Shown here: positions 1-64,000 of the stretch, piece by piece
How positions within the stretch are numbered: the first letter of the stretch is position 1
How the letters are laid out: each line of letters begins with the position of its first letter
From: Eubacterium limosum
GTDB taxonomy: Bacteria; Bacillota; Clostridia; Eubacteriales; Eubacteriaceae
Reading direction: 5' to 3'
Length of the DNA: 64,000 bases
NCBI RefSeq assembly: GCF_000807675.2
Contig: NZ_CP019962.1
Span: 62,001 to 126,000, forward strand
Made by a program: the position numbers and the translations under genes
The notes under the pieces: model-generated
The model's input: the letters and a program-made list of their open reading frames with translations, nothing else
What the model was told of the DNA's origin: nothing
Databases searched by the model: none

Positions 1-960
1 CGGCAGGAGGATTCCAGCTTTTTAAAGAAAAGAAAAAAATTATTATATGAAGTCATCAATCGACATCACCTTCAAATTATTCATACTTTTAATGCAAAGT
101 ATACGGCTTTAAAAAATCTTTTTTTGCGGGATATCAGCTTAAACTTAAACCATAAGGTTGACACCTGTTATATTCCCTTGCAGTTAGTCCCTAATTTTTT
201 ATCAGACATGCTCATTATAAAAGATAAGGCTGCATTAATTTGCCAGTTCAATGAGAGGTTTACCATACAGCGTTATGCCGAATATCATTCAGATATTCGA
301 ACGATCCGTTATTATCAACAATTCTATAATGATCTTAAATCGAAAAGCATCCCCATTTACACACAATACTACCTTGATCACTACGAAGACATCATTAACT
401 TTTTAAAAAGCAAGGTCTGTATTGAGGGCTGTTTATACTATATTTCTCCCCTGCCATTTCCATTTAATACCGATGTTAAAAGTCTTTTGAGGTATACGCT
501 TAACGCTCAGGATACCCTCCACATCTGGGAATCTGCATTAAAGCAAGGGCCGGTCAGGCATATTTACTGTATAAAAGATATTGAAAATTTTGTAAAAATC
601 ATACAAAAAAGCCCCGAACCAGAGGCTCAGGACTTACTCAAAATTTTTCTTAAACAAATTAGCGATCTTATGCATCTTGTTGGCAAATCTTCTGAATTTG
701 AAATTGCTCTTCTTCAGGAATTACCCAAAACAGAAGGAGCAAGCCCCATATTTCTGATTAAAGATAACCGCTATGCCCTCGGCTATAAATATGAAGCATT
801 TTCAGGACGTTTCCACGCCCTTATCTCAGAAGATTCTACCGCTGTGTTTATATTGTTCCAATACTATGATGAATTTTGGACAAATATCCCCTCAATTCAA
901 AAAAACAAGGATTGGATTATCAATAAATTAAAAGCTGTTTTCGAGCTTTCAAGGGAATAA
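1..960 (+). CDS. Hypothetical protein, 5' end cut off by the window
   Basis: The reading frame is open from base 1 and stops at 958-960, so the gene begins before the window; the TTG at 124 has no ribosome binding site and is probably internal. About 319 residues are visible. They are rich in Tyr, Ile, Lys and Phe, with no signal peptide or membrane segment and no motif I can name. The visible part starts with a short basic stretch (KKRKKLLYEVINRHH), which would suit the end of a DNA-binding domain, and many Clostridia regulators have a helix-turn-helix domain followed by a long uncharacterised C-terminal part of this look. That is a guess. Codon use is more AT-rich than in the genes to its right. 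Confidence 0.6.
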   Translation, partial: RQEDSSFLKKRKKLLYEVINRHHLQIIHTFNAKYTALKNLFLRDISLNLNHKVDTCYIPLQLVPNFLSDMLIIKDKAALICQFNERFTIQRYAEYHSDIRTIRYYQQFYNDLKSKSIPIYTQYYLDHYEDIINFLKSKVCIEGCLYYISPLPFPFNTDVKSLLRYTLNAQDTLHIWESALKQGPVRHIYCIKDIENFVKIIQKSPEPEAQDLLKIFLKQISDLMHLVGKSSEFEIALLQELPKTEGASPIFLIKDNRYALGYKYEAFSGRFHALISEDSTAVFILFQYYDEFWTNIPSIQKNKDWIINKLKAVFELSRE

Positions 961-997
961 AAATCCGCGAAAATACAATAACAAATTTATTTTATTT

Positions 998-1031
998 TTG
1001 TCACAATTTTGCCATAATCACATTCTATAAT
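998..1031 (+). promoter_or_regulatory. Promoter with imperfect 11-bp direct repeats
   Basis: A TATAAT -10 box lies at 1026-1031. Upstream are two adjacent 11-mers, TTGTCACAATT (998-1008) and TTGCCATAATC (1009-1019), and there is no -35 box at 17 bp. The layout resembles the SAPR-type sites found between 10 and 31 kb, but matches are poorer and the spacing to the -10 box is one base shorter when the repeats are set in the same phase. Possible distant member of that set. Confidence 0.35.
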
Positions 1032-1062
1032 AAAGACAAGAAAAAAATAAGGAGTGTTCCAA

Positions 1063-1515
1063 ATGAAAATGAACAAAAAAGTAATCGCTGGCTTTGTGGT
1101 TGGGGTGGTGCTGCTCACAGGCACCACAGCGCTGGCAGCCGGAAACGGCGGGCGTTTTATGCAGGAGTACGGCGCGCAGCACACCGCAGCTGTATGTGAT
1201 ACGGACGGCGATGGCCTCTGTGATGTCACCGGCAATCCTGTCGGTTCTGGCAACTGCTCTGGCAATGGCAACTGCACCGCTGCTCCAGCAGTGGAGACAA
1301 CCCAGGTTCCTGCTGACAGCACTGGAACGCCGGATACAGCTGTACCATCCACAGCAGGCCATCATGCCTACGGTGACAGCGACGGCGATGGAATCTGCGA
1401 TGTCACTGGCAATCCTGTCGGCACAGGCTGTCAAAATGGCAGCGGCAACGGACCCCGTGACGGCAGCGGCCATCACGGCGGGAACGGACGCGGCGGCGGA
1501 CGTCATTGCCAGTAA
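1063..1515 (+). CDS. Small secreted protein with two DxDGDGxCD loops
   Basis: This is a 150-residue exported protein. The start is ATG 1063, eight bases after AAGGAG; a GTG at 1054 in frame lies inside that ribosome binding site. Residues 1-24 form a signal peptide ending at ALA-AG. The mature part holds two near-identical units, DTDGDGLCDVTGNPVG and DSDGDGICDVTGNPVG, about 60 residues apart, separated by a Thr/Ala/Gly linker, and it ends in a Gly/His/Asn/Arg-rich tail. The Asp-x-Asp-Gly-Asp-Gly pattern is that of EF-hand, dockerin and thrombospondin type 3 calcium loops, and each unit carries a cysteine that could be disulfide bonded. Calcium binding is therefore likely, but the biological role is unknown. 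No membrane anchor or sortase motif is seen. Confidence 0.75.
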   Translation: MKMNKKVIAGFVVGVVLLTGTTALAAGNGGRFMQEYGAQHTAAVCDTDGDGLCDVTGNPVGSGNCSGNGNCTAAPAVETTQVPADSTGTPDTAVPSTAGHHAYGDSDGDGICDVTGNPVGTGCQNGSGNGPRDGSGHHGGNGRGGGRHCQ

Positions 1516-1530
1516 ACCAGCCAACGCATT

Positions 1531-1570
1531 AAAAAAGCATGGCGCCCCATTATACGGCGCCATGCTTTTT
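1531..1570. terminator. Bidirectional intrinsic terminator
   Basis: A perfect 10-bp stem, GCATGGCGCC (1537-1546) with GGCGCCATGC (1556-1565), is flanked by six A on the left and five T on the right. It can therefore end transcripts from the small secreted protein gene (+) and from the convergent DUF308 gene (-). Confidence 0.9.
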
Positions 1571-2922
1571 TATTTTCCGGGTTCAAGTTCTTTATTATAG
1601 ATTAGCGTTTCCTTTGAGTAAATGTGCCGCTCATAGACTTTAGTACCGGGCTTTTCAAGCTCACGCATCAAAAACTGATAATAGGCCCCGGGTGTTACGA
1701 TTCCAGGGATGACCGGCTTGTCAAAATTGGTGTTCTCAAACAGAGAATCCGCTACCTTGACACAGTTAGTATCCACAGCAAAGTAGGTTTTCAGGGTTCC
1801 TTTTTTAAATTTATAAAAGGTCGCATCGTTTCCTTTATAGATCTGGTCAGCGATGTCGCTATAGTCCTTTTCAGGCAGAAGTCCCTGCTCCATGAGCTGG
1901 GTATCGCAGTACCATTCCGCCATATTTTCCCGCATGATGTCAAAATTCTTTTTTATCTGGAGAAGCTCCTCCTTCTCAAAGGCCACCTTAAAGGCAATGA
2001 GCACCTTATCATCATGATAGACGGACTGCTTAAGATAGCGTTCCCGGTTGCATTTAAACAGCACCCCGTCACTGATCACCCCAAACAGACGGTAGCTGTG
2101 GCTGTCAAAATTGCCGTAGGCCACGGCTTCATCCCCCAGGATCAGATCCACATGGCCGAAGGACTCCATGAATTTTTTGGACAGGTGCACCAGTATTTCC
2201 ACGTTAAAGGGCGCGAGTCCCGCTGCCTTTTCGGGGATGGACACATTTTGTTCATGGAGATAGGCGTTGGCGTCTTCGGAAGCTACCTTGGCGTCATACT
2301 CTTTGAGCAGCCGCCTGGGCAAAAGTCCACCGATAACAGACGGAATGGCAAAGCGCAGCTTTCTCTGCATCTTCTTAGCCGTGGCCGACATTTTCTGCTG
2401 GGTCGATTCTTCGTTAAAGGTGTCAAAAATCATGGTAAAGCCATACCAAAGCACATAAATGCCTGCCACCAGCCCAAACCCAATGGCATTGAGACGGTTA
2501 TTAACCAGCATGAGAACCCCTGCCACCAGTGTGATCACTCCGTTCACAAAATAGGCGCCATAGTTTGGCGCGCCGTCTTTAAAATAAGTAACCGCAGACA
2601 CAAAACGAATGATAGAGTTCAGAATAATCCACCCGGCAAAAATGTCAGGAATCCAGCGCACCACCTTAAAGCGAAAGATAAAGAACGCAATGGCAAAGCC
2701 AAGGTTGACTATAGCTTCCAGCACCTCGCCCTGTCCCTTTATTTTCTTCTTATAGAGCACTGCCACCAAATTCATGAATGCAATGATCAGCAGAACCACA
2801 GCGATGAGCACCACCAGATCGGTGAGCGAGGTCTTTGGCCTCAGGATTAAAAATATCCCAGCCCCTATTACAAGCAAGCCGGCCAGCAGGCCGATGAGCT
2901 TTTGAGCAACCGTTTTTTCCAT
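1570..2922 (-). CDS. DUF308 (HdeD-like) membrane protein with a papain-like C-terminal domain
   Basis: The protein has 450 residues. Residues 1-175 form about six hydrophobic segments with the paired-helix pattern of the HdeD/DUF308 family, which in Enterobacteria is tied to acid stress. The C-terminal 250 residues are soluble. There, FGHVDLILGDEAVAYGNFDS (about residue 255) and DTNCVKVADSLF (about residue 390) look like the His and Cys motifs, in that order, of permuted NlpC/P60 (papain-like) enzymes such as the YiiX/DUF4105 group. If correct, this is a membrane-tethered cysteine hydrolase facing the cytoplasm or the envelope; the catalytic reading is inference. The start is ATG 2922 behind AAAAGGGG, with its own promoter just upstream. 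Confidence 0.7.
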   Translation of the reverse strand: MEKTVAQKLIGLLAGLLVIGAGIFLILRPKTSLTDLVVLIAVVLLIIAFMNLVAVLYKKKIKGQGEVLEAIVNLGFAIAFFIFRFKVVRWIPDIFAGWIILNSIIRFVSAVTYFKDGAPNYGAYFVNGVITLVAGVLMLVNNRLNAIGFGLVAGIYVLWYGFTMIFDTFNEESTQQKMSATAKKMQRKLRFAIPSVIGGLLPRRLLKEYDAKVASEDANAYLHEQNVSIPEKAAGLAPFNVEILVHLSKKFMESFGHVDLILGDEAVAYGNFDSHSYRLFGVISDGVLFKCNRERYLKQSVYHDDKVLIAFKVAFEKEELLQIKKNFDIMRENMAEWYCDTQLMEQGLLPEKDYSDIADQIYKGNDATFYKFKKGTLKTYFAVDTNCVKVADSLFENTNFDKPVIPGIVTPGAYYQFLMRELEKPGTKVYERHIYSKETLIYNKELEPGK

Positions 2923-2951
2923 TACTTTTCCCCTTTTTCCGTATTACCTCC

Positions 2952-2980
2952 ATTTTAACGCCTTTTGAAAGTTCACGCAA
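2952..2980 (-). promoter_or_regulatory. Sigma-A type promoter of the DUF308 gene
   Basis: On the minus strand, TTGCGT (2980-2975), a 17-bp spacer and TAAAAT (2957-2952) lie 30 bp before the start codon. The -35 box sits directly at the poly-U tail of the rubrerythrin terminator. Confidence 0.6.
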
Positions 2981-3019
2981 CTAAAAAACCCGTGGTGCCG
3001 TATTTTACGGCACCACGGG
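2981..3019 (-). terminator. Terminator of rubrerythrin
   Basis: A perfect 14-bp stem (2989-3002 with 3006-3019, three-base loop) is followed on the minus strand by six T. Confidence 0.9.
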
Positions 3020-3033
3020 TCTTGTTATTAACT

Positions 3034-3627
3034 TTAGTAGGTTTCAACAAACAGCTGGAAGTAAGAGCGGTCATGCTTGCAGGCAGGACATACCTGAGGT
3101 GCATCGTTGCCTTCATAGATATAGCCGCAGTTGCCACATTTCCATCTGACATCACCAAAGCGTTTGAATACTTTGCCCTGTTCAATGTTGGCAGCTAATT
3201 TCTTATAGCGGGTTTCATGCGCTTTTTCAGCCACACAGATCTGAGTAAAGGATTCTGCAATATCATCAAAGCCTTCTTTTTTAGCGGTTGCTGCGAAAGC
3301 TGGGTATAAGTCTGCCCATTCTTCCTTTTCGCCAGCAGCTGCGTTTAACAGATTGCTTTTAGTATCGCCTAATGCCACCGGATAGTCGGCATTGACATTC
3401 AGCATCATGGCTTCGCCGCCTTCTAATTCAGCAGCCATATATTTATAGAAAACTTCAGCATGTTCTTTTTCATTTGCTGCAGTTTCCAGGAAAATTTCCT
3501 GAATCTGTACATACCCTTCTTTTTTAGCCTTTGAAGCAAAAAATGTATAGCGGTTACGCGCCTGGCTTTCACCTGCAAATGCCTTCATCAAATTTGACAG
3601 GGTTTCCGTACCTTTTAATCTTCCCAT
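3034..3627 (-). CDS. rbr: Rubrerythrin
   Basis: A 197-residue cytoplasmic non-haem iron peroxidase that reduces hydrogen peroxide with electrons from NADH through rubredoxin-type carriers, part of the oxygen defence of anaerobes. The N-terminal 140 residues are a ferritin-like four-helix domain carrying the di-iron ligands in ESQARNRY and NEKEHAE and a second pair in FTQICVAEKAHE. The C-terminus is a rubredoxin domain with CGNCGYIYEG and CPACKHD supplying the four Cys ligands. The length is typical of the family. The start is ATG 3627 with AAGGAGG eight bases upstream. It is a monocistronic gene with a strong promoter and a strong terminator. Confidence 0.97.
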   Translation of the reverse strand: MGRLKGTETLSNLMKAFAGESQARNRYTFFASKAKKEGYVQIQEIFLETAANEKEHAEVFYKYMAAELEGGEAMMLNVNADYPVALGDTKSNLLNAAAGEKEEWADLYPAFAATAKKEGFDDIAESFTQICVAEKAHETRYKKLAANIEQGKVFKRFGDVRWKCGNCGYIYEGNDAPQVCPACKHDRSYFQLFVETY

Positions 3628-3667
3628 TGGTAAATTCCTCCTTGATTTTAATATTGTTGGTTTCTTT

Positions 3668-3696
3668 ATTATAACGCGATCTCAAGGAAATTTCAA
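3668..3696 (-). promoter_or_regulatory. Rubrerythrin promoter
   Basis: Minus-strand TTGAAA (3696-3691), 17 bp, then TATAAT (3673-3668), 40 bp before the start codon. A near-consensus housekeeping promoter. Confidence 0.8.
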
Positions 3697-3731
3697 ATTA
3701 TTTCACCGGCTAATTTAGAATAATTTTATTT

Positions 3732-5501
3732 TTACTTAATATGCTTAATAAAATCTACCAGGGATTCGGCGGCGACAAAAGGACCGTCCTGTTCAAAGCC
3801 CGGGATTCCAAGCTGTGTACGGATAACGCCAATCTTAATGCCCTTTTCCTTCATACGTTTGAAGTAGTTTTCCGCGATCTTTTCGTGTTCGCTTTTTAAC
3901 TGTACCGCGCCGAAGGGGTTCGCGAAATAGGTGGTTGTGATGCCCACTTCGCCGGTGGTTCCCTTAGCCATACGCTTGCCCTCTGAGAATACTGCCAGAG
4001 CGGTATCCAGGTCGTCAAACATTTCGATAGGCGCGTGTGCATCGTCAATTTTCTCATAATTATTAATGTAGAAAATATAATCGACTGGAGTGGAAGCCGA
4101 AATTTCTTCATAGGTCATCTGAGGTACGATCACCCGAGCGTTGACGATGTTAGGGTTCATGAAAATCGAGCGGTCCATGGTGCTGTAGGCGTAGCCTGGC
4201 TGAAGGTCATCCAGACGGACAAACGCCCCGATTTCTGTCCCCACAGCCATGAGCTCGTCTTCCTTGTTAAAATGTAAGGAGCCCATATCGTCAATAAGGA
4301 TATCCACGTCGCAGCCCAGCTCTTTGGGCAGCTTGTGAATGGCCTCCAGGGTTTCGGACTTGCCGGCGCCGCTGTCCCCGACCAGCATGATGTTTACTGG
4401 TTTTTCACCGGCCAGACGGATTTTGGCGAAAGCGCCGTGAATGGGCAGCCAGAAGTTTTTAATCTGGATAATGTTGTGCAGGGTCAGAATCATTTTCTTC
4501 ATGTATCCAAAGTAGTCAATTTCCGGGTCGTTTGGCAGCATGCCGTAGTATACGCCGTCCTCCTTAACCACAAAGCCGCGCATCTCGTCTTCTTCAAAAA
4601 GGCTCTTGTCCAGGCCGAAGAAAACCGCACCGTCTGGCTTCTTGTGCAAAAATTCCTCTGGTGTTGCCAGTTCGAAAAGATTGAACAGGCCAGCGCCCAG
4701 CTCCAGAAAATCTTTATGGCAGTACGCGATGATCAGCAGACGTCCCGCCTTCACCGGGATGGCATACCAGGATTCGGAATCCATGTAAAAGCGTTCCAGA
4801 ATCTTTTTGTCCTTCTTGATGGGGAACACCCCGTTACGCTTGCTGGACTGGGTGTAGAAAATAACCGGCGGCTCGAAAATGGCTTCCCATACATAGGGCA
4901 CACGGTACAGCGAGTCGTTTTTACTTTTGATGTCATTTGGAAAGTCAAAGTGGTCGACCAGAAAAGACACCTGGGCGCCCGAGGGCAGCTGGCGGTAAAT
5001 ACTGAGACTCTTGCCGGTAACGTTATACAGGATGTTACGGTATAAATCCAGCACCAGCTTTTTTAAAGAATCGTTGTTGGAGGCCAGCGAGTGAGCCTTG
5101 GAACGTTTTGCGCCGTCATCCGGGTTGTAGGTTTCGTTCTTAACCATAAAACGCTGGATATTACGCCAGTAGTTGTAAAAGCCTTCGAGAAAATCCAGCA
5201 TGATGGCGGTGTACTCGTCCACGCCGTACTGGATATCAAAATAATCGCTGCGCATAACGTCTTTCAGAGGCTTCATGTTGAGCAGGGTCACAAAATCCCG
5301 GAATTTTTCCAAATCAAAGGATTTGTTTTCATCACGGAAGGGGATAACTGCCTTCAATTTTCTTGAATGCCGGATTTCAAGCTCATTTACAAAGGTGGTG
5401 ATCATTTTTCCAAAGGTTTTAGACTGCAAAACCCGACTGACATTCGTAAACTTCAAATCGCCATTGATCACAATGCTGCGATGTACATTCATATTTTCCA
5501 T
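3732..5501 (-). CDS. PEP carboxykinase/HPr-kinase-like P-loop protein
   Basis: The protein has 589 residues. Residues 1-350 show no familiar domain. At about residue 372 it has MLVGDSGAGKSET, a P-loop of the type found in HPr kinase/phosphorylase (GxSGxGKSE) and related to ATP-dependent PEP carboxykinase. A following DILIDDMGSLHF stretch could be the second metal-binding motif. It lacks other PEPCK signatures I would expect, so gluconeogenic PEPCK activity is doubtful; a protein or metabolite kinase is equally possible. It starts 17 bp after the HAD phosphatase gene, so the two are probably co-transcribed, which suggests opposing kinase and phosphatase roles (inference). Start ATG 5501 follows AAAGGAAG. 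No clear terminator is seen before the rubrerythrin promoter. Confidence 0.7.
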   Translation of the reverse strand: MENMNVHRSIVINGDLKFTNVSRVLQSKTFGKMITTFVNELEIRHSRKLKAVIPFRDENKSFDLEKFRDFVTLLNMKPLKDVMRSDYFDIQYGVDEYTAIMLDFLEGFYNYWRNIQRFMVKNETYNPDDGAKRSKAHSLASNNDSLKKLVLDLYRNILYNVTGKSLSIYRQLPSGAQVSFLVDHFDFPNDIKSKNDSLYRVPYVWEAIFEPPVIFYTQSSKRNGVFPIKKDKKILERFYMDSESWYAIPVKAGRLLIIAYCHKDFLELGAGLFNLFELATPEEFLHKKPDGAVFFGLDKSLFEEDEMRGFVVKEDGVYYGMLPNDPEIDYFGYMKKMILTLHNIIQIKNFWLPIHGAFAKIRLAGEKPVNIMLVGDSGAGKSETLEAIHKLPKELGCDVDILIDDMGSLHFNKEDELMAVGTEIGAFVRLDDLQPGYAYSTMDRSIFMNPNIVNARVIVPQMTYEEISASTPVDYIFYINNYEKIDDAHAPIEMFDDLDTALAVFSEGKRMAKGTTGEVGITTTYFANPFGAVQLKSEHEKIAENYFKRMKEKGIKIGVIRTQLGIPGFEQDGPFVAAESLVDFIKHIK

Positions 5502-5518
5502 AAATAACTTCCTTTCTT

Positions 5519-6181
5519 CTATCCTTTTACTATCTCAACCAGCTCCATCATATGGTCCACCACAGCGATGGCGCCGGCGTTCAGCAGCTCTTCGCGGGTA
5601 CCGTTGCCAAAGGCCACGCCCGCCGCGTCAATCCCGCAGGCGTGGGCGCCCTCAATATCATAGTAACGGTCTCCCACCATAAGCACATCGGCTTTTTTCT
5701 CAGGCGTATGATAACTGTAATCCTCTAAAAAGGCGTTGATGATCTCGATCTTATTGGTCCGTGTGCCAGCTGTATCAGGACCGTATACATGATCTTCATC
5801 AATGTTGACCTCGGATTTTCCCACGATCTGCCGGGCTGTAGGTTCCCCCTTATTGGTGCAAATGCCAACTGTACAACCTAAACTCCGCAGCGCCTTCACC
5901 GTTTCGGCGGCTCCGTCAAAGAAAGGGTCCTTATACATACGTCCATGGGTCACGTATTCCTCTTGGTAAAAATCGTGTCCCCGCCAGCCGTCTTCCTCGC
6001 TGTAACCGTAATATTTCGTAAAGACCTGCTCAATGGGCGGGCCGATGAGGGGCTCGATGTCCTCAATTTTGGGATCGGGATACCCCAGCTTCTCCAGCGC
6101 GTACTCAAAGGAACGCCAGACTCCCTCCTTGGAATTCAGCAATGTGCCGTCCAGGTCAAACAATACGCAATGATACTTCAT
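5519..6181 (-). CDS. HAD-family phosphatase (phosphoglycolate phosphatase-like)
   Basis: A 220-residue haloacid-dehalogenase-fold hydrolase of the Gph/PpaX/YjjG type. Motif I is FDLDGTLLNS (nucleophile Asp at residue 8, acid/base Asp at 10), motif II is GICTNKGE, and motifs III/IV are the Lys of the K-ADVLMVGDRYYDIEGA segment with its Asp pair. A helical cap between motifs I and II (residues 15-85) is of the C1 type. The natural substrate cannot be read from sequence; phosphoglycolate, pyrophosphate and serine-phosphorylated HPr are known for relatives. The start is ATG 6181, six bases after GGAGG; a GTG at 6187 is too close. It leads the operon with the P-loop kinase-like gene. Confidence 0.85.
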   Translation of the reverse strand: MKYHCVLFDLDGTLLNSKEGVWRSFEYALEKLGYPDPKIEDIEPLIGPPIEQVFTKYYGYSEEDGWRGHDFYQEEYVTHGRMYKDPFFDGAAETVKALRSLGCTVGICTNKGEPTARQIVGKSEVNIDEDHVYGPDTAGTRTNKIEIINAFLEDYSYHTPEKKADVLMVGDRYYDIEGAHACGIDAAGVAFGNGTREELLNAGAIAVVDHMMELVEIVKG

Positions 6182-6200
6182 GAACACCCTCCTTCAATCG

Positions 6201-6232
6201 TCCCATTGGGATGAAAATAATCCCATCGGGAT
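6201..6232 (-). repeat. Two palindromic TCCCATNGGGAT boxes in the HAD leader
   Basis: TCCCATTGGGAT (6201-6212) and TCCCATCGGGAT (6221-6232) are spaced exactly 20 bp apart. Each is nearly palindromic, and together they can also pair as one long RNA hairpin with eleven of twelve pairs. They lie between a TATAAT box (6264-6259, minus) and the ribosome binding site of the HAD gene, and upstream of cysK on the other strand. They could be a tandem operator or an RNA element. Confidence 0.5.
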
Positions 6233-6437
6233 ACCTCTTCTCAGTATGACTGTCTCTCATTATAATACAAATGTCTCTCAAATAAAAGCTTTTCTTGGCT
6301 GCAAAAGGTTTTCAGCTTTGTTTTTTCTCAAATTACCCGTGCAGTCCATTGCTTTTTGTACTATAATGTTATGCAGGAATGAATCCATTTTCACCATTTT
6401 ATATATAAAGGACAAAGATACAGAAAGGAAGCACAAC

Positions 6438-7340
6438 ATGCAGCAGATTCACGACAATATTTTAGAGACCATCGGACGCACCCCCATGGTGCGCCTCAAC
6501 CACTTAAGCCCAAACCCTGGGGTAGAAATCATCGCCAAGGTAGAGGGGTTCAACCCCACAGGCAGCATCAAGGACCGAATCGCTCTCAAGATGATCGAAC
6601 AGGCCGAAGAGGAAGGCACGCTGACAAAGGATAAAACCATCATCGAACCCACCTCTGGAAACACCGGTATCGGCCTGGCCATGATCGGCGCTGTCAAGGG
6701 CTATGATGTGGAAATCGTGATGAGCGAGGCTGTTTCCATCGAGCGGCGCAAGATGATTCAGGCTTTTGGCGCCAAGGTCACCCTGACCGCTCCGGACAAG
6801 GGTACTGACGGCGCGATCTGCCGGGTACGGGAGCTGCTCGCGGAAAATCCGGACAAATATTTTAACCCGAACCAGTTCAGCAACGAATACAACAAGCTGG
6901 CACACTACACCACCACCGCCGAAGAAATCTGGGAACAGACCGACGGAAAGGTCACTCATATGGTTTCATCGCTCGGGACCTCAGGCACCATCATGGGCAT
7001 CGGCATGGGCCTTAAAAGCCATAACCCGGATGTTCAGATCGTGGAGGCCCACCCGGTAAAGGGCCATTACATCCAGGGGCTTAAAAATATGGAGGAGGCC
7101 ATTGTTCCCGCCATTTATGACCCGGATAAAATCGACACCCACATCATGGTAGAGTCTGAGATCGCCTTTGATTACGCCAGACAGATTGTGATGAAGGAGG
7201 GCATCTTCGTGGGCATGAGCAGCGGCGCGGCCATGTATGCGGCCTGCGAGGTCGCAAAAACTCTGGATTCGGGGCTGATTGTCGTCATCTTCCCAGACAG
7301 GGGAGAAAAATACTTAAGTACGGATTTATTTAAGCTGTGA
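6438..7340 (+). CDS. cysK: Cysteine synthase (O-acetylserine sulfhydrylase)
   Basis: A 300-residue PLP enzyme that makes cysteine from O-acetylserine and sulfide. Lys45 in the motif GSIKDR is the Schiff-base lysine; PTSGNTGIG (about residue 73) is the substrate-binding loop and GTSGTIMGIG binds the PLP phosphate. The length fits CysK/CysM. The frame is open far upstream, but ATG 6438 preceded by AAAGGAAG is the only start that fits the conserved N-terminus (ILETIGRTPMVRL). A TATAAT box is at 6362-6367. It is divergent from the HAD-kinase pair. Confidence 0.95.
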   Translation: MQQIHDNILETIGRTPMVRLNHLSPNPGVEIIAKVEGFNPTGSIKDRIALKMIEQAEEEGTLTKDKTIIEPTSGNTGIGLAMIGAVKGYDVEIVMSEAVSIERRKMIQAFGAKVTLTAPDKGTDGAICRVRELLAENPDKYFNPNQFSNEYNKLAHYTTTAEEIWEQTDGKVTHMVSSLGTSGTIMGIGMGLKSHNPDVQIVEAHPVKGHYIQGLKNMEEAIVPAIYDPDKIDTHIMVESEIAFDYARQIVMKEGIFVGMSSGAAMYAACEVAKTLDSGLIVVIFPDRGEKYLSTDLFKL

Positions 7341-7412
7341 GCCGTCTGATTTTCTTTTAGGCTCAGCCGAAATGTGGTATAATAATAAGAAACTAAACGC
7401 AGGAGGTTTACA

Positions 7413-7967
7413 ATGATCGCAATCATTATAATCATTGCCATTATCGTCATTCTTGCCCTTGTTGTAATGGGCAGCTACAATGGCCTTGTCAAAACAAAAA
7501 ACCAGGCGGAGGAAGCATTTTCCACCATGGACGTGTATATGAAAAAACGGTACGACCTGATCCCCAATCTGGTGGAAACCGTCAAGGGCTATGCAAGCCA
7601 TGAATCCCAGACACTGGAAAAAGTAACCGCGGCCCGCAACGCAGCCATGACTGCTTCATCCATCGATGAAAAGCTGAAAAACGAAAACGCACTGACTGGC
7701 ACCTTGAAAAGTCTGTTCGCCGTTGCTGAATCCTATCCGGATCTCAAGGCCAACACCAACTTCATGGATCTGCAGCGTCAGCTTCAGACCATTGAAGAAG
7801 ACATTGCCAATTCACGGAAATACTACAACGCTTCTGTGAAAAACCTGAACAACAAAATTGAAATGTTCCCGAGCAGCATCATTGCAGGAATGTTCCATTT
7901 TGAAAAGAAACCTTATTTTGAAGTGTCTTCTCAGGAAGAGCGCGAAAACGTCAAAGTACAATTTTAA
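7413..7967 (+). CDS. lemA: LemA family protein
   Basis: A 184-residue protein with an N-terminal membrane helix (residues 2-21) and a long helical domain with the family signature KRYDLIPNLVETVKGY (about residues 44-59) and the ending FEVSSQEERENVKVQF. LemA proteins are small membrane proteins of unclear function, usually encoded next to a DUF2207 or TPM protein, as here. The start is ATG 7413 after AGGAGG. A TATAAT box with an extended TG lies at 7378-7383. Confidence 0.93.
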   Translation: MIAIIIIIAIIVILALVVMGSYNGLVKTKNQAEEAFSTMDVYMKKRYDLIPNLVETVKGYASHESQTLEKVTAARNAAMTASSIDEKLKNENALTGTLKSLFAVAESYPDLKANTNFMDLQRQLQTIEEDIANSRKYYNASVKNLNNKIEMFPSSIIAGMFHFEKKPYFEVSSQEERENVKVQF

Positions 7968-7987
7968 ATCAACGGACCATTAAGCTT

Positions 7988-8039
7988 GGAGAATTGAGAA
8001 TTAAAAGAACAAAAGCTTTAATTCTCCATTCTCCTTTTT
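7988..8039 (+). terminator. Terminator/attenuator between lemA and the DUF2207 gene
   Basis: A 19-bp stem with one mismatch (7988-8006 with 8016-8034) is followed by five T. It sits inside the lemA operon 24 bp before the next start codon, so it should reduce read-through into the DUF2207 gene. Confidence 0.8.
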
Positions 8040-8063
8040 ACATTCTTTTAAGGAGGTGCACCC

Positions 8064-9968
8064 ATGAAAAAGAAACTGCCTGTACTGGCGGCGCTTCTGC
8101 TGTTGCTGGCGCTTGTGTTCCCAGGAGCCGGCCTGGCTAGGGAATACTTTACCATAGACAGCTATGATGTGACCATGAACGTACAGGAAAACCATGCCTA
8201 CAATGTCAACGAGAAAATCAACGTTACCTTCAGCCAGCCACGGCACGGGCTTTACCGCTATATTCCCTACAGCGGAAGTTATTATCGTGATATTGACGGC
8301 AAACCGACTGAGACATCTTACAACGCCCGAGTCTCTGACATCAAGGTTCCAGGCTACAACTTTGACACCGATTCCGAAAACGGCAGCAAAGTCATTAAAA
8401 TCGGCGATGAAGACGAATATGTTGACGGTAACCAGACCTATGATATTTCTTATACCTGGGACCCTGGTGATGACCATATCAGCCAGTTTGACGATGTTTA
8501 CTTCAATATCATTCCTGCAAAATGGGATACTACCATTGACAGTGCAAACTTTATTATTAATATGCCCAAGGAATTCGACCCCTCAAACCTTGAGTTCATT
8601 GTGGGTGGCTATGGCAGTACTGATACTAACGCAGTAACCTACACCGTTGATGGCAATACCATTCACGGCACCCTTAATCGTCCACTGCAGGCCAATGAGG
8701 GCGTTACGCTCAATATCCGCCTGCCTCAGGGGTATTTTGTGGGTGCGCGTACCGGTAACGAATGGAATCCCATCGTCTATATTGTCTCCGGCCTGTGCCT
8801 GGCGCTCGCAGTTGTCCTGTGGTTCCGTTTTGGCCGTGACCATAAGCCACTGGAACCCGTCATGTTCTACGCGCCGGATAAGCTCACACCAGCCCAGGTT
8901 GGAACCATCATTGACGGCAAAACTGGCAATGAGGAAATCCTGTCTATGATCATGTATCTGGCAGATAAGGGTTATCTGACCATTGAGCAAACTAGCAAAA
9001 AGAACTTTAAATTTGAGAAGGTTCAGGAACTCCCGGCTGACGCTCTGAATTTTGAACGCACGGTTATGCGCGCCCTTTTTCCGGGCGGACGCACTGTCTC
9101 CAGCATGAAGGATCTGGAGGATACCTTTTACGAGGATATGCAGGTTGCCAAAGCGGAGGTCAGCGGCTTTTTCGCAGAACCCCAGAACAAGCTGTTCACT
9201 CCTGGCTCCAAGACAGCACAGGCCTTTATTCACCTGGCCTGCTTCCTTCCTCTGTTCATTTTCGGCTGTGTTACCGGCTATCGGACCGAGGGCTACTTTG
9301 ATGTGTTCATGGTGCTGATCATGGGCTGTCTGTTCGGGATTCTTCCCTTTGCGGGGCTCAGCTTCCTGACCCACACCATCGAAACCCGGCAGGGCATGAC
9401 CACAGGCTCCTTTACCGGACGTGTGATCGCAGGCACCCTGATCTCCGCTACCCTTCTGGTCATTGTGCTGGCCACAGGCACAGTCACCTTCGGCACGATT
9501 CTGATGCCGCTAGTGCCAGTGGTGGTATCTGTTATCACGGCGTTCCTGGGTGCCTTTGCCACCAAGCGGACACCACAGGGCAACAAGTGGCTCGGCGAGA
9601 CCCTTGGCTTTAAAAACTTTATCCAGACCGCAGAGCTGGACCGCATCAAAACCTTAGTGGACGAAAACCCCAACTATTTCTTTGATGTGCTCCCCTATGC
9701 CTATGTGCTGGGCGTCACGGACAAATGGGCCAAACGATTTGAAAGCCTGGCCATCGAACCGCCACATTGGTACAGAACCTATGATTCCTACAGCATGTTC
9801 AATACGATTTATTTCACCAATGCCCTCATGCACAGCATGAACGCTATCTCAACCAACATTACCGTTCCACCGAACTCCGGTTCCGGCGGCTTCGGTGGCG
9901 GCGGTTTTACTGGCGGCGGCGGCTTCTCCGGTGGCGGTGGTGGTGGTGGCGGCGGCGGAAGCTGGTAA
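8064..9968 (+). CDS. DUF2207 membrane protein with glycine-rich tail
   Basis: The protein has 634 residues. A signal peptide (1-26) leads into an extracytoplasmic beta-rich DUF2207 domain (30-225), with the early signature YRYIPYSGSYYRD. A membrane helix follows near residue 233, then a cytoplasmic winged-helix-like stretch with EEILSMIMYLADKGYL, further membrane helices near 385-480, and a low-complexity Gly/Ser C-terminus of more than 40 residues ending GGSW. The same architecture is seen in YciQ-like proteins, which are regularly paired with LemA; the joint function is unknown. ATG 8064 follows AAGGAGG. The gene is separated from lemA by an internal terminator. Confidence 0.9.
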   Translation: MKKKLPVLAALLLLLALVFPGAGLAREYFTIDSYDVTMNVQENHAYNVNEKINVTFSQPRHGLYRYIPYSGSYYRDIDGKPTETSYNARVSDIKVPGYNFDTDSENGSKVIKIGDEDEYVDGNQTYDISYTWDPGDDHISQFDDVYFNIIPAKWDTTIDSANFIINMPKEFDPSNLEFIVGGYGSTDTNAVTYTVDGNTIHGTLNRPLQANEGVTLNIRLPQGYFVGARTGNEWNPIVYIVSGLCLALAVVLWFRFGRDHKPLEPVMFYAPDKLTPAQVGTIIDGKTGNEEILSMIMYLADKGYLTIEQTSKKNFKFEKVQELPADALNFERTVMRALFPGGRTVSSMKDLEDTFYEDMQVAKAEVSGFFAEPQNKLFTPGSKTAQAFIHLACFLPLFIFGCVTGYRTEGYFDVFMVLIMGCLFGILPFAGLSFLTHTIETRQGMTTGSFTGRVIAGTLISATLLVIVLATGTVTFGTILMPLVPVVVSVITAFLGAFATKRTPQGNKWLGETLGFKNFIQTAELDRIKTLVDENPNYFFDVLPYAYVLGVTDKWAKRFESLAIEPPHWYRTYDSYSMFNTIYFTNALMHSMNAISTNITVPPNSGSGGFGGGGFTGGGGFSGGGGGGGGGGSW

Positions 9969-9999
9969 GAAAGTCTCTCCGCTCCCCAAAGGTTAAAAA

Positions 10000-10041
10000 C
10001 CCCCGTGTCATTGCGTTTGCGCAGTTTCACGGGGGCTTTCT
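10000..10041 (+). terminator. Terminator of the lemA-DUF2207 operon
   Basis: CCCCCGTG (10000-10007) pairs with CACGGGGG (10028-10035) and is followed by a T-rich stretch. Confidence 0.8.
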
Positions 10042-10066
10042 TAATTTGGGAAAATTTCCAGCTTCC

Positions 10067-10100
10067 TGTTGCTCTTTTGATGTCAATAAAGGTGTATAAT
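10067..10100 (+). promoter_or_regulatory. SAPR-type promoter of the 5'-nucleotidase gene
   Basis: Tandem 11-mers TGTTGCTCTTT (10067-10077) and TGATGTCAATA (10078-10088) are followed by 6 bp and TATAAT (10095-10100). The first matches the region-wide repeat TGTTGTACTTT at nine of eleven positions; the second is degenerate. No -35 box is present at the normal distance. Confidence 0.6.
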
Positions 10101-10148
10101 AAAGACACCAACAAAGGGGAAGCAATCCATAATAAGGGGGATTTTACG

Positions 10149-12059
10149 ATGAAAATCAAACGTATGGCCACAGTTTTTCTGCTTCTGGCTTTCTGCCTGT
10201 TTTGGCTGGCACCCGCCGCGCTGGCGGCCGGAACAGAAAATGGAGATGAGCGGGAGCTCCGGGTGCTCTTTACCCATGACCTCCACTCCTATATCCTGCC
10301 CTACGACGTGGCGGATGGAGCCGATGGCCGCACCACCATGGGCGGCTACGCCCGGCTGGCGACCCTGATTAAGGAAAACCGCACCGACAGCACCGTTGTG
10401 CTGGATGCGGGCGATTTTTCCATGGGCACTTTGTTCAACAGTATTTTTAAAACCCACGCTCCGGATTTATGCTTGATGGGCGAGATGGGCTTTGACGCCA
10501 CCACCATCGGGAACCATGAATTTGACTATGGCGCTGATGGGCTCGCCGCCGCGCTGCGGTCAGCCTCCAGGGCGCAGAACCGGCCGGCCATGCTCAACTC
10601 AAACATGGTCTTTGGCGATGATCCCAAATCAGAGGAGATCAAAGCTGCCTTTGATGCCTATGGCAGCAGCGCCACAAAAATCATTGAGCGCGGCGGCCTG
10701 AAAATCGGGGTCTTTGGCATGCTCAGCCAGGTTGCCCAGGATTACACGGTCAATTATGCCCCTTTGAGCTTTGATGACACCACCGAGACTGCCAAGGCCT
10801 GTGTGGACAGCCTGAAAGCACAGAACGCAGATGTCATTATCTGCCTGTCCCACGGCGGCACCAATCCGGATATTGAAAAGTCTGAAGACCAGCAGCTTGC
10901 AAAAGCTGTGCCGGATATCGACGTCATTGTCAGCGGGCACACGCACACCACGCTGGATACGCCCATTACCGAGGGCCGCACCACCATTGTGGGCTGTGGC
11001 TGGCGCGGCGAGCGGCTGGGGCTTCTGGACCTGAAACTTGAAGCTGACAACACCGTGAAGGTGGACAGCTACCAGCTGATTGAAAACAGCCGGGACGTGA
11101 CCATGGATCCGGACATCGCAGCGTCCATCAACACCTACAAAGATGTTGTTCAGCAGGAATTTTTAACACCGCTCGGCAAGAGCTTTGACGCCACCGCGGC
11201 CGTCTCCGACCACAATTTCGCCACTGTGGATGATCTGCTTGGGCGCTTTGGCAACTCCGACCTCGGCGATATTATCACCGATGCCTACCGCTACGGCGCT
11301 GCCCAGAACGGTGTGGACGCAGATATTTCCCTTGTCAACGCCGGCCTTGTCCGGGATACCATCTATAAAGGAAATCTGAGTGAATCAGGCATCTATAATA
11401 TCCTCTCGCTGGGCTCAGGCTCTGACGGGAGTGTGGGCTATTCGCTGGTGGACTTTTATCTTTACGGCTCAGAACTTAAAACATTGTGCCAGATCGACGT
11501 CTCCATGTATCCCATGATGCAGGAGGTTCAGTTCTCCTTTTCCGGCCTGCGCTACACCTACAATGACAGCCGTCTCCCGCTGGATAAGGTGACAGGGGTG
11601 GAAACCCAAAACCCCGACGGCACCTGGACCCCCTTGGATGAAGACCGGCTGTACCGCGTAACCACCAGCCAGTATCTTGCCAATATGACCGGGCTCATGA
11701 CCAAGATGTCGCATGGTATCATCACGCTGGCGCCCAGGGATAAGGACGGCAATCCAGTCTCAGACACCAACACGCTGATTATTCACACACCAACTGGCGC
11801 AGAGGCCAAGGAGTGGATCGCCCTGTCCGATTACATCCACTCCTTCCCGGTGGGCGAGAGCGGGCTGCGGACCATTCCTGCCAGCTACAACATTGCCCGG
11901 GAGGTCAAGACGCCAGTGGATAACTCATTGGTCACTTTCTTTGGCAATCCCTCCCCCATTGCCCTGGCAGTTTACAGCATCATCGCGGGGCTGATTGTGC
12001 TGATCGTCATCATTATTCTCCTCATACGCCGCCATCACATCAGAAAACACAGAGTCTGA
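10149..12059 (+). CDS. Membrane-anchored 5'-nucleotidase/UshA-family metallophosphatase
   Basis: A 636-residue surface enzyme, expected to remove phosphate from extracellular nucleotides or related phosphoesters. After a signal peptide (1-26) comes the two-metal phosphoesterase domain with FTHDLHSY, DAGDF, IGNHEFDYG, SHGG and SGHTHTT. The C-terminal nucleotidase domain (about 340-560) contains GDIITDAYRYGA and NAGLVRDTIYKG. A final membrane helix (about 602-624) and a basic tail anchor it to the cell; there is no LPxTG motif. The start is ATG 10149 after AAGGGGG; the open frame further upstream has no signal peptide. It has its own promoter and terminator. Confidence 0.92.
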   Translation: MKIKRMATVFLLLAFCLFWLAPAALAAGTENGDERELRVLFTHDLHSYILPYDVADGADGRTTMGGYARLATLIKENRTDSTVVLDAGDFSMGTLFNSIFKTHAPDLCLMGEMGFDATTIGNHEFDYGADGLAAALRSASRAQNRPAMLNSNMVFGDDPKSEEIKAAFDAYGSSATKIIERGGLKIGVFGMLSQVAQDYTVNYAPLSFDDTTETAKACVDSLKAQNADVIICLSHGGTNPDIEKSEDQQLAKAVPDIDVIVSGHTHTTLDTPITEGRTTIVGCGWRGERLGLLDLKLEADNTVKVDSYQLIENSRDVTMDPDIAASINTYKDVVQQEFLTPLGKSFDATAAVSDHNFATVDDLLGRFGNSDLGDIITDAYRYGAAQNGVDADISLVNAGLVRDTIYKGNLSESGIYNILSLGSGSDGSVGYSLVDFYLYGSELKTLCQIDVSMYPMMQEVQFSFSGLRYTYNDSRLPLDKVTGVETQNPDGTWTPLDEDRLYRVTTSQYLANMTGLMTKMSHGIITLAPRDKDGNPVSDTNTLIIHTPTGAEAKEWIALSDYIHSFPVGESGLRTIPASYNIAREVKTPVDNSLVTFFGNPSPIALAVYSIIAGLIVLIVIIILLIRRHHIRKHRV

Positions 12060-12062
12060 CAT

Positions 12063-12101
12063 AAAAACACCATGAAGGATCGCTTCCTTCATGGTGTTTT
12101 T
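12063..12101. terminator. Bidirectional terminator
   Basis: A 17-bp perfect stem (12063-12079 with 12085-12101) has A and T runs at its two ends, between the converging nucleotidase and DUF2804 genes. Confidence 0.92.
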
Positions 12102-12105
12102 ATTC

Positions 12106-13146
12106 TTAATACATATTGTGAATCACCTCAACAGCACACAGGAAATCCTTTATCTCCAGAATTTCTCCGCCATTCAGCACCACTTTTCCGCTGAAGAAGC
12201 CAAACACCTGGTGCTGCACGCTTCTGACGGCCAGCAGGTTGATGTTAGCCTGACGATCCATTCTGGGAATAAAACTTCCCACGAAACGGCCGTCATTTGA
12301 GGTCAGATACCAGGGCTCCATAAAAGCATAGCCGCCCGACTCGTCTCTGGGAATCATAAAGGTGACCTCGTCCAGCTTGTGGGCACGGTTACGGTAAAAT
12401 ACCATGTTCTCGCTGGCACTGCTGCGGTCCGAAAAGCCGTAGCCCAGGTTAAAGCCAAAGGACTCGCCATCATGCCATCCACTGCCAGTTCCCCAGTACC
12501 AGGTATTGTCATAGGTCCAGACACCTCTTCCCCAGTCCAGCACACCCATGGCGCTGTCCGGTGTAAAACGGTGTTTTTCATCTCCGAGCTTTACCCAGCC
12601 GCAGGCGGGCATACAGTTGATCTTCTGATTATAGTAAAAGGCCGTTGGCTTTTCTGCCCAGGGCGTCGCAATGCACATGGTATCCATATTCGGCTCGTAG
12701 AGCACAATATCCGCCTCCAATGCCTTTCCCTCCCAAAATTCAGGGAAATAGCAGTAGATACGGCGCTTATTTTTTTCCGCTGTGTAGGACAACCGGATTT
12801 TGGGGTGCGTGACACCACAGCTCCCTCTGTCCGAACAACAGCCTAACCCGTATTTCCCTCTTGGCAGCGGCTCCACAATGGTTTCGGTATGCTCTGTCCA
12901 ATCCCTATAATTCAGGAAAGATACGCTCGCCATGCCCGCGTAGCCCAGATCGGAGAGGGTGAAGGCCACACCAGTCTGCCCGTCGCCTACCAGATAGTAA
13001 TCCCATTCCTTGCGCCTGTACCAGGGCGCCGCAATGCAGTCACGGTTGTAGTCCCACACCAGCTGCTTTGCCCAGCCCGGTTCTTCTATCCGCCCATTTG
13101 CGTTTAGCAAGGGCTGTTTCCTTGTCACTTCATGCTGTGTCCCCAT
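12106..13146 (-). CDS. DUF2804 domain protein
   Basis: The protein has 346 residues and belongs to DUF2804, a family of cytoplasmic proteins of unknown function with a lipocalin/AttH-like beta fold by repute. Recognisable features are CGVTHPKIRL-type Cys/Asn turns, WGTGSGWHDG, SFGFNLGYGFSDRS and the adjoining SENMVFYRN. There is no signal peptide. The start ATG 13146 lies eight bases after AGAGG; the GTG at 13155 overlaps that ribosome binding site. A decayed, internally deleted copy of the 5' part lies at 15407-15620, on the other side of the next gene. Confidence 0.88.
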   Translation of the reverse strand: MGTQHEVTRKQPLLNANGRIEEPGWAKQLVWDYNRDCIAAPWYRRKEWDYYLVGDGQTGVAFTLSDLGYAGMASVSFLNYRDWTEHTETIVEPLPRGKYGLGCCSDRGSCGVTHPKIRLSYTAEKNKRRIYCYFPEFWEGKALEADIVLYEPNMDTMCIATPWAEKPTAFYYNQKINCMPACGWVKLGDEKHRFTPDSAMGVLDWGRGVWTYDNTWYWGTGSGWHDGESFGFNLGYGFSDRSSASENMVFYRNRAHKLDEVTFMIPRDESGGYAFMEPWYLTSNDGRFVGSFIPRMDRQANINLLAVRSVQHQVFGFFSGKVVLNGGEILEIKDFLCAVEVIHNMY

Positions 13147-13234
13147 GCCTGTCACCTCTTTTCTTGTAATCGACTCAATTATACACCACGAAGCTTAAAT
13201 CCTGGTTTTATTGCCATGGAGCTAATCCCGCTCT

Positions 13235-15331
13235 CTATTCTCGTCTTTTTCTTACATAAACCACCACACCGATGATGACAGCCGCCGCGACGATCAGTCC
13301 TGCGGCCCAGCACAGACCATTTCCTGCACTCTGCAGGCCGGTGTTGATGTTGTTATTGTGTGGAGTAGGTGCGGGACCTGCTGTGGGCGTAGGCTTCACG
13401 GTGGGGGTGGGCTCCGGAGTTTCTGTTTTTTCGACGACCACTGCTGCCGCGGCTATGGTCTGTCCCTTGGGCAGAATGGTGCTGCCAGCCCAGGGTTCGG
13501 TGATACGTCCGACAACGCCTCCGGCCGGGGTGGTGACTGCGTTTCCCTTTCCAATATTCAAAGTACTGTTTTCAAAGGCCAGCAAAGCAATGCCGCCTTC
13601 GCCAGTGCTTGCAGCCTGGACACGGCTGTCTCCACTCAATGGGCTTATGTTGATATCATAGTAGCTGTAAATTCTCAGGTCATCGGCTGTGGCGTTGACA
13701 GTGGCATCACCGATGTTCAGGGTTCCGTTGGCGTATATGCTGCTCGCATAAGCCTTTGGCGCACGGGATTTATCCACGCTGACGGCTTTGGCATTGACGA
13801 TGCAGCTGTCCCCAATGGTAACCGCACCAAACTCGGGCCGCTCCTCTTCGCCAGCGGTAAACAGTCCGTCTGCATTAAGTCTGGCTTTCGGGTCAATGCT
13901 GAAATCACTCCCCACCCGGACGTGGCTGTTTAGATCGAGTTGGCTTGCGCTGGAAAAGGCTGCGCTGCCTGCTATATACAATGCTGTGCTGGCCTGCAGG
14001 TCATCATTTTCATCCGGCTCAGGAATATCCGTATTGATCAATGCTCCAGCCCCGATGTCCAGTCGGCTCTTATTTTCAACGGTGAGGCCTGTCACCAGCT
14101 CATTATAAAACGGACTTCGCAATACCAGCATTCCGGCGACGTCCATAAACGGCTGAAGGCACTCTGCCTGAGCGTCAATACTCACGCCTGCTGCCCCTGT
14201 CTTCCCAATACTGGAATAAAAGGTATTGATCCCCTGGGCCACCAGGCCTGTTTTTACCTTAATATCAAGACTGGCTCCTTTGTCGATATGGCAGTCCGCC
14301 TGGGGCTTTTGCGCCATATAACCTGAAGCCATAAGCCCCACACCTATCCGGCATCCGCTGACATCCAGCTTCAGGCTGGCATCGCTCAGGTTTAAAGCCG
14401 GCGACTGAAGGCCCACCAGGTAGCAGCTAGCCTCCTCATTGTCCTTTTCTACCGGGTTGGAAGCTCTGACTATAACATCCGCGTTATTGACAATATTGAT
14501 CACGCCTTCGGCATGGGTGCTGTTAACCAGAGGGATCCCCTGCAGCCTTTTATCGGGATGGGCGGCGCCGCGCATTCCATTGATCTGCTCGATAAGCACC
14601 GCATCGCCGCCGGCCTCTGGCGGCTCGTGGGGATTTGCCCGGTCAAGGTAAACGGCAGCGTCGTCAATAGTCAGATCGCCGCCGACAGTGACGCTCTGGT
14701 TGTTTCCGTACACGCTCAAACTTCCTCCGTCCACGGTGCAACTGCCATCTGTGACGGTCAGGCCGACACCGGCCCGTTTTTCCTCACTTCCGATGGTCAC
14801 CTGTCCGCTGTGCTGCGAATAACCGTTATGGCATAGCAACCCATAAGATTCATTGGGAGAATCTGCAGATACGCCTGGCATAAGAGTCAGTGCTCCAGTC
14901 CCGTTCATGACCAGGGAGCCTGTGTCTATGATTAGTGCGTTCTCCCTGGTGGTATCTGCCTGAGCCGTGAGGTTTCCCTCTCCAGTGAGGCTGAGCGCTC
15001 CGCCGCAGTAGATAGCTTTTTTATCGTCTGTATCAGGAACCAGTCTGTTTTCCCCATTCAGTTTAACGGTAAGCGCTTTATCGGACAGAATGACGGCTAC
15101 GATACTGTCATCCCCGGTTACTGTAAGGTTAGCGCCACTCAAGGTGAGGACATTGGCAGCCTTGTCATAGCTCCAGCCCTCTCCTGAGGGTGTCTCATTG
15201 GCATTGATCCCCCCCACGTACAATCGGCTTTCCTCGGCCCGGGCGCTGTGAGGCGCCCACATTCCCATAAAAAACGATAAGGACAGAACCATCATAAATG
15301 TGATTCCTATCTGAATTTTCTGTGTTTTCAT
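13235..15331 (-). CDS. Surface protein, beta-helix carbohydrate-binding-like repeats
   Basis: A 698-residue secreted protein. A signal peptide ending SARA-EE is followed by YVGGINANETPSGEGWSYD and VLTLSGANLTV, the opening of a domain common in surface proteins of gut Firmicutes. About 550 residues of short beta-strand repeats follow (x-LTVTG-G-, SLTGEGNLTA, LNIGDATVNA), consistent with a right-handed beta-helix of the Cthe_2159/DUF4353 carbohydrate-binding kind. A Pro/Thr spacer (PTPTVKPTPTAGPAPTP) crosses the wall, and NINTG, a membrane helix and RKRRE end the chain. The start ATG 15331 follows AAAGGAG; a 7-bp hairpin (15345-15363) sits just before the ribosome binding site. The ligand is unknown. 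Confidence 0.82.
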   Translation of the reverse strand: MKTQKIQIGITFMMVLSLSFFMGMWAPHSARAEESRLYVGGINANETPSGEGWSYDKAANVLTLSGANLTVTGDDSIVAVILSDKALTVKLNGENRLVPDTDDKKAIYCGGALSLTGEGNLTAQADTTRENALIIDTGSLVMNGTGALTLMPGVSADSPNESYGLLCHNGYSQHSGQVTIGSEEKRAGVGLTVTDGSCTVDGGSLSVYGNNQSVTVGGDLTIDDAAVYLDRANPHEPPEAGGDAVLIEQINGMRGAAHPDKRLQGIPLVNSTHAEGVINIVNNADVIVRASNPVEKDNEEASCYLVGLQSPALNLSDASLKLDVSGCRIGVGLMASGYMAQKPQADCHIDKGASLDIKVKTGLVAQGINTFYSSIGKTGAAGVSIDAQAECLQPFMDVAGMLVLRSPFYNELVTGLTVENKSRLDIGAGALINTDIPEPDENDDLQASTALYIAGSAAFSSASQLDLNSHVRVGSDFSIDPKARLNADGLFTAGEEERPEFGAVTIGDSCIVNAKAVSVDKSRAPKAYASSIYANGTLNIGDATVNATADDLRIYSYYDINISPLSGDSRVQAASTGEGGIALLAFENSTLNIGKGNAVTTPAGGVVGRITEPWAGSTILPKGQTIAAAAVVVEKTETPEPTPTVKPTPTAGPAPTPHNNNINTGLQSAGNGLCWAAGLIVAAAVIIGVVVYVRKRRE

Positions 15332-15406
15332 ATACACTCCTTTCAACCGCTTTTACAGCGGTTCACTCACTGAATAGCTGTGCACAAAGTCTATGTTTCG
15401 ACCATA

Positions 15407-15620
15407 GAAATGGCAGTAGATACAGCGCTTATTCTTCTCTGTCGTGTAGGACAACCGGATTTTTGGGTCCGTGACACCGTAGCTCCCTCTTCCCGATCAG
15501 CAGCCTAATCCGTACTTTCCTCTTGGCAGAGGCTCCACAATGGTTTCGCTATGCTCTATCCAATCCATATAACCTGTCACCTCTTTTTATAATCGGCTTA
15601 ATTATGCACCACGAATCTTT
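15407..15620 (-). pseudogene. Decayed partial copy of the DUF2804 gene
   Basis: Bases 15407-15572 align without gaps to 12745-12910 inside the DUF2804 gene, and 15573-about 15620 align to 13148-about 13196, its start region and upstream flank. The 237 bp between (including the start codon) are missing, as is the 3' two thirds. Several substitutions have accumulated and no frame is usable. This marks a duplication of the segment on both sides of the surface-protein gene 13235-15331. Confidence 0.85.
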
Positions 15621-15678
15621 TAACTTCTGAAAAATCCCTCTCTCATTTAAGTTGACACCACGGCCGCTATCCTTTGGT

Positions 15679-17421
15679 TTATAGATTTATTTTTCGCTTA
15701 AAGCCTAATGCCGCAATCCCAGCAATACTCAGTATAAACACTGCGCAGTAAGCGCCTGCTTTCGTATCGACAATACCAGTTTTAACATTTTTGCCGCTTT
15801 TTTTACCAGAATCGGATTTCGAGTCGTCTGATGGTTTTGGGTCATCAGAGGATGTTTTTTTTACATATACGCCCACATCTTTATCATTAGGGTTGATGCA
15901 ATATCCGTCTTTTTGAACCTTAACATTGACCTCTTCATTATTTTTGACGCTAATATCCTTGATTTTGAGCTTGTAAACACCAGACTCCTTATCCTGGATC
16001 AGTTTTACTTTTGCGCCGCCTTTCAGTGTAATATCATCCAGAGTCAGACCCTTAATATCTTGGTCAAAAACCAGAGTCAGCTCGGTGGTTGTTTCTTTTT
16101 CGGATTCTCCGTTGGCTTTCAGATCCTTAAATTGGACTTTTTCGCAGATATGATCTTTATATTCCGACCAGCCCTGGGATGTTTTATAAATCTCAACCGT
16201 ACCAGCTGGCACAAAAATTTTATAGTTTTCCGGCAGGTTTTCAAAAATATATTCATCAATGTCAGGGGGTGTCATTGGTTTCATTGTGATTGACGAAAGA
16301 CGAGTACAACCTTCAAAAGCGGATTCCGCGATCTTTACGACATCTTTTGGAATTTCAATCGATTCCAGGCTGGCGCAATCTTGAAAAACGGACTCATCCA
16401 ATACTGTCACCTTTAGGGGAATATTTATCGTTTCAAGACTAGCACACCCTGCAAAAGTTCCCATTCCAAGACTCATGATATTTTCTGGAATATTAATTGT
16501 TTTCAGACTTATACATTTATAAAATGCTCCTCCAGCGATTTGCGTAGCCGTTTCGGGTAAATTAACGGTCTCCAGACTCAGGCAACCTGCAAAGATTCCT
16601 CCATCAATGAAATTAACACCTTCTGGAATGGTGATTGATTTCAGATTCTTACAGTCTACAAAAGCCCTGTCTTTTATTATCTTTATGCCTTCGGGCAGGA
16701 CGATATTTTCCATAGGACATCCTAAAAACGCCCGTTCTCCTATGTACTCAAGACCTTCAGATAAATAAATCTCTGCCAGACTATTGCAAACAGAAAAAGC
16801 CAGTTTTCCAATTTCCTTTACACTGGATGGAATACTAATCTGCTTCAGGCTAGTACAATAGGCAAAACCTTTAGGCCCAATATTTTCAACAGTATCTGCA
16901 ATCAACACCTCGTTTAGGCTGGTACATCCAAAAAAGGCTTCGTCTTCGATCGCAGTAACACCTTTCATAATTTCCAACGTAATTACAGCTCCTTTTATAT
17001 CGGGAACTTCACTTCTCCACTTGTTGGTGCCTTCATTCGTATACACTGTAAGCTTATGATTTTCAGTATCATATTCGTAATCTTCGTCGGCAATACTTGT
17101 TAGAGCACTCTTTTCTGGTTTCTCAATGGGAAGCGTCAATTCAGCTTCGCCATTTTCATCGGTCCGCATATCCGTCGGAAAAATGGTATTTTCCTGTTTT
17201 AATGACGGTTCACCAATTTCTTGAACATTTGACTGCTCACCTTCTAGTGGCGTGTCTAACTTTTCAGAAACAGGCGCCGTTTCTTCCGGTACTTCCCACA
17301 TCTGCTTTTCTTCTTTCCCATTTTCCTGGGCAGATGCCCCTGCCGGTATTATCGCACACAACAGTAAGAACACCAAAAACATTGACAACAGCCGGGAGAT
17401 TAATCTTTTTTGTTTGACCAT
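15679..17421 (-). CDS. BspA-type leucine-rich repeat surface protein
   Basis: A 580-residue secreted protein. The signal peptide ends AGASA-QE, then a Glu-rich linker reaches to about 115. Residues 150-410 hold about eleven LRR_5 (BspA/Treponema-type) repeats of 23 residues, for example AFEGCTRLSSI, TFAGCASLETI and IPEGVNFIDGGIF. A small beta domain (about 430-525) precedes a Ser/Asp/Lys spacer, NVKTGIV, a membrane helix and a KRK tail. BspA-type proteins bind host or matrix ligands in other species. I chose ATG 17421, eleven bases after AAGGAG; the ATG at 17430 is only two bases from it. Promoter site at 17474-17507. Confidence 0.88.
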   Translation of the reverse strand: MVKQKRLISRLLSMFLVFLLLCAIIPAGASAQENGKEEKQMWEVPEETAPVSEKLDTPLEGEQSNVQEIGEPSLKQENTIFPTDMRTDENGEAELTLPIEKPEKSALTSIADEDYEYDTENHKLTVYTNEGTNKWRSEVPDIKGAVITLEIMKGVTAIEDEAFFGCTSLNEVLIADTVENIGPKGFAYCTSLKQISIPSSVKEIGKLAFSVCNSLAEIYLSEGLEYIGERAFLGCPMENIVLPEGIKIIKDRAFVDCKNLKSITIPEGVNFIDGGIFAGCLSLETVNLPETATQIAGGAFYKCISLKTINIPENIMSLGMGTFAGCASLETINIPLKVTVLDESVFQDCASLESIEIPKDVVKIAESAFEGCTRLSSITMKPMTPPDIDEYIFENLPENYKIFVPAGTVEIYKTSQGWSEYKDHICEKVQFKDLKANGESEKETTTELTLVFDQDIKGLTLDDITLKGGAKVKLIQDKESGVYKLKIKDISVKNNEEVNVKVQKDGYCINPNDKDVGVYVKKTSSDDPKPSDDSKSDSGKKSGKNVKTGIVDTKAGAYCAVFILSIAGIAALGFKRKINL

Positions 17422-17473
17422 TTGTTTCATTTCTCCTTGATTTAATGTGATCTCCAATATTTATTTCAAAATT

Positions 17474-17507
17474 AGTATAATATACTGAGTACAACAAAAG
17501 TGCCACA
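17474..17507 (-). promoter_or_regulatory. SAPR-type promoter of the BspA-like gene
   Basis: On the minus strand: TGTGGCACTTT (17507-17497), TGTTGTACTCA (17496-17486), 6 bp, TATACT (17479-17474). Same geometry as the sites at 10.1, 19.0, 21.1, 21.2, 27.5 and 30.8 kb. Confidence 0.75.
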
Positions 17508-17613
17508 ATTCCCTGTATTCTTTTCAATTTTTCAGATCAGCAAAATTTCTATGATATATGGTTTCAAAGAACATTCCCGCCTAAATACTTTCTTTAAGAA
17601 TTACCTAAAGGGA

Positions 17614-17642
17614 CATATTTTTAATTAAAAATATGCTATAAT
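17614..17642 (+). promoter_or_regulatory. 22-bp perfect palindrome abutting a -10 box
   Basis: An AT-rich perfect palindrome (17614-17635, half-site CATATTTTTAA) ends one base before TATAAT (17637-17642). It covers the -35 region of the promoter for the first SAPR regulator and may be the operator of a different, dimeric regulator. No 11-bp repeats are found here. Confidence 0.55.
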
Positions 17643-17663
17643 CTAAATCAGTTCATCCAAAGG

Positions 17664-18512
17664 ATGGTGATCACTATACACATATTAGCAACTGATGATG
17701 AACGGCTAGCTCTAAAAAGCCTCATGAATGCATTGGAACAGGTTTTCCCACAAGCCGAAATTTGTGGTTTTCAAAAATCTCAGGAAGCACTTGATTATGC
17801 CGAAAGACTTTGCTCTGAAAATAAGATATCTCTTGATTTTGCTTTTCTGGATGTAGAAATGCCTGAAATGACTGGTATTGAACTGGCAGCCAAATTAAAA
17901 AAAATCTGTCCGGAGGTTTGTATTTTTTTCGTCACTGGCTTTACCAATTATGCCTACGATGCCTATCGGCTTCACGCCAAGGGTTATATTTTAAAACCTG
18001 TCTCTGCCGAGCTCATAAAGGAAGATCTTGCAAATCTAAAAAAACTTCCTAGCTTTGAAATGCCCATCGATCCGGAGCCGGAAAAGCGTGTTTACATCAG
18101 AACCTTCGGCACCTTTGACATCTTTGTGGATCAAAAGCCGCTGGTCTTTTCCCGGACACGTGCTAAGGAGCTTCTGGCCTATCTGGTGGATCGCAGAGGC
18201 AGCGGCGTTTCTCTCGCAGACATCTGCACGGTTTTATTTGAAGACCAATCCGGAAAGCGAGCCAATAAAAAATATGCTCAAAACTTTATCTCAAGTCTCA
18301 AGCAAGGTCTTGAAAAAGCTGGTGTCAGCAATATTCTGATTAAAAAATGGAACTATCTTGCTCTCGATATCGAGAAGGTCGATTGTGATTATTATCGCTT
18401 TCTGGAGGGCGATATCGCTGCAGTCAACAATTTTTATGGTGAATATATGAGCAACTATACCTGGGCGGAATTTACAGTCGGCTTTCTGAACGATAAAAAA
18501 AGCAATGCTTAA
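17664..18512 (+). CDS. SAPR-family response regulator 1 (receiver plus SARP-like winged helix)
   Basis: A cytoplasmic transcription regulator of up to 282 residues. Residues 1-125 are a CheY-like receiver with acidic pair DDE, phospho-acceptor Asp in AFLDVEMPEM, FVTGF and the Lys of ILKPV. Residues 145-240 are a winged-helix DNA-binding domain with FGTFDIFVDQKPL and TRAKELLAYLVDR, the pattern of SARP/AfsR-type activators, followed by a short BTAD-like segment (VDCDYYRFLEGD). It is about 60 percent alike, by eye, to the regulator at 21236. The start is uncertain: ATG 17664 and GTG 17667 lie inside the best ribosome binding site (AAAGG-TGGTGATC), and the codon matching the paralogue's ATG is ATA at 17676. 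No kinase gene is adjacent. Confidence 0.88.
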   Translation: MVITIHILATDDERLALKSLMNALEQVFPQAEICGFQKSQEALDYAERLCSENKISLDFAFLDVEMPEMTGIELAAKLKKICPEVCIFFVTGFTNYAYDAYRLHAKGYILKPVSAELIKEDLANLKKLPSFEMPIDPEPEKRVYIRTFGTFDIFVDQKPLVFSRTRAKELLAYLVDRRGSGVSLADICTVLFEDQSGKRANKKYAQNFISSLKQGLEKAGVSNILIKKWNYLALDIEKVDCDYYRFLEGDIAAVNNFYGEYMSNYTWAEFTVGFLNDKKSNA

Positions 18513-18580
18513 AATTTAGAAAAAGGTCCGTACAAAACCTTACCGGTCTCTTTCATCTCTGATACAATGACAAATTACAA

Positions 18581-18608
18581 AAAGCCCGTACCGTACGGTA
18601 CGGGCTGA
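18581..18608 (-). terminator. Terminator of the PepSY lipoprotein gene
   Basis: A 24-bp perfect palindrome (18583-18606, half-site AGCCCGTACCGT) is followed on the minus strand by five T. It lies between convergent genes. Confidence 0.75.
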
Positions 18609-18617
18609 AATCCTCTG

Positions 18618-19001
18618 TCAATCATCAATATCAATATCATATTTAACAATTTCACCGGTCATGGCGTCAATGTCATAATCATAATCTTTTCCATCATATT
18701 TGAAATCTACTTCATAAACATTGCGCCCGTTTTCGGTACCCTGTTCAACTTTTAATCCCCACACACTCGACTCTGCTAATCCGGCGTGCTGCAGCGCAGT
18801 AGCCTTCGCCTGATCTCCAGAGATCGCGGCTGTTCCGCTGCCTGCTGTTGGTGTGGCCGTAGATGTAGAGCTTGGCGCTGCGGTTGCTGTGGGAGCCGCT
18901 GTTGGAGTTGGTGCGGCGTTGCTCGATGGTGAGCCTCCGCAGCCGGATAAAATCATCAGTGACATTCCCAGCATCAATGCAATCATTGTCAGTTTTTTCA
19001 T
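18618..19001 (-). CDS. PepSY-domain lipoprotein
   Basis: A 127-residue lipoprotein. The signal ends in the lipobox LSGC (Cys at about residue 20). A Pro/Thr/Ala spacer follows, then a single PepSY domain from about residue 60 (DQAKATALQHAGL, EVDFKYDGKDYDYDIDAMTG, EIVKYDIDIDD). PepSY domains are thought to inhibit proteases or bind envelope components. The start ATG 19001 follows AGGGAG; an ATG nine codons on the 5' side would overlap it. Its promoter has the tandem 11-bp repeat architecture. Confidence 0.9.
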   Translation of the reverse strand: MKKLTMIALMLGMSLMILSGCGGSPSSNAAPTPTAAPTATAAPSSTSTATPTAGSGTAAISGDQAKATALQHAGLAESSVWGLKVEQGTENGRNVYEVDFKYDGKDYDYDIDAMTGEIVKYDIDIDD

Positions 19002-19029
19002 TTTCTTTGCTCCCTTCATTTTTTTCTTT

Positions 19030-19063
19030 ATTATAACACGCTCAGATCCTCAAATGTTCCTCA
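19030..19063 (-). promoter_or_regulatory. SAPR-type promoter of the PepSY lipoprotein gene
   Basis: Minus strand: TGAGGAACATT (19063-19053), TGAGGATCTGA (19052-19042), 6 bp, TATAAT (19035-19030). The upstream repeat matches TGTGGAACTTT (compare 27464-27474) at nine of eleven positions. Confidence 0.65.
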
Positions 19064-19123
19064 AATCGTGGGATTATATGATTCGAGAAAAAATTTAAGC
19101 TTTTTTTATAATAAAACTTACCT

Positions 19124-20368
19124 CTATTCTTTTCTTTCATATTTTTCAAACTCTTCTACTGGAACCGGCTCGCTAAGCAGATAGCCCTGGATCCAGTCGC
19201 ACCCCAGTTTTTTCAGAATGTTTAGCTGCTCGAAGTTCTCAACGCCTTCAGCAATGCTAATGCTTCCCAGTTCCCGGCAGGTTTCGATAATATGTTGAGC
19301 TACAATACGGCTTTTCCGGTTATAAATCAATGTCAGTACGAGGCTGCGGTCCAGCTTGATAGCATTGTAATCCATCTGGACAAGCATGATAATACTGCTG
19401 TAGCTGGTTCCAAAATCGTCCAAAGAAACGCCAAAACCCATTTCCTTTATGGGCTGCACCATATCGAACAGCTCCATTTCCCCAACACTCTCGGTCACCT
19501 CAATCGTAATATAGCGCTTCGGAAAACTATACCCATTGCTAATTTTCTGCATCTGCACCAACAATTCCTGATCCATTAAAGTTAGTCTTGAAAAATTAAG
19601 GGAAATCGGCAGCGGTTTTCGCTTCTGGCGCTGCCACCGATCCAACAGCCCACAGACCTCCTCAAAAATAAAAAGGTCAATATATTTAATAATTCCCTCC
19701 TGCTCCAACATGGGAATAAATTTTCCAGGCTGAACGACTTCTCCTTCCGGGTTTATATACCGCACCAATGCTTCTGCTCCAACCACTTCCAGCGTTTCAA
19801 CCCTCCCCTTTGGTTGCAGGTACATTTCAAACTTCCGGTTTTCAAGCTCCTCCAACAGCCATTTCAGCATATCGGTATTCCGGCTTTGGACACCAGCAGC
19901 CAACTGCCTGAAATATGCTTGCTTATCCACATATTTTTGTTCACTGGCATGCTGTGTCAACTTCAGAATATCAATATCACAGTCCTCAAAACTGCACCCT
20001 ATAGAGACAATCCCTTTCATTTCTATGGCAAAGGTCTGTCTGGCTGCGCTGACCATTTTTTGAAACGCGTTTCGGTTCTGGTCGATAACCATAGCCAAAA
20101 ATTCATCTCCGCCAATCCTGTATATTCCTGCTTTTTTAAAACATTTCTGTAAAATTCCTGCAATTTTTTTTAATATAATATCGCCATAGTCGTATCCGAA
20201 ATTCCGGTTAATACTTTGAAGTCCATTAATGTCAAGATAGACAAATCCAACAGACTTTGGCATCTTTTTTTCCAATACTTTCAACGTTTTTTGATATTTT
20301 TGCCAGTTATAAAGGCCGGTGAGGGCATCGTGGCTTTCCAGATAGGTCAGTTGATCTTCCAGCGTCAT
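19124..20368 (-). CDS. GGDEF-EAL protein (cyclic di-GMP synthesis and breakdown)
   Basis: A 414-residue cytoplasmic protein without membrane segments or a sensor domain. A GGDEF domain (about 15-150, RIGGDEF intact) is joined to an EAL domain (about 165-410) in which the key residues appear kept: AEALVRY, SLNFS, EVTES, DDFGTSYSS, KLDRSLV, EGVE and the QGY end. Either or both activities could work. The start ATG 20368 is eight bases after GGGAGG. It lies between the two SAPR regulators and downstream, on the same strand, of the promoter at 21056-21089 and the decayed agr genes, so it may be read from that promoter. Confidence 0.92.
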   Translation of the reverse strand: MTLEDQLTYLESHDALTGLYNWQKYQKTLKVLEKKMPKSVGFVYLDINGLQSINRNFGYDYGDIILKKIAGILQKCFKKAGIYRIGGDEFLAMVIDQNRNAFQKMVSAARQTFAIEMKGIVSIGCSFEDCDIDILKLTQHASEQKYVDKQAYFRQLAAGVQSRNTDMLKWLLEELENRKFEMYLQPKGRVETLEVVGAEALVRYINPEGEVVQPGKFIPMLEQEGIIKYIDLFIFEEVCGLLDRWQRQKRKPLPISLNFSRLTLMDQELLVQMQKISNGYSFPKRYITIEVTESVGEMELFDMVQPIKEMGFGVSLDDFGTSYSSIIMLVQMDYNAIKLDRSLVLTLIYNRKSRIVAQHIIETCRELGSISIAEGVENFEQLNILKKLGCDWIQGYLLSEPVPVEEFEKYERKE

Positions 20369-20441
20369 TTCCAGTACCTCCCAGAAAATGTCGATACACA
20401 GCAACCTTTTGCCGCTGCATCTTATATAAAAATGTTCTATG

Positions 20442-20549
20442 TTATTGTTTGTTCATAACCTTTTGGCTGATGCACAATGTGCCTAACAGCGGTACAGAAA
20501 GGCCAATAAAAAAATACACTGTTTTCCACAGATTATTTAAATAAGACAT
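20442..20549 (-). CDS. Possible 35-residue membrane peptide
   Basis: A short frame encodes a peptide with one hydrophobic helix (YFFIGLSVPLLGTLCI) flanked by polar ends. The ribosome binding site is poor. It could be a real small protein expressed with the GGDEF-EAL gene 73 bp downstream, or a left-over from the decayed locus upstream. Confidence 0.3.
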   Translation of the reverse strand: MSYLNNLWKTVYFFIGLSVPLLGTLCISQKVMNKQ

Positions 20550-20625
20550 TTCAAAAAATTTCCGTCAATAAAGACTCGGAGGGCATTACTGCCTGCCTCA
20601 TGCTCCACGGGCTAAGCCGTTCTGC

Positions 20626-20998
20626 TCAATAAGGTATTCTTTCTGCGTTTTCCTTACTGGTCAACATAAGCGAAACACCTGCAAAAATCGAAGCAATTTT
20701 GCGCCGATTCCCCCCATTTCAGCGATATAGTACTCCTTGTAGGCCTGCAAGCAAAATCCTGTAGCACCTACTGCCTGGCTGGCATGTGTCGCGGAAGCCA
20801 TTATTTCATTGTAATCAGCTGGCTGCTGCTATCCTTATTTCTTTTTACTTTGAGGATAGAAGAAATGACGGGCAGGATGATGCCCAGCCTCCCGGCCCAT
20901 ATTTCCCGGAGGCAGTATATGCGTAAAGCTCTTGAGTATGGATGAGGTCGTTTCAGGGCTTTATCGATTGGCAGCAGCAGCCATAAAACTGATACCAC
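20626..20998 (-). pseudogene. Probable remnant of an agrBD quorum-sensing locus
   Basis: Three minus-strand pieces in successive frames look like the end of AgrB and an AgrD precursor. From 20998 a 65-codon frame reads VSVLWLLLPIDKALKRPH, like the last part of AgrB (membrane helix then APxDxxNKPL). At about 20757 a second frame gives ILLAGLQGVLYR, like the AgrB C-terminus. Next, 20718-20626 reads NRRKIASIFAGVSLMLTSK, like the amphipathic leader of AgrD, but without the Cys-containing signal core. Frameshifts and missing starts make it non-functional. No agrC or agrA is near. Identity is inference from order and composition. Confidence 0.45.
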
Positions 20999-21055
20999 AA
21001 AGGCGGCCTTTATGTTCCTGTACCTTTAGTGAATCAGCTTCTTCTGATCACTCTA

Positions 21056-21089
21056 ATTATAGCAAGGCAAGTTCCACAAAAGCGCCACA
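21056..21089 (-). promoter_or_regulatory. SAPR-type promoter facing the agr remnant and GGDEF-EAL gene
   Basis: Minus strand: TGTGGCGCTTT (21089-21079), TGTGGAACTTG (21078-21068), 6 bp, TATAAT (21061-21056). The promoter is intact although the genes directly behind it are decayed. Confidence 0.75.
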
Positions 21090-21159
21090 AACAGCAAATT
21101 TTCCTTAAAAAAATTTTAAACATCAAAGAGAACTAAACATGCTGAACTTTTCTCTCTTC

Positions 21160-21204
21160 TGTTGTACTTTTGGTGCGCTTTTGTTGTTCTTCATCCTGTA
21201 AAAT
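21160..21204 (+). promoter_or_regulatory. SAPR-type promoter of regulator 2, three repeats
   Basis: TGTTGTACTTT (21160-21170), TGGTGCGCTTT (21171-21181) and TGTTGTTCTTC (21182-21192) are followed by 6 bp and TAAAAT (21199-21204). The third copy suggests tighter binding and autoregulation. Confidence 0.75.
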
Positions 21205-21235
21205 AATACTATCATATTGATAGAGGGTGAATTTT

Positions 21236-22072
21236 ATGCATGTATTAGCAATTGACGATGAGAAACTAGCACTCGAAAACTTGATTTTTTCTCTAAGGGA
21301 GGCTTTGCCCGATGCCGAAGTTCATGGTTTTATAACGCCTGAGGGCGCACTTGAATTCGCCGGAAATCTGCACGAGGAATCGGACAAACCTTTGGATTTC
21401 GCCTTTCTCGATGTTGTCATGTCAACCCTATCTGGGTTGGAGGTTGCCGTCAGGCTGAAAAAAATATTTCCAGATGTCCGTATTATTTTTGTGACTGGTT
21501 ACTCCGATTATGCCTACGACGCTTATCGGCTTCATGCCAAGGGCTATATACTGAAGCCTGTAAGCAAAGCGCTGATTCAGGAGGAACTCGACCATCTGGA
21601 CCTTCCCCAAAAGGTTAAATGGCCTCTAAAACGAGTACAGGTTCATACTTTTGGCACGTTTGACGTTTTTGTCGATCAAAAACCTCTGAGTTTTTCACGC
21701 AGCCGTGCCAAGGAACTTTTAGCATATCTGGTGGACAGGCAGGGCAATGGGGTTACACTTTCCAACATCTGCGCGGTTCTGTTCGAGGACTCCTCTGGCT
21801 CTACTGGAAATAAAAAACACGCTCAAAATGTTATCTCAAGTCTGAGACGCGCCCTCGAAAGTGTTGGCGCAGAGGATATCCTCATTAAAAAATGGAACTA
21901 TCTGGCATTAGATACCCAAAAAGTGGACTGCGATTATTACCGTTTTCTAAAGGGAGATATTGACGCCATTAACACATTTCATGGGGAATATATGAGTAAC
22001 TACAGCTGGGCAGAGCTTACCACTGCTTTTCTAAACGAGAGGAGCAACCATGAAAAAATCAAACAAAACTAA
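21236..22072 (+). CDS. SAPR-family response regulator 2
   Basis: A 278-residue paralogue of the regulator at 17664 with the same layout: receiver (DDEK, Asp in AFLDVVMSTL, FVTGYSDYAYDAYRLHAKG, LKPV) and SARP-like winged helix (FGTFDVFVDQKPL, RSRAKELLAYLVDRQG, WNYLALDTQKVDCDYYRF). The DNA-recognition part is nearly the same in the two proteins, so they probably bind the same repeats, while the receivers differ more. The start is ATG 21236, six bases after AGAGGGTGA; a GTG at 21227 lies in that site. The promoter carries three of the proposed binding repeats. No histidine kinase is adjacent. Confidence 0.93.
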   Translation: MHVLAIDDEKLALENLIFSLREALPDAEVHGFITPEGALEFAGNLHEESDKPLDFAFLDVVMSTLSGLEVAVRLKKIFPDVRIIFVTGYSDYAYDAYRLHAKGYILKPVSKALIQEELDHLDLPQKVKWPLKRVQVHTFGTFDVFVDQKPLSFSRSRAKELLAYLVDRQGNGVTLSNICAVLFEDSSGSTGNKKHAQNVISSLRRALESVGAEDILIKKWNYLALDTQKVDCDYYRFLKGDIDAINTFHGEYMSNYSWAELTTAFLNERSNHEKIKQN

Positions 22073-22114
22073 AAAATCCCGCAGGAGTCGAAAAACGACG
22101 CCCCGGGATTTTTT
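22071..22114. terminator. Bidirectional terminator
   Basis: AAAAAATCCCG (22071-22081) pairs with CGGGATTTTTT (22104-22114), with an inner GTCG/CGAC stem. It separates regulator 2 from the convergent envelope operon. Confidence 0.85.
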
Positions 22115-22688
22115 AATGAGTGTCTAACTTGTCCTGGCGTATGAACCAATACCATAGGATCATCAAAAGCACAAGCACCAAAAGCGCTCCTGCGGCTAAC
22201 AGGACCGCCCCCTCATCTGCCAGAGCTGCGCCGGTAATCAGCCCTGCCGGCCCTGTGTTGGAATCGGTCAGGCTCAAGACGATCCTTGTCTCAGAACCCG
22301 CATAGCCACCTTCTGCGGCCCGGTACCGGGCGATAAGGGTATAAGTCCCGGCCTTAGCAGGATAAATGCTGTTTTCCGGTTTTAAACCCGTTTTTGCTAC
22401 ACTCTCCTGCACTGCGGCTACCCCCACAAGCCTTTCGGTGCCGCTGTCATCGTCGATCAAGTAAAAATCTACCCGGCCGCTCTCTATCACTGCCAGAGAC
22501 TGAGTGCGGATTTCCGCGTTCAAAAAAAGTGCCTGTCCCAATTCTGCTGTCCCAGGACTTACACTGATCCGGATGGACGTCTCTACCGGGTTATCCATAT
22601 CCGCCGCCCATACAGCAGGAACACCCCATAAGAACATTAATACTGCTAACAATACGGGTATTTTTCTCATAATGTAATGTCTTCTCAT
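22113..22688 (-). CDS. Secreted Ig-like protein with C-terminal anchor
   Basis: A 191-residue exported protein. A hydrophobic signal (about 7-30) ends at VWA-AD. Residues 35-145 are beta-rich and look like a bacterial Ig-like domain with a -YPAKAGTYTLIARYRA- strand, typical of Big_3/Big_5 folds. The end has SNTG, a membrane helix and a short charged tail. The start ATG 22688 follows GAGAGG; the ATG at 22670 would remove six residues. It is the last gene of the envelope operon, 29 bp after the GDPD gene. Its role is unknown, perhaps structural. Confidence 0.75.
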   Translation of the reverse strand: MRRHYIMRKIPVLLAVLMFLWGVPAVWAADMDNPVETSIRISVSPGTAELGQALFLNAEIRTQSLAVIESGRVDFYLIDDDSGTERLVGVAAVQESVAKTGLKPENSIYPAKAGTYTLIARYRAAEGGYAGSETRIVLSLTDSNTGPAGLITGAALADEGAVLLAAGALLVLVLLMILWYWFIRQDKLDTH

Positions 22689-22717
22689 TGGCTTACCTCT
22701 CACAGCCGTTTTTCATT

Positions 22718-24592
22718 TTACAGCCCGAAAATGACCTGCTGTACAGTATTGTTCAGCATTTCCTCCCGGGTAGGGTGGTTTTCATCAGTTACTCTCATAG
22801 CAGTACGCACATCATCGGTGATAATGTTATCCACACCGCAGTCGATCATCCTCTGCATGCTGTCCGCATCATTGACGGTCCAGGCGTGCACATCCTTGTT
22901 TTTTTGATGGACGCGCTCCACCAGAGCTTTATTGATAAAGGTTTCCTCAATGCTGAGGGCATCTACGTTTAAATTTTCTATGTCTCCGTAGGCAATGGGT
23001 GTAATGTATAGGGTCTTGATCTCTGTTGTCATACCCTTTATCTCCTCAAGGATTCCGTAGTTTAAGGATGCCAGATAGCACTGGCTCTCAAATTGGTGTT
23101 GGGTGATGCTGTCCACAGCCTTCTGAGCAAAGCCCTGGTCATAGGGCGTAGGCTTAAGCTCAATGTTCATACGGATTCTGCCCTCGCACACCTCTATGGC
23201 TTCATCCAGGGTCATAAGCCGCTCATCTTTATATTCCGGGGAAAAAAAGCTGCCAATGTCCAGATTTTTGATCTCCTCGTAAGTGGACTGCCAAATATAG
23301 ACATTCCTGCCTGTGGTCCGCTTCAGGTTATTGTCATGGGATACCACCAGCACACCATCTCTGGTTTCAGCCACGTCGATCTCCACATAATCCGCTCCCA
23401 GCTCAATAGCTTTTTCAAGCGCTGCCCGCGAGTTCTCCGGCGTATCGGAGGAATTTCCCCTGTGTCCGCTGACCTGTGCGCCGTGCAGCAAAGTATCAAA
23501 ATCATCGGCATCAAAGGCGGTCACAATGCGTCCTGTTTTAACACTCACAGCGGCCAGTACCATCACCAAAGCCAGTACCATAAGCTGTCGCTTCGTTAAA
23601 AAGGGAAAAGCTGTTTCGGGCACGCTGCACACCAACGCATTTTCTTCTCCCTTTTCTTCTTGGTAGGTTTCATAAAACCGTGATATAAAAGCATAATTCA
23701 TCATAGTTCCCAGACAGGTTTGAATAATGTTAAAGGACGAAACCGAGACAGCCAGAACCCCGATGAGAATCATCAATCCCAGCGACGGACCACCACCGCC
23801 TGCGAGCCGCCCGGTTACTGTGCCAATGACTGTTCCTGAAAACAGGGACAAGGCTCCGAGAAACAATACGATACAGGCAAAGACCAGCAGCAGCAAAAGC
23901 GTCCAGAGTAAAAAACTCCCTGCTGTTCTGAAAAAACACCCTTTTAGAAGGCGGATGCTTTTCCGACAGGCCGGTATAAAATTTTTGCCCTCTACGGCAA
24001 AGACGTTAAACGCGAACAGGGTCAGCGCCATGACCAGCAGCAGGATAACGCCCAGGCCAATGTAGGCCGCGTAAAGAGCAGGGCTTCCTTTGATATACTC
24101 CAAGATGAAGCCTGGCACCGAAAGCTCTGTGATCAGATCAGATGAAATACCAATGTGAAGCACAGGCATAATAAGCACAAAAAACAAAATGACCAGATAG
24201 TTTCTGGGGTTAAAAATGCGGACAGCCTGCCGGAAGCCGGCGGCCACCAAGGGAATCATCTGTACTTTTCGGCGGTTTCTGCTCTCGTGGAAGCACAGAA
24301 CCAGCACCGCGATTTCAAAAAGACAGTAAAAAGCCAGCAACAGCAGCAAAATAAAAACGGACAGAAGTACCAGTGGATTTTTAAGCGCTGCTGCCACACT
24401 GTCTCCCGAAATAACAGGAAAGCCTTCAAAGGCCAGGAGCCTGCGCAGTCCAAAGTTTAGCAGAGGCAGCACCACAAAAGTACCACCTAGTTTATAAACC
24501 AGCTCAAACACCGCCAGTGTCCAAAAATTAAAACGCAGGAGCGCCAGAGTTTCTCTGATAAAGGCGCCCCTGCCAGTCTTCCAGGGTTTCAT
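22718..24592 (-). CDS. Glycerophosphodiester phosphodiesterase with membrane domain
   Basis: A 624-residue integral membrane enzyme. Residues 1-330 hold about seven membrane helices (GPDPase_memb type). The catalytic TIM barrel (about 370-620) has SGHRGNSSDTPENS, DYVEIDVAETRDG, VVSHDNNLKRTTG and IRMNIELKP, giving the His pair and the Glu/Asp metal ligands. Relatives hydrolyse glycerophosphodiesters or help turn over lipoteichoic-acid precursors. The start ATG 24592 is 18 bp after the polysaccharide deacetylase gene, so they are co-transcribed. A stretch at about 24475 resembling the 11-bp repeats is simply coding sequence. Confidence 0.93.
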   Translation of the reverse strand: MKPWKTGRGAFIRETLALLRFNFWTLAVFELVYKLGGTFVVLPLLNFGLRRLLAFEGFPVISGDSVAAALKNPLVLLSVFILLLLLAFYCLFEIAVLVLCFHESRNRRKVQMIPLVAAGFRQAVRIFNPRNYLVILFFVLIMPVLHIGISSDLITELSVPGFILEYIKGSPALYAAYIGLGVILLLVMALTLFAFNVFAVEGKNFIPACRKSIRLLKGCFFRTAGSFLLWTLLLLLVFACIVLFLGALSLFSGTVIGTVTGRLAGGGGPSLGLMILIGVLAVSVSSFNIIQTCLGTMMNYAFISRFYETYQEEKGEENALVCSVPETAFPFLTKRQLMVLALVMVLAAVSVKTGRIVTAFDADDFDTLLHGAQVSGHRGNSSDTPENSRAALEKAIELGADYVEIDVAETRDGVLVVSHDNNLKRTTGRNVYIWQSTYEEIKNLDIGSFFSPEYKDERLMTLDEAIEVCEGRIRMNIELKPTPYDQGFAQKAVDSITQHQFESQCYLASLNYGILEEIKGMTTEIKTLYITPIAYGDIENLNVDALSIEETFINKALVERVHQKNKDVHAWTVNDADSMQRMIDCGVDNIITDDVRTAMRVTDENHPTREEMLNNTVQQVIFGL

Positions 24593-24610
24593 TTTCTTTT
24601 CTCCCTTCTC

Positions 24611-25540
24611 CTACAGTTGTCGTGGCAGTTCCATGTCATACTCCATGGGTAAAAAAGTGTAGCCTTCTTTTAGCAGGGTTTTAAAGGTTTTTTCCAATGC
24701 CTTGCGGGTATTTTCTTTCTGCTCGGCATGGCAAAGCACTGTTGAAACATTGTGTCCATGAACACCATCGATAAAATTCTGTGTCAGCTGATCCACACTC
24801 AGGCTGTTGCTGGTGCCATCTCCGCATACCACGTTCCAGTCCACATAGTTGTAGCCCCGGTTCACGATTCCCTGGGTGCAGGTAGTATTGGCATTTGCAG
24901 AACCACCCGGAAAACGGAACAGGTGGGAGGTGTGCTTGAGGCCGGTCACTTGTTTCTGATAAGCATCCAGTTTTTCCACATCGGCGTAAAAGGCATCTGG
25001 GCTGTTGTAGAGGCTATACTGATGGCTCCATGTGTGGTTGGCCAGCGTATGCCCTTCCTTCACAATGCGCTGGTAGGCTTCCTCCATAACCTTTCCCTCT
25101 CGGCCGTTTGTAAAGAAGGTGGCCTTGATATTGTACTTTTTAAGCAGATCCAGAATCTCCCCGGTGTGTTCGCTGGGACCATCGTCAAAGCTGAAAAAAA
25201 CTACTTTCAGATCCGCAGTGTCATCCGCTGCCAGCTTGGCCTTGACTTCATCCATTTTGGCTCTCAGCTCAGCGTCTACCTTTGGCCCTCCGGCCTTTTT
25301 CTGATCATTTGCGGCCATCTGCAGCACACCGGCCGCGGACGGCGCCTGAAAACCGCTGCTGAGCCCAGCCATTTTATTGGTGAGCTCAGACTGGGCTGCT
25401 GCTGCTTTTTCAGCATTATGTCTTCCGATCACTACAGAAGACACCGCCACACATGCCAGCACTACTGCTGCCAAAACGATAAAAAACCGCGGCTTTAAAT
25501 GGATCCTTCTTTTACTTCTGTAATAACGTCCTTTTCCCAT
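24611..25540 (-). CDS. Polysaccharide deacetylase, membrane-anchored
   Basis: A 309-residue type II membrane protein: a basic start, one helix (about 16-38), an Ala/Lys linker and a NodB-like deacetylase domain from about 100. Motifs are FFSFDDGPSEHTG (catalytic and metal Asp), HTWSHQYS (metal His pair), FRFPGGSAN, a DWN motif and LCHAEQ. It probably removes acetyl groups from peptidoglycan or another envelope glycan, a common route to lysozyme resistance. The start is ATG 25540. It is in the middle of the envelope operon, 53 bp after the lipoprotein gene. Confidence 0.93.
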   Translation of the reverse strand: MGKGRYYRSKRRIHLKPRFFIVLAAVVLACVAVSSVVIGRHNAEKAAAAQSELTNKMAGLSSGFQAPSAAGVLQMAANDQKKAGGPKVDAELRAKMDEVKAKLAADDTADLKVVFFSFDDGPSEHTGEILDLLKKYNIKATFFTNGREGKVMEEAYQRIVKEGHTLANHTWSHQYSLYNSPDAFYADVEKLDAYQKQVTGLKHTSHLFRFPGGSANANTTCTQGIVNRGYNYVDWNVVCGDGTSNSLSVDQLTQNFIDGVHGHNVSTVLCHAEQKENTRKALEKTFKTLLKEGYTFLPMEYDMELPRQL

Positions 25541-25593
25541 CTTATCTGTCCTTTCCTGGCTGTCTTGGCCTCTTATGGCCTCTATCTATTGAT

Positions 25594-26091
25594 CTATTGA
25601 TTATTGACTGCGTCGATCACTGCAGCAAATTCGCTCTTAAAGGTATCCTTATCCAGTCCGATCGCGGACATGGAGTAGGTCATGTCTCCTTTCGTAAAGT
25701 ACGCAATAATAGCCTTATCGTCGGCATTTTCAGCAATATTATAGGTAATATCGTTATAGATTTCCGGGCTGTAGCTCAGCTGTTGATAACCACTGATGTC
25801 ACCCTCGGCATTCTTCTGGCTGCGGACTGTCGCTTCTGCTCCGCCGGTTTTCTGGTATCTCAGATCCACCACCTCATCACCGATAATATACATTTCCTTT
25901 AACTCAAAGCCTGAGTAAGCCGGCAGAATCGCTGGAGAATACCCGACTTTCTTCTCAATCTGATCTATCGTATCATAACGTACCATGGGATTCGGAATTT
26001 CTTCCTTCTTCTGTCCAGTATTTGAGCAGGCGGTAACCAACAGTGCTGCAAATACCAGAACGCTTAAAAATACAACTGCTTTATGTTTCAT
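25594..26091 (-). CDS. Lipoprotein (DUF4367-like)
   Basis: A 165-residue lipoprotein with lipobox VTAC (Cys at about 22). The rest resembles the DUF4367/GerS-like lipid-interacting fold: a TIDQIEKKVGYSPAILPAYS motif with GFELKE, then beta strands ending in an amphipathic helix. The start ATG 26091 has AAAGGAGG in front; an ATG 14 codons upstream overlaps the preceding gene and lacks a signal. It is 13 bp after the Ig-like gene. The function is unknown. Confidence 0.8.
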   Translation of the reverse strand: MKHKAVVFLSVLVFAALLVTACSNTGQKKEEIPNPMVRYDTIDQIEKKVGYSPAILPAYSGFELKEMYIIGDEVVDLRYQKTGGAEATVRSQKNAEGDISGYQQLSYSPEIYNDITYNIAENADDKAIIAYFTKGDMTYSMSAIGLDKDTFKSEFAAVIDAVNNQ

Positions 26092-26104
26092 TTTGCTTCC
26101 TCCT

Positions 26105-27388
26105 TTATAAATACTTTTTTCTGCGCCGGACAATCACCACAATCACAACGGCGGCGATGGCCAGCACGATAATTCCTGCTCCAATACCTACCCAGGTATA
26201 AATGGTCTGAACCGACGGCCCGATGTGCACCGTGGCCTCTGCTGTGCAGGGCTGGTAATCGTCGCTGCCGGTAAAGCTCACCTTTACTGTCTGATCTCCC
26301 TCAGCATGATTGTAGTCAAGTTTAAGCTCATCGTTTTTATACTTGATGGGCTGATTGTTATGGTCCACCAGGCTCAGTTTCAGGCTTTCCAGCACAGCGG
26401 TGTCCAGCTTCGCGCTGTTCTTATCATAGGGCACACTGTGCGGATTCTGAGTGAGCACTACCGCGCAGGGAGCAGCATCAATAATCTTGACATTGGCTGT
26501 GGCCGTGGCGGGCTGGTAACCGCTGTTACCCTGATATTTCACAGTAACGTCCTGTTTTCCCGCTGTGTGGTTATAGCTGAGCTGCAGCTCACTCAGCGTA
26601 AAACTGACATTCTTTTTAGCGCTGTCGGTGATGGTGATCTTGAGTGCATCGGCTATGGCCTTATCCATGCCTGCCTTATCATCGTGATAGGCAACCTTCG
26701 GCGTTTCTCTGGACAGAGTAATGGTAACCTTCTGCGGGTTTTCCACGGCAACCTTCGCCTCGGCCGCCGACGCTGCATACTCGGCATTTCCCTTGTACTT
26801 CACCGTAACCAGCTGTGTGCCTGCATCGCGGTTATAGCTGAGATCCAGCTCGTCTGTACTGTACTTGATATTTTCTCCGTGGCTGTTCACCACCCGCACC
26901 TCCAGCGCTTTGATGATCGCACTGTCCATGCCTGCCTTGTCTGCAAACAACTTGACCGAGGGCACACTTCCCACCAGAAGAACACTCGTGCCCTCCAGAC
27001 TGTTAATCTTGATCATGGCGGTCGCTTCACTTTCGGCATATTTCTCATTTCCTTTATAGGTTACTGTCACTTTTTGATTACCCGGGCTCCGGTTATAGCT
27101 GAGCACGATGTCCTCCCGGCTGCTGTTGATTTTCTGGCTTTTCTCATCCATGACATTGATGGCCAGGCTGTCGTAAACCATTTTGTCCAGTGTTTCCGGG
27201 CTCGCACTGTAATTCACCACCGCACCGGAGGCCTTCAGATTAATATAGGTCGACTGCGGCGGCAGCACACTGGGCATGGGCTCATTGCTCTCGGCAAAAA
27301 CAGGTCCACTCCCCCAGAGCATAAACATTGTAAAAAATACTGCCAGCAGACATTTTAAACCTCGCTGTCTTAAAATTGAGCACTTCAT
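26105..27388 (-). CDS. Surface protein with four Ig-like repeats
   Basis: A 427-residue secreted protein heading the envelope operon. The signal peptide ends VFA-ES. Four repeats of about 85 residues follow (about 45-385), each ending in a strand pair like LSYNRDAGTQLVTVKYKGN and YAASAAEAKV, a bacterial Ig-like (Big_3/MBG-type) fold; repeats 1-2 resemble each other, as do repeats 3-4. The chain ends with a membrane helix and RRRKKYL. No sortase-like TG motif is present here. Such modules usually hold a wall-spanning or adhesive function. Start ATG 27388 follows AGGAGAGG; a SAPR-type promoter lies 64 bp upstream. Confidence 0.85.
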   Translation of the reverse strand: MKCSILRQRGLKCLLAVFFTMFMLWGSGPVFAESNEPMPSVLPPQSTYINLKASGAVVNYSASPETLDKMVYDSLAINVMDEKSQKINSSREDIVLSYNRSPGNQKVTVTYKGNEKYAESEATAMIKINSLEGTSVLLVGSVPSVKLFADKAGMDSAIIKALEVRVVNSHGENIKYSTDELDLSYNRDAGTQLVTVKYKGNAEYAASAAEAKVAVENPQKVTITLSRETPKVAYHDDKAGMDKAIADALKITITDSAKKNVSFTLSELQLSYNHTAGKQDVTVKYQGNSGYQPATATANVKIIDAAPCAVVLTQNPHSVPYDKNSAKLDTAVLESLKLSLVDHNNQPIKYKNDELKLDYNHAEGDQTVKVSFTGSDDYQPCTAEATVHIGPSVQTIYTWVGIGAGIIVLAIAAVVIVVIVRRRKKYL

Positions 27389-27451
27389 TTTCCTCTCCTT
27401 TTCTGGAATAAATTGAATATTCCACTTTAATTAAAATTTTATTTCTAAAAG

Positions 27452-27485
27452 GATTATACACGATGAAGTTCCACAAAAGATCCCC
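27452..27485 (-). promoter_or_regulatory. SAPR-type promoter of the envelope operon
   Basis: Minus strand: TGGGGATCTTT (27485-27475), TGTGGAACTTC (27474-27464), 6 bp, TATAAT (27457-27452). It would drive the five genes from 27388 down to 22113. Confidence 0.75.
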
Positions 27486-27587
27486 AACCAATGCTCTCGG
27501 AGCCCCTGTCCTTCTAACTTTCTTTCAAATTAATGGTACCTCCTACAGTACCTCAGAATTATAACTCACAAATCCAAATTCATCCAC

Positions 27588-30500
27588 CTATCTTCTTCGG
27601 GCTGACACAGCCGTGAGTGCTGTAAAACCAGCCAGCAGAATCAGGGCTGCTGGTATAGAGGCCTGCTCGGATAGAATCCCCGTATGCGGGCCGTCCCCGC
27701 CAGCCTTTTTCACTGTGATAACCGCACTGGCAGTTTTCCCTCCATCCTCAGTGGCGACGGTAATGGTGGCCTTTCCGGCGGCTACGCCTGTAACCTTACC
27801 CTGACTGTCTACCTCGGCGATTTTAGAATCTGAGGATTTCCAGCTCACCTTTTTATTGGTGGCATTGGCTGGCTCGATGGCAGCTGTCAAAGTCAGGCTC
27901 TTTCCCTGAATCAGCTCTGCGCTGGTCTTATCAAGCCTGACGCCTGTCACATGCACCACTGGCTCGGGTTTATCCGAAACCAGCACTGCTCCGAAGGTTC
28001 GCAGCCTGTTTTGAGCCTCCATCTCTCTGACGATACCGCTATAAGATGCCGCAGTGGTCGCAACCACTGCTTTCTGCCCTTCCGGCTCCGGAAGATACAG
28101 GTACAGGTTAGCAGCCTCATCGGTCACTGCGTCCTTGAGGTTCAGTGTCTTTTCGCCTACCTTGCCCTCCAGACTGCCTGCATTGGCTGCGGTACCCACG
28201 GTCAGTGTGGTCTTATAGGCCCGTACCCCGGCAGTGTCCACTGGTTCGGGCGAAACGGTATTGTGCACTGCGTTCAAGCTGCCGCCATCCACTGTGATGA
28301 CCGGTTCTCCTGCGGCTGCTCTTCCCGCTGCCTTACCAGCTGACGGCAGCGTCTGTCCCTGACCGGTTGCTTCTGCCAGAATGTCATTAGTATTTCCAGA
28401 TACCCATGTGGTACCCCCGCTCACATGGATGCCGCCATTGGCGTACAGTCCGTATACATACTGGTTATTGTCGTTTTCCGCCAGCAGGTGGTGTGCACCG
28501 CCGCTGATGGTAATCTTTCCCTCTGCGCCGACTGCATAGCTGCCGCTTTTCACATCAACACTGCCGCCGCTCAGGGCTATATCACCCTTGCTGCCGATAA
28601 CAAGGGTTTCTGTATCACCCTCGTCTATTCCGGTCACCTTACCGTCGTTGATGTTAATATTGTTTCCGTACAGTCCAAACGCCCCCTTCACATTCACATT
28701 ACCACCGTTGACGGTAACACTGTCATCAGGATTTTGCGATTCGGAAAAAATAGCCGTGCTGGCTGTGCTGTGCGCTGCGATGGTACCGCTGTTAATCACA
28801 ATATTTCGCATACTTACGATGGCTCCATAGAGCTTATCCGGTGACACATCACAGCTCAGGCTTCCGCTGCCGCCAAAGGCCAGTGTGTCGATATCGCCGC
28901 TGTCTGAATAGAAGCTCGCAAATACAGCGGATTCGTTTTCCGAAACAATGCTGTTGTCGCCCCTGGTGATAAGCTCAGTATTATGATTGTTAACCCGGAT
29001 ACCACTTTGTTCAGAATGAATTTTGATATTATCAAGGGTCAATCGGCAGTATTCCGCAGTGTTGTCATCCGGCGGCGTCACATATGTCTTACCGATAACG
29101 ATGGTTTCATCGGTTTCGCTCTTCCCTGCTTTCATGGATGCAGTGCTGTTTCCGGGCGCCAGAATGTAGTGGTTCTTAAAGTAAAAGGGTGTGTGGCCGT
29201 TTTCAGAGGTAACCGCCATTTCCGGAACCGATTCTTCCATTTTGGCTTCATAGCCGTTGCTTCCTTTGATTGCCAGACCATCATAATCCGTTTCGTTTAA
29301 CGTGACACCAAAGGGATTTTGTTCAACCAGTGAAACATAAACGCACAGCTGCCCCTTGTCGTTAGTATTCATATCGCGAATACCATAAGCGCCGTTTTCC
29401 GGCGCTGCCTCATCCTCACCAAAGAAACCGGCGTTGAAAAAGAGGGACACACTGCTGTCCGCCGGCAAACCGTTCATGGTTACCAGCTCTGCCTTGACCT
29501 CGATATCGTCATCCTCGTCAATATAGCTGATGGGTTCTGGTTGGATTTTATTGCTCCCGGTAAAGATGCTGCCGCCCTTCAGATAAACTCGTGTGGGAAC
29601 TGGCTCATCGCCAAAATCGCCGCCGTAAATATCATATTTAGCCCCCTGGGCGTGGACGGTTCCTCCGGCGATGGTCACGTTGTCTTTTTCCTTATCCTTG
29701 GCATATGCCCCGCCGTGAATCCCGACTTGAGAACCTGAGGCCACGACCTGTCCACCGTTGATGGCCAGTGTATTGGTAGCGTCCAGCCCGACATAGCCAT
29801 TTTTAGCTGTTACGCTGCCTCGGTTAATGGTGATGTTTCCAATAACAGAAATTCCTGAAGTCCCATAGGACGCGCCCTTTTCAACCGCGTCGCCGATAAC
29901 CGTACCGCCGTTGATCACACAGGTACCGCCCTTTCCTTCGCCGTCCCCGGTGGAAATACCAGCGCCGGGCGCCTTACCCAAAAGGGTGCCGCCGTTGACC
30001 TCCAGGCCATTATAACAATAAACTGCTCCGGCATAAATCGGTGTATCACCGTTATCTACCTCCGCTGTGAGGCTTCCACCGTTCATTGTCAGCTTTTCCG
30101 CAAAGTGTGCGCTGATGGCGTACACCTCTTCAGCGCCGGCCTGCAGGGCTACAGCCTTTATACTCTGATCATCCACAATGGCATTGGAGGCGTGAATCTG
30201 GCCGCCCTCCATAAAAGTTCCGCCCAGCCCTAAATTTTCAAGGGCAAAGCTGCTGCCTGAGCGCAGCGTAAGTGTACCGTCGCCGTCCACAGTCAGCTTA
30301 GACGCGTTGGTACCGCCGCCCTCATCACCGATGAACAGGGCTGAGGTCTTCTCTGATTTCAGATTGCTGCTCCCTGCCAGCGTGAGGCTGAGGTTACCCT
30401 GCTGCACATATAGGGGCATTCCCTGCTGTCCCTCGCTGTCTGTGGCAATCTGCACACTGTTCAGGGTAAGCGCAAAGTTTCCATCGCCCTTAACCATAAT

Positions 30501-30740
30501 CACATCCGTGGTCACCGGTGTATCCGGCGCCATGCTGACAGTATAGCTGCCTCCCTTAATAAAGCACAATGTGCCTTTCTCGTAGGTATAACCCTCCTGG
30601 CTTCCCTCGACCACAAAGCCTTTTCCGGCCGGGGCGGCAGATGGTTCGGCGGCTTCCTCCGCCTTTGCCATAACACTGCCGCCTGCTGTGAGCAGCAGGA
30701 ATGTGAGAATGGTGGTAAGCAAAATATGAATCCTTCTCAT
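27588..30740 (-). CDS. Large surface protein: beta-helix repeats plus Big_2 domain
   Basis: A 1050-residue exported protein. The signal peptide ends VMA-KA. Two blocks of beta-helix-like repeats (about 40-400 and 530-860) are built from units such as GDGTLTLRSGSSF, TINRGSVTAKNG and ISGGAHHLL, comparable with the carbohydrate-binding-domain repeats of the 13235 protein; a beta domain lies between them. A Big_2 Ig-like domain follows (about 925-1010, IAEVDSQGKVTGVAAGKATI). The end is GDGPHTGIL, a membrane helix and ARRR. It is probably an adhesin or glycan-binding protein; the ligand is unknown. The start ATG 30740 follows GAAGGGAG. No clear terminator is visible in the 100 bp after the stop. 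Confidence 0.85.
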   Translation of the reverse strand: MRRIHILLTTILTFLLLTAGGSVMAKAEEAAEPSAAPAGKGFVVEGSQEGYTYEKGTLCFIKGGSYTVSMAPDTPVTTDVIMVKGDGNFALTLNSVQIATDSEGQQGMPLYVQQGNLSLTLAGSSNLKSEKTSALFIGDEGGGTNASKLTVDGDGTLTLRSGSSFALENLGLGGTFMEGGQIHASNAIVDDQSIKAVALQAGAEEVYAISAHFAEKLTMNGGSLTAEVDNGDTPIYAGAVYCYNGLEVNGGTLLGKAPGAGISTGDGEGKGGTCVINGGTVIGDAVEKGASYGTSGISVIGNITINRGSVTAKNGYVGLDATNTLAINGGQVVASGSQVGIHGGAYAKDKEKDNVTIAGGTVHAQGAKYDIYGGDFGDEPVPTRVYLKGGSIFTGSNKIQPEPISYIDEDDDIEVKAELVTMNGLPADSSVSLFFNAGFFGEDEAAPENGAYGIRDMNTNDKGQLCVYVSLVEQNPFGVTLNETDYDGLAIKGSNGYEAKMEESVPEMAVTSENGHTPFYFKNHYILAPGNSTASMKAGKSETDETIVIGKTYVTPPDDNTAEYCRLTLDNIKIHSEQSGIRVNNHNTELITRGDNSIVSENESAVFASFYSDSGDIDTLAFGGSGSLSCDVSPDKLYGAIVSMRNIVINSGTIAAHSTASTAIFSESQNPDDSVTVNGGNVNVKGAFGLYGNNININDGKVTGIDEGDTETLVIGSKGDIALSGGSVDVKSGSYAVGAEGKITISGGAHHLLAENDNNQYVYGLYANGGIHVSGGTTWVSGNTNDILAEATGQGQTLPSAGKAAGRAAAGEPVITVDGGSLNAVHNTVSPEPVDTAGVRAYKTTLTVGTAANAGSLEGKVGEKTLNLKDAVTDEAANLYLYLPEPEGQKAVVATTAASYSGIVREMEAQNRLRTFGAVLVSDKPEPVVHVTGVRLDKTSAELIQGKSLTLTAAIEPANATNKKVSWKSSDSKIAEVDSQGKVTGVAAGKATITVATEDGGKTASAVITVKKAGGDGPHTGILSEQASIPAALILLAGFTALTAVSARRR

Positions 30741-30786
30741 TTTGATTGCTCCCTTCTTTTTGTATCTTTATATCATTTCTTACCCT

Positions 30787-30820
30787 ATCTTACACCCCAG
30801 AGTACAACAAAAGAACAACA
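30787..30820 (-). promoter_or_regulatory. SAPR-type promoter of the 1050-residue surface protein
   Basis: Minus strand: TGTTGTTCTTT (30820-30810), TGTTGTACTCT (30809-30799), 6 bp, TAAGAT (30792-30787). Confidence 0.75.
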
Positions 30821-30847
30821 AAACCCGGCTTTACTCAATTTTGGAGC

Positions 30848-30890
30848 AAATAAAAATCCGCGGCGTCGTATTTCGCGGCACCGCGGGATT
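30848..30890 (-). terminator. Terminator of the alpha/beta hydrolase gene
   Basis: The outer stem AATCCGCGG (30855-30863) with CCGCGGGATT (30881-30890), one bulge, is followed on the minus strand by five T. Confidence 0.75.
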
Positions 30891-30902
30891 CGCTATCCAT
30901 TC

Positions 30903-31709
30903 TTATCCCAGACGGTATTCAATCCATGACAGAGCGTCCTCGATGACCTCGTCTCGGATATACTCGTTAAAAATTTCATGGCAGGCATTGCCATAGATTT
31001 TCATCTGCTTGTCCTCAGAGGGAATATCCGCAAGGAAATCCTTTGTATCCTTCGGTGACACCAGGGCATCCTTCTCGCCGTGCAGCAAAAGCACCGGATA
31101 GCTGAAGGTTTTGTTGTCCATGAGCCATCGCAGGCCCTCAGCGATGCTCTGGCAGAGACCGGCAGTAAAAAATTTGCCGTTTAAAGGGTCCTTCCCATAA
31201 GCCTCTACCACGGCCGGGTCGCTGCACACGCCGTCGCCAAGCTCGTTGGGGAATTCTGTCTTCGGGTCAAGCCCCATATCCACATTGATGATGAGTCCGG
31301 TGTTGTCACGGGTCAGCCCGCCGGACAGCACGATGCCGTCCACCACATCCGGATACCTGGTACCGAATGCCGCCGCCGCGAAGCCGCCCATGCTGTGCCC
31401 GATGACATAGACTGGCAGCCCTGGATTTTCTTCTTTGGCCAGCTCAACAATAAAGTTGGTGTCATCGATGATTTCATCCTTATTTGTGTAGAAATAGCGG
31501 TCCCCGGACGATTTTCCGTGGCCTCTGTGGTCAAAACGATACACCTTAAAATCACGGGCAGTAAATTTGCCGGTGATGTAGTCGTACCGGCCCTGATGCT
31601 CGCAGAGACCGTGTACGAAGACCACGACCGCCTTGCATACCTCTGGGGTATCCACGGTCATTACCAGCTCCATGCCGTCAAAGGACGCAACGGTTAATTC
31701 TTTTCTCAT
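30903..31709 (-). CDS. Alpha/beta hydrolase, monoacylglycerol-lipase-like
   Basis: A 268-residue cytoplasmic serine hydrolase of the Hydrolase_4/lysophospholipase group. It has the oxyanion segment VFVHGLCEHQGRYD, FDHRGHGKSSG, the nucleophile elbow GHSMGG (Ser at about 110), the acid in LHGEKDALV and the catalytic His in GNACHE. The family cleaves acyl groups from monoacylglycerols or lysophospholipids. The start ATG 31709 follows AAAGGAGG. It is a single gene with a strong housekeeping promoter and a terminator, so it is not part of the SAPR set. Confidence 0.9.
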   Translation of the reverse strand: MRKELTVASFDGMELVMTVDTPEVCKAVVVFVHGLCEHQGRYDYITGKFTARDFKVYRFDHRGHGKSSGDRYFYTNKDEIIDDTNFIVELAKEENPGLPVYVIGHSMGGFAAAAFGTRYPDVVDGIVLSGGLTRDNTGLIINVDMGLDPKTEFPNELGDGVCSDPAVVEAYGKDPLNGKFFTAGLCQSIAEGLRWLMDNKTFSYPVLLLHGEKDALVSPKDTKDFLADIPSEDKQMKIYGNACHEIFNEYIRDEVIEDALSWIEYRLG

Positions 31710-31752
31710 GATATTCCTCCTTTAGGACTGAGTGACGTTTGCATTTAGTTTT

Positions 31753-31781
31753 ATTGTAAGGGGAAATTGCCTCAATGTCAA
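31753..31781 (-). promoter_or_regulatory. Housekeeping promoter of the hydrolase gene
   Basis: Minus strand: TTGACA (31781-31776), 17 bp, TACAAT (31758-31753). It shows what a normal -35/-10 promoter looks like in this region, in contrast to the repeat-type promoters. Confidence 0.85.
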
Positions 31782-31821
31782 CACTTTCAAATTTGTCTTT
31801 AAGGAATTCCACAGGGCCTAC

Positions 31822-31857
31822 AAAAAAGATCGGCGCAAAATTGCACCGATCTTTTTA
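31822..31857 (-). terminator. Terminator of the cupin-PocR two-component genes
   Basis: A 16-bp stem with one mismatch (31823-31838 with 31841-31856), with a T run on the minus strand. Confidence 0.85.
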
Positions 31858-32541
31858 ACGTTTCTTTTCACAAAAGGCTGCCGGCGTCATGCCGATATGC
31901 TGTTTGAAATATTTATAAAAATTATTAAGGCTTTCATACCCTGTCATCAGGGCCGCCTCCTTGACGCTGGCCTCACCGCTCTCCAAGAGTCCCATAGCTT
32001 TCTCGATCCGCACTTTATGGACATAGGTCATGACAGTGCTATCCATATACTTTTTAAAAAGCCTGGCGATCTGGCTGGGCGTTGAATAAGAAATATCCGC
32101 CAGGGTGGTCAGGTCAATTTTCTCAGCGTAGTGGCTGTGAATATACTCCAAAACACCATTGACTGTGGCACTTCCTGTAAACTGCCAGCCGATGGCCCGG
32201 TTCAGCGCTTCCATGAACTGCTCGTACTGGATAGGCTTGAGCAGAATATCCTTTGCCCCGAGCCGCAGCGCCTGCTGGGCATAGCTGAAGGACTCGAAAG
32301 CTGTGATGATAATAAAATCAGTCTCACTGTCGCTTTCCTCCATCACCTCAAACCCGTTCATGATGGGCATCTGAATATCGAGGAATACCAGCCGCGGCTT
32401 TTCTTTCTCAATTAAGGCCATTGCCTCGCGGCCATCTTCAGCAGTGCCCACAATATCAATGGGCAGCTCGTTCTTCTTTATAAAAAATGTGAGAATTTCG
32501 GACACAGCTGGTTCGTCATCGACAATAATGGCTTTAATCAT
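31855..32541 (-). CDS. Response regulator with AraC-type DNA-binding domain
   Basis: A 228-residue two-component regulator. The receiver (1-120) has DDEPA, the phospho-acceptor in VFLDIQMPIM, an ITAF motif and the Lys in LLKPI. The C-terminal 100 residues are an AraC/XylS double helix-turn-helix (TPSQIARLFKKYMDS, GYESLNNFYKYFKQHIG). The start codon overlaps the last codons of the kinase gene (8 bp overlap), so translation is coupled. The likely partner is that kinase; targets may be the serine/glycine/alanine genes upstream of it. Confidence 0.93.
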   Translation of the reverse strand: MIKAIIVDDEPAVSEILTFFIKKNELPIDIVGTAEDGREAMALIEKEKPRLVFLDIQMPIMNGFEVMEESDSETDFIIITAFESFSYAQQALRLGAKDILLKPIQYEQFMEALNRAIGWQFTGSATVNGVLEYIHSHYAEKIDLTTLADISYSTPSQIARLFKKYMDSTVMTYVHKVRIEKAMGLLESGEASVKEAALMTGYESLNNFYKYFKQHIGMTPAAFCEKKR

Positions 32542-34030
32542 GAGGTTCCTCCTTTACTGCCCGGGCCGGTATATTGACAGCCACACTGGTTTCTTCTTTT
32601 CCGGAGAGCAGCGTCATGGTAAAATCCTTTCCAAAGGCTGCGGCCAGCTTGCTGTAAATCAGTGACAAACCGTGGCCGCTTCCGCTTGTCAGGCTTCGGT
32701 TCACGCGGTTCAGGGTAATGGGGTTCATGACTGCGCCGTTGTTGCTGATAATGATATGGGCCCGTCCATCCTCCACCCAAGCCCGCAGGACCAGGCGGCG
32801 CTCTTTGACATTTCTCCCAAATCCGTGAATAAAGGCGTTTTCCGCAATGGGCTGGAGAAAATTAAAGGGGACGGCCACCCCCATGAGGGCATCATTCAGG
32901 TCATAGGTCAGGCTGAGCCCTTTGCGGTACCTGAGCTTCTGAAGGTTCAGATAATTGTTGAGATACGCCAGCTCCCTCTCAAAGGCCACAAAGCGGCAGT
33001 CTGTTTTCATGGTATACCGAAACAGGTCTGCCAGATCAATGATCCCTGAGTAAAGCCGTTCTGAGCCATCCTGCAAAGCCATGGAGGCCATGCAGTTCAG
33101 GGTATTGAACAGAAAATGATGGTTGATTTTTAGATTGGTGACCGTGTCCTGGGCGATCTGTAGATTCTGCTCGAGCATGGCTCCGTGTTTTCGGGAGCTT
33201 ATAATGGCGTTTTCCTTGGTTTCCAGCTCCCTCCGGGCATCGTCGAACACACAGTAATTAACAATGTTGTTGGCGATCTCACCCAGCAGCTTCTTGATGC
33301 TGAGGGCTGCGCTCTCCGGCATATCATACAGGCCTTCGTGCTCCTCCATTCTGGAGCCGGTCAGCAGAATAAAACCGCCGCGCACCACACCGATACACAT
33401 ATCCTCATGGATAATGGGTACGCTGTAGATTCTCAGATTCATGGGGCAGACTGTCTCTATACAGGCGGTATCTTCGGAAAAGGTACAGCTTTCCATACAG
33501 GCACAGGTTTCCGGATGCTTTTCGGGGTCGCAGTGTTTTTTGCAGAACGCCGGAAAATGGGGGGTCTGGAGCACCACCTGCCAATCCGAATCAAAGATGG
33601 TCAGTGGCAGGTTCAAGGGCTCAATAAGCGGCCCTCTCAGGCTCTCCACTGCTGCGTACAGAGCGTTCTTCCCGCTGCTGTCCATGCCCTTCATCTCCCG
33701 CATACTGATCTCTCGGGCCCCGCTGACAGGGTTCGACACCAGCAGCTCACAGATGGGTTCGTCTGTATCATTGATAGTCTCATGGGTACTGCCTGCTTCC
33801 ATATACAGCATAGCCCCCTGAGAGCAGCGTTTCCGCTCCCCATCAATCACATAAATCCCCTCGCCGCTCAAAATATAGACCAGCTGCTCCTGCCCATAAT
33901 GCACATGCTCGACCTGGTGCTTTCCAGGCAGGATTACTGTCCGCCCAATATTCATGGACTGCCTTGGATTGTTCTCCTCATGGATATGCTGCCACTCCAC
34001 ATAACCCCATTCTGTCTCCTGTATTTTCAT
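32534..34030 (-). CDS. Cupin-PocR sensor histidine kinase (LytS-type)
   Basis: A 498-residue soluble kinase. Residues 10-105 are a cupin (PGKHQVEHVHYGQEQLVYIL, MEAGSTHETIND), which usually binds a metal or small ligand. Residues 120-240 are a PocR domain (LNLPLTIFDSDWQVVLQTPH, a run of Cys including CKKHC and CACMESC, IGVVRGGFIL), known to sense small organic molecules in PocR-type regulators. The transmitter follows, with the His in INHHFLFNTLN (about 305), then an ATPase domain with NAFIHGF and GSGHGLSLIYSKL. There are no membrane helices, so it reads a cytoplasmic signal. The start ATG 34030 follows AGGGG; a TATAAT box with extended TG is at 34057-34052. The fusion of a cupin with PocR is unusual. 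Confidence 0.88.
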   Translation of the reverse strand: MKIQETEWGYVEWQHIHEENNPRQSMNIGRTVILPGKHQVEHVHYGQEQLVYILSGEGIYVIDGERKRCSQGAMLYMEAGSTHETINDTDEPICELLVSNPVSGAREISMREMKGMDSSGKNALYAAVESLRGPLIEPLNLPLTIFDSDWQVVLQTPHFPAFCKKHCDPEKHPETCACMESCTFSEDTACIETVCPMNLRIYSVPIIHEDMCIGVVRGGFILLTGSRMEEHEGLYDMPESAALSIKKLLGEIANNIVNYCVFDDARRELETKENAIISSRKHGAMLEQNLQIAQDTVTNLKINHHFLFNTLNCMASMALQDGSERLYSGIIDLADLFRYTMKTDCRFVAFERELAYLNNYLNLQKLRYRKGLSLTYDLNDALMGVAVPFNFLQPIAENAFIHGFGRNVKERRLVLRAWVEDGRAHIIISNNGAVMNPITLNRVNRSLTSGSGHGLSLIYSKLAAAFGKDFTMTLLSGKEETSVAVNIPARAVKEEPHD

Positions 34031-34060
34031 ATCGCCACCCCTGTTTTTTTCATTATATCA

Positions 34061-34095
34061 CAAAAACTTCCAGAACAGCGGCCTGGAAGTTTTTG
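34061..34095 (-). terminator. Terminator of the AGCS symporter gene
   Basis: CAAAAACTTCCAG (34061-34073) pairs perfectly with CTGGAAGTTTTTG (34083-34095). It reaches up to the -10 box of the kinase gene. Confidence 0.85.
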
Positions 34096-34102
34096 CAGCG
34101 GA

Positions 34103-35572
34103 TCATCGCTGTTTTTTCTTTGCATACTTATCCCAGATATGATCTGGGTCATCAATGCCGAAATCCGCAGGATGGAATACCGGGTCCAGCCCCTCGCGTC
34201 TCTGCCGCTGATAGTCCTTGACCATACGGACTGCCTGCCTGGATAGCAGCAGGATAGCCACAATATTGAGCCAGGTCATGATACCTGCGCCAGTATCGCC
34301 CATGGTCCAGATTGCATCTGCGCTGACGATAACGCCCGAGAAGGTAGAGAGGATAAAGATCGCTCTGAATACTTGCACTGCCATTTTCTTTCCGTGGAAC
34401 AGATAGTTCACATTGCTCTCAGCCTGATAGGAGTAGCCGATAAGACTGGTGAAGATGAAGAGGCTGATGATCACTGCAAAGAGCTTTCCGCCGATGAGAC
34501 CGCCGTAAGTCGCCTCAAGAATATCCTGTGTCCATCCAACGCCGTACTGGCTGCCGGGCAGGTATTCTACCAGCATGCTGCCGTCCGGGCCTGCCACATT
34601 GTAGGACATACTCAGCAAAAGAATAATGGCTGTGGAGGTACAGACAATAAAGGATACAATATAAACGGACAGCGCCTGCACCAGCCCCTGCTTCACTGGG
34701 TGTGAGGTTTCCGCAGCAGAAGCCACAATGGCGCCGGAGCCCTGTCCTGCCTCGGTGGAGTAAACGCCGCGCTTAACACCCCAGGCAATAGCTGAGCCCA
34801 CAATACCGCCAAAGACCGCATCTGCCCCAAAGGCAGATTTGAAGACCAGCGCAATGGTTGAGGGGATGTTCTGGTAGTAGATCACGACGATACCAATGGC
34901 CATCAGCATGTAGACCAGGCACATGGCCGGCGCCGCCTTTTCCGCAAACTTACCGATACGCTTGACACCGCCGAAGGTTACAATCCCCAGAAACACGCAG
35001 AGCAGAATACCGCCGAAGATCATCGGCAGCCCAAAGGAGCGCTCAAAGGTACTCGCCAGTGAGTTGGAATGAAGCCCTGGCATCAGGATACCCGGCCCCA
35101 GAATCGTCGCTACAGCAAAAACCTTGGCGTACTTACTCGAAATCCATTTATTTTTGAAGCCGCGCTCAATATATAAGGCCGGGCCGCCGATGTATTCATC
35201 ATTCACCCGCCGTTTATAGGCCTGGGCCAGTGTCGTTTCGATGAGCGCCGTAGCCGCGCCCAGAAGGCCCAGTATCCACATCCACAATAATGCGCCGGGA
35301 CCTCCGAAATAAATACCTGTCGCCACGCCGGCCACAGAGCCCATGCCCACGCGGGAGCCGACCGTTGTCGCAAAGGCCTGGAATGGTGTGATTCCGTCTT
35401 TGCTGCCCTTCTCCTGGTGGACAATCAGGCCGACCATATCCTTAAAATGACGAATTTGAGGAAAGCCCAGCCATACTGAAAAAACAAGTCCCGCTATCAG
35501 GCACAGCACCACCAACGGTGTGCTCCATACCACACTGCTGACAGCATTGATCATATTATTAAAAGTTTCCAA
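34103..35572 (-). CDS. Alanine/glycine:cation symporter (AGCS family)
   Basis: A 489-residue sodium-coupled amino-acid importer with about eleven membrane helices. Family signatures are TTVGSRVGMGSVAGVATGIY (about 70), GPGALLWMWILGLLGA and the STEAGQGSGAI segment that binds substrate. AGCS proteins import alanine, glycine or D-alanine/D-serine. The start appears to be TTG 35572 behind GGGAGGG. It lies 113 bp downstream of glyA on the same strand; that gap holds two short hairpins but no strong terminator, so read-through from glyA is possible. Confidence 0.95.
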   Translation of the reverse strand: METFNNMINAVSSVVWSTPLVVLCLIAGLVFSVWLGFPQIRHFKDMVGLIVHQEKGSKDGITPFQAFATTVGSRVGMGSVAGVATGIYFGGPGALLWMWILGLLGAATALIETTLAQAYKRRVNDEYIGGPALYIERGFKNKWISSKYAKVFAVATILGPGILMPGLHSNSLASTFERSFGLPMIFGGILLCVFLGIVTFGGVKRIGKFAEKAAPAMCLVYMLMAIGIVVIYYQNIPSTIALVFKSAFGADAVFGGIVGSAIAWGVKRGVYSTEAGQGSGAIVASAAETSHPVKQGLVQALSVYIVSFIVCTSTAIILLLSMSYNVAGPDGSMLVEYLPGSQYGVGWTQDILEATYGGLIGGKLFAVIISLFIFTSLIGYSYQAESNVNYLFHGKKMAVQVFRAIFILSTFSGVIVSADAIWTMGDTGAGIMTWLNIVAILLLSRQAVRMVKDYQRQRREGLDPVFHPADFGIDDPDHIWDKYAKKKQR

Positions 35573-35685
35573 AAGTTACCCTCCCATGATATAAGCGGCT
35601 GACAGCCGATCACCTTGATATCAGCTGTTAACCTTACCCTGAAGCCTGTTAAAAGGCCTCAAACCTCTCTCTGTATGCGGCAGGC

Positions 35686-36942
35686 TCAGTCTTCGAAATA
35701 TCCTTCCGGATACAGCGGAAATTCTGAGATCAGGGCTGCGGCCTGGGCTTTGAGCTCGTCCAGCTTTGCCTTGTTATCCACATTGGCTGCTACCTCGTTC
35801 ATGATACCGGCGATCTGTGTAATTTCTTTTTCTTTAAGCCCTCGCTGAGTGGTGGAGGTAAGACCGATACGCACCCCGCTGGTCACCATTGGGCTTTCTT
35901 TGTCAAAGGGGATCACATTTTTATTGACGGTAATACCCACGTATTCCAGTGCCTCCTCAAAGGCTTTACCGGTCAGGTTTTTAGGTCTTAAATCCACCAT
36001 CACAATATGGTTGTCTGTGCCGCCGCTGATGATGCGGAAACCGTAATTCTGAAGGGCTTCTGCCAGGCACTTCGCGTTCTTGACAATCTGTTCCATGACC
36101 GCCTTAAACTCCGGGGTGGACGCGTAGCCAAAGGACCAGGCTTTTGCGGCAATGGTCGCCAGATGGATTGAGCCAATGGTTCCCGGGAAGGTGCCCTTGT
36201 CCAAAAGCTTAGCGTGTTCAGCCTTACAGAAAACCATGCCGGAGCGTGGACCGCAGAAGGTTTTGGTCGTGGAGGACGAAACAAAATCTGCGTAGGGGAT
36301 CGGGCTTGGGATCACCTTGGCTGCAACCAGGCCGGCAATGTGCGCCATATCAATCATCAGATAAGCACCGCATTTTTTCGCGATTTCCGCCATTCTTTCA
36401 TAGTCGATCAGACGTGGATAGGAGCTTGCGCCGCCGATGATGAGTTTTGGCTTGTATTCCATGGCTTTCTTTTCCAGAGCGTCGTAATCAATCTGCTCAG
36501 TTTCCGGGTCAACACCGTAAAAGTCGTATTCGTAAACTTTTCTCAGGAAGTTTACCGGAGAGCCGTGGGTCAGGTGCCCGCCCTGGTCGAGACGCATGCT
36601 CAGCACCCGGTCGCCAGGTGCCAGGATGGCAGAGTAAACACAGTAGTTTGCTGTGGAGCCAGAGTAGGACTGTACGTTGACATGATCTGCGCCAAAGAGA
36701 GCTTTTGCACGGTCGCGCGCCAGGTTTTCAATTTTATCGGCCTCCTCAGAGCCAGCCTGAAAGCGGGCGCCCGGATAGCCTTCCTCTGTTTTATTGGTAA
36801 AAACAGAACCGCTGAGCTCCAGCACCTCGGTGGGAGCAGTGCTTTCAGAAGCAATCATCTCAATATTGCCCTCCTGGCGTTTCAGCTCAGCGGCAACAAT
36901 CTCGTATACGGCAGGGTCGGTTTTTTGAGTGGTTTTTAACAT
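35686..36942 (-). CDS. glyA: Serine hydroxymethyltransferase
   Basis: A 418-residue PLP enzyme that converts serine and tetrahydrofolate to glycine and methylene-tetrahydrofolate, linking amino-acid metabolism to the folate branch that acetogens use for carbon fixation. Motifs: ESTAPTEVLELSGSVFTNK, the YSGSTANYCVYSA binding loop, DMAHIAGLVAA, and the Schiff-base Lys in SSTTKTFCGPRSG (about 228). The length is typical. The start ATG 36942 follows AAGAAAGAGG. It stands between dsdA and the AGCS gene, a serine/glycine cluster. Confidence 0.97.
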   Translation of the reverse strand: MLKTTQKTDPAVYEIVAAELKRQEGNIEMIASESTAPTEVLELSGSVFTNKTEEGYPGARFQAGSEEADKIENLARDRAKALFGADHVNVQSYSGSTANYCVYSAILAPGDRVLSMRLDQGGHLTHGSPVNFLRKVYEYDFYGVDPETEQIDYDALEKKAMEYKPKLIIGGASSYPRLIDYERMAEIAKKCGAYLMIDMAHIAGLVAAKVIPSPIPYADFVSSSTTKTFCGPRSGMVFCKAEHAKLLDKGTFPGTIGSIHLATIAAKAWSFGYASTPEFKAVMEQIVKNAKCLAEALQNYGFRIISGGTDNHIVMVDLRPKNLTGKAFEEALEYVGITVNKNVIPFDKESPMVTSGVRIGLTSTTQRGLKEKEITQIAGIMNEVAANVDNKAKLDELKAQAAALISEFPLYPEGYFED

Positions 36943-37106
36943 TTTATGAACCTCTTTCTTATTTTAAACATTTTTTCGGGGATTGTCGACTTCCCATATT
37001 TCTCTGTATTGGATGGTTTTATTTTATCAGGATTTTACGAAAGGGTATATTCTTGTTCTTGACGGATCATTTACGGATTTTGACTATTCGCCCCTGTCCG
37101 TCGCAG

Positions 37107-37151
37107 TAAAAAAGGCTGCTCCTCTGTTAAACTCAGAGAAACAGCCTTTTT
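37107..37151 (-). terminator. Terminator of dsdA
   Basis: AAAAAAGGCTG at 37108 with CAGCCTTTTT ending at 37151 plus an inner CTCTG/CAGAG stem; T run on the minus strand. Confidence 0.88.
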
Positions 37152-37162
37152 ATATTCCTTCA

Positions 37163-38485
37163 CTATTCTTGTATCAGCTGGCAGCCTTTTTGGTAGTAGG
37201 CCTCCATTTCTTCCTCAGGCACCATATTGCCGCCGGTAGCCCAGACCAGGTGCACCGCATTTTTCAGCCGCTCCTCTGTCAAGCCTTTTTTCTCAAGGTA
37301 AGCGGCGTCGCGCAGCACATGGGACGGCCCCGGGAAACCTGCGCAGCCTGAGGGCTCAATGGTCAGGCGCTCTGTGTCCATGACCAGCCCCAGCAGCCGA
37401 TACATTTCCTCATCCTCTATGGTAAACGCGCCGTCGATTAAGGTTCTCATCACCCGCCCAACCAGACGGGAGGGACGGCTGACTGCCAGACCGTCAGCGG
37501 CGGTTTTGCCATCCAATCCAATATCTGAAACACTGATACCATCGTTCAGTCCGGTCATCATCCCCAGGAGCATACAGGGCGCATGGGTTGGCTCTGCAAA
37601 AAAACAGTGGGCATTTTCGCCAAAGACGGTTTTAAGACCAAAGGTTACACCGCCAGGACCGCCGCCTACGCCGCAGGGCAGGTACACAAACAGGGGATGC
37701 TCCGCGTCTATGACAATTTTCAGCGCGTCGAACTGTTTTTTCAGGCGCGCCGCCGCTGTGGAATATCCCAGAAACAGGTCAGCTGAGCCCTCGTCATCCA
37801 CAAAGTGGCAGGTGGGGTCACCCTCTGCCTGTCTTCTCCCCTCGGCCACAGCTTTCTGATAATCCTCAGGGTACTCGATGACATGTACCCCCTTTGACCG
37901 CAGCATGTCCTTTTTCCACTGTCTGGCATCTGCCGACATATGCACTGTGACGTCAAAGCCCAGCTTTGCGCTGATAATGCCAATGCTCAGCCCCAGATTG
38001 CCCGTGGAGCCAACAGCTACCCTGTAACCGGAAAACAGGTCTTTAAAGCGTTTTTCGGCCAATATGGCATAATTATCCCCATAACTCAGTATCCCTCTCT
38101 CAACAGCAATGGTTTCTGCCAGCTTCAGCACCTCGTAAATGCCGCCCCGGGCTTTGATAGAGCCTGAGACAGGCAGATGGCTGTCGCACTTGATCAGCAG
38201 TTTTCCGGGGATCGCTTGGCCATACCGCTTTTCAAGGGCGGCCTGCATATCCGGCGCTTTCTTTAACGGTGATTCTATAATGCCGCCGGCTTCTTTGGTT
38301 TCGGGAAAGCTGGCTTCGATATAAGGTGCAAATCGCCGCAGTCTTGCCTCCGCATCGTCTGTGTTCTCCTGCGTAAAGGGCAGTTCCTCGGTCTCATCCG
38401 AGTCTGGATTAAACCAGATAACCTCCTCGCCCCGCTGCATACGCCGGGTCAGGGGATAATCCTCGTATAACTGATTCACGTCCAT
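37163..38485 (-). CDS. dsdA: D-serine ammonia-lyase
   Basis: A 440-residue PLP enzyme that deaminates D-serine to pyruvate and ammonia. The Schiff-base Lys is in SGSIKARGG (about 110); [14 protein letters not shown] binds the cofactor phosphate; [15 protein letters not shown] is the glycine-rich loop. Length and N-terminal [20 protein letters not shown] fit the DsdA family. The start is ATG 38485, whose ribosome binding site GGAGGA lies inside an earlier in-frame ATG (38500). Together with glyA and the AGCS importer it suggests use of D- and L-serine as carbon and nitrogen sources. Confidence 0.95.
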
Positions 38486-38585
38486 TTTTGATTCCTCCAT
38501 GATCTCATTGTTACTTTAAAGTATACCGTTTTCCAGAAAAAATTCCATTCTATATTCTGTCAAATTTTATACCAATCTTGACAAA

Positions 38586-38628
38586 AAATGAAAAGCCAGG
38601 GCTCTGTAAATCCAGCCCCTGGCTTTTG
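38586..38628 (-). terminator. Terminator of the OmpR-type two-component operon
   Basis: AAAAGCCAGGGCT (38591-38603) pairs with AGCCCCTGGCTTTT (38614-38627) with one bulge. Confidence 0.82.
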
Positions 38629-38634
38629 CTTTGT

Positions 38635-40893
38635 CTATTCGTTCTTTTCTTCAGCTTCTGTTTCGCTGGTTTCTTCTGCCATCACCGCTTTTGCCGGCTC
38701 GTCATCTGGCACCAGCTCCAGATAAACGGTCGCCTTGAACAGGTCGCCATCGATGGTCAGGTCGAACTGGCCGTTCTGCAGCTCGGTCAGGTCCTTGGCA
38801 ATGGCAAGCCCCAGTCCGCTTCCCTCGCTGTGACGGGTATCGTCACCGCGTTTAAAGCGCTCCAGCAGCTCCTCAGCCGGAATATTCAGCGGATCGGCTG
38901 AAATATTCTTAATGATGAAAACCCCACGGTCTGTAAACATATCTCGGTCAATGGTCATATAGACCCGGGAGCCGGGCAGCGCGTATTTGAGCACATTGGA
39001 CAGCAGATTTTCAATAACCCGCCAGAGCAGGCGGCCATCTGCGCGTACCATCACCTTTTCCTGAGGGCGGCTGACAATGAACTGAAGACCGGAATCCTCG
39101 ATCTTGTCCTCAAGCTCGCCCATCCCCTGGTTTACCAGCGCTTCCACGTTTACGGTATCCCAATGCACCTCCATATTGCCTGTCGAGGCCTTGGCCGCTT
39201 CAAAAAGGTCGTCGGTCAGCGCCTTCAGACGCGCAGCCTTCTGTTCCAGTACCCCAATGTAGCGCTCCCTGGATTCCTCGTCGATGTCTTCCTTTTTCAG
39301 CAAGTCGATATAGGTGATGATGGATGTCAGCGGGGTACGGATATCATGAGAAACATTGGTGATCAGCTCCGTTTTCAGCCGTTCACTTTTCAGCTCCTTT
39401 TCCACCGCGTCTCTGACCGCTGTCGATAAGCCTTCGTTAATATTATTGATGTTTTTTGCCATTTCCTCCACCGGCCCATGTCCTTCAACCTCAATCTTAT
39501 AGTCTGTATCGCCCTCATAAATACGCTCCACGCCCTTGATGGTCTGATCCAGAGATTTTGCCCGTTTTGCGCCAAACCACAAAACCACGCCCAGCAGGAT
39601 GATACCGATTGGCGGCAGTGCCACAATGAGCATTCCCACGATCGCACAGATGATAATGGCGGCGCACAGCAGCATCACCAGTGAACGGCCTTTGATCACG
39701 TTCCGGTAAAAGTCCCGGATACGCCGGCAGAAGCGTTTGATCAGGCGTCCGCACTTTTTACACAGCACAACCGTGCCAAACCGGTCCATAAAGCGGTGTG
39801 CCTTGACAACACGCACAATGCTCAGCACATAGTTGTAGGCAAGGGCTACTGCAAGGATCAGCAGGATCGCGGACATGTAGGCAGGCAGTCTGTACATAAT
39901 GCAGGCCATCCCTGCCGCAACGAGCATCCCCTCAATCCATGACAGGATAATCAAATGCAGGTCCCAATACATACGGTCAATGGCCAACAGATGAATGTCG
40001 TTGTCTGTCTCGCGGCGTCCGGCACCAATACAGGCCACCACCAGACAGATCAATGATAACAATCCGCAGACGAAGAAAACCTGAACGGCCAATACGGCGT
40101 CTGCACGATCCTGGCTGTATATTTCAGCCATTTCATTGACCTTCTGGTCGTCAAAGGCAAGGATAATACGGTTATCGGTATTGCTGTTTCCGCCGTAGTC
40201 ATAATTCCTTACTTCCTGGGAAGCGTTGATCTTCCCCTTGTTATTTTCGAGATAGACTTTGGACTGCATGAGGGCCTCAGGCGTTACACCCTCGCCGCTG
40301 GTCTTTTTCTGCCCGTCCCGCTCAATGTACCACTCCAGGCCAAAGTTTTTCTGAGCATTTTCCAGACTGTTCAATGTGTTTGCATAGTTCTGGAGCTGCT
40401 TCTGTATCTGATCCTCCCGATACTTCTCGATTTCCTTGCCGTGTCTTTCCATAAAAGCATCGGAGTTAATGACATCAATGACTGTTTTGGGCACAGTGCT
40501 ATCGGAACGTTCGCTGTAGTAATAGCTGCTGACATCGCCGAGCTCTTCCTCCCACAGCCCGAAACGGCTCCGGTCTTCTGAAAGCAGCGAAAGCTTGTAC
40601 TCCTCAATGGCAGCGTCCTCATCAAGAAGGGCCCCGCTTCGGATATATTCCTCGGAGCGGTAGGTATCAGCCAGGGCAAACAGGTCATGGTAGACACTGT
40701 AGACCTCTGAGCGCAGTGAGCTGCTCTTCAGATAATCCTGCTCATCCCAGGTTTCTGAAATGCCAAAGCCCTCCATCTTGGTTGTGGCTGTCTGCTCCAG
40801 CACAAAGATGCCTGTACTCAATAGCAGCACCGCCAGGATAAACGCAATGAGCTTTACGCCTGTATTGCGGAGCAGATGCTCACTTTTTATCAC
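38635..40893 (-). CDS. Membrane sensor histidine kinase
   Basis: A sensor kinase of about 752 residues. A first membrane helix is followed by a large outer domain (about 40-260) and four to six further helices (about 265-450), then a HAMP-like stretch, the dimerisation domain with ITNVSHDIRTPLTSI (phospho-His), and an ATPase domain with N box NLLSNVLKYA and GSGLGLAIAKDL. The tail is Glu-rich. The C-terminal part resembles VanS-like kinases. A TTG at 40938 is in frame but lies inside the regulator gene; I prefer GTG 40893, five bases after GGAG and just past the regulator's stop. The signal is unknown; the multi-helix middle suggests envelope sensing. Confidence 0.9.
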   Translation of the reverse strand: MIKSEHLLRNTGVKLIAFILAVLLLSTGIFVLEQTATTKMEGFGISETWDEQDYLKSSSLRSEVYSVYHDLFALADTYRSEEYIRSGALLDEDAAIEEYKLSLLSEDRSRFGLWEEELGDVSSYYYSERSDSTVPKTVIDVINSDAFMERHGKEIEKYREDQIQKQLQNYANTLNSLENAQKNFGLEWYIERDGQKKTSGEGVTPEALMQSKVYLENNKGKINASQEVRNYDYGGNSNTDNRIILAFDDQKVNEMAEIYSQDRADAVLAVQVFFVCGLLSLICLVVACIGAGRRETDNDIHLLAIDRMYWDLHLIILSWIEGMLVAAGMACIMYRLPAYMSAILLILAVALAYNYVLSIVRVVKAHRFMDRFGTVVLCKKCGRLIKRFCRRIRDFYRNVIKGRSLVMLLCAAIIICAIVGMLIVALPPIGIILLGVVLWFGAKRAKSLDQTIKGVERIYEGDTDYKIEVEGHGPVEEMAKNINNINEGLSTAVRDAVEKELKSERLKTELITNVSHDIRTPLTSIITYIDLLKKEDIDEESRERYIGVLEQKAARLKALTDDLFEAAKASTGNMEVHWDTVNVEALVNQGMGELEDKIEDSGLQFIVSRPQEKVMVRADGRLLWRVIENLLSNVLKYALPGSRVYMTIDRDMFTDRGVFIIKNISADPLNIPAEELLERFKRGDDTRHSEGSGLGLAIAKDLTELQNGQFDLTIDGDLFKATVYLELVPDDEPAKAVMAEETSETEAEEKNE

Positions 40894-40903
40894 GATCACT
40901 CCG

Positions 40904-41599
40904 CTATTGCGGAGGGTATTTTTCGACTTTGTATCCAATTCCCCACACCACCTTTAAGTATTTGGGCTCCTTCGGATTGATTTCAATCTTTTCGCGAATG
41001 CGCCGCACATGGACGGCAACGGTGTTGTCCGCATTGTACGAAGGCTCCTCCCAGACATTTTCATAAATCTGCTCGATGGAAAAAACCTTTCCCATTTCCC
41101 GCATCAAAAATTTCAAAATTTTATACTCCACCGGGGTCAGCTTAACCTCTTCCCCGTCAACTGTCACTTTTTTATAGGCGTCGTCCAACTCCAGACCGCC
41201 TGTTTTGTACACATCTGTCCGTTTCACATAGCTGCCAAGGGTTGTGTAGCGCCGCAGCTGGGACTTCACCCGGGCGATCACCTCCAGCGGATTAAAGGGC
41301 TTTGTGATATAATCGTCTCCACCAACGGTCAGTCCCATGATTTTATCGTTGTCCTCGGCCTTTGCCGACAGGAAAATAATCGGAATATTCGCGGTCTCAC
41401 GGATTTTCAGGGTTGCGTGAATCCCGTCCATTTCGGGCATCATGATGTCCATCAGTATAAGATGAATGGTATTTTCAGAGACAATTTCCAGCGCTTCTTT
41501 TCCAGAATATGCCTTAAAAATATCATACCCCTCATTTTTCAGGTAAAGCTCCAAAGCGTCGACGATTTCCCGCTCGTCATCACATATTAATATGTTCAT
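40904..41599 (-). CDS. OmpR/VanR-type response regulator
   Basis: A 231-residue regulator: receiver (DDEREI, phospho-acceptor in ILMDIMMPEMDG, FLSAKAED, TKPFNP) and a winged-helix OmpR domain (VKLTPVEYKILKFLMREMGK, YNADNTVAVHVRRIREKIE, VWGIGYKVEKY). First gene of an operon with the sensor kinase. The start ATG 41599 follows AGAAGGAG. The promoter overlaps an 18-bp perfect palindrome, a possible autoregulatory site. Confidence 0.95.
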   Translation of the reverse strand: MNILICDDEREIVDALELYLKNEGYDIFKAYSGKEALEIVSENTIHLILMDIMMPEMDGIHATLKIRETANIPIIFLSAKAEDNDKIMGLTVGGDDYITKPFNPLEVIARVKSQLRRYTTLGSYVKRTDVYKTGGLELDDAYKKVTVDGEEVKLTPVEYKILKFLMREMGKVFSIEQIYENVWEEPSYNADNTVAVHVRRIREKIEINPKEPKYLKVVWGIGYKVEKYPPQ

Positions 41600-41632
41600 T
41601 TCTTACTCCTTCTGTCCTTCAGTATCGATCTG

Positions 41633-41650
41633 ATGGTATTATAATACCAT
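41633..41650 (-). promoter_or_regulatory. 18-bp palindrome over the -10 box of the OmpR-type operon
   Basis: ATGGTATTATAATACCAT is a perfect palindrome that contains TATAAT (41643-41638 on the minus strand), 34 bp before the start codon. Binding here would block transcription. Confidence 0.6.
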
Positions 41651-41762
41651 AACATTCTTACAAAGAAAGTGCCCATTTTATTAAGAATTTATGAAGTGCT
41701 GAAAAAAGACCCGAACCCGCTGTCTCAACTGGATTCCTGAAAACAGCACGCTGCTTCCAATC

Positions 41763-41900
41763 AAAAAAGAACACCCCCCTGAATTACCAGAGGGGGTGTT
41801 CTTAGATGGGTTAGAAGGTCCTTAGTTTTAATTGGGCAGAAGGGACACCTCCCTTCTGCCACCATTAAAGAAAGGAAATATACCCGCATACCGGATACAC
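41763..41900 (-). ncRNA. Candidate small RNA
   Basis: The 395 bp between the OmpR-type regulator and the serine hydrolase encode no protein. On the minus strand a TATACT box (41912-41907) would start a transcript of about 138 nt. It holds a perfect 10-bp hairpin (41860-41835) with the loop AGGTGT, an unpaired stretch, and a strong terminator of 12 bp (41803-41767) followed by six T. The hairpin loop sequence GGGAGGTGT and the terminator's ACACCCCCT side are nearly complementary. The -35 box is weak; a read-through 3' UTR of the hydrolase gene, processed or not, is the alternative. No known RNA family recognised. Confidence 0.45.
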
Positions 41901-41995
41901 ACTTTCAGTATAGCGCATTTCGTCAAAAAAACCAGTGCCGGATAAAAAAATCACGCTGGAAACTTGACACGACTGCGGCTTTGACGGATTCCCAT

Positions 41996-43390
41996 TCAGG
42001 CTTTGGCTCTCGGCAAAATCCTGGAGCCATAACGCATTCCGAAAACGTCTCGGCGTTCATCCGCGATCATCTGAATAAAGGTATCGCCATAGGTGCCTGC
42101 GATCATGCCATGTCCGGGTTCGATCATCGTAACTGCAGAGGCCTTATCACCGTTTTTCAGCAATACTTCTCCCGTTTCGTCTATAAAAAGCTCCACCTTT
42201 GTGCCTTCATCAGAAGCGTAAACGCCGCAGGCTGCTCTGAGGGTTTCGGCATCCCAGGGCTTGTTTTCATAATGATGGCGGCGTCTTTCAGCCTTGAAGC
42301 CCATGCCCATGCTCAGGGCTGCTTCCGCCACGCCGCTGACTGGCACATCCTCAGTATTGCAAAGCACAATAACGCCCAGTCCTTTTTCACGGCACCACAG
42401 CAGATGTGAGGAAACGCCAGGCAGGCTTCCTCCATGTCCAGCAACCTGTAAGCCATTCAGCTCCTTGATATCAAGCCCGTAGCCATAATCTGTCACATAG
42501 GAATCCATCTGGTGCTTTGTCGTCATGGCTGCGATGGTCTCTGGCTTTGCAATGACCGTTCCGTTAAGGCCTGTCCCGTCATTCAGATACATGGCAACGT
42601 ATTTCTTCAAATCTTTTAAGGTGGATTTCATGGCGCCACCGCCGTTTAATACAAAGGCGTTGTCATGATAATCCTTGACCTTTGTCAGCTCACCTGCGAT
42701 AACTGCGTAAAGCGCCGCATGATTTTCATCCTTCAGCGGACGCACAAAATCGCAGAAGCTCCGTTCCATTCCCAGAGGCTTCAAAATATGCTCAAGCAGA
42801 TAATCCGCGTAGGAGGCGGAGCCACCATGATGGTAAATAATATCGGACAGCAGTCCATAGCCGTCATTGCAGTAGCTGAAATATTCGCCCGGCCAGCCGA
42901 TAAATTCTTCCTGGGCATCCAGCCTTCCTGCCACCTGACGGCATCCTTCCTGAGCCAGCTCTGCATTGTATGCCAGGTCACCCACGACAGCTTCATCCAG
43001 CCCCAGCTCTGCCGCCACTGTGTCCACTACAATGCGTGACTGAGGAAAATACCCGCCGCTGTGAAACATGAGATGCTTGATCAAAACCGGTTTTCCCTGG
43101 TTCATTCCCTTAAATTCCGGAATATAGTCGCTCACCGGGTCCTCAATGCTCAGAATGCCATCCTCCTGCATTTTTAAAATGGCCAGGCAGGTAAAGGATT
43201 TTGTCAGGGACGCGAGGCCAAAAATCGTTTTATCATCAATGCTCTTTCCGGTTTCCTGATCCCGTTTCCCGAAAAAGTGCTCATATTTTGTTACGCCCTG
43301 TGCGTCCACAATGGCTACAGCCATCCCCACAGCCTTGTGGTCTTCCATGCATTTTTCCACACTGGTTTCAAATTTCTCTTGTTCTGTCAT
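41996..43390 (-). CDS. Serine hydrolase, beta-lactamase class C family
   Basis: A 464-residue protein of the PF00144 family (class C beta-lactamases, DD-peptidases, esterases). The SxxK motif is SLTK (Ser at about 61), the Tyr motif is YCND (in place of YxN), and the third motif is HGG in VAGHGGSLPG. There is no signal peptide, so it probably acts in the cytoplasm as an esterase or peptidase, not as a resistance enzyme. A C-terminal beta domain (about 370-460) is common in this group. The start ATG 43390 follows AAAGGAG. Confidence 0.88.
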   Translation of the reverse strand: MTEQEKFETSVEKCMEDHKAVGMAVAIVDAQGVTKYEHFFGKRDQETGKSIDDKTIFGLASLTKSFTCLAILKMQEDGILSIEDPVSDYIPEFKGMNQGKPVLIKHLMFHSGGYFPQSRIVVDTVAAELGLDEAVVGDLAYNAELAQEGCRQVAGRLDAQEEFIGWPGEYFSYCNDGYGLLSDIIYHHGGSASYADYLLEHILKPLGMERSFCDFVRPLKDENHAALYAVIAGELTKVKDYHDNAFVLNGGGAMKSTLKDLKKYVAMYLNDGTGLNGTVIAKPETIAAMTTKHQMDSYVTDYGYGLDIKELNGLQVAGHGGSLPGVSSHLLWCREKGLGVIVLCNTEDVPVSGVAEAALSMGMGFKAERRRHHYENKPWDAETLRAACGVYASDEGTKVELFIDETGEVLLKNGDKASAVTMIEPGHGMIAGTYGDTFIQMIADERRDVFGMRYGSRILPRAKA

Positions 43391-43463
43391 CTTCGTTCTT
43401 TTCTCCTTTAAGGCTTTTGTCTTTCCATAGTATACAGCTTATCTGTCAATAAATAAAGCCATA

Positions 43464-43505
43464 AATAAAAAAATCCCGCAGTGCCGAAGGACGGCACCGC
43501 GGGAT
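43464..43505 (-). terminator. Terminator of hppA
   Basis: A 14-bp stem with one mismatch (43473-43486 with 43492-43505), then seven T on the minus strand. Confidence 0.9.
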
Positions 43506-43516
43506 ATGTTTTCTTC

Positions 43517-45487
43517 TTAAAGACCCATGAAGATTGGCGCGAATACCAATGCAACGATAGTCATTAATTTGATTAAAATATTGATGGATGGTCCGGAAGT
43601 ATCTTTGAATGGGTCACCAACGGTATCCCCAACAACAGCAGCTTTATGTGCTTCTGAGCCTTTGCCGCCATGTACACCAGATTCGATGTATTTTTTAGCA
43701 TTATCCCATGCACCACCGGCGTTTGACATCATAATTGCCATGAGGACACCAGAAGCCAGAGCACCAGCCAATAAACCACCAAGCGCTTCTGCACCTAACA
43801 GGATACCCATTAAAAGCGGAGCAACAATGGCCAGCAGGCCTGGAGCAATCATTTTCTTCAAAGCAGCAGCAGTTGAAATATCAACACATTTTGCATAGTC
43901 CGGTTTGCTGGTACCAGCCATAATACCGGAATCTTCTTTGAACTGACGGCGAACTTCTTCAATCATGTCATTGGCAGCATCGCCTACAGCTTCCATGGTT
44001 AAAGCGGAGAATAAGAATGGCAGCATTGCGCCGAGTAATAAACCGATGATAACCATTGGGTCCAGTAAGCTGATCTGGCTTAATCCAACTGTTTCAGCAT
44101 AGGACGCGAACAGACCAAGAGCGGTCAGCGCTGCAGAACCAATAGCGAAGCCTTTACCGATGGCAGCAGTGGTGTTACCAACAGCATCCAGCTGGTCCGT
44201 AATGCTGCGGACTTCTTCAGGAAGTTCAGACATTTCTGCAATCCCGCCGGCATTATCAGCGATAGGGCCATAAGCGTCAACGGCGATGGTCATACCACAG
44301 GTGGATAACATACCAACAGCAGCTAAGGCAATACCGAACAGGCCAGCAGCCCAGTAAGCCAGGAAGATCGCAATCGCGATCGCGATCAATGGCAGAGCTG
44401 TGGATTTCATACCAACAGCCAGACCGGAGATAACAGTGGTTGCGGAACCTGTTTCAGACTGCTGAGCAATATGCTGTACTGGTTTGTATTTTTCAGAGGT
44501 ATAGTATTCAGTCAGCTGGCCGATGGCAATACCAACGATTAAACCAGAGATAATTGCAATGAATGGATAGAAGCTGCCTAACATATAGGTAGACAGGAAG
44601 TAGGAAGCGATGATGACCAGAACACCAGATACATAAGTACCCATATTTAAGGATTTCTGCGGGCTTCCGCCTTCTTTGCCGCGTACGAAGAAAGTACCGA
44701 TGATTGAAGCGATGATACCGATAGCGGCTAATAATAATGGGAATAAAATACCGACAACGCTCTGGGTAACAACAACACCCAGGGTCATTGCTGAGATTAA
44801 AGAACCAACATAAGATTCAAACAGGTCAGAACCCATACCGGCAACGTCACCAACGTTGTCACCAACATTATCGGCGATAACTGCAGGGTTTCTCGGGTCA
44901 TCTTCAGGGATACCGGCTTCTACCTTACCAACAAGGTCAGCTCCAACGTCAGCAGCTTTTGTATAGATACCACCGCCAACACGGCCGAATAAAGCCATAG
45001 AGGAAGCACCCAGACCAAAGCCAGTTACAATGGCTGTATCCTGAAAAATAATGTAAAGTACGCTAACACCGATTAAGCCTAAGCCTACAACGCACATACC
45101 CATAACGGCACCGCCTGAAAAAGCTGTGCTCAGGGCCTTGTTCATGCCTTCTTCTTTAGCGGCATTCGCAGTTCTTACGTTTGCTTTGGTAGCAACGTTC
45201 ATGCCAAAGAAACCAGCCAGAACTGAGAAAAGTGCACCGATTAAGAAGCAAACAGCTGTCTGCCATCCGAGGCCAGGTGTCACACACAAGATAATAAATA
45301 AAATAACAATAAAGACGGCCATCATTTTGTACTCTCTGGTCAGGAAAGCCATGGCGCCTTCATGAATGTAAGAAGCGATTTCCTTCATACGGTCTGTGCC
45401 TTCAGCGACTTTATTGACACGGGCAGTATAGAAAACTGCAACTAACAATGCGATTACCCCAATAACAGGAGCGATCCATAATTCCAT
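43517..45487 (-). CDS. hppA: Membrane-bound ion-pumping pyrophosphatase
   Basis: A 656-residue integral membrane pump with about sixteen helices that uses pyrophosphate to move Na+ and/or H+ out of the cell. The substrate site is [20 protein letters not shown] and [20 protein letters not shown]; a second acidic cluster, [13 protein letters not shown], is near the end. The segment [13 protein letters not shown] has Ala where potassium-independent pumps have Lys, so it should need potassium; that group includes the Na+-pumping enzymes. In an acetogen-like anaerobe it recovers energy from biosynthetic pyrophosphate. It starts 40 bp after secG, probably co-transcribed; ATG 45487 follows AAGGGGG. 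Confidence 0.96.
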
Positions 45488-45527
45488 TTTGCAAATTCCC
45501 CCTTCGTGAAATTTTCAGATTTTTCGA

Positions 45528-45758
45528 TTAAGCTAAAAGTGAATAAATGAAAGCAGATAACATAAATACAATAGCGGAACCAATCGTGATCTTTTCAAGA
45601 ATGGCTTCAAGACCTCTGGCTTTCTTACGGCCGAATAATGTTTCAGCGCCGCCTTCAATCGCGCCACCCATACCTGCAACCTTTGCCGGTGACAGCAGAA
45701 TGCTGATAATCAGTGCAAAACTTGCAATCACTAAAAGAACGATTAAGAATGTTTTCAT
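45528..45758 (-). CDS. secG: Protein-export subunit SecG
   Basis: A 76-residue membrane protein with two helices (about 2-22 and 55-75) joined by a Gly-rich loop (KVAGMGGAIEGGAETLFGRKKARG), the standard SecG layout. It assists SecYE in protein export. The start ATG 45758 follows CGGAGGTGAT. In many Clostridia secG follows eno at the end of the glycolytic operon; here it follows gpmI after a terminator and has its own promoter. Confidence 0.93.
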   Translation of the reverse strand: MKTFLIVLLVIASFALIISILLSPAKVAGMGGAIEGGAETLFGRKKARGLEAILEKITIGSAIVFMLSAFIYSLLA

Positions 45759-45788
45759 TGTATCACCTCCGTTTTAATCGTAAGATAA

Positions 45789-45817
45789 ATCTTATCATAA
45801 CCTTAAGATTTTTTCAA
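45789..45817 (-). promoter_or_regulatory. Promoter of secG
   Basis: Minus strand: TTGAAA (45817-45812), 17 bp, TAAGAT (45794-45789). Confidence 0.7.
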
Positions 45818-45828
45818 TAATAAAATAG

Positions 45829-45858
45829 GCCCTGAAAAGGAATTTCAGGGCTTTTTTT
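45829..45858. terminator. Hairpin terminator after gpmI
   Basis: GCCCTGAAA (45829-45837) with TTTCAGGGC (45843-45851). The T run is better on the plus strand (seven T) than on the minus strand (TATTTTATTATT). Confidence 0.7.
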
Positions 45859-45890
45859 GCATGTAATCGGTTTTCAACCGCAAATTTTTC

Positions 45891-47423
45891 TTATTTCTTA
45901 ATAAGTGATGTCCCGGTCATTTCCGCGGGAACGTCCATGTCCAGCAGATCCAAAATCGTCGGTGAGATGTCCGCCAGACGTCCGTCGTCTCTCAGCTCAA
46001 TCTCACCCGCGCCGGCGATCACACATTCCACCGGATTCGTGGTGTGGGCCGTCCATGGCTTCTTGGTATCATAGTCGATCATCTTTTCCGCATTGCCGTG
46101 GTCAGCGGTCAGGATCACATTGCCGCCCTTGGCTAAAATGGCGTCGATCACCTTTTTAGAGCATTCATCCACGGTCATGACTGCTTTTTCAGCTGCTTCC
46201 ATCACACCGGTATGTCCAACCATATCGGTATTGGCATAGTTGAGGATAATGACCTTGTATTTATCCGAATCAATGGCTTCCAGGACCTTTTCAGTTACCT
46301 CATAAGCGCTCATTTCCGGCTGTAAATCATAGGTTGCCACCTTTGGCGACGGTACCAGAATACGGTCCTCACCTTCATACTGTTTTTCAAGGCCGCCGTT
46401 AAAGAAATAGGTGACATGGGCGTATTTTTCTGTTTCGGCAATACGCAGCTGCGGCACACCATTAGCGCTCAGGTATTCGCCCAGGGTATTGGTGACTGTT
46501 TCCGGTTTAAAAGCAATTTCAACCCCTTCAAAGCTGGCATCGTACTGAGTCATAGAGATATAATGTACAGGAATATAGCCGCGTTCACGGTTAAATTCAG
46601 CAAAATCCGGTTCGATAAATGTCCGTGACAGCTCACGGGCACGGTCCGGACGGAAATTGAAGAAAATAATGGTATCATTAGCCTGGATACGCTTATCCAC
46701 TTCCGGCTTAATGACGGTTGGGATAACAAATTCGTCATTAACGTCTTCCTTGTAGCTCAGCTCCATGGCTTCTACGGCTGAGTCTGCAACGTTGCCTTTG
46801 CCCAAAGCAATGGCATTGTAGGCTTTTTCAACCCGTTCCCAGCGGTTGTCACGGTCCATGGCATAATAGCGGCCTTCAACCGTTGCGATTTCGCCCACGC
46901 CGATCTCCGCCATCTTTGCTTCCAGTTCCCTGATAAAACCAAGTCCGCTGGTCGGTGCAGTATCGCGGCCATCCATAAAGCAATGAACATAGACCTTCTC
47001 AACGCCTTCCTTCTTAGCCAGCTCCAGCAAACCATACAGATGTTTTAAGTGGCTGTGAACGCCCCCGTCAGACGCCAGGCCCATCACATGAAGGGCTGTG
47101 CCGTTTTCCTTGACGTTTTTAATGCCATCCATAAAGACCGGATTTTCAAAGAAATCCCCGTCCTCAATAGATTTCGTAATGCGTGTCAGCTCCTGATAAA
47201 CGACACGGCCTGCTCCCAGATTCAGGTGGCCAACCTCAGAGTTACCCATCTGTCCCTCGGGCAGCCCAACGCCTAAGCCGCTGGCTACAATATGGGTGTG
47301 GGGGTATTTTTCATAAAAAGCATCCAGGTTTGGAGACGGCGCTTCAAGTACAGCGTTGCCCTCCGCAATGGGGGTATAACCGTATCCATCCAGGATAATT
47401 AACGCAGTTAAATTTCCTCTCAT
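45891..47423 (-). CDS. gpmI: Phosphoglycerate mutase, cofactor-independent
   Basis: A 510-residue manganese enzyme that interconverts 3- and 2-phosphoglycerate. It has the alkaline-phosphatase-type metal site: LIILDGYGY, the phospho-Ser in GNSEVGHLNLGAG (about 60), and TADHGNAEKM near the end. Length matches the family. The start is ATG 47423 after AAAGGA; an in-frame start ten codons upstream has no ribosome binding site. Last glycolytic gene of the cggR operon; no eno follows. Confidence 0.97.
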   Translation of the reverse strand: MRGNLTALIILDGYGYTPIAEGNAVLEAPSPNLDAFYEKYPHTHIVASGLGVGLPEGQMGNSEVGHLNLGAGRVVYQELTRITKSIEDGDFFENPVFMDGIKNVKENGTALHVMGLASDGGVHSHLKHLYGLLELAKKEGVEKVYVHCFMDGRDTAPTSGLGFIRELEAKMAEIGVGEIATVEGRYYAMDRDNRWERVEKAYNAIALGKGNVADSAVEAMELSYKEDVNDEFVIPTVIKPEVDKRIQANDTIIFFNFRPDRARELSRTFIEPDFAEFNRERGYIPVHYISMTQYDASFEGVEIAFKPETVTNTLGEYLSANGVPQLRIAETEKYAHVTYFFNGGLEKQYEGEDRILVPSPKVATYDLQPEMSAYEVTEKVLEAIDSDKYKVIILNYANTDMVGHTGVMEAAEKAVMTVDECSKKVIDAILAKGGNVILTADHGNAEKMIDYDTKKPWTAHTTNPVECVIAGAGEIELRDDGRLADISPTILDLLDMDVPAEMTGTSLIKK

Positions 47424-47462
47424 AAATATCAATCCTTTCTTTGTATCGCTCAATTCAAAGCA

Positions 47463-47508
47463 ATAACGGGAGCTCGGAGCTGTTGTCTTTCTCCTCGTCT
47501 CCCGTTAT
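47463..47508 (-). other. Intergenic hairpin between tpiA and gpmI
   Basis: ATAACGGGAG (47463-47472) pairs perfectly with CTCCCGTTAT (47499-47508). No T run follows, so an RNA processing or stabilising element is more likely than a terminator. Confidence 0.5.
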
Positions 47509-47544
47509 CAATCACAAATTCCCGGCCTTTATCAATGGCCTTTG

Positions 47545-48285
47545 TTAAAATTTAACGATCTTAGCAAAATCAGCCGTCAAGCTGGCGCCGCCAACCAGAG
47601 CGCCGTCGATGTTTGGCATGGCCATCAGTTCAGCGACATTGGCAGGCTTCACACTTCCGCCGTACTGTACACGGACAGCTTCAGCTGGGTCTTTACCGTA
47701 CATTTCTTCAATGGTCTTGCGCACCCAGCCGCAGGCTTCGTCTGCTTCTTCCTTTGAAGCGGTTTTTCCGGTTCCAATGGCCCAGATTGGTTCATAGGCA
47801 ATGACGACTTTGGAAATATCATCAATATTTTTACAGCCTTCCTTGATCTGTCCAACGACCTTTGCTTCTGCTTTTCCGCTTTCACGTTCTTCAAGGGTTT
47901 CACCGCAGCACACGATTGGAGTTAAGCCCAGTTCAAGAGCCTTGATGGCTTTTTTATTAACAGCTTCATCTGTTTCGTTGTAGTATTCACGGCGTTCGGA
48001 GTGACCGATAACCGCATATTTCACGCCGATGGCTGTCAACATTTCGCCAGCGATTTCGCCAGTGAACGCGCCGCTTGTTTCGTAATGCATATTCTGAGCG
48101 CCGATACCAATATTGGTGCCTTCAGTCAGTCTAACGGCTTCCACTAAGTCAACATAGGGCGGACAGAAAACAACCTCTGCCTCTGCGCCTTCTACTAAAG
48201 GTTTTAATTCATTTATTAAGGCGGCAGCTTCATTAATATCTTTGTTCATTTTCCAGTTGCCGGCAATGATTGGTCTTCTTGACAT
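47545..48285 (-). CDS. tpiA: Triosephosphate isomerase
   Basis: A 246-residue TIM-barrel enzyme. GNWKMN holds the catalytic Lys, GHSERR the catalytic His, and AYEPIWAIGTG the catalytic Glu; loop 8 is VQYGGSVKPAN. Length is typical. ATG 48285 follows AAGAGGAG. In the operon with gap, pgk and gpmI; 214 bp separate it from pgk. Confidence 0.98.
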   Translation of the reverse strand: MSRRPIIAGNWKMNKDINEAAALINELKPLVEGAEAEVVFCPPYVDLVEAVRLTEGTNIGIGAQNMHYETSGAFTGEIAGEMLTAIGVKYAVIGHSERREYYNETDEAVNKKAIKALELGLTPIVCCGETLEERESGKAEAKVVGQIKEGCKNIDDISKVVIAYEPIWAIGTGKTASKEEADEACGWVRKTIEEMYGKDPAEAVRVQYGGSVKPANVAELMAMPNIDGALVGGASLTADFAKIVKF

Positions 48286-48373
48286 AATAATCTCCTCTTT
48301 ATTTGTATATTATGGTTATAAAAAACGGCAGTTTGTTTTTTGTATAGTCAACCAATGACCCCATCGTCTTTAT

Positions 48374-48413
48374 TTGAAAAGCCCCTGATCTTCCTTACGG
48401 AAGGGCTTTTCAA
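48374..48413 (-). other. Intergenic hairpin between pgk and tpiA
   Basis: The outer stem TTGAAAAGCCC (48374-48384) with GGGCTTTTCAA (48403-48413) encloses a second stem, TTCC/GGAA (48391-48402). No T run follows on the minus strand. The rest of this 214-bp gap holds nothing I recognise. Confidence 0.55.
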
Positions 48414-48499
48414 GCAAGACGTTCGCTTCGTGCGCCCATTCACTCGCTGCCGCTCGTTTCCTATTCGCTGTCCGTTTTTTTACAAAACCGGATTCAGCA

Positions 48500-49687
48500 T
48501 TACTTGTTTTCTAAAACGTCGATACCTGGTAATACTTTTCCTTCCATAAATTCTAAGGAAGCGCCGCCTCCAGTAGAAATATGGCTCATGCCGTCTTCAA
48601 ATCCAAGCTGTTTCACAGCCGCTGCAGAATCCCCGCCGCCAATGATGGTCACTGCGTCCGATTCAGCCATCGCTTTGGCAACCGCAACGGTTCCTTTTGC
48701 AAATTCAGGGAATTCAAAAACACCCATTGGTCCGTTCCAGATAACGGTTTTAGCGTCCTTAATGGTGTCTGCAAAAAGCTTCTGAGTTTCAACACCGATA
48801 TCCAGCCCCATCTGATCTGACGGAATCGCGTCAACCTTTACGTTGGTAGCCGGAGCATCTGCCTTGAATTCAGGCGCTACAACCACGTCGATTGGTAATA
48901 ACAGCTTGACACCCTTTGCTTCAGCCTTTGCCAGTAATTCCTTTGCGAGATCGATCTTGTCTTCTTCTAATAAAGAAGAACCGATTTCGTAGCCCTGTGC
49001 TTTTAAGAACGTAAAGGCCATACCGCCGCCGACGATTAAGGAATCCACCTTTTCAAGCAGATTGTTGATGACGCCGATTTTGTCCGAAACCTTAGAGCCG
49101 CCCAAAATCGCAACAAAAGGTCTCTTAGGATCTTCTAAAGCACCGCCGATAAAATCCAGCTCTTTCTGAATCAGGAAGCCTGAAACGGCTGGCAGGTAAT
49201 CTGCAACACCGGCTGTGGAAGCATGTGCGCGGTGGCTGGAGCCAAAAGCGTCTTCAACAAAAACGTCACCCAGGCTTGCCAGCTCTTTGGCAAAGGATGG
49301 TTCGTTTTTCTTTTCTTCCGGTCTGAAACGGGTATTCTGTAACAGCAGAATCTGACCCGGTTTAAGCGCTGCCGCTGCATCCTTGGTTACCTGGCCAACA
49401 ACCTCGCCGTCATCGTTAAACACCACTTCGGTCCCCAGCACTTCAGATAATCTTTTCGCAACTGGCAGTAAAGAGAACTTCGGGTCAGGTTCGTTCTTTG
49501 GACGTCCAAGATGAGACATCAAGATAAGAGAAGCTCCCTGATCCAAAATATACTTAATGGTTGGCAGAGCTGCCTGGATTCTGGTATCATCTGTGATAAC
49601 GCCGTCTTCATTAAGCGGAACATTGAAGTCCGCGCGCATCAATACCTTTTTGCCTTTTAAATCGATATCTTTTACTGTTTTTTTCAT
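48500..49687 (-). CDS. pgk: Phosphoglycerate kinase
   Basis: A 395-residue two-domain kinase that makes ATP from 1,3-bisphosphoglycerate. N-terminal [18 protein letters not shown] and [12 protein letters not shown] bind phosphoglycerate; C-terminal [28 protein letters not shown] and [14 protein letters not shown] bind nucleotide. The start ATG 49687 follows GAGGTTGAGG; the in-frame codons before it overlap the ribosome binding site. A terminator lies between gap and this gene. Confidence 0.98.
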
Positions 49688-49718
49688 AAGTTTCCTCAAC
49701 CTCATTTCAAATTTCATT

Positions 49719-49747
49719 AAAAAAGGGGGTCGCGTGACCCCCCGTTT
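49719..49747 (-). terminator. Intrinsic terminator between gap and pgk
   Basis: GGGGGTC (49725-49731) with GACCCCC (49736-49742 region), A/T flanks extending the stem, and six T on the minus strand. It should lower pgk-tpiA-gpmI expression relative to gap. Confidence 0.85.
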
Positions 49748-49811
49748 TAAAATCTACCGGTAGGGGCAGATTTAGTACTTGTTATTATGTAGTTTTTATA
49801 AATAAATCTAA

Positions 49812-50825
49812 TTAAGCAAGTTCAGAGAAGTATTTGATTGTTCTTACCATCTGACTTGTGTAAGAGTTTTCATTGTCATACCAGGAAACAACTTTTACTA
49901 AGGTTTCGTTGTTACCCATGTCCATAACAGTGGTCTGAGTCGCATCGAATAAAGAACCATAGGAAATACCGATGATATCAGAAGATACCAACTCATCTTC
50001 TGTATAACCGAAAGACTGGTCAGCAGCTTTTTTCATTGCTTCGTTAACCTGTTCAGCTGTTACAGTACCTTCAACAACAGCAACTAACTGGGTTAAAGAA
50101 CCTGTTGGAACTGGAACACGCTGTGCGCCGCCGTCTAAAACACCCTTTAATTCCGGGATAACCAAGCCGATTGCTTTAGCAGCACCAGTAGAGTTTGGAA
50201 CGATATTAACAGCTGCAGCACGAGCTCTTCTTAAATCGCCTTTTCTCTGAGGTCCGTCCAAAGTCATCTGGTCACCGGTGTAAGCATGAACAGTGGTCAT
50301 GTAGCCTTTTCTGATCTTAGCTAATTTATTTAAGGTATCAGCCATTGGGGCTAAGCAGTTTGTTGTACAGGAAGCTGCGGAGATAACTTTATCATCAGCT
50401 GTTAAAACATCTTCATTAACACCAAATACAACGGTTGGAAGATCGTTGCCTGCCGGAGCGGAGATAACAACTTTTTTAGCACCTGCATTTACGTGAGCCA
50501 TTGCTTTATCTTTAGAAGCGAAGAAACCAGTACATTCCAGAACAACGTCTACGTCTAATTCGCCCCATGGTAATTTTGCAGGATCTGCTTCTGCATAGAT
50601 TTTGATTTCTTTACCATCAACAACGATAGAATCTTCCTTAGCTTCTACCTTATCAGCTAAAGCATAGGTACCCTGAGCTGAGTCATATTTTAATAAATGA
50701 GCTAACATTCTTGGGCTTGTTAAGTCGTTGATAGCTACTACTTCATAACCTTCAGCACCAAACATCTGTCTGAATGCCAGACGACCAATTCTACCAAAAC
50801 CATTAATTGCAACTTTTACAGACAT
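49812..50825 (-). CDS. gap: Glyceraldehyde-3-phosphate dehydrogenase
   Basis: A 337-residue NAD-dependent enzyme. [12 protein letters not shown] is the Rossmann turn, [12 protein letters not shown] has the catalytic Cys (about 152), and the HAYTGDQ and RRARAAA segments bind substrate phosphate. Residues and length fit the glycolytic form. ATG 50825 follows AAGGAGG, 28 bp after cggR. Codon use is more biased than in neighbouring genes, as expected for high expression. Confidence 0.98.
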
Positions 50826-50853
50826 TTTATCTGCCTCCTTAAAAATATAATAC

Positions 50854-51942
50854 TTATTTATTTAACTTACGGATGATCTCTTTAGCAGCGCTTTCATCCG
50901 TTATTAACACCATATTCGGCTTAACACGGCTGACCCCTATAATGGCGTCGGCTTTGCTCTCGCCGCCCGATATCGCAATCACATGCTGGATACGGTTATA
51001 ATTTTCAATGCTGATCCCGATGGTACTGGACGGGGAAACCACGTTTCCGTCAATATCGAAATAATGTCCGAAAGCTTCGCCCACAGCACCCTTGTCAAGC
51101 AGAGCCTGTTTTTCGCTTTCCTTCATATTCCGCCAGTCCGCCAAAACATCTGCCCGGCCAATGCCAAAGACAAAAATATCAATATCATCCATTTTATTAA
51201 ATACCCGTTTAATCTCCGGGTAATCCTTCAGGGCTTCCAAAAGGCGGTTGTCGATGTTATCGGGTAAATGCAGCAGCTCATAATTCGCATGGAGCTTAAG
51301 CCCCATTTCAGCAACGACGTTGTTCGCCTGGGTCGAGTGGCTTTTGCCAATCCCTCCCCTTGCCGGAATCACATAGACATCCGGGTAAAAGGCTTCCTTC
51401 ATCTGCTCTGCGATGGCTGCTGTGCTGGCGCCGCCAGTCAGTGCCAGGATGTCCTTGTATTTCATGATGGACAACACATAGCGGGCGCCTGAACGGCCCA
51501 TAAATTTCAGAACCTGATAGTTCATATCCATGTCGCCCGGGGAAACAATAGCTTTTTTCAGATGCAGCTTTTCCTCCAGCTCGCGCTCAAGCTGCTCAAG
51601 ACCATTATAGGTGTAAAGCATGCGCTTAAGCTGAATGATAATCTTGCGGCCAAGCTCTGTCAGGACAACGCCCTGGCGTTCTACCTGGACAAGCTTCTGG
51701 GCCTGGAGAAAATCAATTTCATTCCGCACCTGGCGTTCACTCATATCGAGGACAAAAGCAAGATTTCGTCTCCCAATCGGTTCTTCGCTTTTGATTGTTG
51801 ACAGAATGTTGTAGCGCATCTCAATCAGTGAGCCGATTTCCGGCACAACCAAACGCTGCAGGTCAACTAACTCTTTGCTGATTTTTATGTTTTCGCTTGA
51901 CAACTCTTCACTTCCATTCCGTCTCTGAACTCGTCTGTTCAT
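50854..51942 (-). CDS. cggR: Central glycolytic genes regulator (SorC/DeoR family)
   Basis: A 362-residue repressor with an N-terminal winged helix ([19 protein letters not shown], about 50-90) and a SorC-type sugar-phosphate-binding domain (about 110-360: [47 protein letters not shown]). In Bacillus CggR represses the gap operon and is released by fructose-1,6-bisphosphate. It is the first gene of the operon here too. I use ATG 51942 although its ribosome binding site is poor; a TTG about 25 codons later has a better one and would give a length closer to Bacillus CggR. Confidence 0.92.
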
Positions 51943-51944
51943 TT

Positions 51945-51995
51945 TTGTTCCCGCTGGGACAAATTTATTATATACCAATTCTGAAGATATTTCAA
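51945..51995 (-). promoter_or_regulatory. cggR-gap operon promoter and candidate CggR operator
   Basis: Minus strand: TTGAAA (51995-51990), 17 bp, TATAAT (51972-51967). Just after the -10 box is the inverted repeat TTTGTCCCAGCGGGAACAAA (51963-51944). The CGGGA core recalls the CGGGAC boxes of Bacillus CggR operators. The position would block initiation. Confidence 0.65.
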
Positions 51996-52083
51996 GTTAA
52001 AAAAAAATTAAAATGAAAGCCCTTGAAAAATCCTTAATTTAGCCCATAAAACATTCTTTTTTTCATTATTAAATGCTAAACAT

Positions 52084-52116
52084 AAAAAAACCGGCTGTAT
52101 CCTCTACAACCGGTTT
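52084..52116 (-). terminator. Terminator of rpoN
   Basis: CCGGCTGTA (52091-52099) with TACAACCGG (52105-52113), one mismatch, followed by seven T on the minus strand. It insulates rpoN from the cggR promoter. Confidence 0.88.
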
Positions 52117-52125
52117 ATGATGACT

Positions 52126-53538
52126 TTATCGAAATTGCTTGCGCTTCGAAGATGGAAGTATGTTAAGTGCTTCCCGGTATTTGGCAATGGTCCTGCGGGC
52201 CACATCAACCCCCTGCTCTTTGAGCATCTCAACGATTTTCTGGTCGCTCAGCGGCTTACGCTTATCCTCAGCGTCCACAAAGGCCTGTATTTTCTGCTTG
52301 ATAGCCTCTGATGATACATCGTCCGCCCCCTGGGAGAATCCCCGTTTAAAAAAGAACTTCAGCGAGAAGGTCCCCTTTGGCGTCTGAACATATTTCCCGC
52401 GAATGGCACGGCTGACCGTGGATTCGTGCACTTCGATCATGTCCGCAATGGCTTTGAGCGTCAGCGGCTTAAGATCCTCTACTCCTTCCCTGAAGAAATT
52501 TTCCTGGTAGTGGGCAATGGCTTCGATGACCTTGCGAATCGTATCCCGGCGCTGTTCAATGCTTTTAATGAGAAAGGCTGCTGAATCCAGCTTTTTCTCA
52601 ATATATTTCTTGGTATCTTCATTTTCATTTCGTGTCTTCAGCATTCCCTGGTAAAAGGAGTTGATCTGAAGCCGCGGGGCTGAAATATCATTGATCTGGA
52701 CCACCAGCTCGTTGTCAATCCACTCAATGCTACCGTCTGGAATAATGTACTTTACACCGTCAAAATTGGTGAACTGGCGTCCTGGCTTGGGTTCCAGCGT
52801 CTTTATCAGCTCTTTGAACTCCGCCAGTTCCGAGGTGGAAATGCCTGTTTCCTGACTGACCCGCTTGAACTGGTTTTCGGCCAGATCGGTCAGGTAATTG
52901 TTGACAAGATTTTCATATTCTTCATCGTCATATCCCTCCTGCCGCAGCTGGATCAACAGACATTCCTTGATGTCCCTTGCGCCGACCCCGGCGGGATCAA
53001 ATTGTTGTATGATTCCGATGAGCTTTTCGACCACATCCTGCGTTACGCCCAGGATATCGCAGATATAGTCCATATCAATGAGCAGATAACCGTTGTCGTC
53101 AATGCAGTCGATCAGATATTCCCCGATCAGGTTCTCTGTTTCTGTCAAATCTTCAGAAAGTACATGAAACTGGAGCAGCAGATACTCGTTGAGTGTGGTT
53201 TCATAATAGGAAAACTTCTCAAAATTAAACTCATCATCGGGATCATAGGTGGATGACGGCGTATTTCTGAATTCTGTGGACTGCATATTCTGGAAATAAT
53301 CGTCCCACTCAATCTGGTCCTTGCTTTCCTCTTTCTTAGCTGCATCATCTTTGACAACCTCCATGGACTCCATCGGACTGTCGTTAAATTCCAGCATGGG
53401 GTTTTCCAGAAGCTCCTTATCAATAAGGTTGTTTAGCTCCATGGAAGTCAGCTGCAATATCTCAATCGCCTGCTTCATTTCGGTTGTCATTACTAATTTT
53501 TGTGTCTGTTTTAAATTTAAATCAACCTTAATATTCAT
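52126..53538 (-). CDS. rpoN: RNA polymerase sigma-54 factor
   Basis: A 470-residue alternative sigma factor. An N-terminal Gln/Leu-rich region I (LNLKQTQKLVMTTEMKQAIE) contacts activators, an acidic linker follows, then the core-binding domain, a helix-turn-helix (HESTVSRAIRGKYVQTPKG) and the RpoN box ARRTIAKYREALNI near the C-terminus. It reads -24/-12 promoters with bEBP activators. No -24/-12 promoter or bEBP gene was recognised in this window. ATG 53538 lies behind GAGAAGAGGGG. The position just before the cggR operon is common in Clostridia. Confidence 0.97.
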   Translation of the reverse strand: MNIKVDLNLKQTQKLVMTTEMKQAIEILQLTSMELNNLIDKELLENPMLEFNDSPMESMEVVKDDAAKKEESKDQIEWDDYFQNMQSTEFRNTPSSTYDPDDEFNFEKFSYYETTLNEYLLLQFHVLSEDLTETENLIGEYLIDCIDDNGYLLIDMDYICDILGVTQDVVEKLIGIIQQFDPAGVGARDIKECLLIQLRQEGYDDEEYENLVNNYLTDLAENQFKRVSQETGISTSELAEFKELIKTLEPKPGRQFTNFDGVKYIIPDGSIEWIDNELVVQINDISAPRLQINSFYQGMLKTRNENEDTKKYIEKKLDSAAFLIKSIEQRRDTIRKVIEAIAHYQENFFREGVEDLKPLTLKAIADMIEVHESTVSRAIRGKYVQTPKGTFSLKFFFKRGFSQGADDVSSEAIKQKIQAFVDAEDKRKPLSDQKIVEMLKEQGVDVARRTIAKYREALNILPSSKRKQFR

Positions 53539-53693
53539 TCTTTATCCCCTCTTCTCCTTCAAAGTATATCATCTCAGGTAAAAAAGTGCAATCGTTCTTA
53601 CAGCACCTTACGGGCCATTCCGAAACACAGTAAAGGCAGGCCATAAAAAAACAGACCCGCAAAAAATCACAGATCTGTAAGTCATAGACAAAG

Positions 53694-53780
53694 TGGTGCC
53701 GAAGGCGGGGGTCGAACCCGCACGGTATTGCTACCACTGGATTTTGAGTCCAGCACGTCTGCCAATTCCATCACTTCGGC
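53694..53780 (-). tRNA. tRNA-Leu (anticodon CAA)
   Basis: On the minus strand, GCCGAAG at 53780-53774 pairs with CTTCGGC before the encoded CCA end at 53694. The anticodon stem-loop reads CTGGACTCAAAATCCAG, so the anticodon is CAA (codon UUG). A long variable arm (class II) and a T arm GCGGGTTCGACCCCCGC are present. A weak hairpin with a T run follows at about 53640-53680. Confidence 0.95.
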
Positions 53781-53819
53781 TTATAAAATAAAAGTTGAAT
53801 TTTATCTTCAATAACAGCC

Positions 53820-53906
53820 TCTGCAATGTCCCCGACTAAGCGATTCACACCAAATCACAGATTTGGGTTCACTGCTTATGCCAATTCCATCACTTCGGCT
53901 TATAAA
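53820..53906 (-). repeat. Partial duplicate of tRNA-Leu (5' end)
   Basis: Bases 53761-53787 (first 20 nt of the tRNA and its upstream flank) recur exactly at 53880-53906. Behind the copy the tRNA sequence is replaced: a stem-loop with CCAAA and TTTGG arms sits where an anticodon arm would be, but no T arm or acceptor 3' strand is found. Non-functional tRNA relic or recombination scar. Confidence 0.75.
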
Positions 53907-53997
53907 GCATGCTATTATAAAGAATACCCGCACAGCGAGTACGCTTAATATAATAGCATACTCTAAATTAAAATTCAAACAAAAATCAAAATAAATT

Positions 53998-54510
53998 TCA
54001 ACTTTTTTGATATGCCTCTACAATCCGTTCAATACAAATTTTCTCTGATAATTCATCCGTTGGGATAATGATGTCGCCGATCTCATAGTGGGGCTTCCGG
54101 ACTTCCAGCATATCCACAATCTTCTGGTAGGGATCTGCCTCCTGAAGCAGCGGACGGTCCGTATTTCCCCGCACCCGGCTGTAGATCGCTCCCGGCGAAG
54201 CGGTCAGGGTTACCAGGAAAGTTCGCTCTTTTAGCAGCTTCCGGTTCTGTTCACTCAAGACAATCCCGCCACCGGTCGAAATTAAGAGGTTCTCTTCTTC
54301 CACCAGAGCCTCCAGCACTGTCTCCTCCATCCTTCTGAAGGCTGGCTCTCCCTCCTGCTCAAATATCCGGGAAATGCTTTTCCCCTGCTGCTTTTCAATA
54401 TAGGCGTCAGTATCCACAAAGGACAGGCCCAGTCTCCTGGACAGACGTTTACCAATGGTGGTCTTGCCCGTTCCCATATAACCGATCAGTGCAATGTTCT
54501 TCTTTTTCAT
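53998..54510 (-). CDS. aroK: Shikimate kinase
   Basis: A 170-residue kinase that phosphorylates shikimate in aromatic amino-acid synthesis. P-loop GYMGTGKTTIGKRL (about 9-22), shikimate-binding FVDTDAYIEK, FRRMEE and STGGG, and the lid RGNTDRPLL. The start ATG 54510 overlaps the end region of aroD (one base between stop and start), so the two are translationally coupled. Confidence 0.95.
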   Translation of the reverse strand: MKKKNIALIGYMGTGKTTIGKRLSRRLGLSFVDTDAYIEKQQGKSISRIFEQEGEPAFRRMEETVLEALVEEENLLISTGGGIVLSEQNRKLLKERTFLVTLTASPGAIYSRVRGNTDRPLLQEADPYQKIVDMLEVRKPHYEIGDIIIPTDELSEKICIERIVEAYQKS

Positions 54511-54511
54511 A

Positions 54512-55228
54512 TTATATGCCAAGGGTCTCCCGCAATTTTAAGATGTCTTCCAGTGTAACCTGTCCCGGCGCGGTAGCCTTGACACCTGAGGCAAAGGTCA
54601 GGCACCCCCCCATCACCTCTGGCAGAATTCTGGACAGGCGCCCCTCCTCACCCATGGAGATCATAATCATGGGCTTGTCTGTTTTCAGGCTGTAGGTGCC
54701 CCCGGCCGCTGAAGCGGTCTTAAAATCGGCTTTATCCCTTGCGTATAGGGCCAGTTTAAAGGCATCGGCTCCTTTTTCTTCCATTTTGTCAAGAATAGAA
54801 ATGATTTCATCGTAGGAGCCGGTTTTGTCAAAATCATGGTAGGAAACCATCAGCTTATTCTGCGCGGATTTCACCACCTGCTTAACCGCTTCAAAATATT
54901 CCTCGCTGCTGTTAAGCTCAACGTCAATATAGGTAACCGCGTTGGACTTGGCCGCATTGGCAATGTGCTTCCAGCGATCCTCATTTAAAACATGCCGGAA
55001 TCCGCCCTCCTTCACATCGCGGAAGGTATAAATAAGGCTTACACCCAGGTTTCGGATTCTTCTTAAAATCCTCCGCTCCTGCTCATAATCGTCTTCCAGA
55101 AAATAATCCCGGCGCCATTCCAGATAATCTGGCTTTTGGGCCAGTGCCTCGTCAATCTCGCGGTACAGGTCCTCTTCATTATCCGATACTAACGGAATAC
55201 AGGTAACAAACTGGTTTTTACTTAACAT
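54512..55228 (-). CDS. aroD: 3-Dehydroquinate dehydratase, type I
   Basis: A 238-residue class I enzyme that dehydrates 3-dehydroquinate via a Schiff base. Motifs: CIPLVSDNEEDL, PDYLEWRRDYF, FTFRD-like IYTFRDVKEGG, the general base His in VSYHDFDKTGS and the Schiff-base Lys in ADAFKLALYA. MISMGEEGRLSR near the end binds substrate. ATG 55228 follows AGAGGGAAG; a TATAAT box lies about 60 bp upstream. Operon with aroK. Confidence 0.95.
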   Translation of the reverse strand: MLSKNQFVTCIPLVSDNEEDLYREIDEALAQKPDYLEWRRDYFLEDDYEQERRILRRIRNLGVSLIYTFRDVKEGGFRHVLNEDRWKHIANAAKSNAVTYIDVELNSSEEYFEAVKQVVKSAQNKLMVSYHDFDKTGSYDEIISILDKMEEKGADAFKLALYARDKADFKTASAAGGTYSLKTDKPMIMISMGEEGRLSRILPEVMGGCLTFASGVKATAPGQVTLEDILKLRETLGI

Positions 55229-55308
55229 TTTACTTCCCTCTAAATCATTTTAGATTCACGGATACGTGTTACTTCTATTATAGATGATTTTGCGCAGTGT
55301 ATCCAGCC

Positions 55309-55701
55309 CTATTTCTCCATATAATAGCTCATACCGCTGAGCTTTCGGGTATTTTCGTCGATGGTTCCTTTTCCCCGAAAGACCTTTTTATAGGCCTTGA
55401 CCTGGGCGGTCACCCTCACCGACCGTTCCTGCCCTGATACCGGGGCCACCTCAATATTGTAGCGTCCGCCGTTATCCTCGTTCCTCCAGTCGCCTGTCCC
55501 TCTATAGTCAAAATCCGCATTGAGTTCGGCCTCCGCTTCGGCAAAGGCATTTTCCACCACCAGAATACAGATCTGGTAATCACGGTATTCCTGATTGGCG
55601 TCCAGCTGGTTCCGGATCTGCCCCAACAGCGCCGCTGCCACCGTAAACAACAGTGCCAGAACGATAAGTACAAGGGGTAGCGCGTAGCCTTTATGATTCA
55701 T
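55309..55701 (-). CDS. Pilus-assembly minor protein (ComGG position)
   Basis: A 130-residue protein with one N-terminal helix (YALPLVLIVLALLFTVAAALLG, written in two overlapping parts about residues 6-27) after a short basic start, as in PilX/ComGG minor pilins, though the Glu at +5 of true prepilins is missing. The rest is polar, with WRNEDNGGRYNIEV. It overlaps the previous gene by four bases. Last gene of the pseudopilus operon. Confidence 0.7.
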   Translation of the reverse strand: MNHKGYALPLVLIVLALLFTVAAALLGQIRNQLDANQEYRDYQICILVVENAFAEAEAELNADFDYRGTGDWRNEDNGGRYNIEVAPVSGQERSVRVTAQVKAYKKVFRGKGTIDENTRKLSGMSYYMEK

Positions 55702-56195
55702 CTCAACAACACCTCATTCGGATAATAAAACCGGACATCCACTGCCGGTTCTTCCTTTATAAATTCTATGACCAGCCGTACTGCGTTTTTTTCCTCGAGC
55801 TTAAGCTCAAAATGGACAGCATTGTGGATTAGCTGGCTTTTTCCGCCAGTCTTGATGGGTTCCAGCTTTACTTTGTCCACCTTATTCCGGTAAACCGTTC
55901 CGGACGCCTCAATGGTATAAAAATTATAATAATCCAGATTTTCCATATCCTGTAGATACACCCGGCCATCCTTTACAAAAATCTCCCTGGATTTTGAGAG
56001 CTGCTTCTGCAAAAACAGACAGGCCCGTCTGCTCTCCTGGCCGCGGATCATTTTACCTGTGATTTTTCCAGCTATCTCCCCTCCGAATTGAAGAGAGGTC
56101 ACAAGCAGCACCAGCACCATCGACGTGATAAAGAGCCCGGTCAGCACTTCGACCAGCGTATAGCCCTCCCTTCTACGGGTAAACCACTTTCGCAT
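55698..56195 (-). CDS. Prepilin-like protein (ComGF position)
   Basis: A 165-residue minor pseudopilin. The N-terminus RREGYTLVEVLTGLFITSMV has the prepilin peptidase site (Gly before Tyr, Glu at +5) and a long hydrophobic helix. The remainder is a beta-rich head of ComGF/PilW type. ATG 56195 is six bases after AAAAAGG; the gene overlaps its neighbours on both sides. Confidence 0.8.
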   Translation of the reverse strand: MRKWFTRRREGYTLVEVLTGLFITSMVLVLLVTSLQFGGEIAGKITGKMIRGQESRRACLFLQKQLSKSREIFVKDGRVYLQDMENLDYYNFYTIEASGTVYRNKVDKVKLEPIKTGGKSQLIHNAVHFELKLEEKNAVRLVIEFIKEEPAVDVRFYYPNEVLLR

Positions 56196-56547
56196 AAAAA
56201 ACCTTTTTCTTTCTGCCGGCCGCCTCATAGCTCAGCTGTAACTCATAAAGCCCTGAAGGACAGGTGGCGGGACGCACTTCAACCTGCCAGCCCGGATGCT
56301 TTGTGACAATGGCTGCGATTTCCTGCTCAAAGGCCTGTTCTGTCCTTCCGGCAGGGATTCCGGTGCGTATTTCGTTTACAATTCCGTTGATATTAAGGCT
56401 CTGCTCCAATATCTCCTCTGAAACCTTTTGCCCAATGATCACTGTGTGGTAAATGGTAAAAACAGACACAATTCCCACACCCAGTACTGCAATGGCTACC
56501 ACTGCCTCAATCAGGCTGAAGCCGCGTGTATCAGACATTTTTATCAC
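56173..56547 (-). CDS. Prepilin-like protein (ComGE position)
   Basis: A 124-residue minor pseudopilin with processing site TRGFSLIEAVVAIAVLGVG (Gly-Phe, Glu at +5). GTG 56547 is ten bases after GGAGG and is my preferred start; ATG 56538 is the alternative. It overlaps the upstream gene by 17 bp and the downstream gene by 23 bp. Confidence 0.8.
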   Translation of the reverse strand: MIKMSDTRGFSLIEAVVAIAVLGVGIVSVFTIYHTVIIGQKVSEEILEQSLNINGIVNEIRTGIPAGRTEQAFEQEIAAIVTKHPGWQVEVRPATCPSGLYELQLSYEAAGRKKKVFYAKVVYP

Positions 56548-56995
56548 TTAAATAAATCCTCCCTGTGACCGGCTGTATAATCAGGTATTTCTCCGCCTGG
56601 TCGTTGCGGTAAAAGGTAACTGTACCGCCGCGGTTAACCACGCCCGCCCCGCTGAAAACAATCTCGTTCTGGACCAGGTTCCAGGTAATCCGGCACTGCC
56701 TGAGCTGTACAGACTGTGTAACCACCATTTCCCGCCTGTCCGGATCAAACTCAATAATGTCTACATGATTTTTATAGAGCTTTACCATTGTGCCGTATTT
56801 ATCGCCGGACATCACAGCTGCATCGCGGCTTTTTAAAACCGCGTCGAGCACCTGCTCATATTCTGCCCCGGCAGCCCGCTTCGCGTTTCCCTCTGTCACC
56901 GAATACCCCAACCCTGCGGTCACCGCCAGGGCAAAGCCCAGAATGGACAGGGTGATGATCAGCTCGATCAGGGTGTGTCCTCCTTGATGGGCCAT
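56531..56995 (-). CDS. Prepilin-like protein, GspH/ComGD type
   Basis: A 154-residue pseudopilin with peptidase site QGGHTLIELIITLSILGFAL and a GspH-like head domain (LKSRDAAVMSGDKYGTMVKL, GGTVTFYRNDQAEKYLIIQP). Start ATG 56995, nine bp after the major pilin gene. Confidence 0.85.
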   Translation of the reverse strand: MAHQGGHTLIELIITLSILGFALAVTAGLGYSVTEGNAKRAAGAEYEQVLDAVLKSRDAAVMSGDKYGTMVKLYKNHVDIIEFDPDRREMVVTQSVQLRQCRITWNLVQNEIVFSGAGVVNRGGTVTFYRNDQAEKYLIIQPVTGRIYLSDKNV

Positions 56996-57003
56996 TTTTC
57001 CTG

Positions 57004-57390
57004 TCAGCTACCCGGAGAAGGCTCTGTCGATTTTGGTGTAAATCCGACCTCACCGTTTTCATAGGTAAAGCTGCCGCCGGACTGTTCTTCGATTTTGTCT
57101 GTTTTCAGGTATCCGGCTGTTTTCAGCGCGCTGACAAGCTTGTCAAAAGTGTCGCCCTCTCCTTCTGTCAACGTTGGTAAGCTGCCATTATTATCCGCCT
57201 TATAAACCTCCAGAGCAGTCTGGACAATCGATAAGTTTGCCTGGTCTGTCTTTATACCCGAATTATCCAACACCTTGGAAAACTGCGGAATCGCCAGCGC
57301 TGCCAGCATTCCTAATATCGCCAGCACAATGATCAGCTCAATGAGGGTGAAGCCGTATTTTTCCACAATCTGTTTCTTTAGTTTTTTCAT
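57004..57390 (-). CDS. comGC: Major pseudopilin, ComGC/PilA type
   Basis: A 128-residue type IV pilin-like protein. A Lys-rich leader (MKKLKKQIVEKYG) is followed by FTLIELIIVLAILGMLAALA, the classic methylation/cleavage helix. The head is small with a Ser/Pro tail and no Cys pair. It is the presumed main subunit of the pseudopilus. ATG 57390 follows AAAGGGG. Confidence 0.9.
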   Translation of the reverse strand: MKKLKKQIVEKYGFTLIELIIVLAILGMLAALAIPQFSKVLDNSGIKTDQANLSIVQTALEVYKADNNGSLPTLTEGEGDTFDKLVSALKTAGYLKTDKIEEQSGGSFTYENGEVGFTPKSTEPSPGS

Positions 57391-57404
57391 TCTTTCCCCT
57401 TTAC

Positions 57405-58493
57405 TCATACCAACTCGGAATAACCCGAATAAATTTCAAATACCGGCTGCATGACCGACGCCATGATAAAGAATACCAGACCGCCAACCACAAGCAGTAC
57501 CACCGGTTCCAGCAGTGCCGTCATTTTCTTGATTTTCCGATTGATCTCGTCGTTATAATAGACTGAAACCTTTATAAGCACCTGCTCCATGGTTCCCGAA
57601 CTCTCGCCGATACGGATCATCTGGACAAAGCGCCGGTCAAAGAGTCCTGCATCTGCCAGGCTGTCGGACAAAGCCTCCCCACGCCTTACGGCCTCCCGCA
57701 CAGCGCCTATTTTATGGCGCATGACACGGTTTCCCAAAATTTTACCGGCGATTTCCAGCGCGCTGATCATATCAATACCGCTGCTTACCATAATGGCCAT
57801 GGCATCCGCAAAGCGCACGCCTTCCATCAGCTGCATGAACTGCCCGGCCCACGGAAGCCGCAACAAAAGGCGATCCCTTGCCAGCGCGCCGACCTCTTGT
57901 CTGACCGCCGCCTGGCCCGCTGCCAGCAGCAGTAAAACCGCCAGCAGTATCCAGCCACCGCTGGAGATCAGCGCTGTGCTGACACCCATGAGGATTTCGG
58001 TGGTCAGCGGAAGCTCTGCCTCCATACTTTCAAATATTTCCACAAAGACTGGCAGAACGCCTGCCATAAGGTACATCACCACCCCTACAGCCACCACCAT
58101 CACCAGCGACGGATAGAAGAAAGCCTGAGCGATTCTGCTCCTCAGGTCAGCCTGCCCTTCATAGTAAATCCCAAGATTTTCCATGACCAGATCCATACAG
58201 CCACTCATTTCACCCGAACGCACCATCTGGACCATGAGCTCCGGAAAAACCTTTGGAAATGAACGTAGCGCTTCTGAGAAACTATTCCCATGCTTCACCA
58301 AAATCTTAACCTGCAGGACTGCTTCTCCGAAGCCGCTGTTTTTATGCTCCCTTCCGGACAGCTCCAGAGCGTCGATAATCGAAACTCCTGCTGAAAGCGT
58401 AATGGCCATCTGTCTGCAGAATAGCCCAAGCGTCCTTACACGCCTTGATTTAAACGCCACTGCTCTAAGCCATGCTGGTTTCATCATTTCCAT
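57405..58493 (-). CDS. comGB: Pilus assembly membrane platform, ComGB/PilC/GspF type
   Basis: A 362-residue inner-membrane platform protein with two T2SSF domains (about 25-145 and 225-350) and three helices. Conserved features: FCRQMAITLSAGVSIIDALE, YPSLVMVVAVGVVMYL, ADAMAIMVSSGIDMISALE and RIGESSGTMEQVL. It overlaps the ATPase gene by 29 bp. Confidence 0.93.
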   Translation of the reverse strand: MEMMKPAWLRAVAFKSRRVRTLGLFCRQMAITLSAGVSIIDALELSGREHKNSGFGEAVLQVKILVKHGNSFSEALRSFPKVFPELMVQMVRSGEMSGCMDLVMENLGIYYEGQADLRSRIAQAFFYPSLVMVVAVGVVMYLMAGVLPVFVEIFESMEAELPLTTEILMGVSTALISSGGWILLAVLLLLAAGQAAVRQEVGALARDRLLLRLPWAGQFMQLMEGVRFADAMAIMVSSGIDMISALEIAGKILGNRVMRHKIGAVREAVRRGEALSDSLADAGLFDRRFVQMIRIGESSGTMEQVLIKVSVYYNDEINRKIKKMTALLEPVVLLVVGGLVFFIMASVMQPVFEIYSGYSELV

Positions 58494-59706
58494 AACTCAT
58501 TACCCTCAGCCCTTCTGTCACATCGGTGACACCGTTTAAAATTTCATTTCGGACAAGCTCTGAAAACTGAACCAGCCCGCTGCCACGTGCAAGACCAAGG
58601 AACTGCTCATAGGAAGCGCCGGAATGAATGGCCTCTCTCAGGTTCTGGTTAAGACACAGCACTTCAAAAACCCCCTTTCTCCCCAGATAGCCGGTGTGCC
58701 GGCATTTTTCACAGCCGGCCGCGCGGTACAGCACCTGCTCTTTTTCAAAGGCAAAGAGTCCACGCTCCGTTTCGGTTGTTTTATAGGCTTTTCGGCAGTG
58801 CGGGCACAGCTTTCTTAAAAGCCTCTGGGCGATAATGCCCCGCAGCGCTGTGGACAGCAGATAGTCTGCTGCGCCCATATCCAACAGGCGGGTAACGGTT
58901 GACAATGCGTCGTTGGTGTGCAGGGTCGACAACACCAGATGCCCGGTAATGGCCGCGCGCACAGCGGTGGCCGCAGTCTCCTCATCCCGGATTTCACCGA
59001 CCATGATAACGTTGGGGTCCTGCCTCAAAACAGCCCGCAGCCCTTCGCCGAACCCAAGGCCAATCCGCTCATTCACTGGTATCTGATTAATGCCCTCCAG
59101 GTGAAATTCGACCGGGTCCTCAATCGTGATAATGTTGAGCGCCTGTGTATTTTTCTCCTTCAGAAGACTGTACAGCGTCGTCGTCTTTCCGCACCCCGTC
59201 GGACCGGTCACCAGCAGCAGTCCGTTGGCCTGATTGAGCATTCCCCTTACTCTCTGCTCATTTTCAAACGAAAGTCCAAGGTCTCTCACTGAAATCAAGA
59301 AGGTCTGGGCGTCCAGAATCCGAAGCACCACTTTCTCGCTGTAAACAGTCGGTACCACCGACACACGCAGGTCGATCTTCCTGCCCTCTGTCTCGAAACA
59401 GAAGCTACCGTCCTGCGGCCTTCGTTTCTCTGAAATATCGAGCCCGGATAGAATCTTTATCCGGCTGATCATACCAAGATAATCCTTTTTGGCAACCTCC
59501 ATGGTTGTGATCAGCTCGCCGTCGATACGGATACGCACCCGCATTTTTTCCGGGTTGAGCACCTCAAAATGGATATCCGAGGCTTTTTTCTGTACCGCAA
59601 AGCGGATAATGCTGTTGACAAGCTTTACAAAGCGATTGTCCTGAGGCTCATCCTGTCCCTGCTCAGAGACTGCTTTCTTTTCCACACTCCAAAATCTGTA
59701 TTTCAC
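58465..59706 (-). CDS. comGA: Pilus assembly ATPase, ComGA/PilB/GspE type
   Basis: A 413-residue secretion ATPase. Residues 1-130 hold the N2 domain (KASDIHFEV); Walker A is GPTGCGKTTTLYS (about 165), the Asp box ITIEDPVEF, Walker B VGEIRDEETA, the His box TGHLVLSTLHTND, and a zinc-binding set CPHC and CEKCRHTGYLG. It lacks the MshEN domain of PilB, so it is closer to ComGA. First gene of the seven-gene operon. No retraction ATPase, prepilin peptidase or other com gene is seen in the window. Confidence 0.95.
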   Translation of the reverse strand: MKYRFWSVEKKAVSEQGQDEPQDNRFVKLVNSIIRFAVQKKASDIHFEVLNPEKMRVRIRIDGELITTMEVAKKDYLGMISRIKILSGLDISEKRRPQDGSFCFETEGRKIDLRVSVVPTVYSEKVVLRILDAQTFLISVRDLGLSFENEQRVRGMLNQANGLLLVTGPTGCGKTTTLYSLLKEKNTQALNIITIEDPVEFHLEGINQIPVNERIGLGFGEGLRAVLRQDPNVIMVGEIRDEETAATAVRAAITGHLVLSTLHTNDALSTVTRLLDMGAADYLLSTALRGIIAQRLLRKLCPHCRKAYKTTETERGLFAFEKEQVLYRAAGCEKCRHTGYLGRKGVFEVLCLNQNLREAIHSGASYEQFLGLARGSGLVQFSELVRNEILNGVTDVTEGLRVMSYGNDETSMA

Positions 59707-59834
59707 ATCGGCCCTCTTGTTAAAATATAATCATTTCTCAATTATTTGACTGCTTATATCTCATCATACAGGACATTCTATTTTTTGTCAACGATTTTAT
59801 TATATTACATAATAGTTTATTATTTTATCAGGTT

Positions 59835-59876
59835 AAAAAAGCAGCCAACAGAAGTGATTATTTCTCCTGTTGGCTG
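59835..59876 (-). terminator. Terminator of glgB
   Basis: CAGCCAACAG (59842-59851) with CTGTTGGCTG (59867-59876), then six T on the minus strand. Confidence 0.9.
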
Positions 59877-59880
59877 TTTT

Positions 59881-61758
59881 CTATTTTATAATCTCAAATA
59901 CGATTCCCTCAAAGCCTTCCAGTGCCATTTTCAACGGATATGAATGCTCTGCTGCTGGCTTTACATCTTCACTTTTTGTCTTTTTTACTTTTTCAGTGTG
60001 ATGTGGTTTTGCCATCCATCCCGCCTTTTGTGTTTTTAACTCATAGGCATTTCTTTTACTATTATTACCAGTGCTGAAAATTTCTTTAATTTTTACGTGA
60101 TCGGCCAACTCAAGGACCAGCTTCTCAATGGGCTTTGCGGCAAAATTGAGTACTGTCAGAAGCTCCTGTGCACCTGCGGCGCGCCGGTAAGCCAGCACAG
60201 CTGTTCCTTTTGTTTTAACTGAAATAAAAGAAAAGCACCCGCTGTGGTAGTCATTTTCATAGAGTGCCGGGCACCTCCTGTAAAACTGGTTTAAGGCCGA
60301 AAAATAGTCAAAAAATTCCTGATGAACAGGGTAATTAAGCAGGTCCCAGTCCAGCTCGCGGGCCTCGTCCCACTCTCTGAAATGCCCCAGCTCGTTCCCC
60401 ATAAAGTTCAGCTTTTTGCCGGGATGGGTAAACATATAGAGATACAGCAGGCGTGCCTGCTCAAACTTTTCCTCATAGCTGCCGTTCATTTTATCCAGAA
60501 TGGTTCCCTTCCCATGCACCACCTCATCGTGAGAAAAGGGCAGCATATAAAGCTCATTGTAAAAATAATGCATGGAAAACACCAGTTTGCCCATGTGGTC
60601 CTTGCGGTCGTCCGGATGAATCTTCATAAAATCCAGGGTATCGTTCATCCACCCCATGTCCCACTTGTAGTCAAAGCCCAGCCCGTCATATTTCACCGGC
60701 GCTGTCACCTTTAAGAAATTGGTGGAATCCTCCGCCATGCGCAGCACACCGGGATAGCGCTCTGCCAATCCCTCATTCATAACCTGAATAAACTCAACTG
60801 CCCCCTCATTGACACCGCGGGCGGCGTCCCCCTGCCAGTACAGGGCATTGCTGATGGCATCCATCCTCAGGCCGTCAAAATGATATTTCTCGATCCAGAA
60901 GGCTGCCGCCGACTGAAGAAAGCTCCGCACCTCTCCCCGGTAAAAATTAAAATTATAGGAGCCCCATTCGCTGCAGCCTGTATCCGCATCAGGATACTCG
61001 TACAGGGCTGACCCGTCAAATTGGGTCAGGGCATAATCGTTCATGGCAAAATGCACCGGAACAAAATCCAGGATCACACCGATTCCCGCCTGGTGGAAGG
61101 TATCAATGAGATACTGAAGCTCTGCCGGCCCGCCATAGCGGGAGGTCGCGCTGTAAAAGCCCGATACCTGATACCCCCATGACTCGTCGGCGGGGTACTC
61201 TGTCAGCGGCAGAAATTCCACATGGGTAAAGCCATGCTTCTGTACATATTCAAGAAGCTGCCCGCACACCTCCTCATAGCTGTACCAGCCCGCCGGGCCC
61301 TCCTCTGCCCTGCGCCGCCAGGAGCCAAAGTGCATTTCATAAATGCTCATCGGCTCGTTATAATGCGGACGTTCCGCCCTTTTTTGAAGCCACGACGCAT
61401 CCTTAAAAGTATACTCCAAGTCCACTAAAACTGACGCGGAATTTGGTCTCATCTCCATGGCGTAACCATAGGGGTCTGCCCGGTCCACTACACGCCCGTC
61501 CATTTGGTGAATCCGGTATTTATAGAGCATGCCGGCTCCGGCGTTTTCTACAAAGCATTCATAGACCCCTCCGGTGCCAAAAGGCTCCATGGGTGTGTCC
61601 TGCCAGCCGTTAAACTCCCCGATCAGCGTCACTGCCTCTGCCCCCGGCGCGTATACTCTGAAAACAAAGCCTTCATGTCCGTTCTTTTCAAACCGGTGCG
61701 CTCCAAAATAATCGTAGGCGTCAAAGGCCTCTCCAATATAAAAATCATGCATTTCCAT
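59881..61758 (-). CDS. glgB: 1,4-alpha-glucan branching enzyme
   Basis: A 625-residue GH13 enzyme that makes alpha-1,6 branches in glycogen. An N-terminal CBM48 domain (about 10-105, GEFNGWQDTPM) leads into the barrel with VILDFVPVHFA, FDGLRMDAIS (nucleophile Asp), RMAEDST (acid Glu) and LPFSHDEVVHGKG. A C-terminal beta domain ends with a Lys/Glu-rich insertion (EKVKKTKSEDVK) before the last strand, unusual in this family. ATG 61758 follows GGGGAGG. No other glycogen gene lies nearby. Confidence 0.95.
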   Translation of the reverse strand: MEMHDFYIGEAFDAYDYFGAHRFEKNGHEGFVFRVYAPGAEAVTLIGEFNGWQDTPMEPFGTGGVYECFVENAGAGMLYKYRIHQMDGRVVDRADPYGYAMEMRPNSASVLVDLEYTFKDASWLQKRAERPHYNEPMSIYEMHFGSWRRRAEEGPAGWYSYEEVCGQLLEYVQKHGFTHVEFLPLTEYPADESWGYQVSGFYSATSRYGGPAELQYLIDTFHQAGIGVILDFVPVHFAMNDYALTQFDGSALYEYPDADTGCSEWGSYNFNFYRGEVRSFLQSAAAFWIEKYHFDGLRMDAISNALYWQGDAARGVNEGAVEFIQVMNEGLAERYPGVLRMAEDSTNFLKVTAPVKYDGLGFDYKWDMGWMNDTLDFMKIHPDDRKDHMGKLVFSMHYFYNELYMLPFSHDEVVHGKGTILDKMNGSYEEKFEQARLLYLYMFTHPGKKLNFMGNELGHFREWDEARELDWDLLNYPVHQEFFDYFSALNQFYRRCPALYENDYHSGCFSFISVKTKGTAVLAYRRAAGAQELLTVLNFAAKPIEKLVLELADHVKIKEIFSTGNNSKRNAYELKTQKAGWMAKPHHTEKVKKTKSEDVKPAAEHSYPLKMALEGFEGIVFEIIK

Positions 61759-61839
61759 GATGCTGTCCTCCCCTGTTAATTACTTACAATTATATGGGAA
61801 AAACAGCCGCCCGTCTACCGTCAAAACGCCCGAAGTGTC

Positions 61840-61879
61840 AAAAAAGGCAGCGCCAGAGTGTGTTCTGGCGCTGCCTTTT
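61840..61879 (-). terminator. Terminator of the thioesterase-patatin operon
   Basis: GGCAGCGCCAGA (61846-61857) with TCTGGCGCTGCC (61864-61875) and an A/T extension; six A on the left give the T run on the minus strand. Confidence 0.9.
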
Positions 61880-61901
61880 ACAGGATTCAATCTGCTTCTT
61901 C

Positions 61902-62753
61902 TTATTTTTCCAGATAGGCTGTGAGCGCATCCCACTCTGCCTTTACCTGGTCATAGCCAGTTTTATAGCTTTTCTGGACTCCCTCAGGGTTTCGGTCGAT
62001 CACCTTTGTCTCGATGGGGCTCTCTGGGCGCAGCACGTAAATTTTACCTTCGGCCTCCAGCGCATCAATCAAATCCATGGTTTCATTGTAAAACAGGTGG
62101 CGGGTTAAAATGCCCTCAGCAAAGGCCGGGTGTTTCCGGTAATAGGAGCGTACCATCCGTTCGTGTCCATAGGGCTCCTTCCGGTAGCCCTTTTCGCGGG
62201 TCAATACCAGAACGGCCTTCTCATTGCCGTCTGAAAGCGCCCGCCTGACAGGGACAGAATCCGCGATTCCCCCGTCCATGTAGGGCTTCCCGTCGATTTC
62301 CACCATCTGGCTCATGAACGGCAGCGAGGTAGACGCGGCAATGAGCTCTGCCACATCGCCCTCCATCTTCTCAAAATAGCGGGCCTCGCCGGTTTCACAG
62401 TCGGTGGCGGTCAGGTAAAAGGTAATGTCGGAGCTGTAGTAGGTCTTCATATCAAAAATATTATAGCGTCTTGGCAGCTCGTTATAGGCAAAGCTGCGGC
62501 TGAAAAAATTACCTTCCTTCAGCAGGTTTCCCATCCCCATATACCGTTTGTCCGGCATAAAGGTTTCTGCGATGGCGAAACTGCGGCCAGGCTGCTCAGA
62601 AATATAGTTAGCGCCGTTGATAGCCCCCATGGAAACACCGATAATGTACGGGAATTCCAGTGACTTCTCCATAAAATAATCCAACACGCCAGAGGAGTAA
62701 ATGCCTCTGAAGCCGCCTCCCTCCAGCACCAGCGCTGTTTTCTCAAACCTCAT
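61902..62753 (-). CDS. Patatin-like phospholipase
   Basis: A 283-residue cytoplasmic lipid acyl hydrolase with a Ser-Asp dyad: oxyanion loop EGGGFRGIYSSGVL (about 11), nucleophile GVSMGAINGA (Ser at about 40) and DGGIADSVPV (Asp at about 160). The family cleaves acyl chains from phospholipids. The start ATG 62753 is two bp after the thioesterase stop, so both are made together, which suggests a shared role in acyl-chain turnover. Confidence 0.92.
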   Translation of the reverse strand: MRFEKTALVLEGGGFRGIYSSGVLDYFMEKSLEFPYIIGVSMGAINGANYISEQPGRSFAIAETFMPDKRYMGMGNLLKEGNFFSRSFAYNELPRRYNIFDMKTYYSSDITFYLTATDCETGEARYFEKMEGDVAELIAASTSLPFMSQMVEIDGKPYMDGGIADSVPVRRALSDGNEKAVLVLTREKGYRKEPYGHERMVRSYYRKHPAFAEGILTRHLFYNETMDLIDALEAEGKIYVLRPESPIETKVIDRNPEGVQKSYKTGYDQVKAEWDALTAYLEK

Positions 62754-62755
62754 GC

Positions 62756-63496
62756 TCAGTCCTCCCTTATCCTCATGGTCATTTCGATCTGGCAGAGGAG
62801 GGTTCCCTCCTGGTTTTCGATGTCCATCCGATAGGTGTTTACATCGATCTCAGCAGATTTCACGGTGATCATGTCACCGTAGAAGCCCTGGTTTTTGTAG
62901 ATAATTTTCGCGGTCTCCATTTCGCCTGCCTTTACCTTTTCCAGGGGCAGCGTCTCCAGCGCCCACGCCAGGTATTTGACATAGTTGACATGGCTGTTAA
63001 AATCAATGTCCAGGTAGCGGACCTGGAAGTTTTTGGACTCGGTCCATTCATCCACCTTTGCAACCCGCCTGAGCTTAAAATGATTTTCATGGCTGCTCTC
63101 ATAAACGTCCAGCTCCGGCACATTACTCAGCCGCTCCAGACGGTTTTCCCTGCGGTTTTGCAGCATCCATTCCGTATCGCCCTCCACCATCATCCTGCCG
63201 TCCAGCGATTTGATGGCAAAACGGCGGTGTGCGGCGAATTTATCAAAGGCGATGGCCTCGGTCTCGACCATGACCTCGTCGTTAAACTTCGGGTATTCAT
63301 GAAACTGCAGCTTATATTTTACCAGAAACCAGGCCAGCCCCATTTCATCCAGAACCTCCGGCCCCACGCCGAGCTGCTCGCTCTGCTCCTGGCTGGTCTG
63401 TTGAAAATAGTTCAGCGCGGCTGTCGGCTGCAGCTGATAGTTATAAGTGCACTCGTAGCCGTTGATTTTCTGCTTTTTCTCGTAAATAATTCCCAC
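62756..63496 (-). CDS. Acyl-ACP thioesterase
   Basis: A 246-residue double-hotdog enzyme of the FatA/FatB family (PF01643) that frees fatty acids from acyl carrier protein. Recognisable are the first hotdog (YNYQLQPTAALNYFQQTSQE, LGVG, GLAWFLVKYKLQ) and the second (DIDFNSHVNYVKYLAWALE, with the Asn-His pair of the active site). ATG 63496 follows AAGGAGAC. Upstream by 41 bp is the GshAB-like gene on the same strand. Confidence 0.93.
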   Translation of the reverse strand: MGIIYEKKQKINGYECTYNYQLQPTAALNYFQQTSQEQSEQLGVGPEVLDEMGLAWFLVKYKLQFHEYPKFNDEVMVETEAIAFDKFAAHRRFAIKSLDGRMMVEGDTEWMLQNRRENRLERLSNVPELDVYESSHENHFKLRRVAKVDEWTESKNFQVRYLDIDFNSHVNYVKYLAWALETLPLEKVKAGEMETAKIIYKNQGFYGDMITVKSAEIDVNTYRMDIENQEGTLLCQIEMTMRIRED

Positions 63497-63537
63497 TTCT
63501 GTTGTCTCCTTATCCTTATAAAAAATAGCCGAATGAT

Positions 63538-63999
63538 TTAATTTTCAATGAGTCCAAGCGCGCGCAGGATAAACTCACCAGTACGCCGTTCAGTTCCCTG
63601 GTAAGGGTAAGCGTGCATATCCGTACTCGGATTAAAATTCAGTTCAATGATGCCAAAGGGTGATTTTTCGTCCCGGTAGTCTTCAATGATGATATCCACG
63701 CCGCAGAAAACAGCCTTCACTGATGCTGCCGCCTCCACTGCAATGCGTTTAAAGAAGTCCGGCATTTCGTCAGTCATGTCAATGCTGTCGCCGCCGGTGC
63801 TGATGTTCGAGTTGCCCCGCAGATAGACAGTTTTTCCATCGGGCAGCACATCGCCGAATTTCAGCTCCTGCTGTTTGAGATAAAGCTCGGTCTGTTCGTC
63901 CAGCTCAATCTTTTTAAGGGGCGCGGTGTAGCCGTAACCTCTGAAGGGGTGCCTGTTTTTTTCATCGACCAGCTGGGTGATGGTATGGACGCCGTCGCC
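63538..63999 (-). CDS. ATP-grasp protein, C-terminal part (GshAB-like), cut by window end
   Basis: The frame stays open from the stop at 63538 to the right edge of the window, so only the last 153 codons are seen. They match the ATP-grasp end of bifunctional glutamate-cysteine ligase/glutathione synthetase (GshAB) or of cyanophycin-synthetase-like proteins: VYLRGNSNISTGGDSIDMTD, AVFCGVDIIIEDYR, GIIELNFNPSTDMHAYPYQG (metal-binding Glu/Asn) and a final helix. Which of the two cannot be decided without the N-terminus; the YPYQG ending favours GshAB. Confidence 0.7.
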   Translation of the reverse strand, partial: GDGVHTITQLVDEKNRHPFRGYGYTAPLKKIELDEQTELYLKQQELKFGDVLPDGKTVYLRGNSNISTGGDSIDMTDEMPDFFKRIAVEAAASVKAVFCGVDIIIEDYRDEKSPFGIIELNFNPSTDMHAYPYQGTERRTGEFILRALGLIEN

Positions 64000-64000
64000 C

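Follow-up and report, generated by a model that had tools for sequence, protein, structure and literature searches.

SARP-type activators work as side-by-side dimers that contact sigma region 4 and RNA polymerase, and one of them, EmbR, has a full BTA domain. Pho boxes are also built of 11-bp tandem repeats that replace the -35 element, and the title of COG3947 joins the REC, wHTH and BTAD domains. In the available part of one source (PMC10936776), the afs box is described as two 11-bp repeats that extend from -40 to -19 over a poor -35, and AfsR is an activator with the geometry found here; the same text gives, for SARPs in general, a spacing of 8 bp between the 3' repeat and the -10, a distance that depends on how the repeat is bounded, and an FHA domain for EmbR (Mycobacterium tuberculosis). 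Taking the end of the afs box at -19, as in that partial source, and a -10 hexamer at -12 to -7, our own arithmetic leaves 6 bp between them, the same as at the sites described below. The literature searched contained no description of the operators of receiver-containing regulators of this kind in Firmicutes, in line with an earlier reading of this DNA made from its letters alone (the sequence-only reading), which knew of no Firmicutes regulon of this form.

The window, a stretch of 64,000 nucleotides from a Eubacterium genome (G000, the source genome), had been proposed to hold seven promoters of one design. All seven are present (Table 1), the envelope site lying at 27486-27453 and not at 27485-27452. 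Each has two or three 11-mers with the core TGNKGNNCTTT, followed by a -10 box. The claimed spacing was also recovered: the gap from the second 11-mer to the TANNNT hexamer (TATAAT at four sites, then TATACT, TAAAAT and TAAGAT) is exactly 6 bp at 7/7 sites, a good -35 is absent, and the regulator 2 site indeed has three copies. If a 17-bp spacer is assumed, a -35 element would have to lie on the six final bases of the upstream repeat. The genes behind site 6 encode a Big_3 protein, a lipoprotein (assigned from its N-terminus), a polysaccharide deacetylase, a GDPD and a small protein with a weak Big_3_5 match. An agr remnant had been placed under site 4, and this proposal found no support: the AgrB profile, read through stops, matched only at C1:476992 and C1:1862772, both outside the window, and when the minus strand ahead of the GGDEF-EAL gene was read in three frames, the longest open stretch had 74 codons. 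An Rfam scan of the window at gathering scores returned tRNA only.

Table 1. Promoter sites, their putative targets and the two regulators; unprefixed positions are those of the window, and C1 positions those of the contig.
Feature	Position	Strand	Basis or remark
Site 1, 5'-nucleotidase promoter	10067..10100	+	two 11-mers, 6 bp, TATAAT
Exported 5'-nucleotidase, 636 aa, site 1 target	10149..12059	+	Metallophos and 5_nucleotid_C
Site 2, promoter of BspA-like LRR protein	17474..17507	-	repeat pattern, matrix score
BspA-type LRR_5 surface protein, site 2 target	15679..17457	-	probable start ATG 17430, by eye
Regulator 1, receiver and SARP-like DNA-binding domain	17664..18512	+	profile and sequence searches
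Site 3, PepSY lipoprotein promoter	19030..19063	-	repeat pattern, alignment
PepSY lipoprotein, site 3 target	18618..19019	-	probable start ATG 19001, by eye
Site 4, operator and -10	21056..21089	-	repeat pattern, alignment
GGDEF-EAL protein, possible site 4 target	19124..20404	-	start about 650 bp beyond site 4
Site 5, regulator 2 promoter	21160..21204	+	three 11-mers (21160-21192), 6 bp, TAAAAT
Regulator 2, receiver and SARP-like DNA-binding domain, truncated BTA	21227..22072	+	profiles, predicted fold
Site 6, envelope operon promoter	27453..27486	-	repeat pattern, alignment
Likely envelope operon, site 6 target	22113..27388	-	five same-strand genes
Site 7, large surface protein promoter	30787..30820	-	repeat pattern, alignment
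Big_2 surface protein, 1050 aa, site 7 target	27588..30740	-	domain scan
Site outside window	C1:40520		precedes 1072-aa BspA-type LRR protein
Site outside window	C1:55937		precedes exported 177-aa protein
Site outside window	C1:1723620		precedes membrane protein
Site outside window	C1:1980748		precedes membrane GGDEF protein
Site outside window	C1:2622206		precedes 1058-aa Big_2/Flg_new protein
Site outside window	C1:2619102		twin of 2622206 (duplicated pair)

When a leave-one-out matrix was scored on all 22-mers of the window, both strands, five of the seven sites were outscored only by other sites; the 5'-nucleotidase site was outscored by one other place (24487, minus strand, inside a gene) and four places outscored the PepSY site, one of which adjoins the array of regulator 2. 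At the scale of the genome (4.42 Mb), the pattern TGNKGNNCTTTTGNKGNNCT-N8-TANNNT yielded 21 rows with up to two mismatches, versus 1 for the reversed pattern used as a control, and 12 versus 0 with up to one mismatch. The pattern was built from the window sites, thus independent support comes from the rows outside the window. Fourteen rows read as promoter-like and make 13 sites, row 83160 being the regulator-2 array in a shifted register and counted once; seven rows do not. The match at 24487-24454 lies inside the GDPD coding sequence, is degraded in a related genome (G023) and was treated as coincidence, and rows 340998, 4139206, 1638925, 2805384, 3542349 and 3855171 were left out of the promoter-site count. 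Row 340998 is ambiguous, similar sequence being kept in G023.

Five of the six promoter-like sites outside the window precede exported or membrane proteins; at 2619102, the next 350 bp contain no ORF longer than 43 aa, and an exported-protein ORF begins about 400 bp on. As the sequence-only reading had predicted for a scan with the fixed gap, an exported or membrane protein (N-termini read by eye) stands directly behind most sites, 10 of 13, the exceptions being regulator 2, site 4 and 2619102. The same reading had called the regulon local and concerned with the surface. Both terms hold in part: 9 of the 13 sites fall within C1:40-93 kb, but six lie elsewhere in the genome than in the window, and the targets are mostly exported or membrane proteins, but a GGDEF gene, the regulator itself and possibly the GGDEF-EAL gene are among them too. 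Such clustering, together with the duplicated pair 2619102 and 2622206, could suggest a promoter cassette that was duplicated and spread with surface genes, with no dedicated regulator. However, no relatedness is apparent by eye among the flanks of the window sites, and other lineages combine this layout with different words, in most cases behind a gene for a regulator of this class (see below); we find this explanation hardly credible.

The two regulators of the window are 63% paralogues. Both contain a receiver domain (PF00072, E 2.6e-15 and 2.9e-14), and they go here by the SAPR label of the sequence-only reading (putatively COG3947). Because the full-length model only retrieved receivers as fold matches, the DNA-binding domain (DBD) was modelled alone; among solved structures, it comes closest in fold to the SARPs EmbR and AfsR, which points to an OmpR-like DNA-binding domain with a predicted SARP fold. 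Trans_reg_C scores 17.1 bits in regulator 2 against a family cut-off of 26.2, and 54 of 67 members match it at E<=1. No complete BTA(D) follows the winged helix: BTAD was matched at E<=1 in at most one of the 67 members in a Pfam scan (best 25 of 36 families, the last ones with one member each), and the protein ends about 50 residues past the winged helix. For lack of a complete BTA, the regulators are not filed here as SARP members. D59 of regulator 2, found in 16/17 aligned sequences, is the probable phospho-acceptor; a third paralogue in G023 has Ala at this position, and none of the neighbouring genes scanned around regulators 1 and 2 encodes a kinase.

No site of its own was found for regulator 1. 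The three-copy site at the promoter of regulator 2, kept in two other species, is consistent with autoregulation, and the repeats may be bound by either regulator. Half-sites agree at position 4 (6 TT, 8 GG and 2 mixed T/G; Fisher p 0.009; counted by hand on 16 of 18 collapsed sites, the two rows with C being dropped). The possibility that the TGNTG and TGNGG sub-types belong to one regulator each was rejected: G025, in which no regulator 1 was found, keeps both, so that neither seems to require regulator 1.

Inside the genus, the envelope, surface-protein, regulator-2 and site-4 promoters have orthologous sites in both G023 and G025, and the PepSY and 5'-nucleotidase sites have orthologues in G023; none was identified for the BspA site. 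Site 7 is kept letter for letter in G023 and G024, and two of the three copies of the regulator-2 site are well conserved in G023 and G025. In the alignments of the envelope, surface-protein, regulator-2 and site-4 promoters, conservation is higher in the repeats and the -10 than in the flanks upstream, a contrast that is clearest in G025. At 55937, the promoter differs so little from its G023 counterpart over its whole length that it is uninformative. The gene behind 40520 had no tblastn match at E<=1e-20 in G023, G024 or G025 (four stretches fetched); a G025 site with a fair score, at L127:1913, lies within these stretches.

Regulator 2 has a match at E<=1e-30 in 9 of 40 family genomes. With up to one mismatch, the pattern occurs 12 times in G000, 9 in G023, 6 in G025, once each in G024, G002 and G018, and never in the other 34 (reversed control: 2 in all 40 genomes). 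With up to two, the counts in the genus are 21, 16 and 13 for G000, G023 and G025 (controls 1, 1 and 2), 4 for G024 (control 2) and 1 for G026 (control 0). In genus g2 (19 genomes), no regulator match reached E<=1e-30, and site matches number 2 over the whole genus. Inside the genus, sites and regulator 2 thus co-occur, as the sequence-only reading had expected of related genomes. Two other paralogue types of the genus (about 47-51% and 35-40% identity) have no window-type site nearby, and the loci of such paralogues (L086, L096, L102, L087, L098, L101 and L103) contain none above background. A score-21 place with a poor -10 lies beside a more distant paralogue in L097 (G025:C8), and the L096 and L102 rows have nothing equivalent to an exact 11-bp tandem found at L086:7832.

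G024 lacks regulators 1 and 2, and the syntenic stretch fetched from it is without the 5'-nucleotidase, BspA, PepSY, GGDEF-EAL, Big_3 and Big_2 genes. Three sites were traced there, one deleted, one damaged and one intact. The G024 copy of the 1723620 gene has lost operator and -10; in the copy of 1980748, conserved positions 2 and 4 are lost from the downstream repeat, while TATAAT is intact and the upstream repeat continues to match the consensus; the Big_2 promoter is kept at 34/34 letters, now ahead of a lipoprotein gene. In G023, the regulators are present, yet the 1980748 site is lost. The G024 promoter that retains TATAAT beside a damaged downstream repeat fits activation or repression alike. 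Repression by regulator 1 or 2, whose occupancy of the promoter DNA would block RNA polymerase, would agree with an operator that overlaps the core promoter and with -10 boxes near consensus. However, these promoters have no usable -35, which fits activation, and AfsR with the same geometry activates, as stated in the available part of PMC10936776; we consider repression quite improbable.

The regulator class extends far beyond the genus, a spread that the sequence-only reading had not foreseen. A scan for relatives gave at least 543 matches, and the best 80 of these at least 543, seen as 79 loci, form a top-scoring and non-random sample; 78 loci (L133-L210) were used, L132 being left out as E. 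callanderi itself. They are mostly labelled Clostridia, with a few others by record title (for example Deltaproteobacteria, Desulfovibrio, Brucepastera and a Bacteroides MAG), and some are related, so that the counts are not independent events. A tandem was defined as an 11-base match to the stretch one period upstream, followed after 4-9 bp by a -10 that matches in at least 5/6 positions. At >=10/11 identity, non-coding DNA of the 78 loci contained 32 tandems of period 11, compared with 0, 0, 1 and 0 at periods 7-10 and 1, 4, 0, 1, 1, 0 and 2 at periods 12-18; at >=9/11 there were 59, versus 4-11 at other periods. Within the first 300 bp past the regulator gene, same strand, period 11 gave 32 matches in 29 of 78 loci, and periods 9, 10, 12, 13 and 14 gave 2, 0, 0, 0 and 0. 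With these thresholds, the remaining 49 loci lack a site there; in a few of them, little DNA follows the gene. Merging the DBDs at 60% identity left 39 clusters, 20 of which have a site.

Control DNA did not show this excess: 400 kb from four genomes without a regulator-2 match at E<=1e-30 gave 1 tandem of period 11 versus 0-5 at other periods, and 30 LytTR loci gave 1 in 23 kb of non-coding DNA. Within 1.5 kb of SAPR-type genes, there were 40 in 40 kb of non-coding DNA, and farther away the excess is smaller (18 in 86 kb at more than 1.5 kb). One of the four control genomes, G018, has a single weak match to the DBD profile (E 2.4e-11). A second set of 13 loci from another search, which may overlap the first, had a site within 100 bp behind the matched domain in 3 of 7 loci of ordinary length (L299-L305), and five period-11 matches over all 13 loci versus 0-2 at other periods.

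The operators of 31 outside loci, chosen by tandem identity and not by letters, with the gap free from 5 to 8 bp, share 51% of letters among regulators less than 70% identical when anchored at the 6-bp gap, and 24-33% in any other register. Operators are also more alike where the DBDs are (r 0.23, a value reached in 53 of 5000 permutations). A relaxed Eubacterium-type pattern was found in 33 of 148 genomes of the class versus 28 for the reversed control, and in 1 of the 14 other genomes with a DBD-profile match (G143); class-wide use of the Eubacterium word is thus not supported. Ten targets were scanned, three in G000 and seven hand-picked outside the genus (L134, L154, L194, L145, L182, L209 and L136). 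The latter comprise two GGDEF enzymes, one behind a Clostridioides difficile regulator and the other behind a Clostridiales one, as well as a clostripain-type peptidase, a solute-binding protein, a Listeria-Bacteroides-repeat protein and two proteins without a Pfam family. Taken with the GGDEF gene at 1980748 and the GGDEF-EAL gene near site 4, cyclic-di-GMP enzymes and exported proteins recur.

The regulators share a receiver and a winged helix with PhoB and OmpR, and the sites share with the Pho box its 11-bp tandem repeats in place of the -35. The sites might then be operators of some OmpR/PhoB-type response regulator. However, they track SAPR-type regulators in the family, the 19 genomes of g2 having no regulator match at the above cut-off and 2 site matches, and the class-wide enrichment peaks just behind SAPR-type genes, which makes this alternative improbable.

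All together, we think it very likely that the sites are activator-dependent sigma-70 promoters run by a receiver-SARP-like response regulator, in a layout used throughout Clostridia. The repeats, their spacing and conservation, the co-occurrence with regulator 2, the class-wide enrichment and the predicted domain fold are the data from which we infer binding, activation rather than repression, sigma contact and phospho-control. The activator would be regulator 2, and probably also its paralogue regulator 1. Two protomers would lie side by side, one per 11-bp repeat, over the usual -35 stretch, and would take over the role of a -35 by holding sigma region 4 and RNA polymerase, sigma region 2 reading the -10 box that lies 6 bp further on. 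The activator would be controlled through phosphorylation of its receiver by some kinase, and the regulon would comprise cell-surface and envelope genes, the GGDEF gene, perhaps the GGDEF-EAL gene, and regulator 2 itself. Across Clostridia, the same regulator class and promoter layout would be used with lineage-specific 11-bp words. Several observations sit against this reading: the 49/78 outside loci and the other genus paralogue types without a site, the perfect site in G024 despite the absence of both regulators, the loss at 1980748 in G023 despite their presence, an exact word that does not carry across the class, the lack of a neighbouring kinase and the Ala of the third G023 paralogue.

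The regulators thus probably represent a phospho-controlled, SARP-like activator class in Clostridia. We consider it likely that this receiver-SARP class follows one promoter code, in which each regulator's own 11-bp word is repeated two or three times, 6 bp from the -10 and replacing the -35, often first at the next gene, and that it wires signals to c-di-GMP enzymes and surface proteins in gut bacteria, with regulons readable from sequence. If true, SARP-type activation, known from Streptomyces antibiotic control, reaches a widespread Firmicutes two-component class (at least 543 relatives). As layout and phase are fixed, the operators and regulons of uncharacterised regulators of gut Clostridia could be read from sequence and directly tested. 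The recurrent association with GGDEF enzymes and surface proteins suggests a link between such regulators and these functions.

Compared with described systems, the SARP analogy drawn by the sequence-only reading is borne out by the afs-box geometry, as given in the available part of PMC10936776, and by EmbR and AfsR as best folds for the DNA-binding domain. The direct repeats have the 11-bp period, the downstream repeat lies at the afs-box distance from the -10 at 7/7 sites, and the phase is fixed over the 31 outside loci. SARPs govern antibiotic clusters in actinomycetes, whereas the genes behind the Eubacterium sites are mostly surface, envelope and GGDEF genes. Several features set the system apart from AfsR and the afs box of Streptomyces coelicolor: its domain follows a two-component receiver, its BTA has been shortened to about 50 residues, its word reads TGNKGNNCTTT, it occurs in a Firmicute, and its targets are mostly surface or envelope genes and GGDEF genes. 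EmbR differs in having a full BTA and no receiver, and an FHA domain according to the partial source cited above. The SAPR/COG3947 class has the same receiver and winged helix, but BTAD is not recognised by Pfam in regulator 2, and the papers found under this name concern, by title, E. coli and Deinococcus. Judged from the sequence, this is a real regulon, with a SARP-like promoter geometry and a truncated SARP-like domain behind a receiver, predicted to work as a SARP does. The layout is known from Streptomyces antibiotic regulators; judged by the literature searched, the operators of SARP-like receiver regulators in Clostridia appear to be new.

In the related genome G023, a third paralogue of the SARP-like regulators has its own site upstream, at L090:3961, and carries Ala at the position of the probable phospho-acceptor. 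A perfect site is also found in a second related genome, G024, where it presently lies before lipoprotein and deacetylase genes (see table). Three other genomes (L306, L307 and L308) also have matches to the SARP-like domain, here within open frames 666-681 aa long, one of which contains a TGA; further architectures carrying this domain may thus exist.

Features in the window and in related genomes
Feature	Coordinates	Strand	Remark
Third paralogue (G023)	L090:3085-3927		adjoins regulators 1 and 2
Perfect site (G024)	L099:14033-14066		genome lacks regulators 1 and 2; site retained there
Tandem TTTTGTCACAA TTTTGCCATAA, then TATAAT	window 996-1025	+	11-bp period, word differs from SARP-like sites

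At the relatives' loci, a period-11 promoter, with the same layout but other repeat words, and a large membrane protein (judged by its N-terminus) lie downstream of the Clostridial regulators L134, L135, L137, L154, L159, L180 and L196. Both membrane proteins scanned behind such regulators (L134 and L154) contain GGDEF. Period-11 promoters also occur as back-to-back divergent pairs (L144:7608-7690 and L167:5131-5253), located either upstream of the regulator gene or away from it.

The G023 orthologue of the window gene 13235-15346 is preceded by a SARP-like site (L090:12491), whereas none was found in front of the E. limosum gene itself. Reading by eye, we noticed that a degraded partial copy of the 12106-13155 gene seems to be present upstream of the 13235-15346 gene (stretches concerned: 15405-15600 and 12740-12900). 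All together, these sequence comparisons point to a possible duplication event that would have pushed the promoter out of its place in front of this gene.

The sequence-only reading had placed an agr remnant under the site at 21056..21089 on the minus strand; the two AgrB matches in the genome (C1:476992 and C1:1862772) are both outside the window. Finally, the window contains a second kind of 11-bp tandem, at 996-1025, which we take to be Pho-box-like.
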